Origin: Halichondria panicea
Taxonomy: Eukaryota > Porifera > Demospongiae > Suberitida > Halichondriidae
NCBI RefSeq assembly: GCF_963675165.1
Contig: NC_087382.1
Location: 2,140,567-2,204,566 of the forward strand
Direction of reading: 5' to 3'
DNA length: 64,000 nucleotides
Shown here one piece after another: positions 1 to 64,000 of the stretch. The position numbers were made by a program, and so were the translations under genes. Each line of letters starts with the position of its first letter. The stretch's first letter is position 1. A model generated the notes under the pieces. It saw nothing but the letters and a program-made list of their open reading frames with translations, was not told the DNA's origin and did no database searches.

Positions 1-535
1 ACAAATGGGGGGAAGTACTGTGTAGGGTTGACTGAGCCGCTCAAACACCAACAAGGTCAAGTTCAGATAAGTTGGTAAGAGTTCGTGCACTGAACAGCGT
101 GCAACAGCGGTTCAAGATAATGATTGATTCAACCATGCATAGATCAACTAGATCAACTAACATATGCACAAAACAATAACATAGACTGTAAATACTAACT
201 ACAACAAAGACAGTGGAGCAGAGGCTCCCATAATTACACAGAGGGCGCTACTAGGAGCAGGCCGCTGGCTATACTAGAGCACAAGCAGTAAAGAGAACTA
301 TATAAAAGAAGTAATAGTATTAGGAACCCATGCATGTGCAATTAATTAAACAGTACACAATACAGGAGTACAGGAAATGACTAATGAAGTGATTAACTAG
401 CTACTAGCAAAGTCATTAAAAACTGAATCTACATAGTCCACAACAAGTCGATGAATATAATTGTGCATGCATGCAGGCTCACAATAAACAATGAAAACAA
501 GCTATAACAGTAATTTTTTGTTTACTGTTTACTGT
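1..535. repeat. 3' flank of beta-helix array unit
   Basis: Non-coding spacer that also occurs downstream of the other array genes (near 26500-27140 and 33740-34371), with the same short landmarks: GGGGGAAGTACTGTGTAGGG near the start and a run of TTTACTGTT just before the stop codon. It marks this end of the window as part of the duplicated unit. I see no gene in it. Confidence 0.7.
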
Positions 536-1010
536 TTACTGTTTCACGACATCGATGACAGTGTGCGTGACTTTGGGTGCATTGTCAGCTGTAGCTTGAG
601 GAGGGGGAGGGACTGGTCTGTAGTCCTCTGTGGTGAGGGGGGCTAGTACGTCCAGGGCAGGCTTTTTCAGCTGGTCTGGCCTCGTGGCAGTTCGGATGAT
701 GGGAGGAGTGATGTAACGATCAGGGTCATCTTCTTCCATGGCTCCGTCAGTGTACGGATCACATCTGTCCGCGTTTGTCCAGGTTTCATTGTCCATTTCG
801 TGCCTTTCCAGTTTGCAAACTCGTGGAATCCTTTTTCTCAGTTTGAGTGAGTTTTGCAGAACAGGAACTTTCTTCAACATGTACTCGTAACAATGGTAGC
901 AAACTATCACCACAAACAAAATAAAAGCCACTGCCATTGAAATGTTTGATATTATGTCTTGATTCCCATTGATGCTTCCTATGTAGAGGGTACCATACGC
1001 TAGAATTGCA
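536..1010 (-). pseudogene. C-terminal fragment of beta-helix/multi-TM receptor-like gene (copy 0)
   Basis: The sequence encodes only the last membrane segment and cytosolic tail of the array family, ending in VIDVVKQ and a TAA stop at 536-538. Reading upstream on the minus strand, similarity to the other copies holds through the LAILAYGTLYIG segment. It then stops abruptly near 1010, where the coding sequence is replaced by sequence resembling the start of exon 5 of the CRT-like gene. Tail motifs (ITPPII, EDYRPVPPPP) are kept. The fragment has no signal peptide, no helix and no start of its own, so it is a broken remnant created at a duplication breakpoint. It has several substitutions against the full copies, for example near the DIISN stretch. 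Confidence 0.85.
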
Positions 1011-1380
1011 AGATTTTTTTTCTCTACATCTAAGTCAACAGAGCTCCCAGGGGGGTCACCAGTTAGTATGTGGGGGGGGCAGGGGGATTTGGTGGGAGGT
1101 GTAATTCTACAATATTAGCATAAACTACACATTCCATGCAATGATAACCTGCACTATAGCAAGGTAAGCCGCTCCCTCTGCGTATCGAATGAGTAGACCT
1201 CCTCCCAGGTACGAGACCACATACATGGCAATGAAGGCCACACCCCTCAATCCTGGCACATAGTTACAACCACCTCCACCAAAGAAACACTGAATAGCAA
1301 ACCAATAGCTGTAATAAACAAAGAGCAACATAAATATACTACCCACAATTACACCACGCAGCAGCTCATACATAAATTCT
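1011..1380 (-). pseudogene. Displaced exons 4/5 of the CRT-like transporter
   Basis: Positions 1140-1310 match exon 4 of the CRT-like gene at 56532-56691 almost base for base (motifs CFFGG, CNYVPGLRG, SYLGGGLLIRYAEGAA). The acceptor TTATTACAG and a GT donor are both kept. Positions 1011-1080 match the beginning of exon 5 and its C-rich acceptor tract, but diverge after about 20 bases. The rest of the transporter is absent, so this is a copied gene piece, not a gene. It is sandwiched between a beta-helix fragment and a kinase exon copy. Confidence 0.8.
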
Positions 1381-1577
1381 CTCCATATAATGTATACAGG
1401 TAGTCTTCCACAGGCCAGAGGTTTTATATAGTATCACGTATGTAGCTGTCATCAGACAAGTCCAGGCTTCCAATTCCCTGTATGTTTTGCTGTTCCCAGA
1501 AAATCCATACCACCCTGCTTCCCAGAAACTGAAAGGAAGTTGTGGTTACCCCACGCCCCCACGCCCACACACCACAG

Positions 1578-1720
1578 AACACACGACTGGTTCTGGCCAC
1601 CATTGACGAGTGCTGGAGCAAAGACGACCACACAACAACTCAAGGAGACACTGCAAACATCGCTATTGCCAGCCATTAAGTATCAGTTGACAAGAACAGA
1701 TAAACAGTGTACAAGCAAAT
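1578..1720 (+). pseudogene. Copy of terminal kinase exon (frame lost)
   Basis: Matches the last exon of the TGF-beta-receptor-like gene (6331-6504), including the CCACAG acceptor and the NTRLVLATIDE start. Bases coding for SSSPSQRP are partly deleted, which shifts the frame to an early stop. No other kinase exons are near it. Confidence 0.8.
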
Positions 1721-1880
1721 GACTTCCTACTGTAAACCCTTAAAACGAGATGCTACAAATATCATACTGCTTTTTGGGATCAAAAACATCTAAATTCTAA
1801 TAATTGACAATTCAACACATTTGTGGCAGGGGAAACTTTTGCATGATTTATAAACAATTTCCGTATAGCATGTATATATT

Positions 1881-1931
1881 TAGCCTCGATTCCAGGCCGA
1901 TTTAATTTTAATCGGCCTTGAATCGAGGCTA
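1881..1931. repeat. 51-bp near-perfect palindrome (hairpin)
   Basis: TAGCCTCGATTCCAGGCCGA at the left is followed by its near reverse complement ending in AATCGAGGCTA, with a short AT loop. It would form a stem of about 22 bp. A related half-site, CTGGATTCGAGGCTA, lies inside the mobile element at 16464-16878. Confidence 0.8.
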
Positions 1932-2000
1932 GTATATATTAATTTTAAAAAACTTTTTTCTAATAAGTTAAATGTTGCACACAGCGAGAGAGTTAGCTAA

Positions 2001-2248
2001 AAGTCTATTTGCGTTGAGATCGACCCCGGAAGTTATTATGCTTTATTTGGTGGACAAGTATGCCTGGGACTTCTACGTGGAAAATGCTAACTTTTAGCTG
2101 GTTGGAGCTTACTAGCTCTACAGCATATAGATAGAAGCGCTTTTTAACAAGGAATCCAATGGTAGATCTATATGAAACTTTGAATTTCAGTAAAGCATGA
2201 CAAAGTTATGACAACTTTATGAAAGTCAAACTCGACACAAATAGACTT
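2001..2248. mobile_element. Short inverted-repeat element (MITE), copy 1
   Basis: The ends are imperfect inverted repeats (AGTCTATTTGCGTTGAG against CTCGACACAAATAGACT). A second copy lies in opposite orientation at 61868-62104 in the epsin gene, sharing internal blocks such as the region around GGACAAGTATGCCTGGGACTT. It has no coding capacity, so it is a non-autonomous element. Confidence 0.65.
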
Positions 2249-2261
2249 GTAGTCCATCATA

Positions 2262-2760
2262 ATTATAGTCAGGTTGTGCTATAGTTCTGCACAGAGGCTG
2301 TTAGAATGGGATTCCTTTCTTGAGTGTCATAGTCTCCCTTGAGAGCAGCTCTCTCCAAGCAAGCACATGTGTAGCCAGTCTTGTCACCATATAGATACAC
2401 TTGGTTAGCACGCAACAATATTCTAGCCAGCACATTAAAGGTCCTGCAGCAGTATCATAATTATAATGGAGGTGTAATAAAATAACAGTGAGGCCACACT
2501 TGTACACTAGTCTACACTGCAGGTCAATTAGGAGCATTTTTGCTTCTTGCTATTTAAGAAGTGAAGGGATACAGCTAGAGAACAAAACACAATAACCAAA
2601 TCTGTTATCAGGAGCACATGTCATTTCCTCTTTCATTTCCCTCACACTTGCATACCTTCCAGAGAAGTTGCTATTGGACTGACTGATGAGTTGGTATTGA
2701 TAAGGACATGGCTGGAATTTCTTAGAATATTGTACATATTTCAGTAACAAGTGTAGTGTC
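2262..2760. repeat. 5'-side spacer of array unit
   Basis: This spacer recurs, with small changes, at 32300-32665 and 54665-55015, and in part at 14015-14165. In the later two places it lies upstream of a beta-helix gene. No gene seen. It shows that duplicated spacer, not only genes, was moved. Confidence 0.65.
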
Positions 2761-2834
2761 TACTAGCACTTTGGAGGGTACATAGACACTAGTCGAGCGC
2801 CGGCGCCCGACTACATAGATAGACACAGGGCCAA

Positions 2835-3177
2835 GCCTGTCCACATGTCTTGCTACCAGGGTGCCTAAGCCTGCCAGCCTGTCTTCCAGTGCTACCAGGG
2901 TGCCTATAGCCTGCCAGCCTGTCTTGCTACTGGTGGCCTATAGCCTGCCAGCCTGTCTTGCTACCAGGGGGCCTATAGCCTGCCAGCCTGTCTTGCTACC
3001 AGGGGGCCTATAGCCTGCCAGCCTGTCTTGCTACCAGGGTGCCTATAGCCTGCCAGCCTGTCTTGCTACCAGGGGGGGCCTATAGCCTGCCAGCCTGTCT
3101 TGCTACCAGGGGGCCTATAGCCTGCCAGCCTGTCTTGCTACCAGGGGGCCTATAGCCTGCCAGCCTGTCTTACTGGC
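2835..3177. repeat. 35-bp minisatellite, about 9 copies
   Basis: Tandem copies of a unit containing GCCTATAGCCTGCCAGCC then TGTCTTGCTACCAGGGGG. Successive TCTTGC landmarks are 35 bp apart (2956, 2991, 3026). The G-run varies by 1-3 bases between copies. Confidence 0.9.
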
Positions 3178-3469
3178 ATAGTTGAATGGTGCTAGTAACT
3201 TCAAGTGGTTGTGTTTTGTCTGGCTTCCCATTGTACGCCCACTCTTACAGACACTAGTCTTGTGTGCATGTGCTATAGTTAGCTACCAGACAAAGCTTAC
3301 CGCCCACATACATCATCCTCATATCCTCATATTTGTTTGCTTACATGTGAACTCTAAACCTCCTACCAGCCAGACAGTCTCACTCACTATATATAGCAGC
3401 TAGTGGACTGTTTGGCTGGGTATCAAGACTATTGGTTTGTTGGCACTATTGATATTCAACGCCCAACAG

Positions 3470-3546
<77 letters not shown>
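3470..3546. repeat. (CA)n microsatellite against a 3' splice site
   Basis: A (CA)n run of about 75 bp ends directly in the ACACAG acceptor of the first recognisable exon of the receptor gene. Confidence 0.9.
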
Positions 3547-3547
<1 letters not shown>

Positions 3548-3548
<1 letters not shown>

Positions 3549-6504
3549 CCTAGAGTGTCACTGCACTGGCTGCAAGGACACTACCTACTGCACTGTACAG
3601 GATGGTGCTTGCTTCACATCATCAACTGTGAGAGCTCACACACACAATAATGTTGTGTACACTGTTTATACAACAACGTGTGTTTATAGTTCATTGTGTG
3701 TGCATGTGTGTTGTGCAAATACTTATTATATATCTCAACATTTTGACAGGTTTCCAATCATTTAATTATGGGTTGTCTGCCTGCGAGTCTAGCATCACTA
3801 ATGTGCGACCAATCAGATTCAAGCGTTCAGTGTTGCCATAACAACCATTGTAACCTAGTCGGAAGTGCTGGAAATCAACGATTCTTAAGAAATGAAGGTA
3901 ATGAAGATCAAAGAAGATTATGAAGATCAAAGAAGATTATGAATATCATTCAATTCTCGAGTAATATTTATTGAGTCTTTATTCTTAAGGAATGCTTGCA
4001 TGACACCACCAAAGCGAGCCAGACAGATTGGGGGGCCCCTTGTGTAATTAAAGGGCCCTCCCCCTAATTACTTATAATTATACAACTATTTTATTGTATG
4101 TCCCGCCCACACACACACACACACACACACACGTACAGAAGAAGCCACTGAAATGCCTGACAACGCTATTCTATTGGGTGTTGTAATTGGGGTGGTTGTC
4201 GTAGGTACTATTGTAATTGCATCTCTAGTAGTGGCCGCCCTCTGTTGTATCTTATACCGGAGGCAGAAAAGAAAGACACAACATCCTGTTTCCACCATTG
4301 AAGCCACACCCACTCCCGAGGTCCGCTGCACGGCACACACTAACAACAACTGTCGTGCCATTCTTCCACAGAGTAAGTCAACTGCATCATTATAATTATT
4401 ATAACGTCCGATTTCAAACTGTTTGGTGCTTAGATCAGTGATGATTAATATCCCTCCTTTGGCTGTGCAGGTGAGAGTATAGGATCACTCATAAAGGCGG
4501 CCATGTTTTATGGTGATCCCTTGTCACCGCTTGTCCAACGCTCTATAGCACAACAGACAATGCTAGAGAAGTACCTGACAAAGGGAGGATTTAGTAGTCG
4601 ATATATTGGGCGATGGCGTGAGGACAGAGTGGCTGTGACCGTGTTCTCTGTCAAGCATCAACACTTCTGGACTAATGAGTCTACCATACTGCAGGTTAGT
4701 AGCAGTGTGAGTCTACCATACTGCAGGTTAGTAGCAGTGTGAGTCTACCATACTGCAGGTTAGTAGCAGTGTGAGTCTACCATACTGCAGGTTAGTAGCA
4801 GTGTGAGTCTACCATACTGCAGGTTAGTAGCAGTGTGTAGCTAGTAGCCTGGTTAGGGCATGGAATGCATGGTGATCATAACCATGGTTACAGGTATGCA
4901 TGGTGATCATAACCATGGTTACAGGTATGCTTACGTATACAGTCTAGAGATTCAGTAGCTATAGGTATATGTAGTTCTTAGAGTGTTTTAGCATAATTAC
5001 TCGTGAAGTTTTATGATGGGTTTGAAATCCATTGCTTTTGACCAAAGCAGAGACCCAAATGTGCTAGCTGTTGCCCACCCCTACACTTGCAATCACACAC
5101 CACCCACACCACACCACCCACACACACACACACGAGCAGCTTCCACTGATGAGACATGACAGTATATTGAGCTTCATTGCTGCAGACACTGTATTCAAGA
5201 AATCAGTTAACCACCTCTACCTCATTAGTGAGTATCATCGTAGGGAGACCCTCAGGGAGCACCTCGTTAAGAGCACACTGGAGGTATCAGAGGCTCTGCT
5301 GTTGATCAGCTCTCTTGTGTCTGGAGTGGAGTACTTACACAGTGTGCTAGCTCAGGAGAGCAGAGGTGGGGTGGTGGTGAAGCCATCCATTGAACACTGC
5401 AACCTAACCAGTCAAAATGTCTACGTGGACAAGTCAGGTGATCTATAATTGTAGCTATGTGCATTTTTTGTGCTTGAATAATATCCTTCAAATTCATTGG
5501 GGAAGCTATGTGCATTTTATATGCTTATTCATTAATGATCTTTACCCAACACTTTTTTCTTCTCCGTCTTCTGCAGGTTCATGTTGTCTGAGTGACTTTG
5601 CCTTGTCAGTAACTCAGAGTGGGTGTGTCAGTGGGTGTGGTCACACTGCCCACTCAGACATAAGATACCGCCCACCAGAAGCATTAGCCGCTACCACTAC
5701 TGACGCTGGGTTCGAGGGTTTAAAGAGTGGAGACGTGTACTCCCTCGGACTCATACTCTGGGAGGTGGCCAATTGCTGCCTAGTCCAAGGTGAGGGGGAC
5801 GCTCTGTGAATATAGGAAAACTGTATCCCACTCTCTCCCCGCTAAAATTACATTTGTGGATTATTTATTGTATTTTGTGCAGGTGAGGACAGTGTGTACT
5901 CTCTACTGTACTCTGACCTCTTGGACTCTGAAGCCACACCTACTAGAGACAATATGATGAGAATAGTTTGTGAGGAGGGAAAGAGACCGCCTCTACCAGA
6001 GCAATGCTCTAGAGATGAGGTGATCAATTATATTAAGTTCAGATATTTCTGTATATATAGCGTTCGTTTTGGTATAGCTATCTTTGAGAGCCCGTAATTT
6101 GTGTTCAGATTGTCCAATGTCAAAACTAAATGACGTATTCAATAGCTCTCAGAATTATCTTTCCAATGGTGTGCTTAGATACAAGTTCTGTGATTGGTAA
6201 ATTTAACAAAAGGGAATTTAAGGCTAGCTATTTCTAGAGCTAGAGTTTACAGCGTTTGATTTAACATTTAACGACATTTCGTTTAGCTCTATACAATGTC
6301 CCCCCACATACTCACGCCCACACACCACAGAACACACGACTGGTTCTGGCCACCATTGACGAGTCCTGGAGCTCCTCTCCCTCGCAAAGACCAACCACAC
6401 AACAACTCAAGGAGACACTGCAAACATCGCTATTGCCAGCCATTAAATGGCAAGTATCAGTTGACAAGAATGGACAAACAGTGTATAAGCAAATGACTTC
6501 CTAG
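3548..6504 (+). CDS. TGF-beta/activin receptor-like protein with degenerate kinase (pseudokinase)
   Basis: Exons 3548-3627, 3750-3897, 4139-4372, 4471-4694, 5140-5437, 5577-5789, 5883-6019 and 6331-6504 all have AG/GT borders and join in phase. The first two encode an activin-receptor ectodomain (LECHCTGC, DGACFTS, CCHNNHCN). The third holds a transmembrane helix (VVIGVVVVGTIVIASL) and a basic stop (YRRQKRK). The rest is a type I-like receptor Ser/Thr kinase domain (PLVQRSIAQQ, RHDSILSFIAAD, YRPPEAL, GLILWEVA). Key residues are lost: no GS motif, no Gly-rich loop (TKGGFSSRYIG), VAVK reads VAVT, HRDLKSKN reads EHCNLTSQN, and DLG reads DFA. The fold is probably kept but catalysis is not, so it may act as a decoy or scaffold receptor. 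The signal-peptide exon upstream was not found. It lies tail-to-tail with the beta-helix gene downstream. Confidence 0.85.
4677..4838. repeat. 32-bp minisatellite spanning a 5' splice site
   Basis: Five tandem copies of a 32-bp unit (GAGTCTACCATACTGCAGGT then TAGTAGCAGTGT). The first copy covers the end of the receptor exon (ESTILQ) and its donor CAG/GTTAGT, so five potential donors lie in series. Confidence 0.9.
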
Positions 6505-7034
6505 GAATTATGACAAACTCTTGTACATAATAACAAAAAGAGGTGCTGCAAATATCATCATCGTTTTTTACTGCTTTTTTGTGTCAGAATCATTCAATTA
6601 TTTTTGTCCCCGCATCAATATTACATTTCACTAAACTATAATTATATATACAAGTGTAAAAACAAAATGGGGAAGTAGGGCTGACCCACTCAAATACCAA
6701 GAAGGTATCCCTGAGTTCATGCACCAAGCAGCGTGCAACAGTTTAAGATTAATTTGATTCAATTAACATTATATAGACTGTAAATACTATAAGTACAACA
6801 AAGACAGTGGAGCAGAGGCTCCAATACACAAAGCTATAGGGGCGCCGCTAGGAGCAGGCCGCCGGGCTAGAGCACAAAGCAGTATTAAAAGAGAACTATT
6901 ATTACACAAGAAGTACATGCAATAGTAACAGGAACCCACGCTTGAAACAGTACAACACAGATATACTAGCAAAGTCGTTACAAGTAACTGAATCTAGTCC
7001 AAAAGTCAATATATATAATTCTACATTGTTAATG
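6505..7034. repeat. Spacer between receptor gene and array copy 1
   Basis: Convergent intergenic spacer. It resembles the spacers that follow the kinase-exon copies at 16.2, 26.4 and 33.6 kb. That makes this place (intact receptor gene plus downstream beta-helix gene) the best candidate for the original junction. No gene seen. Confidence 0.6.
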
Positions 7035-7268
7035 TTACTCTTTCACGACATCGATGACAGTGTGCGTGACTTCGAGTGTATTGTTTTGAGGAGGGGGAGG
7101 GGCTGGTCTGTAGTCCTCTGTGGTGAGGGGGGTTAGTACGTCCAGGGCAGGCTCTCTCAGCTGGTCTGGCCTCGTGGCAGGTCGGATGATGGGAGGAGTG
7201 ATGTAACGATCAGGGTCATCTTCTTCCATGGCTCCGTCAGTGTACGGATCACATCTGTCCGCGTTTGT
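7035..7268 (-). pseudogene. Orphaned cytosolic tail of array copy 1
   Basis: This stretch keeps the tail reading frame (MEEDDPDRY, ITPPIIRPATRPDQL, EDYRPAPPPP, stop at 7035-7037). It is in the same frame as the gene upstream but separated from it by a TGA at 7269-7271. A short deletion replaces the ATADNAPK stretch of the other copies with NNTLE. It would be translated only by readthrough. Confidence 0.8.
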
Positions 7269-10200
7269 TCAGGTTTCTTTGTTCTCCATTTCGTACCTTT
7301 CCAGTTTGCGAACTCGTGGAATCCTTTTTCTCAGTTTGAGTGAGTTTTGCAGAACAGGAACTTTCTTCAACATGTACTCGTAACAATGGTAGCAAACTAT
7401 CACCACAAACAAAATAAAAGCCACTGCCATTGAAATGTTGGATATTATGACTTGACTCTCATTGATGTTTCCTATGTAGAGGGTGCCATACGCTAGAATT
7501 GCAAGATTGAGGAAAAAGAGTGTTTCCAGTAAATCATTGAATCGTATTTTGTACACTGGATAATTCTGCGATTTGAAAACAATCAGTCCAACAGTTATAG
7601 ATCCAGCTGATAGTACAGGGAGAGAAGTGTCCAAAGCCAAGGCTGTTATTAGATTATGAGCAATCAAAGAAAATAGGAGCAGTCCCACCCAGTAGCGATG
7701 CTTGGGAGTGAATGGAGCATGGTATGCATCCATGAAACCAATGTAGTATGTGTTCTTAGTCCATTTCGTGAGTTTCCATTTTGAACAGCGAGGAAGCCAT
7801 TGTCCAAAGAAGAGCAGTACAGTGAACAATATACCAGAAATGAGGATTATGGCGGCAAAAATAAACCGAGGGACATGACCGGGAGTGAAATATTGCACAT
7901 TGCCGTCATACAACCAAACTATATCACTTGAATTGTTGGGAAAATCCAATACCTTGGTTGCACCATCAGGATAATCCAAGACCCTGTATTGCAGTGCAGC
8001 AATGATAAACCGTAAGAGTTTGGAATAAGAGAGTAGGACGAGTGTGCCTAGGGCAGCAACTGGGTTCCTGTTGGAGAGGAGCTTTGCAAATGAGTCAAAG
8101 TACTTGCTTAAAATGATTATTAAGAACATCAGAAGAAACAGGTAAGCGGGAAAGACAATCTGAAGGAGCACTTTTGCTTGAGAGTTCATTCTATCATAAA
8201 AGCATGTCTCAATACCTAAGTCAAGATTCACCCACGATATGAAAACTGTCAAAGGGTTATGAAAAGGTACGAAAATCGACTGATTTGCAGCTAATACATT
8301 AGTGTAGAAGATCAGCCCATGGATAGTGCCTGTTGCTACGGTAATGTTGAAAACGAGAATGAATGCGACTAGTACTATGCCTGCCAGGGCAAACGGGAGT
8401 AGCAGGAGAAGGTAAGTGTTTGAGCAGAGTTCACATCGTGAAGTACCTAACACAAGACTCAGTCCTGGTTCACATTCTCCACACAAGACACCACTTCGAT
8501 TGTGGGCACATTGTTCGTCAGGGTTGCTTAGACTGATGTTGACTGGTTTTAGTACACAATAGTCAAATGTACAGTTACTAACAACATACCCACTTCCGTT
8601 AGTAGTATTAGTCACTCCTATCCATATGTTGTTATTGCTTTCCAATTTTATGGTCCCATTTTCCTCAGAGCAGTTTGTTATCTGATATTCTTGTTGCAAG
8701 ACTGGATCACAGTCACACTTGCACTCAATTGAGGACATGATTGGCCTGAGTCCAATAGGGCATTCACACTTTAGAAAAGATATGTTTAGAATTTGTCTTG
8801 AAATTCCCAAATTGTTGCATGGACCATCAGCATAGAGTTCCACTTGAGCAGAGCTGTCTTGTGAGAATACATTATACTCTAATTCTGTGCACTGATTGCC
8901 AACTTCTTGCTGTGCTTGTCCTTCTTTAAGACGATCAACTCTACTGCTCTCAGTGATAACAGAACTGTGAATTATGGCATTATTCATTGGATTTCCAGCT
9001 TGGTCTACAGCCATAACACTTATTGTGAATGCTTGTCCTTTTCTAACAGAAATGGTCTGCTTGGTGGTGTTACACAACTTCACTCTGACAGCCTTTGAAG
9101 CTATCCATGAATAATGCACAGTATTGTTCAAGTACTCAAATCCATTGTCTGATGAAGAGAGTTCGGCTGATACATCCACCGTACACCTGTCCAAAAGACC
9201 TCCGTAAATATCTGCTCCTGACTGGGAAGCTGTGTTGTTTGTCAAAAAAGTGTTGCGATGATTAATTGATGTACTGTTCAAACACTTAACTTCTTCTTCA
9301 TATGAATTAGACTGGGAAGATTTGACAAAAGGTATCAAAGTCTCAACAAAATTGATATCAAAACCATAGAGATCTAGAGTTTGAATGAAGCATTCTGTTT
9401 GTGTCAGATCTCCTGCAGTAGTTACATCCTCTCCTCTACACACACCACTCTCAGTACTGTCTGCCACAAATATCCCCCCTCCATATTGAGCCGTGTTATT
9501 GTGGATTTCTAGTATGACTAGCATTTTACCAATCTCTAGCTCCAAGTCCTGTTTCAAAATATAGATCTTGGAACTTTGTTGTAGATACACTCCACCTCCG
9601 CTATTGTTTACTGAGTTTGACTTGATTTGGACGTGAGCGTGAGAAAAAGCCTTAATGTTTGAAGCGACTGCATAAATACCTCCTCCATTTTGAGCATCAT
9701 TTCGATCTATAATACTCACAAACAGTACAGGTTCTATGTCACTACATGTACACAGGACAAAGTTATTATTAAATATACAACCAGTAGTGACCTTCGAATC
9801 AAATTCAATTTCGCTTGAGTATGCATAAATCCCACCACCATTTTGTGCTGTGTTGTGAGAAATCTCTATTGGATAGTGAACAAAGAGTGTGCTCTCTCTC
9901 AGAAACACACCTCCTCCAACAGTAGCAGTATTGTTAGAAATGACCACTCCTTCTGCATTGATATAGACTTGACTCTGGATTGCTCTGATGGCTCCACCCT
10001 GCACACCACGGTTGTTACTGAGAGTTGTGGGTCCATTGAACTCCACTCGACTGCTTAGAGCATACACAGGGTTGACATTATTGCTAACGTTGTTAACTCC
10101 CGTAAATGACAAGTTAGAATGCACTGCGTAAATGATATTTTCACCCTCTAAATTGTCAAATATGCTTGTATTAGTAATTATCAAAGTTGAGATAGCAACC

Positions 10201-11903
10201 GCAATCACTCCATCTTGTTGAGTGGCTCTGTTGTTTGTGAGCACAGAGTCAGAAATGTTCACAGTGCCACCAGCAACAAAAAACACTCCACCAAAGTCAG
10301 CACTGTTATTTTTAAACATGACTTTGGAGATGGATATATTTCCAGTATATACCAAAATCGCTCCACCAAGACTAGTTCCTCCATTACCAAATACAGCTAT
10401 ACTGTCACTATCAACTACAGCTTCATTGTCCGTTATATTACAGCTCATGATAGATGCATTAACTATGAAAAGTCCAATCGCTCCACCAGAGGCTGCCTTG
10501 TTGTTTGTTAGCTCGCTATCAGATATCAGTAACTCTCCAGTCAAAACCGAAATCGCTCCATCTGATCTTTCAGCACTGTTGTACGCTAGCTCACTGTCGG
10601 AGATTGAGAAATTCCCAAACTGGATATTAATTGCTCCACCGTCAAAAATAGCACTATTGTTCAGTAGTGCACAATTGTATATGGTCAAATTACTTCCAAA
10701 TGTGAAAATTGCTCCACCTAATCCTTCAGCACTGTTGTACGCTAGCTCACTGTCGGAGATTGAGACACTCCCATTCTGGCTATAAATTGCTCCACCGCTA
10801 TCGATAGCACTATTGTTCAGTAGTGCACAGTTGGAAATGAACAAATTACTTTCGGAGGTTAAAATTGCTCCACCGTCAATGATAGCACTATTGTTTAGTA
10901 GCGTACAGTTGGAAATGAACAAATTACTTTCGGAGGTTAAAATTGCTCCACCATATTCAGCACTGTTGTACGCTAGCTCACTGTCAGAGATTGAGACACT
11001 CCCATCCTCACTATAAATTGCTCCACCGCTATCGATAGCACTATTGTACGCTAGCTCACTGTCGGAGATTGAGACACTCCCATCCTGGCTATAAATTGCT
11101 CCACCATCAAGGATAGCACTATTGTTTAGTAGCGCACAGTTGTATATGGTCAAATTACTTTCGGAGGTACTAATCGCTCCACCATTATGATAAGCGCTAT
11201 TATTTGTAAAGTTGCTCCAACTGATAGTCACACTTGCAGAGACCACAAACACTGCTCCACCATATGCAGCAGTATTGGAATCGAACCTTGAACCATTAAT
11301 AACAGTTTGATTTGATTTAATCTTCACTGCACCACCATCGTTACTGAAGAAGTCACTCTTTTCAATGTACACAGTATCAGCCTCAACAACACGTAATGCT
11401 CTGTCAATGCCAGTGTTGTTCACAAAGAGAACTTGTTCAATCGTCACAGTTACCGTACGAGTGATCCAGAGTGTACAAGCTTCCAACTTTAGCAATTTCA
11501 AGTCTACCAAATAGCATTGAGAAATGTTCATGTAGCCTGAACTACTTTCATCACCTGCTCCAGTGAAATGCAAACCTTCGATACTCAATGCACTGATATT
11601 AGATAACTGCACTCTACCAGAACTGTTCAAACTGATGGTGGCATTTTGGCCAGCAATAATCACCTCTCTGAAATTATAGATATAAAGCATTTCACGTAAT
11701 ATATGATCTCCAGGTAGAAAGCTCAAGGAGAGATTGTCTCCACCAGATAACAGGGCTGTTTGAACAAGCTGCTCGAGAGTGAAACAAGTTCCATTTCGAT
11801 AGTCATTACACAAGTCGGTTAAATCCACTGGCACGATGTGATAGTGCTCACTCCTGGTAACAGTAGCTAGGGTCAGTAGCAGCACCAACCAGGTGCAGTG
11901 CAT
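7269..11903 (-). CDS. Beta-helix/multi-TM receptor-like protein, copy 1 (tail truncated by nonsense codon)
   Basis: Single-exon gene for 1,544 residues. The start is set at the MHCTW methionine (11901-11903) because all copies share it and it opens a signal peptide; an in-frame ATG 33 bases upstream is not conserved. Order: signal peptide (1-18), N-terminal region, right-handed beta-helix of about 24-26-residue rungs with GGAI and NNSA/YNSA motifs (about 180-760), Cys-rich segment with a CGECEPG knot, about eight membrane helices, short basic cytosolic stretch. It has the largest variable rung block (eight). A TGA at 7269-7271, where the other copies have TGG, removes the last 78 residues. 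The same architecture occurs in uncharacterised proteins of sponges and other invertebrates; ligand and function are unknown. Many NxS/T sites fit a glycosylated surface protein. Confidence 0.85.
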   Translation of the reverse strand: MHCTWLVLLLTLATVTRSEHYHIVPVDLTDLCNDYRNGTCFTLEQLVQTALLSGGDNLSLSFLPGDHILREMLYIYNFREVIIAGQNATISLNSSGRVQLSNISALSIEGLHFTGAGDESSSGYMNISQCYLVDLKLLKLEACTLWITRTVTVTIEQVLFVNNTGIDRALRVVEADTVYIEKSDFFSNDGGAVKIKSNQTVINGSRFDSNTAAYGGAVFVVSASVTISWSNFTNNSAYHNGGAISTSESNLTIYNCALLNNSAILDGGAIYSQDGSVSISDSELAYNSAIDSGGAIYSEDGSVSISDSELAYNSAEYGGAILTSESNLFISNCTLLNNSAIIDGGAILTSESNLFISNCALLNNSAIDSGGAIYSQNGSVSISDSELAYNSAEGLGGAIFTFGSNLTIYNCALLNNSAIFDGGAINIQFGNFSISDSELAYNSAERSDGAISVLTGELLISDSELTNNKAASGGAIGLFIVNASIMSCNITDNEAVVDSDSIAVFGNGGTSLGGAILVYTGNISISKVMFKNNSADFGGVFFVAGGTVNISDSVLTNNRATQQDGVIAVAISTLIITNTSIFDNLEGENIIYAVHSNLSFTGVNNVSNNVNPVYALSSRVEFNGPTTLSNNRGVQGGAIRAIQSQVYINAEGVVISNNTATVGGGVFLRESTLFVHYPIEISHNTAQNGGGIYAYSSEIEFDSKVTTGCIFNNNFVLCTCSDIEPVLFVSIIDRNDAQNGGGIYAVASNIKAFSHAHVQIKSNSVNNSGGGVYLQQSSKIYILKQDLELEIGKMLVILEIHNNTAQYGGGIFVADSTESGVCRGEDVTTAGDLTQTECFIQTLDLYGFDINFVETLIPFVKSSQSNSYEEEVKCLNSTSINHRNTFLTNNTASQSGADIYGGLLDRCTVDVSAELSSSDNGFEYLNNTVHYSWIASKAVRVKLCNTTKQTISVRKGQAFTISVMAVDQAGNPMNNAIIHSSVITESSRVDRLKEGQAQQEVGNQCTELEYNVFSQDSSAQVELYADGPCNNLGISRQILNISFLKCECPIGLRPIMSSIECKCDCDPVLQQEYQITNCSEENGTIKLESNNNIWIGVTNTTNGSGYVVSNCTFDYCVLKPVNISLSNPDEQCAHNRSGVLCGECEPGLSLVLGTSRCELCSNTYLLLLLPFALAGIVLVAFILVFNITVATGTIHGLIFYTNVLAANQSIFVPFHNPLTVFISWVNLDLGIETCFYDRMNSQAKVLLQIVFPAYLFLLMFLIIILSKYFDSFAKLLSNRNPVAALGTLVLLSYSKLLRFIIAALQYRVLDYPDGATKVLDFPNNSSDIVWLYDGNVQYFTPGHVPRFIFAAIILISGILFTVLLFFGQWLPRCSKWKLTKWTKNTYYIGFMDAYHAPFTPKHRYWVGLLLFSLIAHNLITALALDTSLPVLSAGSITVGLIVFKSQNYPVYKIRFNDLLETLFFLNLAILAYGTLYIGNINESQVIISNISMAVAFILFVVIVCYHCYEYMLKKVPVLQNSLKLRKRIPRVRKLERYEMENKET

Positions 11904-12530
11904 GTTCTCTCTGATACTATATAAGATTACAAGCATATTAATTATGCATTGCAGTATCAGTATTGCTGCTTCTATAGTTTGTACTTAAAGCGTGTACTGT
12001 CTAAAGCATCTTATATAATAGGTAGAACATGTGGAATAAGCTAATTAATGGTCATCAGAGTTTATGAAACATTCATTACTAATTATTGATGAGGCTCAAA
12101 TTCTTTAATATCAGAATTGTTTATTACACAAGACAATCTTAGTTTGCACAGTGTTCACACAGTTAATGGATATAGAGATGCACACAGAAGTTCCCCGGCC
12201 ATGTACAATGCATGTTCTAGGTAACCCTGCTTCCCAGAAAAGGGGAAGTTCGTGGTTAAGTTTTACATCATAAGGATCTACATACACTGCATGTGTGTGA
12301 GGCTGTGTTTGATTTTTGAAATGGCGCATTTTCCACATGCATGCAACCATGCTCATGATTATATAGCCACTCTTGGATATTAGAAAACAAAAACATTTCT
12401 GAATTTATGAAACAGCAGATCACTGAAAGTACGAGTGCCTCCTCTCATTAGTATTGGCTCGATACGTAATTATGAGAGGCCCAACATAATCATACTGGAA
12501 TATAGCGCCGGCTTTGTACCCACATGCAAT
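11904..12530. promoter_or_regulatory. 5' flank of array copy 1
   Basis: The first 100 or so bases upstream of the start are shared with the other copies and hold a TATA-like stretch (minus strand CTTATATAGTATC), so this is the likely promoter. Beyond that I see only AT-rich spacer and no gene. Confidence 0.4.
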
Positions 12531-12537
12531 ACCTTAA

Positions 12538-12730
12538 GGTGACATATTTTCACAGGTAGATTTGTTTGTGTTTTTACAGTTTTGTACATTTTGCGGTATA
12601 ATTTTTTGCGAAATGTCGATCTGGATACATTAAACAAGAGGGCGGCCAATTATATGCGAGTACTAATTTTTGCGATTTTACTCTCATTCGCAGAAATAGC
12701 AGAAATTAATACACGCGAAAATATGTCACC
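12538..12730. mobile_element. 193-bp MITE with TTAA target duplication
   Basis: Inverted ends GGTGACATATTTTC and GAAAATATGTCACC are flanked on both sides by TTAA (12534-12537 and 12731-12734). It has no coding capacity. TTAA duplication is typical of piggyBac-type elements; the assignment is an inference. Confidence 0.75.
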
Positions 12731-12796
12731 TTAAGGTAGTAGCTATACACATAGTTTGTATTTATACCAAAACCAAGGTATGCATAAGGGTAGGTA

Positions 12797-13206
12797 GTCT
12801 CGCGAGCAGACGTGGGAGGGAGGGAACGTCTGGTCACTATTGCAGCAATTCCATGGCACTGAGGATGTAGTCACGTGCAAGATATTTGTTAATTAACCAA
12901 ATTCACATGTAGACAAATATATTTTCATTCGCAGCTAGCTAGCTAGCTCTTGCTTGGTCTGAGCTCCTTGTACCGAGTTCCTTCGCAGCCAGATATGGTT
13001 CAATACTAAAATTAGCCTTTGCTAGAGTCAATATAATCCTTCTTTTCACGTTCATTTTATCCTATAATAGGAAAATATATGGGGTGTTACCGCCCACTAT
13101 GACGTGGATAAATCTGATTGGCACTGCCAACATTCTGGCAGGGGGTCCACGGAATTGCTGCAATAGTGACCAGACGTTCCCTCCCTCCCACGTCTGCTCG
13201 CGAGAC
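12797..13206. mobile_element. 410-bp MITE with about 56-bp perfect terminal inverted repeats, TA target
   Basis: The ends begin GTCTCGCGAGCAGACGTGGG and are identical as inverted repeats for at least 56 bp. TA dinucleotides flank both sides (12795-12796 and 13207-13208). The interior has no transposase. TA target choice points to a Tc1/mariner-type mobiliser. Confidence 0.8.
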
Positions 13207-13299
13207 TAACAACTGACCTGAAAATAGTCTATTAAACATGGGGATGAGCCTGACTTATATAGCTAACAAAAAGCTAGCGCTTTAGTGCAAGGCTAACTC

Positions 13300-13715
13300 A
13301 TATGTGACAGGGCCTAGGAAAACAACCCTTATGGAGCAAACTAATTAATTGTATTTTATTGCTTAATTAAATAAAGCAGTGCTTAAGCTTCAAATTGATT
13401 ACAATATCACTCACTTTGCACCTTCCTACCCCAAAATATTTTCGGGTGAAAGGGAGGAAGTATTGACCTACCATTTTGAGAAACGAATGTTCCAAGTTCT
13501 ATCCGCATACAAGAACAGCATGAAAAAATTCAATGGCTGCCTTGTAACGGCTATATAAAAAAATTTTCAGATAAAAAAATTTTTTTTTTAGTTTAAGTTA
13601 CTTCTTATGAAAGAAAACCAAAATCCTAAAATAGCTCTAAATATTTTACTTTGTAGTGTACTGAACATTATTAGTTTGCTCCATAAGGGTTGTTTTCCTA
13701 GGCCCTGTCACATAT
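13300..13715. mobile_element. About 415-bp MITE with 46-bp inverted ends
   Basis: The ends are ATATGTGACAGGGCCTAGGA and its reverse complement, matching for about 46 bp. The uninterrupted target sequence is present at 14812-14900, in a second copy of the flanks (GCGCTTTAGTGCAAGGCTAA and GTTTGTGCGAACAGATGATG), which supports insertion here. Confidence 0.8.
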
Positions 13716-15890
13716 GTTGAATAGAATGTTTGTGCGAACAGATGATGCTATGAAAGATTCTGAAGAGACTGCATGCAACAGCCTTCAATGTGAGGCTGCA
13801 TGGTTCATTGCAAGTCGGTGAACAATTTTTGCTATGGACTCTTCTGAAAAGGCTGCACTGAATGGCATTCATTCCAAGTAAGCCGCAAAACTAGACATAA
13901 CTCGAGAACGAAGCATTATTTTGCAAATCCACAAATTCAAATCCACGAAAACATGACTAGAAGCCTATAGAAACTCTTATACTTGCACTTCATTGATCCT
14001 TGAGCAGCTGTAGCAGCCAGGTTGTGCTATAGTACTACTACTAGATCTAGTACTAGTTCTGTACATGCAGAGGCTGTTAGAATGGGCTTCCTTTCTTGAG
14101 TGACTGTGTCAAAGTCTCCCTTGATAACAGCTCTCTCCAAGCAAGCACATGTGTAGCCAGTCTGGTAAAATTAATGTGTTACTGGTCACACTCGCTTCAA
14201 TTACAACAACAAACTCACTCAAAGCCAAACACTGCATGCAGCGCAAGTAGACACTTCTACCTCAATTGTATTGCAAGGTTATGGAACTCGATGCCCACCA
14301 TGCATGCATAGATATCAACACCACTAACTCAACGAGTGTTGCAAGCGTGCGCTTGCTATAATGCTTAACGCTTCTTGCCATGTTATGCTTTCGCTCAAAA
14401 AGTATTAGTGTTATAGTAGTTTCTATAATGAATTTTATATTAAAGTAATTAGCTTCTCTATATAAACTCACTGAGAAGAAAAGACTTATTTACATGCATC
14501 TATTGTTGTTATCTATTGTTGTTATTTATGGCTTACCAGGACCTCAAGAAAGAAGAAAATTGAGGATCTGTAGTTTAGTGTATATATATAATATCTAAGA
14601 AGAAAAGACCTGTGTACATGCATATTGTTATCTATATTGTTATATGGTAGTGTTTTGTGGCTTACCAGGCCCTCAAGAAAAGGATGATTCTGCCAGGAGA
14701 ATCTGTAATTATTATTTTCTCACATGTGGAATGAGCGCGCATGCGCATTACATCCCTGGAATAGTTAAAGGGTTGTGTCCAAGCTAGCTGTTAACACTGA
14801 GTCTTGTAGCTAACAAAAAGCTAGCGCTTTAGTGCAAGGCTAACTCATAATTATGTTGAATAGAAAGTTTGTGCGAACAGATGATGCTATGAAAGATTCT
14901 GAAGAGACTGCAACAGCCTTCAATGTGAGTCAAACTAGCCATAACTCGAGAAAGAAGCTTTAGTTTGCTAATCCACGAATCAAAATCCAAGAGAACGTGG
15001 CTAGAAGCCTATAGAAGCTGTTAGTTTTCGTCGCATTGCAACCGTTGAGCAGTTACTACTGGAATACACACACACACACACACGCACACACACACACAGT
15101 CAGCTTTACCGTATCGCGTATACCTCGTGCGGCTACGCCTCGAGGCATAATAAACCATCTATTATATATCACCACAGTATTTCTGGGAGAACTTTAAACA
15201 AAACTTTAACACTGCATGCATGACAACCCATGTACTAATGTGCCCATGCAACAGATGTTCATATAGCTCCATATGTAATTATAGTTATAATTATTATATC
15301 CAGCTATGTTGCGCAATATGGCACAGTCTGTCAGCCTTTGTCACAAACATTATATACTTATATCACAATTACGTTACAGGCTGTAAAGTCATAATAATAT
15401 TAATAATTATCTCACGAAATCGTAGATCTAGATCTAGACTATACTTACCTAGTATATAGAATACTGTACTTTTTAATTCCAGACCAACAGACACAAGGAC
15501 ACAGTGCTATAGCAGTATAGCCAGAGACTGATAATTATAGAGCTATAGATCTATATAAGAAAGCTGTATCTAGTGTTATACCCAGATAATTGTGAACAGA
15601 GTTGTCCCTGTACATGCATGTATATAGAATAGAAGAAAATGTTGAAAAAATCCCAACTACTATAGGAAAACATCACAATGTGGTAATAATGTTTCTTCAC
15701 TTGTAGTACCATGCACCAGCAAATCAAACAGAAGAGCTATGAATACATCTATTAGCCTGTAACCATGCATGACATTGTATACATGCACCTTCAAAGGATG
15801 GGCAGACAGATGATGGGATTCTATTATAAGTGAAACCATACCCGAGTATGGCCGTGAGGTTGCAGGAATAAAACTCTGCTCCACCCACAC
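13716..15890. repeat. Spacer with local duplications
   Basis: No supported gene. It holds a partial copy of the array-unit spacer (14015-14165). A direct duplication of about 110 bp lies at 14478-14585 and 14598-14705, sharing TGGCTTACCAGG. The segment at 14812-15010 repeats 13260-13299 plus 13716-13980. A short CA-rich run lies at 15066-15098. The rest is AT-rich sequence without visible structure. Confidence 0.6.
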
Positions 15891-15897
15891 CTCACTC

Positions 15898-15910
15898 ACA
15901 CTCACACCGA

Positions 15911-15943
<33 letters not shown>

Positions 15944-16040
15944 CTCACTCACACTCACACCCCCCCACACACACACACACACTCACACTCACACCCCCAT
16001 CCACACCTCACTCACACTCACACTCACACACACACCACAG
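15898..16040. repeat. CA-rich microsatellite before kinase-exon copy
   Basis: Irregular (CA)n, CTCACA and CCACA repeats running into the CCACAG acceptor of the kinase-exon copy. Comparable tracts lie before the copies at 26.2 and 33.4 kb. Confidence 0.85.
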
Positions 16041-16208
16041 AACACACGACTGGTTCTGGTCACCATCGACGAGTGCTGGAGCTCCTCTCCCTCACAAAGA
16101 CCAACCACACAACAACTCAAGGAGACATTGCAAATCGCTATTATACCAGCTATTATAAATGGCAAGTATCAGTTGACAAGAATGGACAAACAGTGTATTA
16201 AGCAAATA
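16041..16208 (+). pseudogene. Copy of terminal kinase exon (frameshifted end)
   Basis: Matches the receptor's last exon through SSSPSQRPTTQQLKETLQ, then loses the frame because of small deletions around the LLPAIKW region. No other receptor exons accompany it. It precedes array copy 2 in the same tail-to-tail arrangement as the intact receptor gene and copy 1. Confidence 0.8.
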
Positions 16209-16463
16209 ACATAATAACATAAGAGGTGCTGCAAACTCTTGTTGTGTCAGAATCATTCATTGTCCTGGCATCAACATTATATTATTTCACTCTCATTTCA
16301 CTGAACTATAATTATACAAGTGGACAAAATGGGGGAAGTACTGTAGGGCTGGCTGAGCCGCTCAAACATCAGAAAGGACGTAAACAAGATGGGTTGGTGT
16401 TATAGTTATTGTAATAATATTAGGTTCCCCGTGAAGTGACCAGTAACTTGGTCAACAGTAGTA

Positions 16464-16878
16464 TACCGTATAGCGGGTATATTTCGAGGGTATAAATGTT
16501 CGCAGTTTTCGCGGATTGAGCCTGTACCGCGAAAATTTATATTTATTGCAGTATTATTGACCACACCTATCGACAATAAAAAAAGAATCAAGAGACAAGG
16601 ACGCCGGTATAGCCAGCTAGCTTGCTCTACGTCTACTGTATCCCTTGACCATGGCCTGCACAGCAAACGTTCTGCTGGTGGAGGACATAGTGCATCACCG
16701 ATTCTATACAGGCTATAGGCCTGGATTCGAGGCTAACGGTGTGGAGGTACAGTTGCATGTTGATGTGCGCATGCGCCAAAAGGCTGGAACTCAGACCACA
16801 AAAATAAAATCCGCGAAATCCTTTGTAGTGGTCCATCCGCGAAAATTTATATCCTCGAAATATATCCGCTATACGGTA
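16464..16878. mobile_element. About 415-bp inverted-repeat element
   Basis: Inverted ends share TACCGTATAGCGG followed by TATATTTCGAGG and a TATAAAT stretch, with a few mismatches. The unit spacers at 26640-26655 and 33855-33885 carry the same flanks (CAGTAACTTGGTC and ATGCTGTTCCATTG) without the insert. It has no transposase gene. The target duplication is unclear, perhaps TA or GTA. Confidence 0.75.
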
Positions 16879-17445
16879 GTACAATGCTGTTCCATTGGGC
16901 AAACTATTACAATTGTTCAAATTCAGATAAGTTGGTAATTTAAAGAAGTTCGTGCACTGAGCAGTGTGCGACAGTTCAAGAGAGATAATGATTTTTTTTT
17001 ATTCTATCATTGATCATGATTAATAAATTTGATTCTATCATTCAACCACCATAGATCAACTATATAACAGTATGCACAAAACATAGACTGTAAAGAGTAA
17101 GTACAACAAAGACAGTGGAGCAGAGGCTCCAATACACAAAGCTAAGGGCGCCGCTAGGAGCAGGCCGCTAGAGCACAAAGCAATAAAGAGAACTATACAA
17201 AAGAAGTAATAGTATAACACAGGACTTAAATTGTCTACAGTGCAAGGCAGGTACAGGAAATGACTGATGAAGTGATACTAGTTAGTTATACTAGCAAAGT
17301 CGTTACAAGTAAATTTAAACTGAATCTAGTCCACAAAAAGTCAATGAATATAATTGTGCATACATGCATGAGGAGGGCTCACAAAAATAAGAAAACGGAC
17401 ACAAGCTATAAAATTATACAAACAGTATTTAATTGAGATATACCA

Positions 17446-20400
17446 TCATTCGTTAATGCTACTCTTTATGACATCGATGACAGTGTGCGTGACTTTGGGT
17501 GCATTGTCAGCTGTAGCTTGAGGAGGGGGAGGGGCTGGTCTGTAGTCCTCTGTGGTGAGGGGGGCTAGCACGTCCAGGGCAGGCTCTCTCAGCTGGTCTG
17601 GCCTCGTGGCTGGTCTGATGATGGGAGGAGTGATGTAACGATCAGGGTCATCTTCTTCCATGGCTCCATCAGTGTACGGATCACATCTGCCCGCGTTTGT
17701 CCAGGTTTCTTTGTTCTCCATTTCGTACCTTTCCAGTTTGCGAACTCGTGGAATCATTTTTCTCAGTTTGAGTGCATTTTGCAGAACAGGAACTGTTTTC
17801 AAAATGTACTCGTAACAATGGTAGCAGACTATCACCACCAACAAAATAAAAGCCACTGCCATTGAAATGTTGGATATTATGACTTGACTCTCATTGATGT
17901 TTCCTATGTAGAGGGTGCCATACGCTAGAATTGCAAGATTGAGGAAAAAGAGTGTTTCCAGTAAATCATTGAATCGTATTTTGTACACTGGATAATTCTG
18001 CGATTTGAAAATATTAAGTCCAACAGTTATAGATCCAGCTGATAGTACGGGTAGAGATGTGTCCAAAGCCAAGGCTGTTATTAGATTATGAGCGATCAAA
18101 GAAAATAGGAGCAGTCCCACCCAGTAGCGATGCTTGGGAGTGAATGGAGCATGGTATGCATCCATGAAGCCATTGTAGTATGTGTTCTTAGTCCATTTCA
18201 TGAGCTTCCATTTTGAACAGCGAGGAAACCATTGTCCAAACAAGAGCACTACAGTGAACAATATACCAGAAATGAGGATTATGGCGGCAAAAACAAACCG
18301 AGGGACGTGACCGGGAGTGAAATATTGCACATTGCCGTCATACAACCAAACTATATCATTTGAATTGTTGGGAAAATCCAACACCTTGGTTGCACCCTCA
18401 GGATAATCCAAGACCCTGTATTGCAGTGCAGCAATGATAAACCGTAAGAGTTTGGAATAAGAGAGTAGGACGAGTGTGCCTAGGGCAGCAACTGGGTTTC
18501 TGTTGGAGAGGAGCTTTGCAAATGAGTCGGAGTACTTGCTTAAAATAATTATTAAGAACATCAGAAGAAACAGGTAAACAGGAAAGATCATTTGAAGGAG
18601 CACTTTTGCTTGAGAGTTCATTCTATCATAAAAGCATGTCTCAATACCTAAGTCAAGATTCACCCACGATATGAAAACTGTCAAAGGGTTATGAAAAGGT
18701 ATGAAAATCGATTGATTTGCAGCTAATATATTAGTGTAGAAGATCAGCCCATGGATAGTGCCTGTTGCTACGGTAATGTTGAAAACGAGAATGAATGCGA
18801 CTAGTACTATGCCTGCCAGGGCAAACGGGAGTAGCAGGAGAAGGTAAGTGTTTGAGCAGAGTTCACATCGTGAAGTACCTAACACAAGACTGAGTCCTGG
18901 TTCACATTCTCCACACAAAACACCACTTCGATTGTGGGCACATTGTTCGTCAGGGTTGCTTAGACTGATGTTGACTAGTTTTAGTACACAATAGTCAAAT
19001 GTACAGTTACTAACAACATACCCACTTCCGTTAGTAGTATTAGTCACTCCTATCCATATGTTGTTATTGCTTTCCAGCTTTATGGTCCCATTTTCCTCAG
19101 AACAGTTTGTTATCTGATATTCTTGTTGCAAGACTGGATCACAGTCACACTTGCACTCAATTGAGGACATGATTGGCTTGAGTCCAATAGGGCATTCACA
19201 CTTTAGAAAAGATATGTTTAGAATTTGTCTTGAAATTCCCAAATTGTTGCATGGACCCTCAGCATAGAGTTCCACTTGAGCAGAGCTGTCTTGTGAGAAT
19301 ACATTATACTCTAATTCTGTGCACTGATTGCCAACTTCTTGCTGTGCTTGTCCTTCTTTGAGACGATCAACTCTACTGCTCTCAGTGATAACAGAACTGT
19401 GAATTATGGCATTATTCATTGGATTTCCAGCTTGGTCTACAGCCATAATACTGATTGTGAATGCTTGTCCTTTTCTAACAGAAATGGTCTGCTTGGTGGT
19501 GTTACACAACTTCACTCTGACAGCCTTTGAAGCTATCCATGAATAATGCACAGTATTGTTCAAGTACTCAAATCCATTGTCTGATGAAGAGAGTTCGGCT
19601 GATACATCCACCGTACACCTGTCTAGTAGACCTCCGTAAATATCTGCTCCTGACTGGGAAGCTGTGTTGTTTGTCAAAAAGTGTTGCGATGATTAATTGC
19701 ACTGTTCAAACACTTAACTTCTTCATACGAGAATAAATCTTGGACCAAAGTCTTAATAAAATTGATATTAAGACCATGGAGATCCAGAGTTTGAATGAAG
19801 CATTCTGTTTGTGGCAGATCTCCTGCAGTAGTTACATCCTCTCCTCTACACACACCACTCTCAGTACTGTCTGCCACAAATATCCCCCCTCCATATTGAG
19901 CCGTGTTATTGTGGATTTCTAGCTTGACCAGTGTTTTACCAAGCTCTAGCTCCAAGTCCTGTTTCAGAATATAGATCTTAGAACTTTGTCATAAATAAAT
20001 TCCACCTCCGCTGTTGTTTGCTGAGTTTGACTGTATGTGGATGTGAGCGTGAGAAAAGGCCTTGATGTTTGAAGCAACTGCATAAATACCTCCCCCATTT
20101 TGAGCATCATTTCGATCTATAATACTCTCAAACAGTATATCTTCCACGTCACTACATGTACACAGGACAAAGTTATGATTAAATATACAACCATAAGCAG
20201 TAGTGACCTTCGAATCAAATTCAATTTCGCTTGAGTATGCATAAATCCCACCACCATTTCGTGCTGTGTTGTGAGAAATCTCTATGCGATAGTGAACAAA
20301 GAGTGTGCTCTCTCTCAGAAACACACCTCCTCCAAAGGTAGCAGTATTGTTAGAAATGACCACTCCTTCTGCATTGATATAGATTTGACTCTGGACTGCT

Positions 20401-21911
20401 CTGATGGCTCCACCCTGCACACCACGATTGTTACTGAGAGTTGTGGGTCCATTGAACTCCACTCGACTGCTTAGAGCATACACAGGGTTTATATTATTGC
20501 TAACGTTGTTAACTCCCGTAAATGACAAGTTAGAATGCACTGCGTAAATGATATTTTCACCCTCTAAATTGTCAAATATGCTTGTATTAGTAATTATCAA
20601 ACTTGAGATAAAAACCGCAATCACTCCATCTCGTTGAGTGGCTCTGTTGTTTGTGAGCAGAGAGTCGGAAATGATCACAGTGCCATCAGCAACAAAAAAC
20701 ACTCCACCAAAGTCAGCACTGTTATTTTTAAACATGACTTTGGAAACGAATATAGTTCCAGTATATACCAAAATCACTCCACCAGCGCTAGTTTCTCCAT
20801 TATCAACTACAGCTTCATTGTCTGTTATATTGCAGCTCAAGATAGATGCATTAGCTATGAAAAGTGCAATCGCTCCACCAGAGGCTGCCTTGTTGTTTGT
20901 TAACTTGCTATCTGATATTAGTAACTCTCCACCAAAAACCAAAATCGCTCCACCTGATCTTTCAGCACTGTTGTACGCTAGCTCACTGTCGAAGATTGAG
21001 ACACTCCCATCCTGGATAAAAATTACTGCACCGCCAAAAATAGCACTATTGTTTAGTAGCGCACAGTTGTATATGGTCAAATTAATTATGAAGGTGAAAA
21101 TTGCTCCACCATATTCAGCAATATTATCCATAAAGTTACAGAAACTGATTGAAACATTAACTGCCAAATATATAGAAGTACTAATTGCTCCACCTCTTAC
21201 ATTAGCGATATTATTTGTAAAGTTGCACCAACTGATAGTCACACTTGCAGAGACCACAAACACTGCTCCCCCCATTGTAGCAGTATTGGAATTGAATCTT
21301 GAATCGTTAATAACAGTTTGATTTGAGTGAATGTAAGCTGCACCACCATCGTTACTGAAGAAGTCGCTCTTTTCAATGTACACATTATCAGCTTCAACCA
21401 TCAATGCTCTGTCAGTGCTAGTGTTGTTCACAAAGAGAACTTGTTCAATCGTCACAGTTACCGTACGAGTGATCCAGAGTGTACAAGCTTCCAACTTTAG
21501 CAATTTCAAGTCTACCAAATAGCATTGAGAAATGTTCATGTAGCCTGAACTACTTTCATCACCTGCTCCAGTGAAATGCAAACCTTCAATACTCAATGCA
21601 CTGATATTAGATAACTGCACTCTACCAGAATTGTTCAAACTGATGGTGGCATTTTGGCCAGCAATAATCACCTCTGTGAAATTACAAATGTAAAGGATTT
21701 CACTCAATAAATTATCTCCAGGTAGAAAGCTCAAGGTGAGATTGTCTCCACCAGACAACAGGTCTGTTTGAACAAGCTGCTCGAGAGTGAAACAAGTTCC
21801 ATTTCGATAGTCATTACACGAGTCGGTTGAATCCACTGGCACAATGTGATAGTGCTCACTCCTGGTAACAGTAGCTAGGGTCAGTAGCAGCACCAACCAG
21901 GTGCAGTGCAT
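17446..21911 (-). pseudogene. Beta-helix/multi-TM receptor-like gene, copy 2 (nonsense + frameshift)
   Basis: The family start (MHCTW) is at 21909-21911 and the same domain order follows, but the frame is broken twice. A TGA at 19989-19991 replaces the CGA Arg codon seen in copies 3 and 4. A run of five A's at 19676-19680, where copies 1, 3 and 5 have six, shifts the frame just before TNNTASQ. Without these it would be close to full length. The variable helix block has three rungs, including an NVSISFCNFMDN module shared only with copy 5. The C-terminus ends SSINE, not VVKQ. A secreted, truncated beta-helix (the first 640 residues) could still be made. Otherwise it is a recent pseudogene or carries assembly errors. 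Confidence 0.85.
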
Positions 21912-23240
21912 GTTCTCTCCGATACTATAAGATTACAAGTATATTTAATTGCAGAACTATATAGTACTATTGCTGCTTCTATATTGATATCAAAACTTAA
22001 AGCGGGTATATGGAGTAGAATAAGGTATTATGAGACGAAACCAGTTATGAGACAGCTGCAGGAATGCTTCAGCTATTCCGGCATTTAATTATAGTAATAA
22101 CACTCCCACTCTATATGTTTCCAAAACAAATTTGGAGTTGGATGCTGTGTTGACAGAGATACCACAATAATTTGTTTAAGTCCAGAATTTAATTGGAAAA
22201 AACATAGGTGCCAAATGTTTTGTAGTAGGTATCTGTTAAAACAAGAGTAACTAATCGCTACACAGCAAAAATACATATGTTATATGAGATGCATCATCGG
22301 AATTTAGTGTTAAAATGACAGAAATTTATGTCATTTCTATATACATGAGATTTCAAAAGATGCGTTTCATTTATGTTACTGTAAACGAATGTGTTTTTAC
22401 TGTGTATATTTTATATATAACAAGGCTTCAGATATATGCTGTTAGACTATAGCCAATTAGCGTTAAAATTAGCAATGGTGTCTCATAATACCTAAACCAC
22501 TTTGAACACTAAATGCTAGCATTAGTTGCAAACAAAGTACTGTCACTATGTTCTGTGCTTGCATGCAAAGCCTATTGACCATAGTAGTTAGTGAACAGGC
22601 TATTTAGCTCCCTCAAGATTACTGCAAGACAGGTGGTCAGAAACATTTAGATGTCTCATAATACCCTCTTACACCCTATACTATAGTTGTCTATAGATCT
22701 AGACACGTGGAACAAGATAATAGCCACCAGCAATATTTAATTGATAAGGCTCAATTACACAAGTTTGCAGTGTTAACTTACCTAATGGATATAAGCTTAT
22801 AATTTCCTTTTTAGCTTTAATACAAGATCCCAACACAGTCTCACACACACACACGTGTGAATACAGCAGTGGAGTAGAGAGGTACAGGACTATATAGACC
22901 TATAGGTGTTTTCCACAGGCCATATAAATTGTACTACAGCTAATAGCTGTAAAAAGATTTCTCAGGCTTCTGCGGATAACATTTCTGCGTTTACTCGTTC
23001 ATTCGCAGAATTCACAGAATTTTTGGGCCGAATAAATTTCTAGCTATAATTATATACGTAGTCATAGATAGTGTAGAAGGAAACGGACCGCGTCCAATTG
23101 TTGGCGCAGGAAGTTAATTCACTGCACCGGAAGCTAATAATAGCTCTTCACATCACCTTGGGATATATGGGATGGCAGCACAGATTACAGAGCAGACAGA
23201 CAGCACATGAGACTTGAGAAGAGCTAGAGATAAAGAGCAG
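21912..23240. other. Spacer upstream of copy 2
   Basis: The first 100 bases resemble the shared 5' flank of the array genes. The remainder is AT-rich; I see no coding exon. Around 22950-23035 there is a stretch with TTCTGCG/CGCAGAA inverted motifs, probably a degraded transposon end. Confidence 0.5.
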
Positions 23241-23254
23241 TGAAAAATACCAGT

Positions 23255-23970
23255 CTACATTTGTATACAGTGCCTGTAACCTAGGGAGTAGAATACAAAC
23301 ATTTGTACTTAAGTGTATCTTGAGTTTGGAACATTTCTAAGAAATGATGCTGATACCATTGTGTAGGTGAATGAATAAGCTACAAACATATTCAAAAATA
23401 TTTCTCTAAAACATTGTTATAGTGGAAAATCATTTAGGTGAAAACGGGGATGATTGTAAAAAAATGTATGTAACATCAATTATCTCTGGAAGTAAAATGT
23501 TTCTAGAAAAATTGCTTCTACCAAAAGATAAACAATTTATTAACAATTACATGTGTAAAAAAATTAGACCTTAGCCGAAAAATTTACTTGAAATCTCTCC
23601 CTAAGCGAAAAGGCACCCAAAAACACACATAATGGAGTACGAAACAGCGTGTGTACTTATGTAACCGATTTTAATTCATGCATATGTTAGCTCAACTATC
23701 CACTGATGTTAATGCCAGAGTTCCAGACCTTAGCCGACAACGGTTGGTGTTAATTTGTTGCTGTTGTAAAAGCAACCACATACCCACCACCTTAGGTTGC
23801 CATGGAAACATTTTTGGATATGTTGAAGCTCAAGCATTCACCTACACTTTGGTATCATCAAAATTTCTTAGAAATGTTTTAAGGTCAAGATATTCACATT
23901 TATGTACCAAAATGTGGTATTCTACTCTCTATAGGTTACTTGCACTGTATAGCTTGCTTGTCCATTTTAA
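23255..23970. mobile_element. About 715-bp element with long degraded inverted repeats
   Basis: Positions 23255-23395 and 23825-23970 are imperfect inverted repeats. Both hold versions of ACATTTCTAAGAAAT, GATACCA-GTGTAGGTGAATG and GTAACCTA-GGAGTAGAATAC. The interior has no clear transposase. The ends are too diverged to fix a target duplication. Confidence 0.55.
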
Positions 23971-24328
23971 TATTGTCCCTTTTAATATTTAATAATACAG
24001 AGAAACACTCTACTGAGATTGAGAGAAGCCACTAAGCCTTTGTTTGTGAAGACGAAGGATTCAAGATATTTAGCAGTGCCAGCATCATGTAACTGCACTG
24101 ACTTTAGCAACAAAGTTGTATTATAGCTATGAATGGATGATTTACGAGGGAAATACAATTTAATAGCTTGATCACTTTAGCGTATTGTGTATTCACACTG
24201 TTTAGTATTATAGTTGATTCGATTCATAATTATAATTATGGTTGTTTGATTACACGTCAAAAAATAATTATGTGCATCAAATAGAAATGTAGTTAAACAC
24301 TTCGAGAGGGTTCTAGCCGATTCGCTCA

Positions 24329-24553
24329 CTCAGAAAGGCACTTGCGTCAGGGAGGATGAACAGGTCCCATACCATGTCAATGAATGATTTGACTGCAAAG
24401 GGACGAGGGGAGTTTTAGGTTTACAATACACATTGTATATAATTTATATACGTACCTGATTGTGAACTTCAGTCCTTGTGGCATCACTACAGCATCTTAA
24501 GCTCCTTACGGCTAGAAACAGATTTTTCCCAGTGTCCCAGTCGTCCACTGCAG
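24329..24553 (-). pseudogene. Two-exon coding remnant of unknown gene
   Basis: On the minus strand an open stretch (24553 to about 24455) encodes DDWDTGKNLFLAVRSLRCC and on to TEVHNQ. After a short intron a second stretch (about 24394-24329), behind a TTTGCAG acceptor, encodes KSFIDMVWDLFILPDASAFL ending SERIG and a TAG stop. The splice phases agree only if a GTATAT donor is used. The composition looks coding, but I do not recognise the family and find no upstream exons. It may be the end of a gene left from before the array expanded. Confidence 0.35.
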
Positions 24554-25334
24554 GTATTCATTCTCCAACCCTATAGTATATATCACCCATGGGTAAGTAA
24601 ACAAGACGGTAGTAACATAAAGCAGATTTTTCCCAGTGCACGCATGCATTACTGAACTATGATTAGGCTCAATAAGTTTCCCGGGAAACTTCCCCGGGGT
24701 AGAAAGCGAAACACGGATTGTTTCTGAGCTCTACATAGACTTCATTCCGTTGCCAATCCCCTTCTCCTCTATCTATGGTGGAGTTGCATGCCCTCTCTTC
24801 TTTTATACACCCTTGGTATCACTGCATGCAGTATAGCTGTCATCAGATATTAGGCAAGTCCAACGGCTTTAATTCCTTCGCTTATTATACATGTATGCTT
24901 GTGTATTTGCTGTTCCCAGAAAACCCATTTGTTTCTATAATTAGTATATATAGGGTAACCCTGCTTCCTACTCGTACAGTGTCATTCATATTCACTACCA
25001 TTAACCTCCATTCTATATCCAATAATTATACACAGTCTGATATTAAATCATGCATGCATCATTCTTTGCATTTTTCCCAGAACAGGGGAAGTTTGTGGTT
25101 ACGTTTTACATTGATAGAATTATGCATACACCATGACATTGTGTGTTTAAGAACATAATTTAATTTGCGACTGAATGATCTTCGGTATTGTGTGTGTGGC
25201 CATTATTCCACTGACATGCATTGGTATTGGCTCAACCAGGTAGACAATGACCTCATTAGCTACTTTGTTGTTCTCTCCTGCATGTATAATTATGTGCTGT
25301 GCATAACAAGTTTTAAAGAAAATATATCTTTAAT

Positions 25335-25680
25335 TAGATCATGTTTGCCATAAATACTGCAATCTGATTGGTTAGAGGAAATGTTCTATCCAATTTAGAA
25401 AATCATGTACTTCAATAGAAAATCATGTACTTCAATAGAAAATCCTGTACTTCACTTAGAAAATCATGTAGCAAAGATTAGATAAGAACATTCAAATCTG
25501 ATTGGCTAAATACTCATGGTTGCTATGATCTAAAATGCTTAGACACTGTTTAGGAAGTTTCCACATGATTTAGAAGTCCTCAGGGCTAGTAGAACCCTCA
25601 CTGCGTTCGGGATACTACAACCAGCCCTTTGGGCTTCTAAATCATGTAGAAACTTCCTAAACTGTCTAACTATTATTTAA
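25335..25680. mobile_element. About 345-bp insertion with inner inverted repeat
   Basis: The flanks (GAAAATATATCTTTAATTA on the left, GCTTTGTACCCACAATGCAT on the right) are contiguous at about 32860-32910 in the next array unit, so the block between them is an insertion. It holds an inverted repeat (GTTTAGGAAGTTTC...CATGATTTAGAAG against its complement, 25545-25670) and three direct copies of a GAAAATCATGTACTTCA unit. Confidence 0.7.
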
Positions 25681-26094
25681 TAGGCACCATGCAGCTTTGT
25701 ACCCACAATGCATGCATGAAGTAGTATAATTATACAGTTGATAAAAGCCTATAGTCTACCATGAACATGTTGTAGCCTCATAAGCAGTCACCATCTTTAA
25801 CTTCCATTCTTGAGTCCATCTGAAAGGTGTCAGCATTTAATGTTGACCACCTGATTTGCAATTGGCCACTTCTAAATCTGATCCCATGCATGCAGGCAAT
25901 ATTCTCCCTACTTCCCTATCACTCGGCTCTTAGTCACCACATGCAAGACACACGTTGCTATCCAGACAGTGACCACAAGACACACCAGACAGTGACCACA
26001 AATTAACACACACTGTATACTGCTGCATGCACAAGTACACAATGTGATATGGGATATAGGGTTAAGTGATACCACTTCCTGTTAATTATAATGC

Positions 26095-26198
26095 AATGTA
26101 GAACACACACACCACACACACCACACAGAACACACACACCACACACACCACACACACCACACACACTACACAGAACACACACGCCACACACACCACAG
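26095..26198. repeat. CACACC-type microsatellite
   Basis: Irregular repeats of ACACACCACACA with CACAGAACACAC interruptions, ending at the kinase-exon acceptor. The interruption AGAACACAC is itself a copy of the exon start, so the acceptor region has been tandemly amplified. Confidence 0.85.
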
Positions 26199-26375
26199 AA
26201 CACACGACTGGTTCTGGCCACCATTGATGGGTGCTGGAGCTCCTTTCCCTCACAAAGACCAACCACACAACAACTCAAGGAGACACTGCAAACATCGCTA
26301 TTACCAGCCATTAAGCAAGTATCAGTTGACAAGAATGGACAAACAGTGTATAAGCAAATGACTGCATGCCTATAA
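26199..26375 (+). pseudogene. Copy of terminal kinase exon (open frame)
   Basis: Open for 59 codons from the CCACAG acceptor (NTRLVLATIDG) through SQRPTTQQLKETLQTSLLP to a TAA stop after KQMTACL. The frame of the original exon is kept with a 3-base deletion (KW reads K). No other receptor exons are nearby, so it is orphaned unless an unseen transcript uses it. Confidence 0.75.
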
Positions 26376-27140
26376 TTATACTGTAAACCCTTTATAATCA
26401 AAAAGAGGTGCTGCAAATATCTTTTACTGCTTTTTTTTGTGTCAATTATTTTTGTCCCCTCATCATTCACTCACATTTCACTGAACTATAATATACTAGT
26501 GCACAAATAGGGGGAAGTACTGTGTAGGGTTGACTGAGCCGCTCAAACACCAACAAGGTCAACAAGATGGGCTGGTATATTGAATTATTATTATGTATTA
26601 ATATTTTAGGTTCCCCATGAAGTGGCCAGTAACTTGGTCCACAGTATGATGCTGTTCCATTGTTTCCCTTGTTCAAATTCAGATAAGTTGGTAAGAGTTC
26701 GTGCACTGGCGTGCGACAGCGGTTCAAGATAATGATTGATTCAACCATGCATAGATCAACTAGATCAACTAACATATGCACAAAACAATAACATAGACTG
26801 TAAATACTAACTACAACAAAGACAGTGGAGCAGAGGCTCCCATAAAATTACACAGAGGGCGATGCTAGGAGCAGGCCCTGGCTATACTAGAGCACAAGCA
26901 ATAAAGAGAAGTATATAAAAGAAGTAATAGTATCAGCCAGGAACCCATGCATGTGCAAACAGTACACACATGCAGGAGTACAGGAAATGACTAATGAAGT
27001 GATTAACTAGCTACTAGCAAAGTCATTACAAACTGAATCTACATAGTCCACAACAAATCGATGAATATAATTGTGCATGCATGCAGGCTCACAATAAACA
27101 ATGAAAACAAGCTATAACAGTAATTTTTTGTTTATACTGT

Positions 27141-30100
27141 TTACTGTTTCACGACATCGATGACAGTGTGCGTGACTTTGGGTGCATTGTCAGCTGTAGC
27201 TTGAGGAGGGGGAGGGGCTGGTCTGTAGTCCTCTATGGTGAGGGGGGCTAGCACGTCCAGGGCAGGCTCTCTCAGCTGGTCTGGCCTCGTGGCTGGTCGG
27301 ATGATGGGAGGAGTGATGTAACGATCAGGGTAAGCTTCTTCCATGGCTCCGTCAGTGTACGGATCACATCTGTCTGCGTTTGTCCAGGTTTCATTGTTCT
27401 CCATTTCGTACCTTTCCAGTTTGCGAACTCGTGGAATCCTTTTTCTCAGTTTGAGTGAGTTTTGCAGAACAGGAACTGTTTTCAACATGTACTCGTAACA
27501 ATGGTAGCAGACTATCACCACAAACAAAATAAAAGCCACTGCCATTGAAATGTTGGATATTATGACTTGACTCTCATTGATGTTTCCTATGTAGAGGGTG
27601 CCATACGCTAGAATTGCAAGATTGAGGAAAAAGAGTGTTTCCAGTAAATCATTGAATCGTATTTTGTACACTGGATAATTCTGCAATTTGAAAACAATCA
27701 GTCCAACAGTTATAGATCCAGCTGATAGTACGGGGAGAGAAGTGTCCAAAGCCAAGGTTGTTATTAGATTATGAGCGATCAAAGAAAATAGGAGCAGTCC
27801 CACCCAGTAGCGATGCTTGGGAGTGAATGGAGCATGGTATGCATCCATGAAGCCATTGTAGTATGTGTTCTTAGTCCATTTCATGAGCTTCCATTTTGAA
27901 CAGCGAGGAAGCCATTGTCCAAAGAAGAGCACTACAGTGAACAATATACCAGAAGTGAGGATTATGGCGGCAAAAACAAACCGAGGGACGTGACCGGGAG
28001 TGAAATATTGCACATTGCCGTCATACATCCAAACTATATCACTTGAATTGTTGGGAAAATCCAACACCTTGGTTGCGCCCTCAGGATAATCCAAGACCCT
28101 GTGTTGCAGTGCAGCAATGATAAACCGCAAGAGTTTGGAATAAGAGAGTAGGACGAGTGTGCCTAGGGCAGCAACTGGGTTCCTGTTGGAGAGGAGCTTT
28201 GCAAATGAGTCAGAGTACTTGCTCAAAATGATTATTAAGAACATCAGAAGAAACAGGTAAGCAGGAAAGACAATCTGAAGGAGCACTTTTGCTTGAGAGT
28301 TCATTCTATCATAAAAGCATGTCTCAATACCTAAGTCAAGACTCACCCACGATATGAAAACTGTCAAAGGGTTATGAAAAGGTACGAAAATCGACTGATT
28401 TGCAGCTAATATATTAGTGTAGAAGATCAGCCCATGGATAGTGCCTGTTGCTACGGTAATGTTGAAAACGAGAATGAATGCGACTAGTACTATGCCTGCC
28501 AGGGCAAACGGGAGTAGCAGGAGAAGGTAAGAGTTTGAGCAGAGTTCACATCGTGAAGTACCTAACACAAGACTGAGTCCTGGTTCACATTCTCCACACA
28601 AGACACCACTTCGATAGTGGGCACATTGTTCGTCAGGGTTGCTTAGATTGATGTTGACTGGTTTTAGTACACAATAGTCAAATGTACAGTTACTAACAAC
28701 ATACCCACTTCCGTTAGTGGTATTAGTCACTCCTATCCATATGTTGTTATTGCTTTCCAATTTTATGGTCTCATTTTCATCAGAACAGTTTGTTATCTGA
28801 TATTCTTGTTGCAACACTGGATCACAGTCACACTTGCACTCAATTGAGGACATTATTGGCTTGAGTCCAATAGGGCATTCACACTTTAGAAAAGAGATGT
28901 TTAGAATTTGTCTTGAAATTCCCAAATTGTTGCATGGACCATCAGCATAGAGTTCCACTTGAGCAGAGCTGTCTTGTGAGAATACATTGTACTCTAATTC
29001 TGTGCACTGATTGCCAACTTCTTGCTGTGCTTGTCCTTCTTTGAGACGATCAACTCTACTGCTCTCAGTGATAACAGAACTGTGAATTATGGCATTATTC
29101 ATTGGATTTCCAACTTGGTCTACAGCCATAACACTTATTGTGAATGCTTGTCCTTTTCTAACAGAAATAGTCTGGTTGGTGGTGCTACACAACTTCACTC
29201 TGACAGCCTTTGAAGCTATTGATGAATAATGCACAGTATTGTTCAAGTACTCAAATCCATTGTCTGATGAAGAGAGTTCGGCTGATACATCCACCGTACA
29301 CCTGTCTAGTAGACCTCCGTAAATATCTGCTCCTGACTGGGAAGCTGTGTTGTTTGTCAAAAAAGTGTTGCGATAATTGAGTGTACTGTTATAACACTTA
29401 ACTTCTTCATTAAATCCAGTCAAAACTTCGAGCAAAGGTATCACAGACTTAATACCATTGCTACCAATACCATGGAGATCTAGAGTTTGAATGAAGCATT
29501 CTGTTTGTGTCAGATCTCGTGCAGTAGTTACATCCTCTCCTCTACACACACCACTCTCAGTACTGTCTGCCACAAATATCCCCCCTCCATATTGAGCCGT
29601 GTTACTGTAGATTTCTAGTATGACCAGCGTTTTACCAAGCTCTAGCTCCAAGTCCTGTTTCAGAATATATATCTTAGAACTTTGTCGTAAATAAATTCCA
29701 CCTCCGCTATTGTTTGCTGAGTTTGACTTGATGTGGATGTGAGCGTGAGAAAAGGCCTTAATGTTTGAAGCGACTGCATAAATACCTCCTCCATTTTGAG
29801 CATCATTTCGATCTATAATACTCTCAAACAGTACAGGTTCCATGTCACTACATGTACACACGACAAACTGATGATTAATTATACAACCAGTAGTGACCTT
29901 TGAATCAAATTCGATTTCGCTTGAGTATGCATAAATTCCACCACCATTTTGTGCTGTGTTATGAGAAATATCTATGGGATAGTGAACAAAGAGTGTACTC
30001 TCTCTCAGAAACACACCTCCTCCAAAGGTAGCAGTATTGTTAGAAATGACCACTCCTTCTGCATTGATATAGATTTGACTCTGGACTGCTCTGATGGCTC

Positions 30101-31529
30101 CACCCTGCACACCTCGATTGCTACTGAGAGTCGTGGGTCCATTGAACTCCACTCGACTGCTTAGAGCATACACAGGGTTTACATTATTGCTAACGGTGTT
30201 AACTCCCGTCAATGACAAGTTAGAATGCACTGCGTAAATGATATTTTCACCCTCTAAATTGTCAAATATGCTTGTATTAGTAATTATCAAACTTGAGATA
30301 AGAAGCACAATCATTCCATCTTGTTGGGTGGCTCTGTTGTTTGTGAGCAGAGAGTCGAAAATGATCACAGTGCCACCAACAACAAAAAACACTGCACCAA
30401 TGTCAGCACTGTTATTTTTAATCACGACTTTGGAGATGGATATAGTTCCAATCAATGCCAAAATTGCTCCACCAGCGCTAGTAGGAAGACTAGTTCCTCC
30501 ATTACCAACTACAGCTTCATTGTCCGTTATATTACAGCTCAAGATAGATGCATTACCCATGTAAAGTCCAATCGCTCCACCAGAGGGTGCCTTGTTGTTT
30601 GTTAGCTTGCTATCGGATATTAGTAACTCTCCATCAAAAATCAAAATCGCTCCACCTGCTTTTTCAGCACTGTTGTACGCTAGCTCACTGTCGGAGATTG
30701 AGACACTCCCAAACCAGATATTAATTGCTCCACCAACAATAGCACTATTGTTCAGTAGCGCACAGTTGGAAATGAACAAATTACTTTTGTAGGCGATAGA
30801 TCTAATTGCTCCACCACTTTCAGCAATATTATTTGTAAAGTTGCTCCAACTGATAGTCACACTTGCAGAGACCACAAACACTGCTCCCCCCATTGTAGCA
30901 GTATTAGAATTGAACTTTGAACCATTAATAACAGTTTGATTTGAGTGAATGTAAGCTGCACCACCATCGTTACTGAAGAAGTCGCTCTTTTCAATGTACA
31001 CATTATCAGCTTCAACCATCAATGCTCTGTCAGTGCTAGTGTTGTTCACGAAGAGAACTTGTTCAATCGTCACAGTTACCGTACGAGTGATCCCGAGTGT
31101 ACAAGCTTCCAACTTCAGCAATTTCAAGTCTACCATATTGCATTGAGAAATGTTCATGTAGCCTGAACTACTTTCATCACCTGCTCCAGTGAAATGCAAA
31201 CCTTCAATACTCAATGCACTGATATTAGATAACTGCACTCTACCAGAATTGTTCAAACTGATGGTGGCATTTTGGCCAGCAATAATCACCTCTGTGAAAT
31301 TACAAATGTAAAGCATTTCACTTAATATATGATCTCCAGGTAGAAAGCTCAAGGTGAGATTGTCTCCACCAGATAACAGGGCTGTTTGAACAAGCTGCTC
31401 GAGAGTGAAACAAGTTCCATTTTGATAGTCATGACACAAGTCGGTTGAATCCACTGGCACAATGTGATAGTGCTCACTCCTGGTAACAGTAGCTAGGGTC
31501 AGTAGCAGCACCAACCAGGTGCAGTGCAT
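27141..31529 (-). CDS. Beta-helix/multi-TM receptor-like protein, copy 3 (intact)
   Basis: The only fully open member here: 1,462 residues in one exon. Signal peptide 1-18. Beta-helix about 180-700 with GGAI/GGGI rungs and alternating NNSA, YNSA and NNTA turns. A Cys-rich segment about 880-990 includes CECPIG, CKCDCD and a CGECEPG knot ending CELCSN. About eight hydrophobic helices follow between about 990 and 1350 (for example LLLLLPFALAGIVLVAF), with a conserved DAYHAPFTPKHRYW loop. The tail of about 110 residues has ITPPII, EDYRPAPPPP and VIDVVKQ; PPPP and PPII could bind SH3 or WW domains (inference). Its variable block has only two rungs, the fewest. It is presumably a glycosylated plasma-membrane protein with an adhesive or ligand-binding ectodomain; no enzyme motif is visible. 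Confidence 0.9.
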   Translation of the reverse strand: MHCTWLVLLLTLATVTRSEHYHIVPVDSTDLCHDYQNGTCFTLEQLVQTALLSGGDNLTLSFLPGDHILSEMLYICNFTEVIIAGQNATISLNNSGRVQLSNISALSIEGLHFTGAGDESSSGYMNISQCNMVDLKLLKLEACTLGITRTVTVTIEQVLFVNNTSTDRALMVEADNVYIEKSDFFSNDGGAAYIHSNQTVINGSKFNSNTATMGGAVFVVSASVTISWSNFTNNIAESGGAIRSIAYKSNLFISNCALLNNSAIVGGAINIWFGSVSISDSELAYNSAEKAGGAILIFDGELLISDSKLTNNKAPSGGAIGLYMGNASILSCNITDNEAVVGNGGTSLPTSAGGAILALIGTISISKVVIKNNSADIGAVFFVVGGTVIIFDSLLTNNRATQQDGMIVLLISSLIITNTSIFDNLEGENIIYAVHSNLSLTGVNTVSNNVNPVYALSSRVEFNGPTTLSSNRGVQGGAIRAVQSQIYINAEGVVISNNTATFGGGVFLRESTLFVHYPIDISHNTAQNGGGIYAYSSEIEFDSKVTTGCIINHQFVVCTCSDMEPVLFESIIDRNDAQNGGGIYAVASNIKAFSHAHIHIKSNSANNSGGGIYLRQSSKIYILKQDLELELGKTLVILEIYSNTAQYGGGIFVADSTESGVCRGEDVTTARDLTQTECFIQTLDLHGIGSNGIKSVIPLLEVLTGFNEEVKCYNSTLNYRNTFLTNNTASQSGADIYGGLLDRCTVDVSAELSSSDNGFEYLNNTVHYSSIASKAVRVKLCSTTNQTISVRKGQAFTISVMAVDQVGNPMNNAIIHSSVITESSRVDRLKEGQAQQEVGNQCTELEYNVFSQDSSAQVELYADGPCNNLGISRQILNISFLKCECPIGLKPIMSSIECKCDCDPVLQQEYQITNCSDENETIKLESNNNIWIGVTNTTNGSGYVVSNCTFDYCVLKPVNINLSNPDEQCAHYRSGVLCGECEPGLSLVLGTSRCELCSNSYLLLLLPFALAGIVLVAFILVFNITVATGTIHGLIFYTNILAANQSIFVPFHNPLTVFISWVSLDLGIETCFYDRMNSQAKVLLQIVFPAYLFLLMFLIIILSKYSDSFAKLLSNRNPVAALGTLVLLSYSKLLRFIIAALQHRVLDYPEGATKVLDFPNNSSDIVWMYDGNVQYFTPGHVPRFVFAAIILTSGILFTVVLFFGQWLPRCSKWKLMKWTKNTYYNGFMDAYHAPFTPKHRYWVGLLLFSLIAHNLITTLALDTSLPVLSAGSITVGLIVFKLQNYPVYKIRFNDLLETLFFLNLAILAYGTLYIGNINESQVIISNISMAVAFILFVVIVCYHCYEYMLKTVPVLQNSLKLRKRIPRVRKLERYEMENNETWTNADRCDPYTDGAMEEAYPDRYITPPIIRPATRPDQLREPALDVLAPLTIEDYRPAPPPPQATADNAPKVTHTVIDVVKQ

Positions 31530-31660
31530 GTTCTCTCCGATACTATAAGATTACAAGCATATTTAAATACAATTAATGCAGTATCAGTATACTAGCTGCT
31601 TTGCTGCTTCTAGTTTGACACCAACACTTAAAACGCGGGTACTGTCTACAGTATAGAACA
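31530..31660 (-). promoter_or_regulatory. Shared 5' flank/promoter candidate of array genes
   Basis: The first 100-130 bases upstream of the start are nearly identical in copies 3, 4 and 5 and recognisable in copies 1 and 2. They include CTTATAGTATC about 15-25 bases before the ATG and a TATTTAAATA stretch further out. Conservation of the flank suggests that all copies keep the same control region. Confidence 0.4.
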
Positions 31661-33295
31661 TGTGGAATGAGACAATGGTCACCAGAGTTTATGCATTAAG
31701 GCTCAAATTCTTATCAGAATCGTTCAGTTTCATTACACAAGTTTGCACAGTGATAACTGATAACTTACCTAATGGATATATAATTTCCTTTTCAGCTTAC
31801 AAGATCCAAACACTGTCTCACACACACATGTGAATACAGCAGTGGAGTAGACAGGTAGGACTATATATGACTAGGTAGTATTCCACAGGCCAGAGGGTCT
31901 ATAATTATAGTATCACTGCATGCAGTAGAGCTGTCATCAGGCTAATTTATGCAAGTTAATTCAAAGGGATTTTAATGATGCACACAGAAGATAATTCCCT
32001 AGTTGAACATGTATAACTACATCAGTTGCAATCAACTTGTAACCAGGAATGGTTTCTTTCCTTTTCTTAAAACAACCGAGAATTTAATTCCCTACCAATA
32101 TCTTCAATTTCAAACATGACATTATTACTCCCCTGCAATCAATATTATATACAATCCAAACAAATTTGTGGCTTGGGAAACTCCTCACTGCGTGTAATAA
32201 CTAGCTGTAGATTTCCGTTTAGCATTTAGCAACTTTAAGAATTCTATTTCCACATCTAATAAGTCAACTGTTGCACACAGCAAATTAGAGTTTGCTAATC
32301 TATCATATAGTCAGGTTGTGCTATAGTTCTGCACAGAGGCTGTTAGAATGGGCTTCTTTTCTTGAGTGTCATAGTCTCCCTTGAGAGCAGCTCTCTCCAA
32401 GCAAGCACATGCTGCATGTGTAGCCAGTCTTGTCACCATAGATACACTTGATAGCACGCAACAATATTCTAGCCAGCACATTCAAAGGTCCTTCAGCAGT
32501 ATCAGTTATATATAATTATAATGGAGTTGTAATAAAATAACAGTGAGGCCACACTTGTACACTAGTGTACACTGCAGGTCAATTTGGAGCATTTCTGCTT
32601 CTTGCTATTTCAAGAAGTGAAAAGGGATACAGCTAGAGAACAAAACACAATACCCAAATCAGGAGCACATACACCATGACATTGTGTGTTTAAGAACATA
32701 ATTTAATTTGTGACTGAATGATCTTCGGTATTGTGTGTGTGGCCATTATTCCACTGACATGCATTGGTATTGGCTCAACCAGGTAGACAATGACCTCATT
32801 AGCTACTTTGTTGTTCTCTCCTGCGTGTATAATTATGTGCTGTGCATAACAAGTTTTACTAAGAAAAATATATCTTTAATTAATAGTCACCAGCTTTGTA
32901 CCCACAATGCATGAAGTAGTATAATTATACAGTTGATAAAAGCCTATAGTCTACCATGAACATGTTGTAGCCTCATAAGCGGTCACCATCTTTAACTTCC
33001 ATTCTTGAGTCCATCTGAAAGGTGTCAGCATTTAATGTTGACCACCTGATTTGCAATTGGCCACTTCTAAACCTGATCCCATGCATGCAGGCAATATTCT
33101 CCCTACTTCCCTATCACTCGGCTCTTAGTCACCACATGCAAGACACACGTTGCTATCCAGACAGTGACCACAAGACACACCAGACAGTGACCACAAATTA
33201 ACACACACTGTATACTGCTGCATGCACAAGTACACAATGTGATATGGGATATGGGGTTAAGTGATACCACTTCCTTATAATTATAATGCAATGTA
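31661..33295. repeat. Spacer of array unit (copy 3 to copy 4)
   Basis: Positions 31560-32660 match 53900-55010 closely, and 32665-33290 match 25080-26090 (apart from the 25335-25680 insertion). The spacer is therefore a patchwork of two other spacers. No gene seen. Confidence 0.65.
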
Positions 33296-33428
33296 GAACA
33301 CACACACCACACACACACACCACACACACCACACACACCACACAGAACACACACACCACACACACCACACACCACACGCCCACACACACCACACACCACA
33401 CAGAACACACACACACCACACACCACAG
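33296..33428. repeat. CACACC-type microsatellite
   Basis: Same irregular ACACACCACACA array as at 26095-26198, again ending at a kinase-exon acceptor, but with a different number and order of units. Confidence 0.85.
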
Positions 33429-33605
33429 AACACACGACTGGTTCTGGCCACCATTGATGGGTGCTGGAGCTCCTCTCCCTCACAAAGACCAACCACACTA
33501 CGACTCAAGGAGACACTGCAAACATCGCTATTACCAGCCAAATGGCAAGTATCAGTTGACAAGATTGGACAAACAGTGTATAATCAAATGACTGCATGCC
33601 TATAA
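33429..33605 (+). pseudogene. Copy of terminal kinase exon (open frame)
   Basis: Open for 59 codons from NTRLVLATIDG to KQ/NQMTACL and TAA. It has substitutions (TTLRLKETL) and a loss of AI in LLPAIKW, which keeps the frame. Isolated from other receptor exons, like the copy at 26.2 kb. Confidence 0.75.
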
Positions 33606-34371
33606 TTATACTGTAAACCCTTTACAATCAAAAAGAGGTGCTGCAAATATCTTTTACTGCTTTTTTTTTGTGTCAATTATTTTTGTCCCCTTATCATTCA
33701 CTCACATTTCACTGAACTATAATATACTAGTGCACAAATGGGGGGAAGTACTGTGTAGGGTTGACTGAGCCGCTCAAACACCAACAAGGTCAACAAGATG
33801 GGCTGGTATATGTAACTTACCATTAGTATTTTAGGTTCCCCATGAAGTGGCCAGTAACTTGGTCCACAGTATGATGCTGTTCCATTGGGCAAACTGTTTC
33901 CCTTGTTCAAATTCAGATAAGTTGGTAAGAGTTCGTGCACTGCATGGCGTGCGACAGCGGTTCAAGATAATGATTGATTCAACCATGCATAGATCAACTA
34001 GATCAACTAACATATGCACAAAACAATAACATATAGACTGTAAATACTAACTACAACAAAGACAGTGGAGCAGAGGCTCCCATAATTACACAGAGGGCGC
34101 TGCTATACTAGAGCACAAGCAATAAAGAGAACTATATAAAAGAAGTAATATAGTATCAGCCAGGAACCCATGTCATGCATGTGCAAACAGTACACACAGG
34201 ATAACAGAAAATGACTAATGAAGTGATTAACTAGCTACTAGCAAACTTGAAAGTCATTACAAACTGAATCTACATAGTCCACAACAAGTCGATGAATATA
34301 ATTGTGCATGCATGCAGGCTCACAATAAACAATGAAAACAAGCTATAACAGTAATTTTTTGTTTATACTGT

Positions 34372-37300
34372 TTACTGTTTCACGACATCGATGACAGTGT
34401 GCGTGACTTTGGGTGCATTGTCAGCTGTAGCTTGAGGAGGGGGAGGGGCTGGTCTGTAGTCCTCTGCGGTGAGGGGGGCTAGCACGTCCAGGGCAGGCTC
34501 TCTCAGCTGGTCTGGCCTCGTGGCAGGTCGGATGATGGGAGGAGTGATGTAACGATCAGGGTCAGCTTCTTCCATGGCTCCATCAGTGTACCGATCACAT
34601 CTGCCCGCGTTTGTCCAGGTTTCATTGTTCTCCATTTCGTACCTTTCCAGTTTGCGAACTCGTGGAATCCTTTTTCTCAGTTTGAGTGAGTTTTGCAGAA
34701 CAGGAACTTTCTTCAACATGTACTCGTAACAATGGTAGCAGACTATCACCACAAACAAAATAAAAGCCACTGCCATTGAAATGTTGGATATTATGACTTG
34801 ACTCTCATTGATATTTCCTATGTAGAGGGTGCCATACGCTAGAATTGCAAGATTGAGGAAAAAGAGTGTTTCCAGTAAATCATTGAATCGTATTTTGTAC
34901 ACTGGATAATTCTGCGATTTGAAAACAATCAGTCCAACAGTTATAGATCCAGCTGATAGTACGGGGAGAGAAGTGTCCAAAGCCAAAAAGGCTGTTATTA
35001 GGTTATGAGCGATCAAAGAAAATAGGAGCAGTCCCACCCAGTAGCGATGCTTGGGAGTGAATGGAGCATGGTATGCATCCATGAAGCCATTGTAGTATGT
35101 GTTCTTAGTCCATTTCATGAGCTTCCATTTTGAACAGCGAGGAAACCATTGTCCAAAGAAGAGCACTACAGTGAACAATATACCAGAAATGAGGATTATG
35201 GCGGCAAAAACAAACCGAGGGACGTGACCAGGAGTGAAATATTGCACATTGCCGTCATACAACCAAACTATATCATTTGAATTGTTGGGAAAATCCAATA
35301 CCTTGGTTGCACCCTCAGGATAGTCCAAGACCCTGTATTGCAGTGCAGCAATGATAAACCGCAAGAGTTTGGAATAAGAGAGTAGGACGAGTGTGCCTAG
35401 GGCAGCAACTGGGTTCCTGTTGGAAAGGAGCTTTGCAAATGAGTCAGAGTACTTGCTTAAAATGATTATTAAGAACATCAGAAGAAACAGGTAAGCAGGA
35501 AAGACCATTTGAAGGAGCACTTTTGCTTGAGAGTTCATTCTTTCATAAAAGCATGTCTCAATACCTAAGTCAAGATTCACCCACGATATGAAAACTGTCA
35601 AAGGGTTATGAAAAGGTATGAAGATCGACTGATTTGCAGCTAATATATTAGTGTAGAAGATCAGCCCATGGATAGTGCCTGTTGCTACAGTAATGTTGAA
35701 AACGAGAATGAATGCGACTAGTACTATGCCTGCCAGGGCAAACGGGAGTAGCAGGAGAAGGTGAGTGTTTGAGCAGAGTTCACATCGTGAAGTACCTAAC
35801 ACAAGACTGAGTCCTGGTTCACATTCTCCACACAAGACACCACTTCGATTGTAGGCACACTGTTCGTCAGGGTGGTTGCTTAGATTGATGTTGACTGGTT
35901 TTAGTACACAATAGTCAAATGTACAGTTACTAACAACATACCCATGCACTTCCGTTAGTGGTATTAGTCACTCCTATCCATATGTTGTTATTACTTTCCA
36001 ATTTTATGGTCTCATTTTCATCAGAACAGTTTGTTATCTGATATTCTTGTTGCAACACTGGATCACAGTCACACTTGCACTCAATTGAGGACATGATTGG
36101 TTGGAGTCCAATAGGGCATTCACACTTTTGAAAAGAGATGTTTAGAATTTGTCTTGAAATTCCCAAATTGTTGCATGGACCATCAGCATAGAGTTCCACT
36201 TGAGCAGAGCTGTCTTGTGAGAATACATTGTACTCTAATTCTGTGCACTGATTGCCAACTTCTTGTTGTGCTTGTCCTTCTTTGAGACGATCAACTCTAC
36301 TGCTCTCAGTTATAACAGAACTGTGAATTATGGCTTTATTCATTGGATTTCCAACTTGGTCTACAGCCATAACACTTATTGTGAATGCTTGTCCTTTTCT
36401 AACAGAAATGGTCTGGTTGGTGGTGCTACACAACTTCACTCTGACAGCCTTTGAAGCTATTGATGAATAATGCACAGTATTGTTCAAGTACTCAAATCCA
36501 TTGTCTGATGAAGAGAGTTCGGCTGATACATCCACCGTACACCTGTCCAAAAGACCTCCGTAAATATCTGCTCCTGACTGGGTAGCTGTGTTGTTTGTCA
36601 GAAAAGTGTTGCGATTATTGATTGCACTGTTCAAACATTTAACTTCTTCATTAAATCCAGTCATTAATAAAGAAAAGAAAGCTTGGATCAAAGGTATCAC
36701 ACCCTTAATAGAATTGTTATCAAAACCATAGAGATCTATAGTTTGAATGAAGCACTCTGTTTGTGGCAGATCTCCTGCAGTAGTTACATCCTCTCCTCTA
36801 CACACACCACTCTCAGTACTGTCTGCCACAAATATCCCCCCTCCATATTGAGCCGTGTTACTGTAGATTTCTAGTATGACCAGCGTTTTACCAAGCTCTA
36901 GCTCCACATCCTGTTTCAGAATATGTATCTTAGAACTTTGTCGTAAATAAATTCCACCTCCGCTATTGTTTGCTGAGTTTGACTTGATGTGGACGTGAGC
37001 GTGAGAAAAGGCCTTGATGTTTGAAGCGACTGCATAAATACCTCCTCCATTTTGAGCATCATTTCGATCTATAATACTCACAAACAGTACAGGTTCCATG
37101 TCACTACATGTACACAGGACAAACTGATGATTAAATATACAACCAGTAGTAACCTTCGAATCAAATTCAATTTCGCTTGAGTATGCATAAATCCCACCAC
37201 CATTTTGTGCTGTGTTGTGAGAAATCTCTATGGGATAGTGAACAAAGAGTGTGCTCTCTCTCAGAAACACACCTCCTCCAACAGTAGCAGTATTGTTAGA

Positions 37301-38920
37301 AATGACCACTCCTTCTGCATTGATATAGATTTGACTCTGGACTGCTCTGATGGCTCCACCCTGCACACCACGATTGTTACTGAGAGTTGTGGGTCCATTG
37401 AACTCCACTCGACTGCTTAGAGCATACACAGGGTTTACATTATTGCTAACGGTGTTAACTCCCGTAAATGACAAGTTAGAATGCACTACGTAAATGATAT
37501 TTTCACCCTCAAAATTGTCAAATATGCTTGTATTAGTAATTATCAAAGTTGCGATAGCAACCGCAATCACTCCATCTTGTTGGGTGGCTCTGTTGTTTGT
37601 GAGCAGAGAGTCGAAAATGATCACAGTGCCATTAGCAACAAAAAACACTGCACCAGCGTCAGCACTGTTATTTTTAAACATGACTTTGGAGACAGATATA
37701 GTTCCAGTATATACCAAAATCGCTCCACCAAGACTAGTTCCTCCATTACCAACTACAGCTTCATTGTCCGTTATATTACAGCTCATGATAGATGCATTAC
37801 CCATGAAAAGTGCAATCGCTCCACCATTTTCAGCACTGTTGTACGCTAGCTCACTGTCAGAGATTGAGACACTCCCTTCCTGGCTAAAAATTGCTCCACC
37901 ATGAACGATAGCACTATTGTTTAGTAGCGTACAGTTGTATATGGACAAATTACTTTCGAAGGTGTAAATCGCTCCACCATATTCAGCACTGTTGTACACT
38001 AGCTCACTGTCGGAGATTGAGACACTCCCTTCCAGGCTAATAATTGCTCCACCGATAACGATAGCACTATTGTACGCTAGCTCACTGTCGGAGATTGAGA
38101 CACTCCCTTCCTGGCTAAAAATTGCTCCACCGATAACGATAGCACTATTGTTTAGTAGCGCACAGTTGTATATGGACAAATTACTTTCGGAGGTACTAAT
38201 CGCTCCACCAATATAATAAGCAATATTATTTGTAAAGTTGCTCCAACTGATAGTCACATTTGCAGAGACCACAAACACTGCTCCACCATATGTAGTACCA
38301 GTATTAAAATTGAACCTTGAACCATTAATAACAGTTTGACTTGATTCAATGTTCACTGCACCGCCATCGTTACGTAAGAAGTCACTCTTTTCAATGTACA
38401 CAGTATCAGCCTTAACAATCAATGCTCTGTAAGTGTTCACAAAGAGAACTTGTTCAATCGTCACAGTTACCGTACGAGTGATCCAGAGTGTACAAGCTTC
38501 CAACTTTAGCAATTTCAAGTCTACCAAATAGCATTGAGAAATGTACATATAGCCTGAACTACTTTCATCACCTGCTCCAGTGAAATGCAAACCTTCAATA
38601 CTCAATGCACTGATATTAGATAACTGCACTCTACCAGAATTGTTCAAACTGATAGTGGCATTTTGGCCAGCAATAATCACCTCTCTGAAATTACAAATGT
38701 AAAGCATTTCACTTAATAAATGATCTCCAGGTAGAAAGCTCAAGGTGAGATTGTCTCCACCAGATAACAGGGCTGTTTGAACAAGCTGCTCGAGAGTGAA
38801 ACAAGTTCCATTTCGATAGTTATTACACAAGTCGGTTGAATCCACTGGCACAATGTGATAGTGCTCACTCCTGGTAACAGTAGCTAGGGTCAGTAGCAGC
38901 ACCAACCAGGTGCAGTGCAT
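34372..38920 (-). pseudogene. Beta-helix/multi-TM receptor-like gene, copy 4 (4-nt insertion)
   Basis: Starts at the family MHCTW and is open for about 990 residues through the helix and most of the Cys-rich segment. An extra ATGC at about 35944-35947 then breaks the frame in the NGSGYVVSN stretch, giving a short NGSAWVCC end. The remaining 520 residues (CGECEPG knot, membrane domain, tail) are open in another frame. Two 3-base insertions nearby (SNHPDEQ, TAFLALD) are harmless. The variable block has five rungs and lacks the ELLISDS rung found in the other four copies. If transcribed it would make a secreted ectodomain without membrane anchor. Pseudogene, or an assembly error at one site. Confidence 0.85.
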
Positions 38921-39189
38921 GTTCTCTCCGATACTATAAAATTACAAACATATTTAAATACCATTAATGCAGTATCAGTATACTAGCTGCTATTGCTGCT
39001 TCTAGTTTGACACCAAAACTTAAAATACTTGCTATAGATCATCTAGAACATGTGCATGGAACAAGATAGTGGTATCCAGAGTTTATGCAATTGAACTTAA
39101 TAAGGCAAAAATTCTTATCAAAATCGTTCAGTTTCACTACACAAGTTTGCACAGTGATAACTGATAACTTACCTAATTCCCTTTCAGCT

Positions 39190-39440
39190 TACAAGATCCA
39201 AACACAGCCTCACTTGTGAATACAGCAGTGGAGTATGCGGAGACAAGTAGTCTTCCACAGGCCAGAGGGTTTATATAGTATCACGTATGTAGCTGTCATC
39301 AGACATAGTCCAGGCTTCCAATTCCCTGTATGTTTTTCTGTTCCCAGAAAACCCATTAGTTACATGTAGTAGCGGTACCACCCTGCTTCCCAGAAACTGA
39401 AAGGAAGTTTGTGGTTACCCCACACACCCACACACCACAG
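39190..39440. repeat. Spacer preceding kinase-exon copy
   Basis: Non-coding segment (TCTTCCACAGGCCAGAGG, TAGCTGTCATCAGACA) that is repeated again at 39890-40030 and at 1400-1500. No gene. Confidence 0.6.
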
Positions 39441-39590
39441 AACACACGACTGGTTCTGGCCACCATTGACGAGTGCTGGAGCAAATACCGACCACACAAC
39501 AACTCAAGGAGACACTGCAATCGCTATTGCCAGCCATTAAATGGCAAGTGTCAGTTGACAAAAACAGATAAACAGTGTTCAAGCAAATGA
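39441..39590 (+). pseudogene. Copy of terminal kinase exon (frame lost)
   Basis: Starts with the CCACAG acceptor and NTRLVLATIDECW, then has the same internal deletion type as the copy at 44869-45018 (GAGCAAATACCGACC), which destroys the kinase frame. These two copies share a recent ancestor. Confidence 0.8.
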
Positions 39591-39754
39591 CTGCCTACTG
39601 TAACCCTTTATAATAAAACGATATGCTACAAATAATTATCATACTGCTGTTTGGGATCAGAATCATTTAAACTATAATTCAACACATTTGTGGCTGAGGA
39701 AACTTCTGACAAATTTCCGTATAGCATGATTGTATATCAACTTAAAACGTTTTT

Positions 39755-39860
39755 TCTCTACATCTAAGTCAACAGAGCTCCCAGGGGGGTCACCAGTTAC
39801 TATGTGGGGGGCAGGGGGATTTGGTGGGAGGTGTAATTCTACAATAATTATTAGCATAAA
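39755..39860 (-). pseudogene. Remnant of CRT-like exon 5 start
   Basis: Contains the CTCCCAGGGGGGTCACCAGT block and the C-rich acceptor tract corresponding to the beginning of exon 5 of the transporter (56349 downward). The exon is truncated and exon 4 is absent here. Confidence 0.6.
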
Positions 39861-40029
39861 CTACACATTCTCTCCATATATTGTATACAAGTAGTCTTCC
39901 ACAGGCCAGAGGGTTTATATAGTATCACGTATGTAGCTGTCATCAGACATAGTCCAGGCTTCCAATTCCCTGTATGTTTTGCTGTTCCCAGAAAATCCAT
40001 TAGTCATGTAGTAGCGGTACCACGGTCTA

Positions 40030-40566
40030 ACAAGCCAACAAAATTACTTGCTATGGCCTGCAAAATGCAAACTGTAACTGGTTTTAATCAAAACTGCCAA
40101 ATTAGTGGACCTAATTGCTGTAGTAGCCTAAGACGTCAAATTAAAAATCGCCAAATTCTAATAGCTCACTCGCCAAATAATTATAATAGCCGCTAAATGT
40201 TCCAGGTGTCTCATATTTTGTCTGACTGAAGTGATGGTAGCTCTGATGGTAGCTCAGCTAACTTGTTGCTTGGTTCATTGTGGCAAAATGATATGAGCTA
40301 AAACTTGTATAAACTTGCTGCGTAGGGCTTGTATTTACTAGGCTCAAAATTGGATATTTTCGAAAGCAGCTTGTTGACCTCAAGCATTATATAGAAGGAG
40401 TGCTGTGAAAGTAGAGTAGTAACCCCTTGAGTTGTGTGAAAAGCCTGCAATAGCCAGCCCATCATTGACTTTTGTGATGTGTGGGTGGACTAAGTAACAC
40501 AGACAGGTAATCACTACATTGTGGTTGCAGTGCTCTTGGAGTATAGCCTGCAAAGATATGGAAAAC
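40030..40566. other. Spacer, no gene seen
   Basis: AT-rich spacer. The last 60 bases (CACTACATTGTGGTTGCAGT and on) are present in inverted orientation at 44725-44790, uninterrupted by the element that follows here. Confidence 0.5.
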
Positions 40567-41299
40567 CAGGGGCGTAGGCAGGATTTTGAGGAAGGGGGGG
40601 CTGAGCTGAAAAGCTGGTTTCTGGCGCGAAGTCTCCGAAAATTTTCGGCGACCGGAAACCACACCTCCTAATTAATGACTAATTTCCGGGAATATTAATT
40701 TTGTTGTACTTGCTAATTTTATGATGTTACAATTTTTTTGTACTTGTAATAATGATTAATATGCATGAAAACATTGCTAATAATTATTTACATAATATAA
40801 TTATATTATGATAATGTAGCTGATCAGTTACTTTGCTGGCTCTTCATCAGTACTCAGGCTGGCAGTACTAGAGCTTGGCAAGCTGGCACTAGAGCTTGGC
40901 AAGTTGGTACTAGATCTTGGCCTTGAGAAATAGTGGTCCAGTTTCTGTGACATAGTTGCTGCTCTCAAATCAACCTCTGTGGTAGATTATTGATCAGTTG
41001 CACAGTGCATTGCGCATGTGCAAGAAATAGTTTATAGCCACACCTGCTTCAATTAAATATTAACTGCATGCATGCTAAATAAGAAGCTAGATCTAGCTAG
41101 CTAGCTTAGTTACACTGAAGAATTAAAGTTACTAGTATAGTATAGCTAGCTCTTGGACATGCTGTTTGTCTGCCACTAATCTATACCAGTAATTCCCAGG
41201 CTAAAGACAGTCATCAGAGAAGTTGGGGCTCTTAGTGTGGCTTTTGCAGAGGAAGGGGGGGCTCCAGCCCCCAAAGCCCTGCCCCTCCCTACGCCCCTG
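40567..41299. mobile_element. hAT-like non-autonomous DNA transposon (733 bp)
   Basis: The termini CAGGGGCGTAGG and CCTACGCCCCTG are inverted repeats of hAT type. The flanks show a 7-bp direct repeat GAAAACC. The unoccupied site GGAAAACCACTG exists, inverted, near 44725-44740. A short minus-strand open stretch (about 40983-40828; MSQKLDHYFSRPRSS, ending EEPAK and TAA) may be a scrap of a transposase or host coding sequence. Confidence 0.75.
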
Positions 41300-41877
41300 A
41301 AAACCACTGTAGCTTTGTATACAAATTGATACAAAATTGATGTGGTGATGGTACACATTCTGTCAGACAAACCCACTCAAGCACACAAATAATCACACGA
41401 TTGTGTTAGCTTTCTCCTGGGTGGCCACCTTTTAGATGTCCAGGTACCATTGGAAATTAAATGATCCCTAATTAAATGCATGCATTGAACATGTTATATT
41501 CCCCCCCCCCCCAGAGTGGAGGGTGTGTTCTATCGTATTGGACAGAATCTGGAGCGGTACAGGCTAGCTGGAACCAGTCGCTCACACCATTGACGACCAT
41601 AATGCCAACTCTATATAAGGAATCAAATCAATGCATCCAATTATATGCGTTTAATTACAGTGAGCTCAGTGTTTAACTGATTACTGTTGTGTTTAACTGA
41701 TTTTGTCGTTATTTCAATACCAATCCCATGCACTTTAATACAATGTGATAAAACCACACCTTTTATAAAATTGTAACCACACCCACAAATCACTCAATTA
41801 TACGTGCGTAAATAACAATAATAATTATAGGAAATCCAGCTAAAATGTATAGACCGCAAAACTAAAATAAAATAAAG

Positions 41878-42633
<756 letters not shown>

Positions 42634-43060
42634 CTGGAATTTAAGACGGAAATAAAACGAGTCCAAACAATGTGAGAACATTACTATGATTATTTTAGTG
42701 TAGTGCTTGTGTGTGCAGTATTCAATTACTACATGTTTATGCACTCTTTATCTTTTCCTGTACACACCGTGATCATACATGCACGTACATGCTGCATGTA
42801 CGTGCATGTGAATTATAGTGATCGAGCTCAGTTCTGAGAAACTTGTTTATGGTGGTCACAGTTGGGCAGACCGACAGGTGGCTGTAATAAAGATGTGGCT
42901 TGTTTGCTTGCACGGGTAGAAACATAATTATGCTAGGGAGATTTGAAGCTAATTGGTGTGGCTAGATCACAGACAGTCCTCATTAGACAGTGCACTGAGT
43001 CACTGACAAAGCATGCATATGTGGTGTAGGCTTAGCTTCCTCTGTGTGTGCTTAGCTTCC

Positions 43061-43974
43061 TATACAAATTGATACAAATTGATTGTGGTGATGGTACACA
43101 TTCTGTCAGACAAACCCACTCAAGCACACAAATAATCACACGATTGTGTTAGCTTTCTCCTTGGGTGGCCACCTTTTAGATGTCCATGTACCATTGGAAA
43201 TTAAATGATCCCTAATTAAATGCATGCATTGAACATGTTATACCCCCCCCCCCAGAGTGGAGGGTGTGTTCTATCGTATTGGACAGAATCTGGAGCGGTA
43301 CAGGCTAGCTGGAACCAGTCGCTCACACCATTGACGACCATAATGCCAACTCTATATAAGGAATCAAATCAATGCATCCAATTATATGCGTTTAATTACA
43401 GTGAGCTCAGTGTTTAACTGATTACTGTTGTGTTTAACTGATTTTGTCGTTATTTCAATACCAATCCCATGCACTTTAATACAATGTGATAAAACCACAC
43501 CTTTTATAAAATTGTAACCACACCCACAAATCACTCAGCCTTCAATTATACGTGCGTAAATAACAATAATAATTATAGGAAATCCAGCTAAAATGTATAG
43601 ACCGCAAAACTAAAATAAAGTAGCAGAGATGTCTTAGAAAGTGACAGCAATTAATAATAGTTTAGTTGGTGAGGTGTCCTTCAATTTCTAACCTCTTTAC
43701 GATCATGTCCACATCATAACTATCTCCCTGCAGTGGACGAGCATAATTATAATTATAGTGTAACCTACTAAACAAGTATTACAGTACATGCAATTATGGA
43801 CATAATATTAATACATATAATGCATGCACAATGGCTACACAGGTAATGTACATGTACACACAACACAACATTGAACATGTAGTACAGTATAAATACTTGC
43901 CTTTTTAGATGCTTCTATAATCGAGATGAGCTTCTTCATACCAATGTGACACAACGTCAGTAAATGATCTCAAT

Positions 43975-44011
<37 letters not shown>

Positions 44012-44722
44012 ACACTTATGCCTCCGTAAATTATGTGTTTGGACCTATGTTAGCAGTCCACTCTCTATAATAAAACCGTTAGTCTACCCAAGGGTAGCCA
44101 TCACCATAATATTATAGACAGCCTCCACTCTCTACACTGCATGTACTTACGATTTCTTGGTCAATCTTTGCCTGAGTGCTTTAGCTTGACTCATAATGAT
44201 CATAATGAAATATACACAGGCTAACACAGTTGACTTGTTGGATGTACTGGTTCCCCCGAGGACCATTCGTATCACCACTCCTCGTCGGAGGTTCCACCTG
44301 GAATTTAAGACGGAAATAAAACGAGTCCAAACAATGTGAGAACATTACTATGATTATTTTAGTGTAGTGCTTGTGTGTGCAGTATTCAATTACTACATGT
44401 TTATGCACTCTTTATCTTTTCCTGTACACACCGTGATCATACATGCACGTACATGCTGCATGTACATGCATGTGAATTATAGTGATCGAGCTCAGTTCTG
44501 AGAAACTTGTTTATGGTGGTCACAGTTGGGCAGACCGACAGGTGGCTGTAATAAAGATGTGGCTTGTTTGCTTGCACGGGTAGAAACATAATTATGCTAG
44601 GGAGATTTGAAGCTAATTGGTGTGGCTAGATCCTCATTAGACAGTAATGACTCCTAATGAGTCACTGACCCAAGCATGCATATGTGGTGTAGGCTAACCG
44701 CTTAGCTTCCTCTGTGTAGGCT
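43061..44722. repeat. 1.7-kb tandem duplication, copy B
   Basis: Second copy of 41318-43060. The three-exon model is damaged here. A short deletion removes the CTATAG acceptor and part of its flank (near 43948-43955). The last exon reads VDMIVKRLE and stops earlier, after GHLTN. Confidence 0.85.
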
Positions 44723-44868
44723 TACAGTGGTTTTCCTTACTATACTGCAAGAGCACTGCAACCACAATGTAGTATTTTGGTTGGCTTCTGTTATGATTGT
44801 TAGTAACGACTACCACCCTGCTTCCTAAAAGGAAGTTTGTGGTTACCCCACACACCCACACACCACAG

Positions 44869-45018
44869 AACACACGACTGGTTCTGGCCACCATTGACGA
44901 GTGCTGGAGCAAATACCGACCACACAACAACTCAAGGAGACACTGCAATCGCTATTGCCAGCCATTAAATGGCAAGTGTCAGTTGACAAAAACAGATAAA
45001 CAGTGTACAAGCAAATGA
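44869..45018 (+). pseudogene. Copy of terminal kinase exon (frame lost)
   Basis: Near twin of 39441-39590, with the same deletion after GAGTGCTGGAGCAAATACC. Not translatable as kinase sequence. Confidence 0.8.
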
Positions 45019-45033
45019 CTGCCTACTGTAACC

Positions 45034-45446
45034 TGTTCACGCTCAATGTACCTTACTTTAAATTAACATTTATTAGAACCTTATTAACACCTTACGTTAT
45101 GTAATATTTACTACTACCTTAACCATGATTTGATGTTGATGTTGATATCATATACTCTTCTCTAACAATTCTCATTGTTAGTGCTCCACTTGTTGTGCGA
45201 GCCTCTGGGGCCCTGCTCCACGTATTTAAGGTTTTGTTTACCTTTTTTGCCTCACTTCACTTTAACTTCGTTTTACCCTGTATTGTCAGTTGATGTTTTG
45301 CTTCTCAATCTAAGAATTTGGTTAAGCTACACCGTGAAGTCAATTTGTCTATAACTAGTTGTTGTTGCCTATAGCTAGGAGCCTGTCTCTAGCTAATTGT
45401 CTAGCCTGTCTAGAATCCCTCTACACCAAGATATAAGAGCTCAACA
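45034..45446. mobile_element. Solo LTR (413 bp) with 5-bp target duplication
   Basis: Begins TGTTCACG and ends CTCAACA (TG...CA), flanked by TAACC on both sides (45029-45033 and 45447-45451). The unoccupied site CTACTGTAACCCTTTATAAT is present at about 39596-39615 in the twin segment. It contains a TATTTAAG promoter-like stretch near 45222. There are no internal retroelement genes, as expected after LTR-LTR recombination. Confidence 0.85.
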
Positions 45447-45604
45447 TAACCCTTTATAATAAAACGATATGCTACAAATAATTATCATACTGCTGTTTGG
45501 GATCAGAATCATCTAAACTATAATTCAACACATTTGTGGCTGAGGAAACTTTTGCATGTGATTATCTGACAAATTTCCGTATAGCATGATTGTCAACTTA
45601 AAAC

Positions 45605-45960
45605 TTTTTTTCTCTACATCTAAGTCAACAGAGCTCCCAGGGGGGTCACCAGTTACTATGTGGGGGGCAGGGGGATTTGTTGGGAGGTGTAATTCTACAA
45701 TATTAGCATAAACTACACATTCCATGCAATGATAACCTGAACTATAGCAAGGTAAGCCGCTCCCTCTGCGTATCGAATGAGTAGACCTCCTCCCAGGTAC
45801 GAGACCACGTACATGGCAATGAAGGCCACACCCCTCAACCCTGGCACATAGTTACAACCCAGCTCCACCAAAGAAACACTGAATAGCAAACCAATAGCTG
45901 TAATAAAAAAAGAGCAACATAAATATACTACCCACAATTACACCACGCAGGATGAGCTCA
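45605..45960 (-). pseudogene. Displaced exons 4/5 of the CRT-like transporter (frameshifted)
   Basis: Same composition as 1011-1380: the start of exon 5 (45620-45690) followed by exon 4 (about 45735-45900) with its TTATTACAG-type acceptor. An extra base in GGAGCTGGGTTGTAAC shifts the exon 4 frame relative to the intact gene, so it is not functional. Confidence 0.8.
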
Positions 45961-46065
45961 TACATAAATTCCATACATAAATTCTCTCCATAATTTATGT
46001 GTCTTATTATCATATTCTCTTGTATGGGCTCCTGTTAATACTGACACAACATAATTGCTATAATT

Positions 46066-46675
46066 ATAGCACAGTGGGGCCACACTATAGGCTCTGTACA
46101 CTAGCTACAGTGCACACAGTGGGGCCACACTATAGGCTCTGTACACTAGCTACAGTGCACACAGTGGGGCCACACTATAGGCTCTGTACACTAGCTACAG
46201 TGCACACAGTGGGGCCACACTATAGGCTCTGTACACTAGCTACAGTGCACACAGTGGGGCCACACTATAGGCTCTGTACACTAGCTACAGTGCACACAGT
46301 GGGACCACACTATAGGCTCTGTACACTAGCTACAGTGCACACAGTGGGACCACACTATAGGCTCTGTACACTAGCTACAGTGCACACAGTGGGACCACAC
46401 TATAGGCTCTGTACACTAGCTACAGTGTACACAGTGGGACCACACTCTAGGCTCTGTACACTAGCTACAGTGCACACAGTGGGACCACACTGTAGGCTCT
46501 GTACACTAGCTACAGTGCACACAGTGGGACCACACTATAGGCTCTGCATGTACACTATAGATCTAGCTACAGTGTGCACAGTGGGACCACACTATAGGCT
46601 CTGCGTGTACACTAGATCTAGCTACAGTGTGCACAGTGGGACCACACTATAGGCTCTGTACACTAGTCTACACAC
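46066..46675. repeat. 45-bp minisatellite, about 14 copies
   Basis: Tandem units containing CACAGTGGGGCCACACTATA and GGCTCTGTACACTAGCTACAGTG, 45 bp apart. Because 45 is divisible by three, a long repetitive reading frame appears, but it is not a gene. A single unit is present in the CRT-like intron near 57293-57325, so this is an expanded copy of that intron. Confidence 0.9.
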
Positions 46676-46812
46676 TGCAGATCAATTAGCCTAGCATTTC
46701 CATCTGCTTTTTGTTTTAAAATGTGAGTTGAAGGATTGTAAATAAAAGCGTTCTTTACAATACGATAATATTTACAGACTTTACAGTATTGTACGATATC
46801 TACTTACAAATA
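46676..46812 (-). pseudogene. CRT-like intron 2/exon 2 border fragment
   Basis: Resembles 57335-57451 (TTTAAAA-GTGAGTT, GTAATAAA-GC-TTCTTT, ATCTACTTACAAAT), ending at the donor side of exon 2. It joins directly to a fragment of a beta-helix gene. Confidence 0.6.
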
Positions 46813-46976
46813 CTACAGTAAACAATATACCAGTGGTTAGGATTATATAGTGCATGGCAGCAACAAACCGAGGGACGTGATCAAGAGTAACAAATCGAGG
46901 GACGTGATCAGGAGTACACTGTTGCACATTCATTTGCCATCATACAACCAAACAATATCACTTGTATTGTCAACTC
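46813..46976 (-). pseudogene. Fragment of beta-helix gene membrane region
   Basis: Matches the membrane-domain coding region of the array genes (ACAGTAAACAATATACCAG, AACCGAGGGACGTGATCA). An internal duplication of about 35 bp and indels break every frame. It lies just downstream of copy 5 and is a further broken copy. Confidence 0.7.
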
Positions 46977-47269
46977 ATAATATTAATCAAAGCTAGTCTC
47001 TCGTTGCTTGGTCTGGATCTCACCCAAAATACTAGATATACTTATAATTTTGTTTGTTGGCTATAATTATAATTGAGAGTTTGACGTGTGTTATCTTGTG
47101 GACATTAATTAGCTACAGTCACAACACAAATCATAATAACAGCTAGCAGAGGATAATAAAACTAGTAAAACAATAGAGAGGATAATTAGTTTTCTCTAAA
47201 CTAGTAAAACAGCAATGAATATTGTAATCAGCAATAATTAATATTATCATTCTAATCTAAGTCGTGAGT

Positions 47270-50200
47270 TTAGACTTTATTATGTATGGGACCAATTTCT
47301 GTGCATGTAACAGCAGGACGGTGGTTGACTCTTGTAGGGGGAGGGGCTGGTCTGTAGTCCTCTGTGGTGAGGGGGGCTAGTTCATCCATGTAGGATAGTC
47401 TCAGCTGGTCCGGCCTCGTGGCAGGTCTGATGATGGGAGGAGTGATGTAACGATCAGGGTCAGCTTCTTCCATGGCTCCATCAGTGTACGGTGGGTTCAA
47501 GGCGTCTCTTTGTTCATAGTCGTCTACTACTTCAAGTAATTCATCATCATCATTTGCATTGACTACTGGCTGATACATTTCTCGACCATTGTTAGCTCGT
47601 CTGTCTGCAACATCAACTCCTAAATTCCTTACAATGTCTTCTATCTTCAGCCATGTATTGGTCTTCTTGAGTACGAATTGATAAAAATGGTAAGAGAGTG
47701 TTATTGCAAAGATGATAAAGGATATAGTCATCGAAGTATTGGCTAGTGCTGACTGATCTTTCCTGCTATCTTTGACATAAGAGGTACCAAATGCTAGACA
47801 AACAATATTGAGTAGATACAAAGTTTCGAGGGAATCACGGAATTTGTTTTTGTACAAACGATTATTCAGTAATTTCCAGCTGATTAGTCCAACAGACAGA
47901 ACCCCAGCTGATAGTACGGGTAGAGAATTGTCCAAAGCCAAGGCAGTTATTAGATTATGAGTGATCAGAGTCAAAAGGAGCAGTCCCACCCAGTAGCGAT
48001 GCTTGGGAGTGAATGGAGCATGGTATGCATCCATGAAGCCATTGTAGTATGTGTTTTTAGTCCATTTCATGAGTTTCCATTTTGAACAGAGAGGAAGCCA
48101 TTGTCCAAAGAAGAGCACTACAGTGAACAATATACCAGAAATGAGGATTATGGCGGCAAAAACAAACCGAGGGACGTGACCAGAAGTGAAATATTGCACA
48201 TTGCCGTCATACATCCAAACTATATCACTTGAATTGTTGGGAAAATCCAATACCTTGGTTGCACCATCAGGATAATCCAAGACCCTGTATTGCAGTGCAG
48301 CAATGATAAACCGTAAGAGTTTGGAATAAGAGAGTAGGACGAGTGTGCCTAGGGCAGCAACTGGGTTCCTGTTGGAGAGGAGCTTTGCAAATGAGTCAAA
48401 GTACTTGCTCAAAATGATTATTAAAGGGAAGGTACCATGAAAAAATAAAGTTTTATTTTTTTGCCTTAAAATGTTCTTTGTGGGGTATAAAATAGCCCTG
48501 AGACAAAAAAATATTTTTCTGAAAATTAACTTTTCAGAGAAACAGGACTGTAAAAACACAATTTCTGGCTTAAAATTTTGCTTCCTGTTGTGGTCAAATG
48601 TGGGCGCGGTCAAACGTGACGTCAGAGTAGGCATTTGTGCTGCATGTAAAATGTATTCTGTGTGTGTTGAGTGTGTTGCAGCTGGTTGCTCCTTTACATC
48701 TAGCAGTCATACAGTTCTCTCAGTTGAAATATGAGTGGGAAAAACAAGTCCTATGTACCAGAGCTCACTGAAAAGCAACAGAATCCTGTTTTTGTGTACA
48801 GTGAAAACTCACAGATATGACCTCCCTTGCTGCTCAGTTTGGGATCCAAAAGAGGAAGAAGCTGAGATCTGAGGTCTGGAGCCATTCTAACTGTTTTCTA
48901 TAAGGCAGTTATTCAGAAATAAACTGCCATATCGTCCTGTAAAGAGAGACGGCCCTGAGATCAGAGTCATGGAATGGAGAGATAGCCCTATAGAGAAGTG
49001 CCCGGTCGGCCGCTGTATACGGAAAAGCGAGAACGGAGACAGGTTAATAGCTTCTGTTTTTGTTCAATCATGTATAATTATAATACCTCGCTGCAGTTGA
49101 TACTTGATGCTTTACAAGAGACAACCTCTCTATACCGTGACTCCTGCATGTAGACCCGGCATGCAACTGAGACTCCTGATCAGACTACATATGCATGCAG
49201 TACCTCTCTTCCTATTTTCATGTTGGAAACAACTTCAGCAAGGGTCTCATTGTCATGCAAAGACAAGTGAAACCAAAACTTGACGTGTTAATAATGTAAA
49301 GATTACCGATAGTAACTCAAACCCCATCTAAATTATAAATTATAACTACCAAGGATGTCGATATTTAGTGTGAAGTGCTTGGACTCATGCATGGTGACTC
49401 TCCCCCTGTTGTCAAATCCCATACAACCTAATTTTGAGCCCAGCATCTTCTTCTCCTAAACGTTTGTCGCGACATTGACAAAAACGTAACTTTTAAATTG
49501 TCTCAAGAGTAATACACGTAATACAGGTTGAGTCAATAATCCTGCATGTGAAGAAGAAGGAAATTTGTTACGAATCGCAGCTATACTGCATGCACAGCTT
49601 GGTAGAACAACTCGTATAATTATATGTCTTCCAAGCCAGCCCCAGCACAACCGACTAGTTAAGAAAGTTATACCTTTCGCACTGATAAACTTACTGGTGT
49701 ATACTTCATTCTCATCTGCCTCACCATATCTGTGTTTGTGGGCAGTGTACGCTATCTGTAGCACCCACATATCAAGGATCAAATCCATCACACTGATTCT
49801 CTATTGGTATATACATTTCTACACAACGTACTACCGCATGCATTCACACCTGACACACTCAATTGCATGACTGTATACTTATACATATAGACCTAGTCTA
49901 TATACTAATTAGTCAATTAACATTTCCTATCCTGCCTTCATTGTCACCATCATCATCACCACTCGAACTAGCATGGGAAGGCTTTCTCGCTCATACAGAT
50001 ATGGCTCCACAGCGCTTGTTTTATCTTCACTGCAGCTTCTTTCATGCTCAACAGATGAGAAGGAGTAGGAAAAACTCAACTGGCTTGAAAATCATAGCTA
50101 AAATCACATGTGTCTGTCAGTCAGACTCATGCAGCCACCAGTATGCATCAATTCAATGTTTACTAGTACCTACTCTGACGTCACGTTTGACCGCGCCCAC

Positions 50201-53200
50201 ATTTGACCTCAACAGGAAGTAAAATTTTAAGCCTTTCTTAACAATCCTGTTCCTCAGAAACTTTAATTTTAAAAAAAATTTTTTTGCATCAAGGTTATTT
50301 TATATCTCACAAAGAACATTTTAAGGCAAAAAAATAATACTTTATTTTTTCATGGTACCTTCCCTTTAAAAACATCAGAAGAAACAGGTAAGCAGGAAAG
50401 ACCATCTGAAGGAGCACTTTTGCTTGAGAGTTCATTCCATCATAAAAGCATGTCTCAATACCCAAGTCAAGATTCACCCACGATATGAAAACTGACAAGG
50501 GGTTATGAAAAGGTATGAAGATCGACTGATTTGCAGCTAATATATTCGTGTAGAAGATCAGCCCATGGATAGTGCCTGTTGCTACGGTAATGTTGAAAAC
50601 GAGAATGAATGCAACTAGTACTATGCCTGCCAGGGAAAACGGGAGTAGCAGGAGAAGGTAAGTGTTTGAGCAGAGTTCACATCGTGAAGTACCTAACACA
50701 AGACTCAGTCCTGGTTCACATTTTCCACACAAGACACCACTTCGATTGTAGGCACACTGTTCATCAGGGTTGCTTAGACTGATGTTGACTGGTTTTAGTA
50801 CACAATAGTCAAATGTACAGTTACTAACAACATACCCACTTCCGTTAGTGGTATTAGTCACTCCTATCCATATGTTGTTATTGCTTTCCAATTTTATGGT
50901 CCCATTTTCCTCAGAACAGTTTGTTATCTGATATTTTTGTTGCAAGACTGGATCACAGTCACACTTGCACTCAATTGAGGACATTATTGGCTTGAGTCCA
51001 ATAGGGCATTCACACTTTAGAAAAGATATGTTTAGAATTTGTTTTGAAATTCCCAAATTGTTGCATGGACCATCAGCATAGAGTTCCACTTGAGCAGAGC
51101 TGTCTTGTGAGAATACATTGTACTCTAATTCTGTGCACTGATTGCCAACTTCTTGCTGTGCTTGTCCTTCTTTGAGACGATCAACTCTACTGCTCTCAGT
51201 GATAACAGAACTGTGAATTGTGGCATTATTCATTGGATTTCCAGCTTGGTCTACAGCCATAACACTGATTGTGAATGCTTGTCCTTTTCTAACAGAAATG
51301 GCCTGCTTGGTGGTGTTACACAACTTCACTCTGACAGCCTTTGAAGCTATCCATGAATAATGCACAGTATTGTTCAAGTACTCAAATCCATTGTCTGATG
51401 AAGAGAGTTCGGCTGATACATCCACCGTACACCTGTCTAGTAGACCTCCGTAAATATCTGCTCCTGACTGGGTAGCTGTGTTGTTTGTCAAAAAAGTGTT
51501 GCGATTATTGATTGCACTGTTCAAACATTTAACTTCTTTATTAAATCCAGTCATTAATGAAGACAAGAAAGCTTCGACCAATTGTACCAAAGTCTTAATA
51601 AAATTGATATCAAGACCATAGAGATCCAGAGTTTGAATGAAGCATTCTGTTTGTGTCAGATCTCGTGCAGTACTTACATCCTCTCCTCTACACACACCAC
51701 TCTCAGTACTGTCTGCCACAAATATCCCCCCTCCATATCGAGCCGTATTATTGTGAATTTCTAATATGACCAGCGTTTTACCAAGCTCTAGCTCCAAGTC
51801 CTGTTTCAGAATATAGATCTTAGAACTTTGTTGTAGATACACTCCACCTCCGCTATTGTTTGCTGAGTTTGACTTGATTTGGACGTGAGCGTGAGAAAAA
51901 GTCTTAATGTTTGAAGCGACTGCATAAATACCTCCTCCATTTTGAGCGTCATTTCGATCTATAATACTCTCAAACAGTACAGTCTCCATGTCACTACATG
52001 TACACAGGACAAAGTTATTATTAAATATACAACCAGTAGTGACCTTCGAATCAAATTCAATTTCGCTTGAGTATGCATAAATCCCACCACCATTTTGTGC
52101 AGTGTTGTGAGAAATCTCTATGCAATAGTGAACAAAGAGTGTGCTCTCTCTCAGAAACACACCTCCACCAAAGGTAGCAGTATTGTTAGAAATGACCACT
52201 CCTTCTGCATTGATATAGATTTGACTCTGGACTGCTCTGATGGCTCCACCCTGCACACCACGATTGCTACTGAGAGTTGTGGGTCCATTGAACTCCACTC
52301 GACTGCTTAGAGCATACACAGGGTTTACATTATTGCTAACGTTGTTAACTCCCGTCAATGACAAGTTAGAATGCACTGCGTAAATGATATTTTCACCCTC
52401 TAAATTGTCAAATATGCTTGTATTAGTAATTATCAAAGTTGATATAGCAACCGCAATCACTCCATCTTGTTGAGTGGCTCTGTTGTTTGTGAGCACAGAG
52501 TCGGAAATGATCACAGTGCCATCAGCAACAAAAAACACTCCACCAAATTCAGCACTGTTATTTTTAAACATGACTTTGGAGATGGATATAGTTCCAGTAT
52601 ATACCAAAATTGCTCCACCAGAGCTAGTTTCTCCATTATCAACTACAGCTTCATTGTCCGTTATATTACAGCTCATGATAGATGCATTAACTCTGAAAAG
52701 TGCAATCGCTCCACCAGAGGCTGCCTTGTTGTTTGTTAGCTTGCTATCGGATATTAGTAACTCTTCACTCAAAATCGAAATCGCTCCACCTGCTCTCTCA
52801 GCACTGTTGTATGCTAGCTCACTGTCGTAGATTGAGACACTCCCAACATACTGGCTAAAAATTGCTCCACCGTCAAGGATAGCACTATTGTTCAGTAGTA
52901 GACAGTTGGAAATGAACAAATTACTTTCGGAGGTAAAAATTGCTCCACCGTCAATGATAGCACTGTTGTACGATAGCTCACTGTCAGAGATTGAGACACT
53001 CCTAGCACCCTGGCTACGAATTGCTCCACCGACGATAGCACTATTGTTCAGTAGTGCACAGTTGTATATGAACAAGTTACTTCTGAAGGTGAAAATTGCT
53101 CCACCATATTTAGCAATATTATCCATAAAGTTACAGAAACTTATTGAAACATTAATTGCCGAAGTACCAATTGCTCCACCATTATAATAAGCGCCATTAT

Positions 53201-53890
53201 TTGTAAAGTTGCACCAACTGATAGTCACACTTGCAGAGATCACCTCCACTGCTCCACCATATGTAGTACCAGTATTAAAATTGAACCTTGAACCATTAAT
53301 AACAGTTTGACTTGATTCAATGTTCACTGCACCGCCATCGTTACGTAAGAAGTCACTCTTTTCAATGTACACAGTATCAGCCTTAACAATCAATGCTCTG
53401 TAAGTGTTCACAAAGAGAACTTGTTCAATCGTCACAGTTACCGTACGAGTGATCCAGAGTGTACAAGCTTCCAACTTTAGCAATTTCAAGTCTACCAAAT
53501 AGCATTGAGAAATGTACATATAGCCTGAACTACTTTCATCACTTGCTCCAGTGAAATGCAAACCTTCAATACTCAATGCACTGATATTAGATAACAGCAC
53601 TCTACCAGTTTTGTTAAACTGATAGTGTCATTTTGGCCAGCAATAATCACCTCTGTGAAATTACAAATGTAAAGCATTTCACGTAATATATGATCTCCAG
53701 GTAGAAAGCTCAAGGTGAGATTGTCTCCACCAGACAACAGGGCTGTTTGAACAAGCTGCTCGAGAGTGAAACAAGTTCCATTTTGATAGTCATGACACAA
53801 GTCGGTTGAATCCACTGGCACAATGTGATAGTGCTCACTCCTGGTAACAGTAGCTAGGGTCAGTAGCAGCACCAACCAGGTGCAGTGCAT
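47270..53890 (-). pseudogene. Beta-helix/multi-TM receptor-like gene, copy 5 (transposon-split, frameshifted, mosaic tail)
   Basis: Starts at the family MHCTW (53888-53890). One base is missing near 53615 compared with all other copies, shifting the frame after about 90 residues. The helix and Cys-rich region are then open to the first membrane helices. A 1.94-kb element (48425-50365) interrupts the gene in the LFLLMFL/IIILSKY stretch. Beyond it the membrane domain continues in the compatible frame. From about 47915 to 47494 the sequence switches to a much more divergent relative (KNKFRDSLETLYLLN), then returns to the family's TDGAMEE...ITPPII tail, and ends HNKV. The variable block has five rungs. 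Three independent disturbances make this a pseudogene. Confidence 0.85.
48425..50365. mobile_element. TTAA-target DNA transposon (1.94 kb) with about 200-bp inverted ends
   Basis: Left end AGGGAAGGTACCATG and right end CATGGTACCTTCCCT belong to terminal inverted repeats of about 200 bp (48425-48631 and 50169-50365). TTAA flanks both sides (48421-48424 and 50366-50369). The four other array genes have a single TTAA at this exact place. The interior shows only short reading frames, so it is non-autonomous; TTAA duplication suggests piggyBac mobilisation. Confidence 0.9.
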
Positions 53891-55544
53891 GTTCTCTCCG
53901 ATACTATAAGATTACAAGCATATTTAAATACAATTAATGCAGTATCAGTATACTAGCTGCTTTGCTGCTTCTACTTTGACACCAACACTTAAAACGCGGG
54001 TACTGTCTATACAGTATAGAACATGTGGAATGAGACAATGGTCACCAGGGTTTATGCAATAAGGCTCAAATTCTTATCAGAATCGTTCAGTTTCATTACA
54101 CAAGTTTTGCACAGTGATAACTGATAACTTATACCTAATAGATATATAATTTCCTTTTCAGCTTACAAGATCCAAACACAGTCTCACACACACATGTGAA
54201 TACAGCAGTGGAGTAGACAGGTATAGGACTATATATGACTAGGTAGTATTCCACAGGCCAGAGGGTCTATATAGTATCACTGCATGCAGTAGAGATGTCA
54301 TCAGGCTAATTTAGCAAGTTAATTCAAAGGGATTTTAATGATGCACACAGAAGATAATTCCCTAGTTGAACATGTATAACTACATCAGTTGCAATCAACT
54401 TGTAACCAGGAATGGTTTCTTTCCTTTTCTTAAAACAACCGAGAATTTGATTTCCTACCAATATCCTCAATTTCAAACATGACATTATTACTCCCCTGCA
54501 ATCAATATTAAATACAATCCAAACAAATTTGTGGCTTGGGAAACTCCTCACTGCGTGTAATAACTAGCTGTAGATTTCCGTTTAGCATTTATCAACTTTA
54601 AGAATGCTATTTCTACATCTAATAAGTCAATTGTTGCACACAGCAAATTAGAGTTTGCTAATCTATCATATAGTCAGGTTGTGCTATAGTTCTGCACAGA
54701 GGCTGTTAGAATGGGCTTCCTTTCTTGAGTGTCATAGTCTCCCTTGAGAGCAGCTCTCTCCAAGCAAGCACATGTGTAGCCAGTCTTGTCACCATAGATA
54801 CACTTGGTAGCACGCAACAATATTCTAGCCAGCACATTAAAAGTCCTGCAGCAGTATCAGTTATATATAATTATAATGGAGTTGTAATAAAATAACAGTG
54901 GGGCCACACTTGTAGACTAGCAGGTCAATTAGGAGCATTTCTGCTTCTTGCTATTTCAAGAAGTGAAAAGGGATACAGCTAGAGAACAAAACACAATAAC
55001 CAAATCAGGAGCACATAACCCTTTACTGGTCAAATTGTTGTAAATTTTACAACAACAATCTGGGAGGGAGCGTGCTATCAACTTATGAATGTTGCATGAT
55101 ATTGGATTCTGTGGCAGATTGGATAGTATCATGAATGCGATTATCCTTTGAAGTTTTGCTGAGCTGTTCAATTAGGACACTTAAAAAAAAGAAGGTTTAA
55201 AACCAGCTATACAGCATGTACGTAGGACTGAGTAGTATCCATTGGTAGACCCTCTGGACTATCTTGGTAGCCATAGAATATTTTCAAAGAGGAAGCAGCA
55301 AGCCATTTGTGTACACAGGCACTTCACAAGTGGACACAAGCTCTACAAGTCTACATGCTTGCTAAGCAGCTTAGTTGACCAGAGTGCAGCTTTTAAAGGC
55401 CACACATACTTCCATCGAGGCAGCAGCAAGGCATAAAATCGATGGTTAGTTTGTGCACAGCCATTGACCCACTCATTAAAATTGGGGGCGGCGATAAAAT
55501 CAAGCTAATTTGGTGGGTTGGGCTCAGATGCAAACTAAAGTGAT
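53891..55544. repeat. 5' flank and spacer of copy 5
   Basis: Positions 53891-55015 are almost the same as 31530-32660 upstream of copy 3. Positions 55016-55544 are unique here and I see no gene in them. Confidence 0.65.
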
Positions 55545-55552
55545 GAAACTGT

Positions 55553-56175
55553 TCCACCGAGTGAGGTGTGTACCACAGTCCACCCACCACACTGATGCAC
55601 CATAGTCCACCCACCACACTGATGCACCGAGTGAGGTGTGTACCACAGTCCACCCACCACACTGATGCACCGAGTGAGGTGTGTACCACAGTCCACCCAC
55701 CACACTGATGCACCGAGTGAGGTGTGTACCACAGTCCACCCACCACACTGATGCACCGAGTGAGGTGTGTACCACAGTCCACCCACCACACTGATGCACC
55801 GAGTGAGGTGTGTACCATAGTCCACCCACCACACTGATGCACCGAGTGAGGTGTGTACCATAGTCCACCCACCACACTGATGCACCGAGTGAGGTGTGTA
55901 CCATAGTCCACCCACCACACTGATGCACCGAGTGAGGTGTGTACCATAGTCCACCCACCACACTGATGCACCGAGTGAGGTGTACACCACAGTCCACCCA
56001 CCACACTGATGCACCGAGTGAGGTGTGTACCATAGTCCACCCACCACACTGATGCACTGAGTGAGGTGTGCACCATAGTCCACCCACCACACTGATGCAC
56101 CGAGTGAGGTGTGCACCATAGTCCACCCACCACACTGCATGATGCACCGAGCGAGGTGTATACCATAGTCCACCC
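55553..56175. repeat. 43-bp minisatellite, about 14 copies
   Basis: Units contain CACCGAGTGAGGTGTGTACC and ACAGTCCACCCACCACACTGATG. As 43 is not a multiple of three and the unit lacks stops, all three minus-strand frames stay open for over 200 codons. These are not genes. Confidence 0.92.
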
Positions 56176-56190
56176 ACACATAATTATAGC

Positions 56191-58523
56191 TTACCCAATG
56201 TTATAGAGGAATATTGCTGGGACCATAATCACGAGTCCTCCTATACTGAAGTAAGTGAGACTATCTGCACTCGGCTTGAACAAGAATACACCACAATCAT
56301 CCTCTTGAAACAGGCTCCAGAACAACGCTCCCAGGGGAGTCACCAGTGACTATGTGGGGGGTAGGGGGTTAGGGGGGTTACCAGTGACTATGTGGGGGTA
56401 GGGGTTAAGGGGGGTCACCAGTGACTATGTAGGGGGTAGGCAGGGGGTTAAGGGGGGTCACCAGTGACTATGTGGGGTAGTTGCTGGGGCATTAGTGACT
56501 ACACACTCCATGCGATGATTATATTCCATACCTGCACTATAGCAAGGTAAGCCGCTCCCTCTGCGTATCGAATGAGTAGACCTCCTCCCAGGTACGAGAC
56601 CACGTACATGGCAATGAAGGCCACACCCCTCAACCCTGGCACATAGTTACAACCAGCTCCACCAAAGAAACACTGAATAGCAAACCAATAGCTGCAAGAA
56701 TTGAATAAGAAGAGCAACATAATAAAATTATTATGCTACCCATGCACTAATACATGCATGCAGGAACCCATAAATAAGCCCATACATTTTTTCTATTATT
56801 TTATGGGCTCCTGTTAAAAAATACGGACACAAAATTCTTGTTATCTTCTGATATTTCTTTTCTTGCAGCTTACTTTTCCCCAAAGGTCTGGATGCTACCA
56901 GCAAAGCCATACCACGGCACCACGTCCACCCAGAACAACACACCCACAGAGACAAGTTGATACAGGGAAGTCCAGAAGAGAAAGTAGAACAAGTTAACAG
57001 TTCTCGTGTCCTTTAAACTCTTCTCTTCAATCACGTTCATAACAGCAGCCGGGACCTATAGAGAAGTGTGACCCAGTGTTAGTGTTAGGCTTACGTTACT
57101 GTGAGGACAATTACCATTTTCACCTCACTTGCCACCACTATAGCTACAGTGTACCATGCACATGTAGGGATAGGGTTAGGGTTCACCTCACTTGCCACTA
57201 TAGCTACAGTGTATACCGTGCACATGTAGGGTTAGGGTTAGGGTTCACCTCACTTGCCACCACTATAGCTACAGTGTACCATGCACATGTACAGTGGGAC
57301 CACACTATAGGCTCTGTACACACTGATGGTCGATTAAGTATAGTATTTAAATCTGCTTTGTGGTGCTTTTAAAACGTGAGTTAAAAAGGGTTGTAATAAA
57401 GCATTCTTTCCAAAATACGATATTTACGGAGTGTATGATCATCTACTTACAAATCCAATCATGAACACTAGGGGCCATATAATCCTGGAGAGAGTTGGTT
57501 GAGCAAAGAACTGAGCGTTGCCACCTTTAGAGTTATCATCAAACTGTGCGACTACTGGTATGAGTGAGAACACCAGAGCAGCCACCACTGCACAAGCACA
57601 CAGCAGCTTGAGCAATGTCGGCCGCTTACGCAGAATGAGAAACCTGTGGACATGGAGAAATGAGTTGCAGTATCCGGTCAGGCATTCATATCATTACTTT
57701 GAAAGATCTATTTCAACGATACTAATATAAAGTTGCGGCTGTTGCACATTTTCTCCTACTCCCCCCTGACTCTTTTAATCAATGCATGGCTTAGTGACTC
57801 TTAGGGATATATAGAGCAATGAATCCATGCATCACAATCTCAGTAATAATAAAGCATGCGCGTGGAGAAATTAGTTGATTCTGCAGGAAATAAATATTGA
57901 GGCTAGAGGCATCACTATCACAGTAATAATGTTTATTGTTTAAAGTAGTGTGTGAATACACTTGTACTGGCTATACTGGACATGTGACTAGTAATCAGTG
58001 GCCCTCACCTGAACAGTATGGTGAGTGGGATTGCAGAGTTGGAGAGAATAGCTTGAAGGAAGGGGGCTGTTCGAGTGGGCGGTGAGGCAAACACAACCAG
58101 CACTCCATTCAATGCATCAAAGAACCCGATGAGCATAAACTGCCACTGGGGAAATAGAAGATCATTTTCAACTGTGATGAAACGAAATCGCCTCTCTTTG
58201 CATAATCTGTTGAGTAGGAGCTGGACGGACAAAATCACCAGCAAACAAGTTCCAAATATAATAACAAACGAAATTGAAGCACTGCTCAGAACAAAGTAAG
58301 GGTCCATTTCTGGAGGACTGGAAGTATTTGAGCTGTTTCCAGTTGCATAGCTGCTCTCAAGTGCTGTGCAGTTAGGATTGGAGAAGGAAGCAGTTGCACT
58401 GATCCACAGTGGCAGGCTGACATTCTGCCCCACTTGTCCAATCACTGCAGCCACTGCAAACACAAGGTTAATGGATACCAACAGGTATTGTGATTCTCGG
58501 AGCTTTTCAAGATATTTGGTCAT
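56191..58523 (-). CDS. CRT-like transporter (chloroquine-resistance-transporter family, drug/metabolite transporter superfamily)
   Basis: Five exons join in phase: 58523-58009, 57643-57451, 57055-56874, 56691-56532 and 56349-56191, giving 402 residues, the usual CRT length of about 400 with ten membrane helices. Exon 1 has the first helices, an N-glycosylated loop (GNSSNTSS), and GFFDALNGVLVVFASP with FLQAILSNSAIPLTILF, which match the CRT substrate-cavity helices. Exon 3 has AAVMNVIEEKSLKD, as in CRT. Exon 4 has CNYVPGLRG and GGGLLIRYAEGAA. The TAA after LYNIG may be the true end; a GTAAGC there could also be a donor. CRT proteins act in lysosome-like vacuoles and carry peptides or amino acids; the substrate here is unknown. 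Exons 4 and 5 were copied into the array at 1.1 and 45.7 kb. Confidence 0.8.
56330..56490. repeat. Tandem duplicates of the exon 5 splice-acceptor region
   Basis: Four tandem copies of a unit containing GTCACCAGTGACTATGTGGGG and a G-rich tract. On the minus strand each presents the C-rich tract, the ATAG acceptor and the first codons of exon 5, so alternative acceptors lie in series. Confidence 0.8.
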
Positions 58524-58928
58524 GTTTCCTGGCGCGTTCTACTAGCTGCACTGATGCCAGTGATGGTGGTGGGTTCCTCTTTTGTATTGCTGGAGGGATG
58601 ATGAAATACACCACAGATTCAGAACGTGCTACAGTAGCTACAACGCTTGCACACTGTCTGCATGTGGCTAGCAGGCGCAGCTAACTAGCCCCGCCCCCCT
58701 CCGCACAACTAGTCTCATGAATTAGCCGCCCCCTCCACTCACACACTAGCCCCGCCCTCTCCACACAACTGGTCTCATAAATCAGCCGCCCCCTTCACAG
58801 CGCACATGAGTAAAGTTCTTTATCATGTGACACTGCTTATTGGGTGTGGATACGCCATTATTAGCTTACTAGCTATAACACTCGTGCTCTACAATAGCTA
58901 CTCTTGAGAGGCTACCAGATCAGAGGAC
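58524..58928. promoter_or_regulatory. Shared divergent promoter region (CRT-like and epsin)
   Basis: 405 bp between two start codons in head-to-head order. It has a tandem duplicate (58684-58742 and 58744-58796), each copy with a CCCCGCCC GC-box and a CCGCCCCCT motif. ATCATGTGAC at 58821-58830 is an M-box/E-box type site. No separate gene fits here. Confidence 0.55.
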
Positions 58929-61800
<2,872 letters not shown>

Positions 61801-61867
61801 GTGAGTTATACTCTAATATTATGTCATTACATGTATTTATTGCTGCCCACTTGACAATGCAGCTACT

Positions 61868-62104
61868 AAAGTGTATTTGTGTTGAGTTTGACCTTCATAA
61901 AGTTGTCATAACTTTGTCATACTTTATCAAAGTTACATATGCCGTTGGATTCCTTGTTAAAAGCGCTTCTATCTATATGCTGTAGAGCCAACCAGTTAGT
62001 ATTTTCCATGTAGAAGTCCCAGGCATACTTGTCCACCACATAAAGCATAAATGAAGCCATAATTGACCACATAACTTCCGGGGTCGAACTCAACGCAAAT
62101 AGAC
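61868..62104. mobile_element. Short inverted-repeat element (MITE), copy 2
   Basis: Reverse-oriented relative of 2001-2248, with end motifs GTATTTGTGTTGAG and CTCAACGCAAATAGAC. It lies in the epsin intron after exon 61740-61800. Confidence 0.65.
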
Positions 62105-62228
62105 ATTAATTACCAAACACTGTACACTTCCCGCTATCCTTTCATCTCACTACTTAAAATACAAGCCTTTAATATTATTATAATTGTTAGACAACATAAG
62201 TCGACCCCCCCCTCAAAACTAGTTACAG

Positions 62229-64000
62229 TGTACACAGTGGGACCGCGTACACTAGTCTACACGGTGGGACCGCGTACACTAGTCTACACGGTGGGACGGC
62301 GTACACTAGTCTACACGGTGGGACCGCGTACACTAGCCTACACGGTGGGACCGCGCACACTAGCCTACACGGTGGGACCGCGCACACTAGCCTACACTAG
62401 TCTACACGGTGGGACCGCGCACACACTACTACACGGTGGGACCGCGCACACTAGCCTACACGGTGGGACCGCGCACACTAGCCTACACGGTGGGACCGCG
62501 CACACTAGCCTACACGGTGGGACCGCGCACACTAGCCTACACGGTGGGACCGCGCACACTAGCCTACACGGTGGGACCGCGCACACTAGCCTACACGGTG
62601 GGACCGCGCACACTAGCCTACACTAGTCTACACGGTGGGACCGCGTACACTAGTCTACACGGTGGGACCGCGTACACTAGCCTACACGGTGGGACCGCGC
62701 ACACTAGCCTACACGGTGGGACCGCGCACACTAGCCTACACGGTGGGACCGCGCACACTAGCCTACACGGTGGGACCGCGCACACTAGCCTACACGGTGG
62801 GACCGCGCACACTAGCCTACACGGTGGGACCGCGCACACTAGCCTACACCGTGGGACCGCGCACACTAGCCTACACGGTGGGACCGCGCACACTAGCCTA
62901 CACGGTGGGACCGCGCACACTAGCCTACACGGTGGGACCGCGCACACTAGCCTACACTAGTCTACACGGTGGGACCGCGCACACACTACTACACGGTGGG
63001 ACCGCGCACACTAGCCTACACGGTGGGACCGCGCACACTAGCCTACACGGTGGGACCGCGCACACTAGCCTACACGGTGGGACCGCGCACACTAGCCTAC
63101 ACGGTGGGACCGCGCACACTAGCCTACACGGTGGGACCGCGCACACTAGCCTACACGGTGGGACCGCGCACACTAGCCTACACGGTGGGACCGCGCACAC
63201 TAGCCTACACTAGTCTACACGGTGGGACCGCGTACACTAGTCTACACGGTGGGACCGCGTACACTAGCCTACACGGTGGGACCGCGCACACTAGCCTACA
63301 CGGTGGGACCGCGCACACTAGCCTACACGGTGGGACCGCGCACACTAGCCTACACGGTGGGACCGCGCACACTAGCCTACACGGTGGGACCGCGCACACT
63401 AGCCTACACGGTGGGACCGCGCACACTAGCCTACACGGTGGGACCGCGCACACTAGCCTACACGATGGGACCGCGTACACTAGCCTACACTAGTCTACAC
63501 GGTGGGACCGCGTACACTAGCCTACACGGTGGGACCGCGTACACTAGCCTACACGGTGGGGCCGCGTACACTAGCCTACACGGTGGGGCCGCGCACACTA
63601 GCCTACACGGTGGGGCCGCGCACACTAGCCTACACGGTGGGGCCGCGCACACTAGCCTACACGGTGGGGCCGCGCACACTAGCCTACACGGTGGGGCCGC
63701 GCACACTAGCCTACACGGTGGGGCCGCGCACACTAGCCTACACGGTGGGACCGCGCACACTAGCCTACACGGTGGGACCGCGCACACTAGCCTACACGGT
63801 AGCCTACACGGTGGGACCGCGTACACTAGCCTACACGATGGGACCGCGTACACTAGCCTACACGGTGGGACCGCGCACACTAGCCTACACGGTGGGACCG
63901 CGCACACTAGCCTACACGGTAGCCTACACGGTGGGACCGCGTACACTAGTCTACACGATGGGACCGCGTACACTAGCCTACACGGTGGGACCGCGTACGC
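62229..64000. repeat. 27-bp satellite, about 65 copies, reaching the window end
   Basis: Tandem units of CTACACGGTGGGACCGCGCA plus CACTAGC, 27 bp. Variants (GCGTAC, GGGGCCGCG, CTAGTCTACAC) are arranged in blocks, with the rare ACACACTACTACACGG variant at about 62421 and 62981, some 560 bp apart, suggesting higher-order repeats. Frames stay open on both strands because 27 is divisible by three; they are not genes. It lies within or after the epsin gene. Confidence 0.95.

What the first reader, a model, noticed from the sequence alone, without database searches (positions are those of the whole stretch)
7035..53890. Tandem receptor-like family whose copies differ by shuffling whole beta-helix rungs
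Five near-full copies are almost identical in signal peptide, distal helix, Cys-rich and membrane regions. They differ sharply between the GGAVFVV-type rung and the GGAI rung before SCNITDN. Two main rung types occur there: type A (SVSISDSELAYNSA) and type B (NLxIYNCALLNNSA or NLFISNCALLNNSA). A third, type E (NVSISFCNFMDN), is rarer. Before the ELLISDS rung, copy 1 has B-A-A-B-B-A-B-A, copy 2 E-B-A, copy 3 B-A, copy 4 B-A-A-B-A (ELLISDS rung missing) and copy 5 E-B-A-B-A. This is module gain, loss and exchange in one exposed surface patch, on a fixed membrane scaffold. The pattern is expected of a diversifying recognition receptor (allorecognition, microbe sensing). That function is inference; the modular variation is visible.
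Basis: partly seen in the sequence, partly recalled or inferred. Interest (0 to 1): 0.9.

Follow-up and report, generated by a model that had tools for sequence, protein, structure and literature searches.

The report
Sponge receptor genes with shuffled modules
A large family of sponge cell-surface proteins changes the number and order of small repeated building blocks in its outer part, and natural selection appears to favour change in a few exposed positions of each block, which is what one expects of molecules that recognise self or microbes.

Summary
Observation confirmed. AlphaFold models copy 1's rungs as confident coils of a right-handed beta-helix. The interpretation gains support. Amino-acid change in proximal rungs centres on positions 5-9 and 24-26. 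In seven proximal rungs outside the A/B set, omega there is 3.6 (omega=1 rejected, p=0.0004), against 0.5 in the rest of those rungs and 0.2-0.4 in distal, Cys-rich and membrane parts. The contrast repeats in 9 loci and 6 disjoint pairs outside the window. By codon, positions 5, 7, 25 and 26 exceed the synonymous rate; the same positions in distal rungs do not. Rung exchange, a dyad duplication and at least 151 membrane-domain matches in the genome suggest a recognition repertoire working like fungal HNWD receptors on another fold. Against: in A/B rungs themselves the stripe omega is only 1.05; four of five window copies have interrupted frames; copy 5's C-terminus is from another subfamily. 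Ligand, signalling and polymorphism are untested.

The parts
7035..11903 (-). Copy 1: beta-helix ectodomain, Cys-rich and multi-pass membrane protein; open frame 7272-11903 (1544 aa); premature stop at 7269-7271, the tail-coding stretch 7035-7268 lies behind it
   Evidence: identical to database protein P0002
10563..11183 (-). Copy 1 variable rung array B-A-A-B-B-A-B-A (8 rungs of 75-78 bases)
   Evidence: strand register; tandem repeats
17446..21911 (-). Copy 2: in-frame stop (end of the upstream frame at 19989) and a frameshift between about 19681 and 19700
20955..21194 (-). Copy 2 variable rungs E-B-A
27141..31529 (-). Copy 3: the only uninterrupted full-length copy in the window (1462 aa)
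30657..30815 (-). Copy 3 variable rungs B-A
34372..38920 (-). Copy 4: frameshift at about 35941-35965
37826..38209 (-). Copy 4 variable rungs B-A-A-B-A, no ELLISDS rung
47270..53890 (-). Copy 5: frameshift near 53610-53629, transposon-like insertion in the membrane domain, last membrane segment and tail from another subfamily
52791..53180 (-). Copy 5 variable rungs E-B-A-B-A
48425..50365 (.). 1,941-base element with about 70-base near-perfect terminal inverted repeats and TTAA on both sides, inserted in copy 5
536..1015 (-). 3' fragment of a sixth copy (end of membrane domain and tail only)
46700..47094 (-). Decayed fragment of a membrane domain of the family

Best explanation
This is one cluster of a large sponge family of germline-encoded, multi-pass surface proteins whose N-terminal beta-helix is a modular recognition surface. 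Steps SHOWN here by sequence analysis and modelling: (1) each module is one beta-helix coil coded by about 75-84 bases; (2) coil number and order differ between copies, with signs of tandem duplication of rung pairs and of exchange between copies; (3) pooled over proximal coils, two positions of the first strand (5 and 7) and the turn before the next GGA (25, 26, perhaps 24) change faster than synonymous sites, while the rest of the coil, the distal helix, the Cys-rich part and the membrane part are constrained. Steps INFERRED: stacked coils align these positions into one stripe that contacts ligands; changing rung number and order changes the stripe's length and pattern and hence the specificity; binding is passed through the membrane part to a conserved cytoplasmic tail. 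The ligand is most likely a variable non-self or self cue (microbial surface or conspecific tissue). The broken window copies are casualties of the same birth-and-death process.
For: Rung strings and DNA rung identities: copy 1 rungs 1-2 match copy 4 rungs 1-2 at 94-95%, copy 1 rungs 4-5 match copy 5's fourth rung at 91-92%, copy 1 rung 8 matches copy 3's A rung at 92%; rungs within a copy are no more alike than between copies. Mosaic test: 0 of 2000 permutations reach the observed overall run statistic; 2 of 10 copy pairs have a shared run that no permutation reached. Locus L012 holds an A-B dyad twice, its two A rungs 100% identical in DNA; three of copy 4's five rungs match locus L011, about 1 Mb away, at 95-97%. 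Selection in the stripe (defined on A/B rungs, tested on 7 other proximal rungs): 64 N to 6 S minimal changes against 25:17 in the core of those rungs, 7:6 in the distal stripe, 22:24 Cys-rich, 31:31 membrane; omega 3.6 by ML, omega=1 rejected p=0.0004, 2.9-4.6 when single copies are dropped. Replication: 9 loci, omega 1.72 stripe, 0.65 core, 0.20 Cys, 0.49 membrane, omega=1 rejected p=0.038; 6 of 6 scorable disjoint pairs have stripe above core; codon-level pool and its negative control. Fold. Family size.
Against: No ligand, expression, signalling or population data. Four of the five window copies have interrupted frames. In the A and B rungs that define the stripe, pairwise pN/pS of the stripe is only 1.05 pooled (A 1.82, B 0.57), with high synonymous divergence there. 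Positions 8 and 9, counted in the stripe, show no excess by codon (1.04 and 0.69). The stripe was first seen in these same genes. The tests use one omega per partition on recombining sequences, which can inflate omega. In the 9-locus set p is only 0.038, and dropping L012 or L011 takes 2dlnL to 3.3 and 2.9, below the 5% limit. Two of the 6 pairs have stripe omega near or under 1 (0.90 and 1.02). The cap (0.75) and the 838-897 loop (1.3) are not distinguishable from omega=1 either. Position entropy in non-family PMP-like proteins is as high at the stripe positions, so entropy alone proves nothing. The membrane domain is poorly modelled, so signalling is a guess.
Confidence: 0.7

Rival explanations
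1. Neutral repeat turnover: the proximal rungs are a coding minisatellite in an adhesion or matrix protein; unequal crossing-over changes the rung number and relaxed constraint lets exposed residues drift.
For: The 78-base unit is a detectable tandem repeat and a tandem dyad duplication is visible. Non-family PMP-like repeats are variable at most exposed positions. In A/B rungs the stripe pN/pS is 1.05, and whole-rung omega is below 1.
Against: Relaxation predicts omega near 1, not 3.6 with omega=1 rejected in seven other proximal rungs. Most other positions of the same rungs stay constrained, position 6 between 5 and 7 has pN at 0.42 of the synonymous rate, and the same positions in distal rungs have pN/pS 0.30.
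Confidence: 0.12
2. Ligand-capture or sensory proteins for food or environmental polysaccharides: the stripe is a glycan-binding groove like that of beta-helix polysaccharide enzymes, diversified for diet or symbiont glycans rather than for immunity or allorecognition.
Against: A shared fold shows no function, and catalytic residues were not examined. Omega above 1 in several independent comparisons suggests an adversarial or self-marking partner rather than stable nutrients (inference).
Confidence: 0.13
3. Local relic: the window cluster is mostly pseudogenes, and the differences among its copies are decay without present function.
For: Stops, frameshifts and a transposon-like element in copies 1, 2, 4 and 5; a 3' fragment and a decayed fragment.
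Against: Cys-rich and membrane parts of these copies still show omega 0.24-0.39. Copy 3 is intact, and 24 of 27 loci fetched elsewhere (picked from the best matches) have frames of 1300 aa or more. The stripe contrast is present in those loci.
Confidence: 0.05

Closest known systems
Podospora anserina HNWD / NWD non-self recognition genes (PMC1805685: abstract and sections 7 and 9 read; PMC2873952: abstract read)
   Same: Tandem repeats exchanged within and between family members, variable repeat number, and in each repeat four positions under diversifying selection arranged as two pairs that flank a conserved residue; pseudogene loci still carry intact repeats. The sponge rungs show a similar pair around a conserved residue at positions 5 and 7.
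   Different: STAND/NACHT proteins with WD40 repeats in a fungus; here a beta-helix on a multi-pass membrane protein in an animal. Recognition function is shown for HNWD, not here. No NACHT or WD40 found here.
Lamprey variable lymphocyte receptors (PMC3900441, start of abstract seen in search listing; details recalled)
   Same: A solenoid built of interchangeable modules, with the variable residues on one face.
   Different: LRR fold, gene-conversion-like somatic assembly. Here beta-helix fold and germline copies; somatic change was not tested.
Chlamydia polymorphic membrane proteins (PF02415; PMC11166332, start of abstract seen in search listing)
   Same: GGA[ILV] ... N repeats; Pfam matches above the cut-off; repeats correspond to beta-helix coils.
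   Different: Pmps are bacterial autotransporters; here the C-terminal part is Cys-rich and then multi-pass helical, and it was not found in prokaryote genomes with the two patterns tried.
Highly variable plant NLRs (PMC8226289, start of abstract seen in search listing)
   Same: Binding sites predicted from highly variable positions of a repeat solenoid.
   Different: Cytoplasmic LRR receptors; population data exist there.
Sponge immune and allorecognition repertoires: NLRs, SRCRs, grafting response (PMC12909245, PMC10855680: search listings; PMC8242945, PMC12345144, PMC5450542: term searches of the main text)
   Same: Large or individual candidate recognition repertoires in sponges.
   Different: Different domains; the terms 'pectin' and 'beta-helix' occur nowhere in the main text of the three papers that were term-searched.

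Membership tests
Chlamydia-type PMP autotransporters | GGA[ILV]/FxxN repeats | tested here: met
   PF02415 37.4 and 78.7 bits against cut-off 20.6 for copies 3 and 1
Chlamydia-type PMP autotransporters | C-terminal autotransporter barrel domain | tested here: not met
   No autotransporter match in Pfam at E up to 1 for copies 1 and 3; about eight hydrophobic segments and helices in the C-terminal part (the model being of low confidence)
HNWD / NWD STAND receptors | NACHT domain plus WD40 repeats | tested here: not met
   No such Pfam match; the repeats model as beta-helix coils
HNWD-like way of working (not membership) | Repeat exchange within and between genes plus diversifying selection on a few surface positions per repeat | tested here: met
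   exchange, duplication; selection; weaker in the A/B rungs
HNWD-like way of working (not membership) | Repeat polymorphism among individuals that sets recognition specificity | not testable with these tools
   One genome only; no assay
Variable lymphocyte receptors | LRR modules | tested here: not met
   No LRR match in Pfam; beta-helix model
Variable lymphocyte receptors | Somatic module assembly | not tested
   No cell-level or read data
Right-handed parallel beta-helix proteins (pectin-lyase-like fold) | Repeated coils of three strands | tested here: met
   [not shown]
Beta-helix polysaccharide enzymes (AlgG, pectate lyases) | Catalytic residues | not tested
   No residue-level comparison was made

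The most novel reading that the evidence does not exclude
Sponges possess a previously undescribed, germline-diversified recognition system in which a membrane-anchored beta-helix plays the part that LRR solenoids play in lamprey VLRs or WD40 propellers in fungal HNWD: coil modules are shuffled among on the order of a hundred loci, and about five exposed residues per coil, stacked into a stripe, are under diversifying selection to read self or non-self.
Probability: 0.5. Interest if true: 0.93.

Novelty: new variant of a known kind. Interest (0 to 1): 0.78.

Why it matters
Sponges discriminate self from non-self with remarkable specificity (abstract of PMC5450542, seen in listing), and which receptors do it is, to my knowledge, unsettled. 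This family gives concrete, countable candidates: at least 151 membrane-domain matches in one genome, fragments included, with a stated set of codons (5, 7, 24-26 of each proximal rung) predicted to make contact. It would add the beta-helix to the short list of repeat folds on which evolution has built diversifying recognition, by the same route, repeat exchange plus selection on a few surface positions, as in fungal HNWD. It also offers a simple scaffold (one coil, about five variable residues) that can be tested by binding and structure work.

Tried and rejected
Considered and set aside: bacterial or viral origin of the window (no relatives of the Cys-rich/membrane part in genome contigs, 84,980 prokaryote species, with two peptide patterns; no close relatives in viral contigs; no megablast match of a 1-kb piece among phages; named protein matches say Halichondria panicea). 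Structural RNA or tRNA: none found. Position entropy as evidence for selection: rejected as sufficient, because non-family PMP-like proteins are as variable at the stripe positions; some of the 38 'non-family' proteins look like truncated sponge models, so that control is rough. Allelic comparison through database proteins: P0003/P0004 are 99.9% and P0029/P0030 100% identical and may be the same individual, so they say nothing about polymorphism. Small unnamed NCBI contigs (P0009, P0012 and others) might be a second individual (compare the H. panicea assembly of PMC8994243, abstract read), but this could not be shown. Fold of the membrane part: model confidence too low (mean pLDDT 58), no Foldseek match at E <= 0.001; no conclusion. 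PDB by sequence: no match for copy 3 alone at E up to 1.

Not in print: no paper on this family was found with the ten searches made, in an open-access library only. SECOM (PMC3386278, passages read) lists an Amphimedon segment cluster of 18, of which 2 carry a pectin-lyase-like annotation, which may touch this family.

Rows dropped: the 9-locus test used 9 of the 10 loci L009-L018 (L016 left out, short frame); L019 and L021 were left out everywhere for short frames except that and 131 read whatever rungs they had. The pair test used 15 loci, 7 disjoint pairs; one pair (L028/L029) had no scorable rungs and L024 stayed unpaired. The codon pool kept only rungs fitting a fixed pattern, so positions 1-4, 21 and 23 are conserved partly by construction; pairs more than 16% apart and identical pairs were left out. 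Fifteen codons of the long loop after the SCNITDN rung were left out but kept; one search also gives the count without that rung (53:5 against 24:15).
Full report
WHAT THE WINDOW IS. The best named protein matches are uncharacterised proteins of the sponge Halichondria panicea, on a 7,592,338-base contig. One database protein (P0002) equals copy 1 letter for letter. The whole-genome tool places the window at contig C6, 2140567-2204566, of a 131-Mb assembly.

THE OBSERVATION. Five tandem copies lie on the minus strand. A rung is 25-27 codons (28 in copy 2's E rung). A- and B-type rungs are about 61% identical to each other in DNA; rungs of one type are 84-87% identical on average, whether they sit in the same copy or in different copies. 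Flanking coding blocks are more alike, about 90-94% in long alignments, and 94-99% in most 60-codon windows outside the variable zones.

Only copy 3 has an intact full frame. Copy 1 stops early and loses its tail. Copies 2 and 4 carry frame breaks. Copy 5 has a frameshift and a 1,941-base element with about 70-base inverted ends and TTAA on both sides. Copy 5's C-terminus matches another subfamily. A 3' fragment (536-1015) and a decayed fragment (46700-47094) also belong to the family.

WHERE THE CHANGE IS. In A and B rungs, most amino-acid differences fall in two places: the residues after GGA-I (positions 5-9) and the last residues before the next GGA (24-26). I call this the stripe, because in a stack of coils these positions lie above one another; position 6 between 5 and 7 is mostly hydrophobic in the family and constrained, which suggests that 5 and 7 point outward (inference; no coordinates were computed). 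In the A and B rungs themselves the stripe's pairwise pN/pS is 1.82 for A, 0.57 for B and 1.05 pooled, against 0.26 in their core: faster, but not above 1 in B. Whole-rung values without this split are below 1 (0.65-0.77).

SELECTION IN THE WINDOW. The stripe was defined on A/B rungs and then tested on seven other proximal rungs that align one to one (copy 4 lacks one of them). Minimal changes among the five copies were 64 nonsynonymous to 6 synonymous in the stripe, 25:17 in the rest of those rungs, 7:6 in the stripe of seven distal rungs, 22:24 in the Cys-rich part and 31:31 in the membrane part. Maximum-likelihood omega was 3.61 for the stripe, 0.51 proximal core, 0.37 distal rungs, 0.24 Cys-rich, 0.39 membrane, 0.75 cap and 1.32 for the loop at columns 838-897. 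Omega=1 is rejected for the stripe (2dlnL 12.3, p=0.0004) but not for the loop (p=0.41) or the cap (p=0.44); dropping single copies leaves 2.9-4.6 for the stripe.

REPLICATION OUTSIDE THE WINDOW. I fetched 27 further family loci, picked from the best matches; 24 have frames of at least 1300 aa. In nine close relatives, stripe omega was 1.72, core 0.65, distal 0.28 (stripe) and 0.43 (core), Cys-rich 0.20, membrane 0.49. Omega=1 is rejected at p=0.038; dropping L012 or L011 takes it below the 5% limit, and dropping L014 and L017 raises omega to 2.4. In a more distant set, seven disjoint pairs were formed and six could be scored: stripe 169 N to 36 S, core 154:103, Cys-rich plus membrane 383:385; stripe exceeds core in 6 of 6 pairs and is at least 1 in 5 of 6 (Fisher p 1.5e-7 and 4.7e-18).

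CODON RESOLUTION. Pooling 164 canonical proximal rungs from 29 copies into 70 disjoint nearest pairs, the nonsynonymous rate exceeds the overall synonymous rate at positions 5, 7, 24, 25 and 26 (1.8, 2.2, 1.6, 2.7 and 2.5 times; all but position 24 survive correction for 26 tests). No other position exceeds 1.06 times; positions 8 and 9 stand at 1.04 and 0.69. There are 136 different combinations at positions 5, 7 and 24-26 among 164 rungs. The control, 78 disjoint pairs of distal rungs, gives pN/pS 0.30 at the stripe positions.

HOW MODULES MOVE. Copy 1's first two rungs match copy 4's, its fourth and fifth match a rung of copy 5, and its eighth matches copy 3 and loci L015, L017 and L018. 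Copies 4 and 5 share a run of 40 polymorphic sites over codon columns 123-215, copies 2 and 3 one of 19 over 165-197; no permutation of 2000 matched these two runs or the overall statistic, while the other eight pairs were not extreme or only weakly so. This test assumes sites are exchangeable; both runs lie wholly or partly in a fast-evolving stretch, so rate differences do not explain them. Locus L012 repeats an A-B dyad whose A rungs are identical in DNA, inside an intact frame; three of copy 4's five rungs match locus L011, about 1 Mb away on the other strand, at 95-97%. Two close pairs (dS 0.06 and 0.11) differ by two rungs each, counted from the printed rungs.

SIZE AND REACH. A 126-residue membrane-domain query found 151 matches in the genome (150 of 285 candidates scored, so a lower bound; fragments and split genes are included); by eye about two thirds are on C6, and about 80 lie in open frames of 1000 codons or more. 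Among 184 database proteins fetched, 140 have the membrane domain; of these, 104 with more than 800 residues before it span 801-1892 residues there. No relative of the Cys-rich/membrane part was found in 84,980 prokaryote species genomes with the two patterns used.

EXPLANATION. Constraint on the scaffold, exchange and duplication of coils, and positive selection confined to a few positions of part of the helix together point to a diversifying recognition surface. The closest precedent is the fungal HNWD family, where repeats are exchanged within and between genes and four positions per WD40 repeat, flanking conserved residues, are under diversifying selection (PMC1805685, abstract and sections 7 and 9; PMC2873952, abstract). 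The sponge family works like it, as far as tested, but is no member: no NACHT, no WD40, another fold. The ligand and the use (allorecognition, microbes, symbionts, food) are open; I lean to self/non-self or microbe sensing because the signal recurs in independent gene pairs.

LIMITS. One genome; no population, expression or binding data; simple codon models on recombining sequences; a stripe first seen in the same family and weaker in the A/B rungs; a poorly modelled membrane part; frame breaks not checked against reads.

Noticed in passing
48425-50365: Element without a long frame, with near-perfect inverted ends and TTAA on both sides (piggyBac-like by recall), inserted in the membrane domain of copy 5; database protein P0122 is a gene model that ends inside it.
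   Followed up: yes
alignment columns 838-897 of the copies (copy 1 about residues 829-885): A second hypervariable loop between the distal helix and the membrane-proximal domain, with length changes and omega 1.3 that is not distinguishable from 1.
   Followed up: partly
47270-48424: Copy 5's last membrane segment and tail match another subfamily (P0009, P0008, P0030), a sign of gene conversion or recombination in the scaffold as well.
   Followed up: partly
7035-7268 and tails of copies 2-5: The cytoplasmic tail ends in a conserved proline-rich DYRPAPPP stretch, possibly an SH3-type ligand (motif recalled, not tested); copy 1 lacks it because of its premature stop.
   Followed up: no
62231-63995: Satellite of 27-base units with higher G+C than the rest of the window; other minisatellites at 46070-46672 (45 bases) and 55599-56177 (43 bases).
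   Followed up: no
41310-42265 and 43053-44015; 42299-43054 and 43976-44724: A stretch of about 1.7 kb without a long open frame, duplicated in tandem between copies 4 and 5.
   Followed up: no
locus L012 (G000:C6:1396500-1401800): Intact 1656-residue frame in which an A-B rung dyad and a block holding the first rungs appear twice, an apparently recent block duplication.
   Followed up: partly
[not shown]
   Followed up: partly
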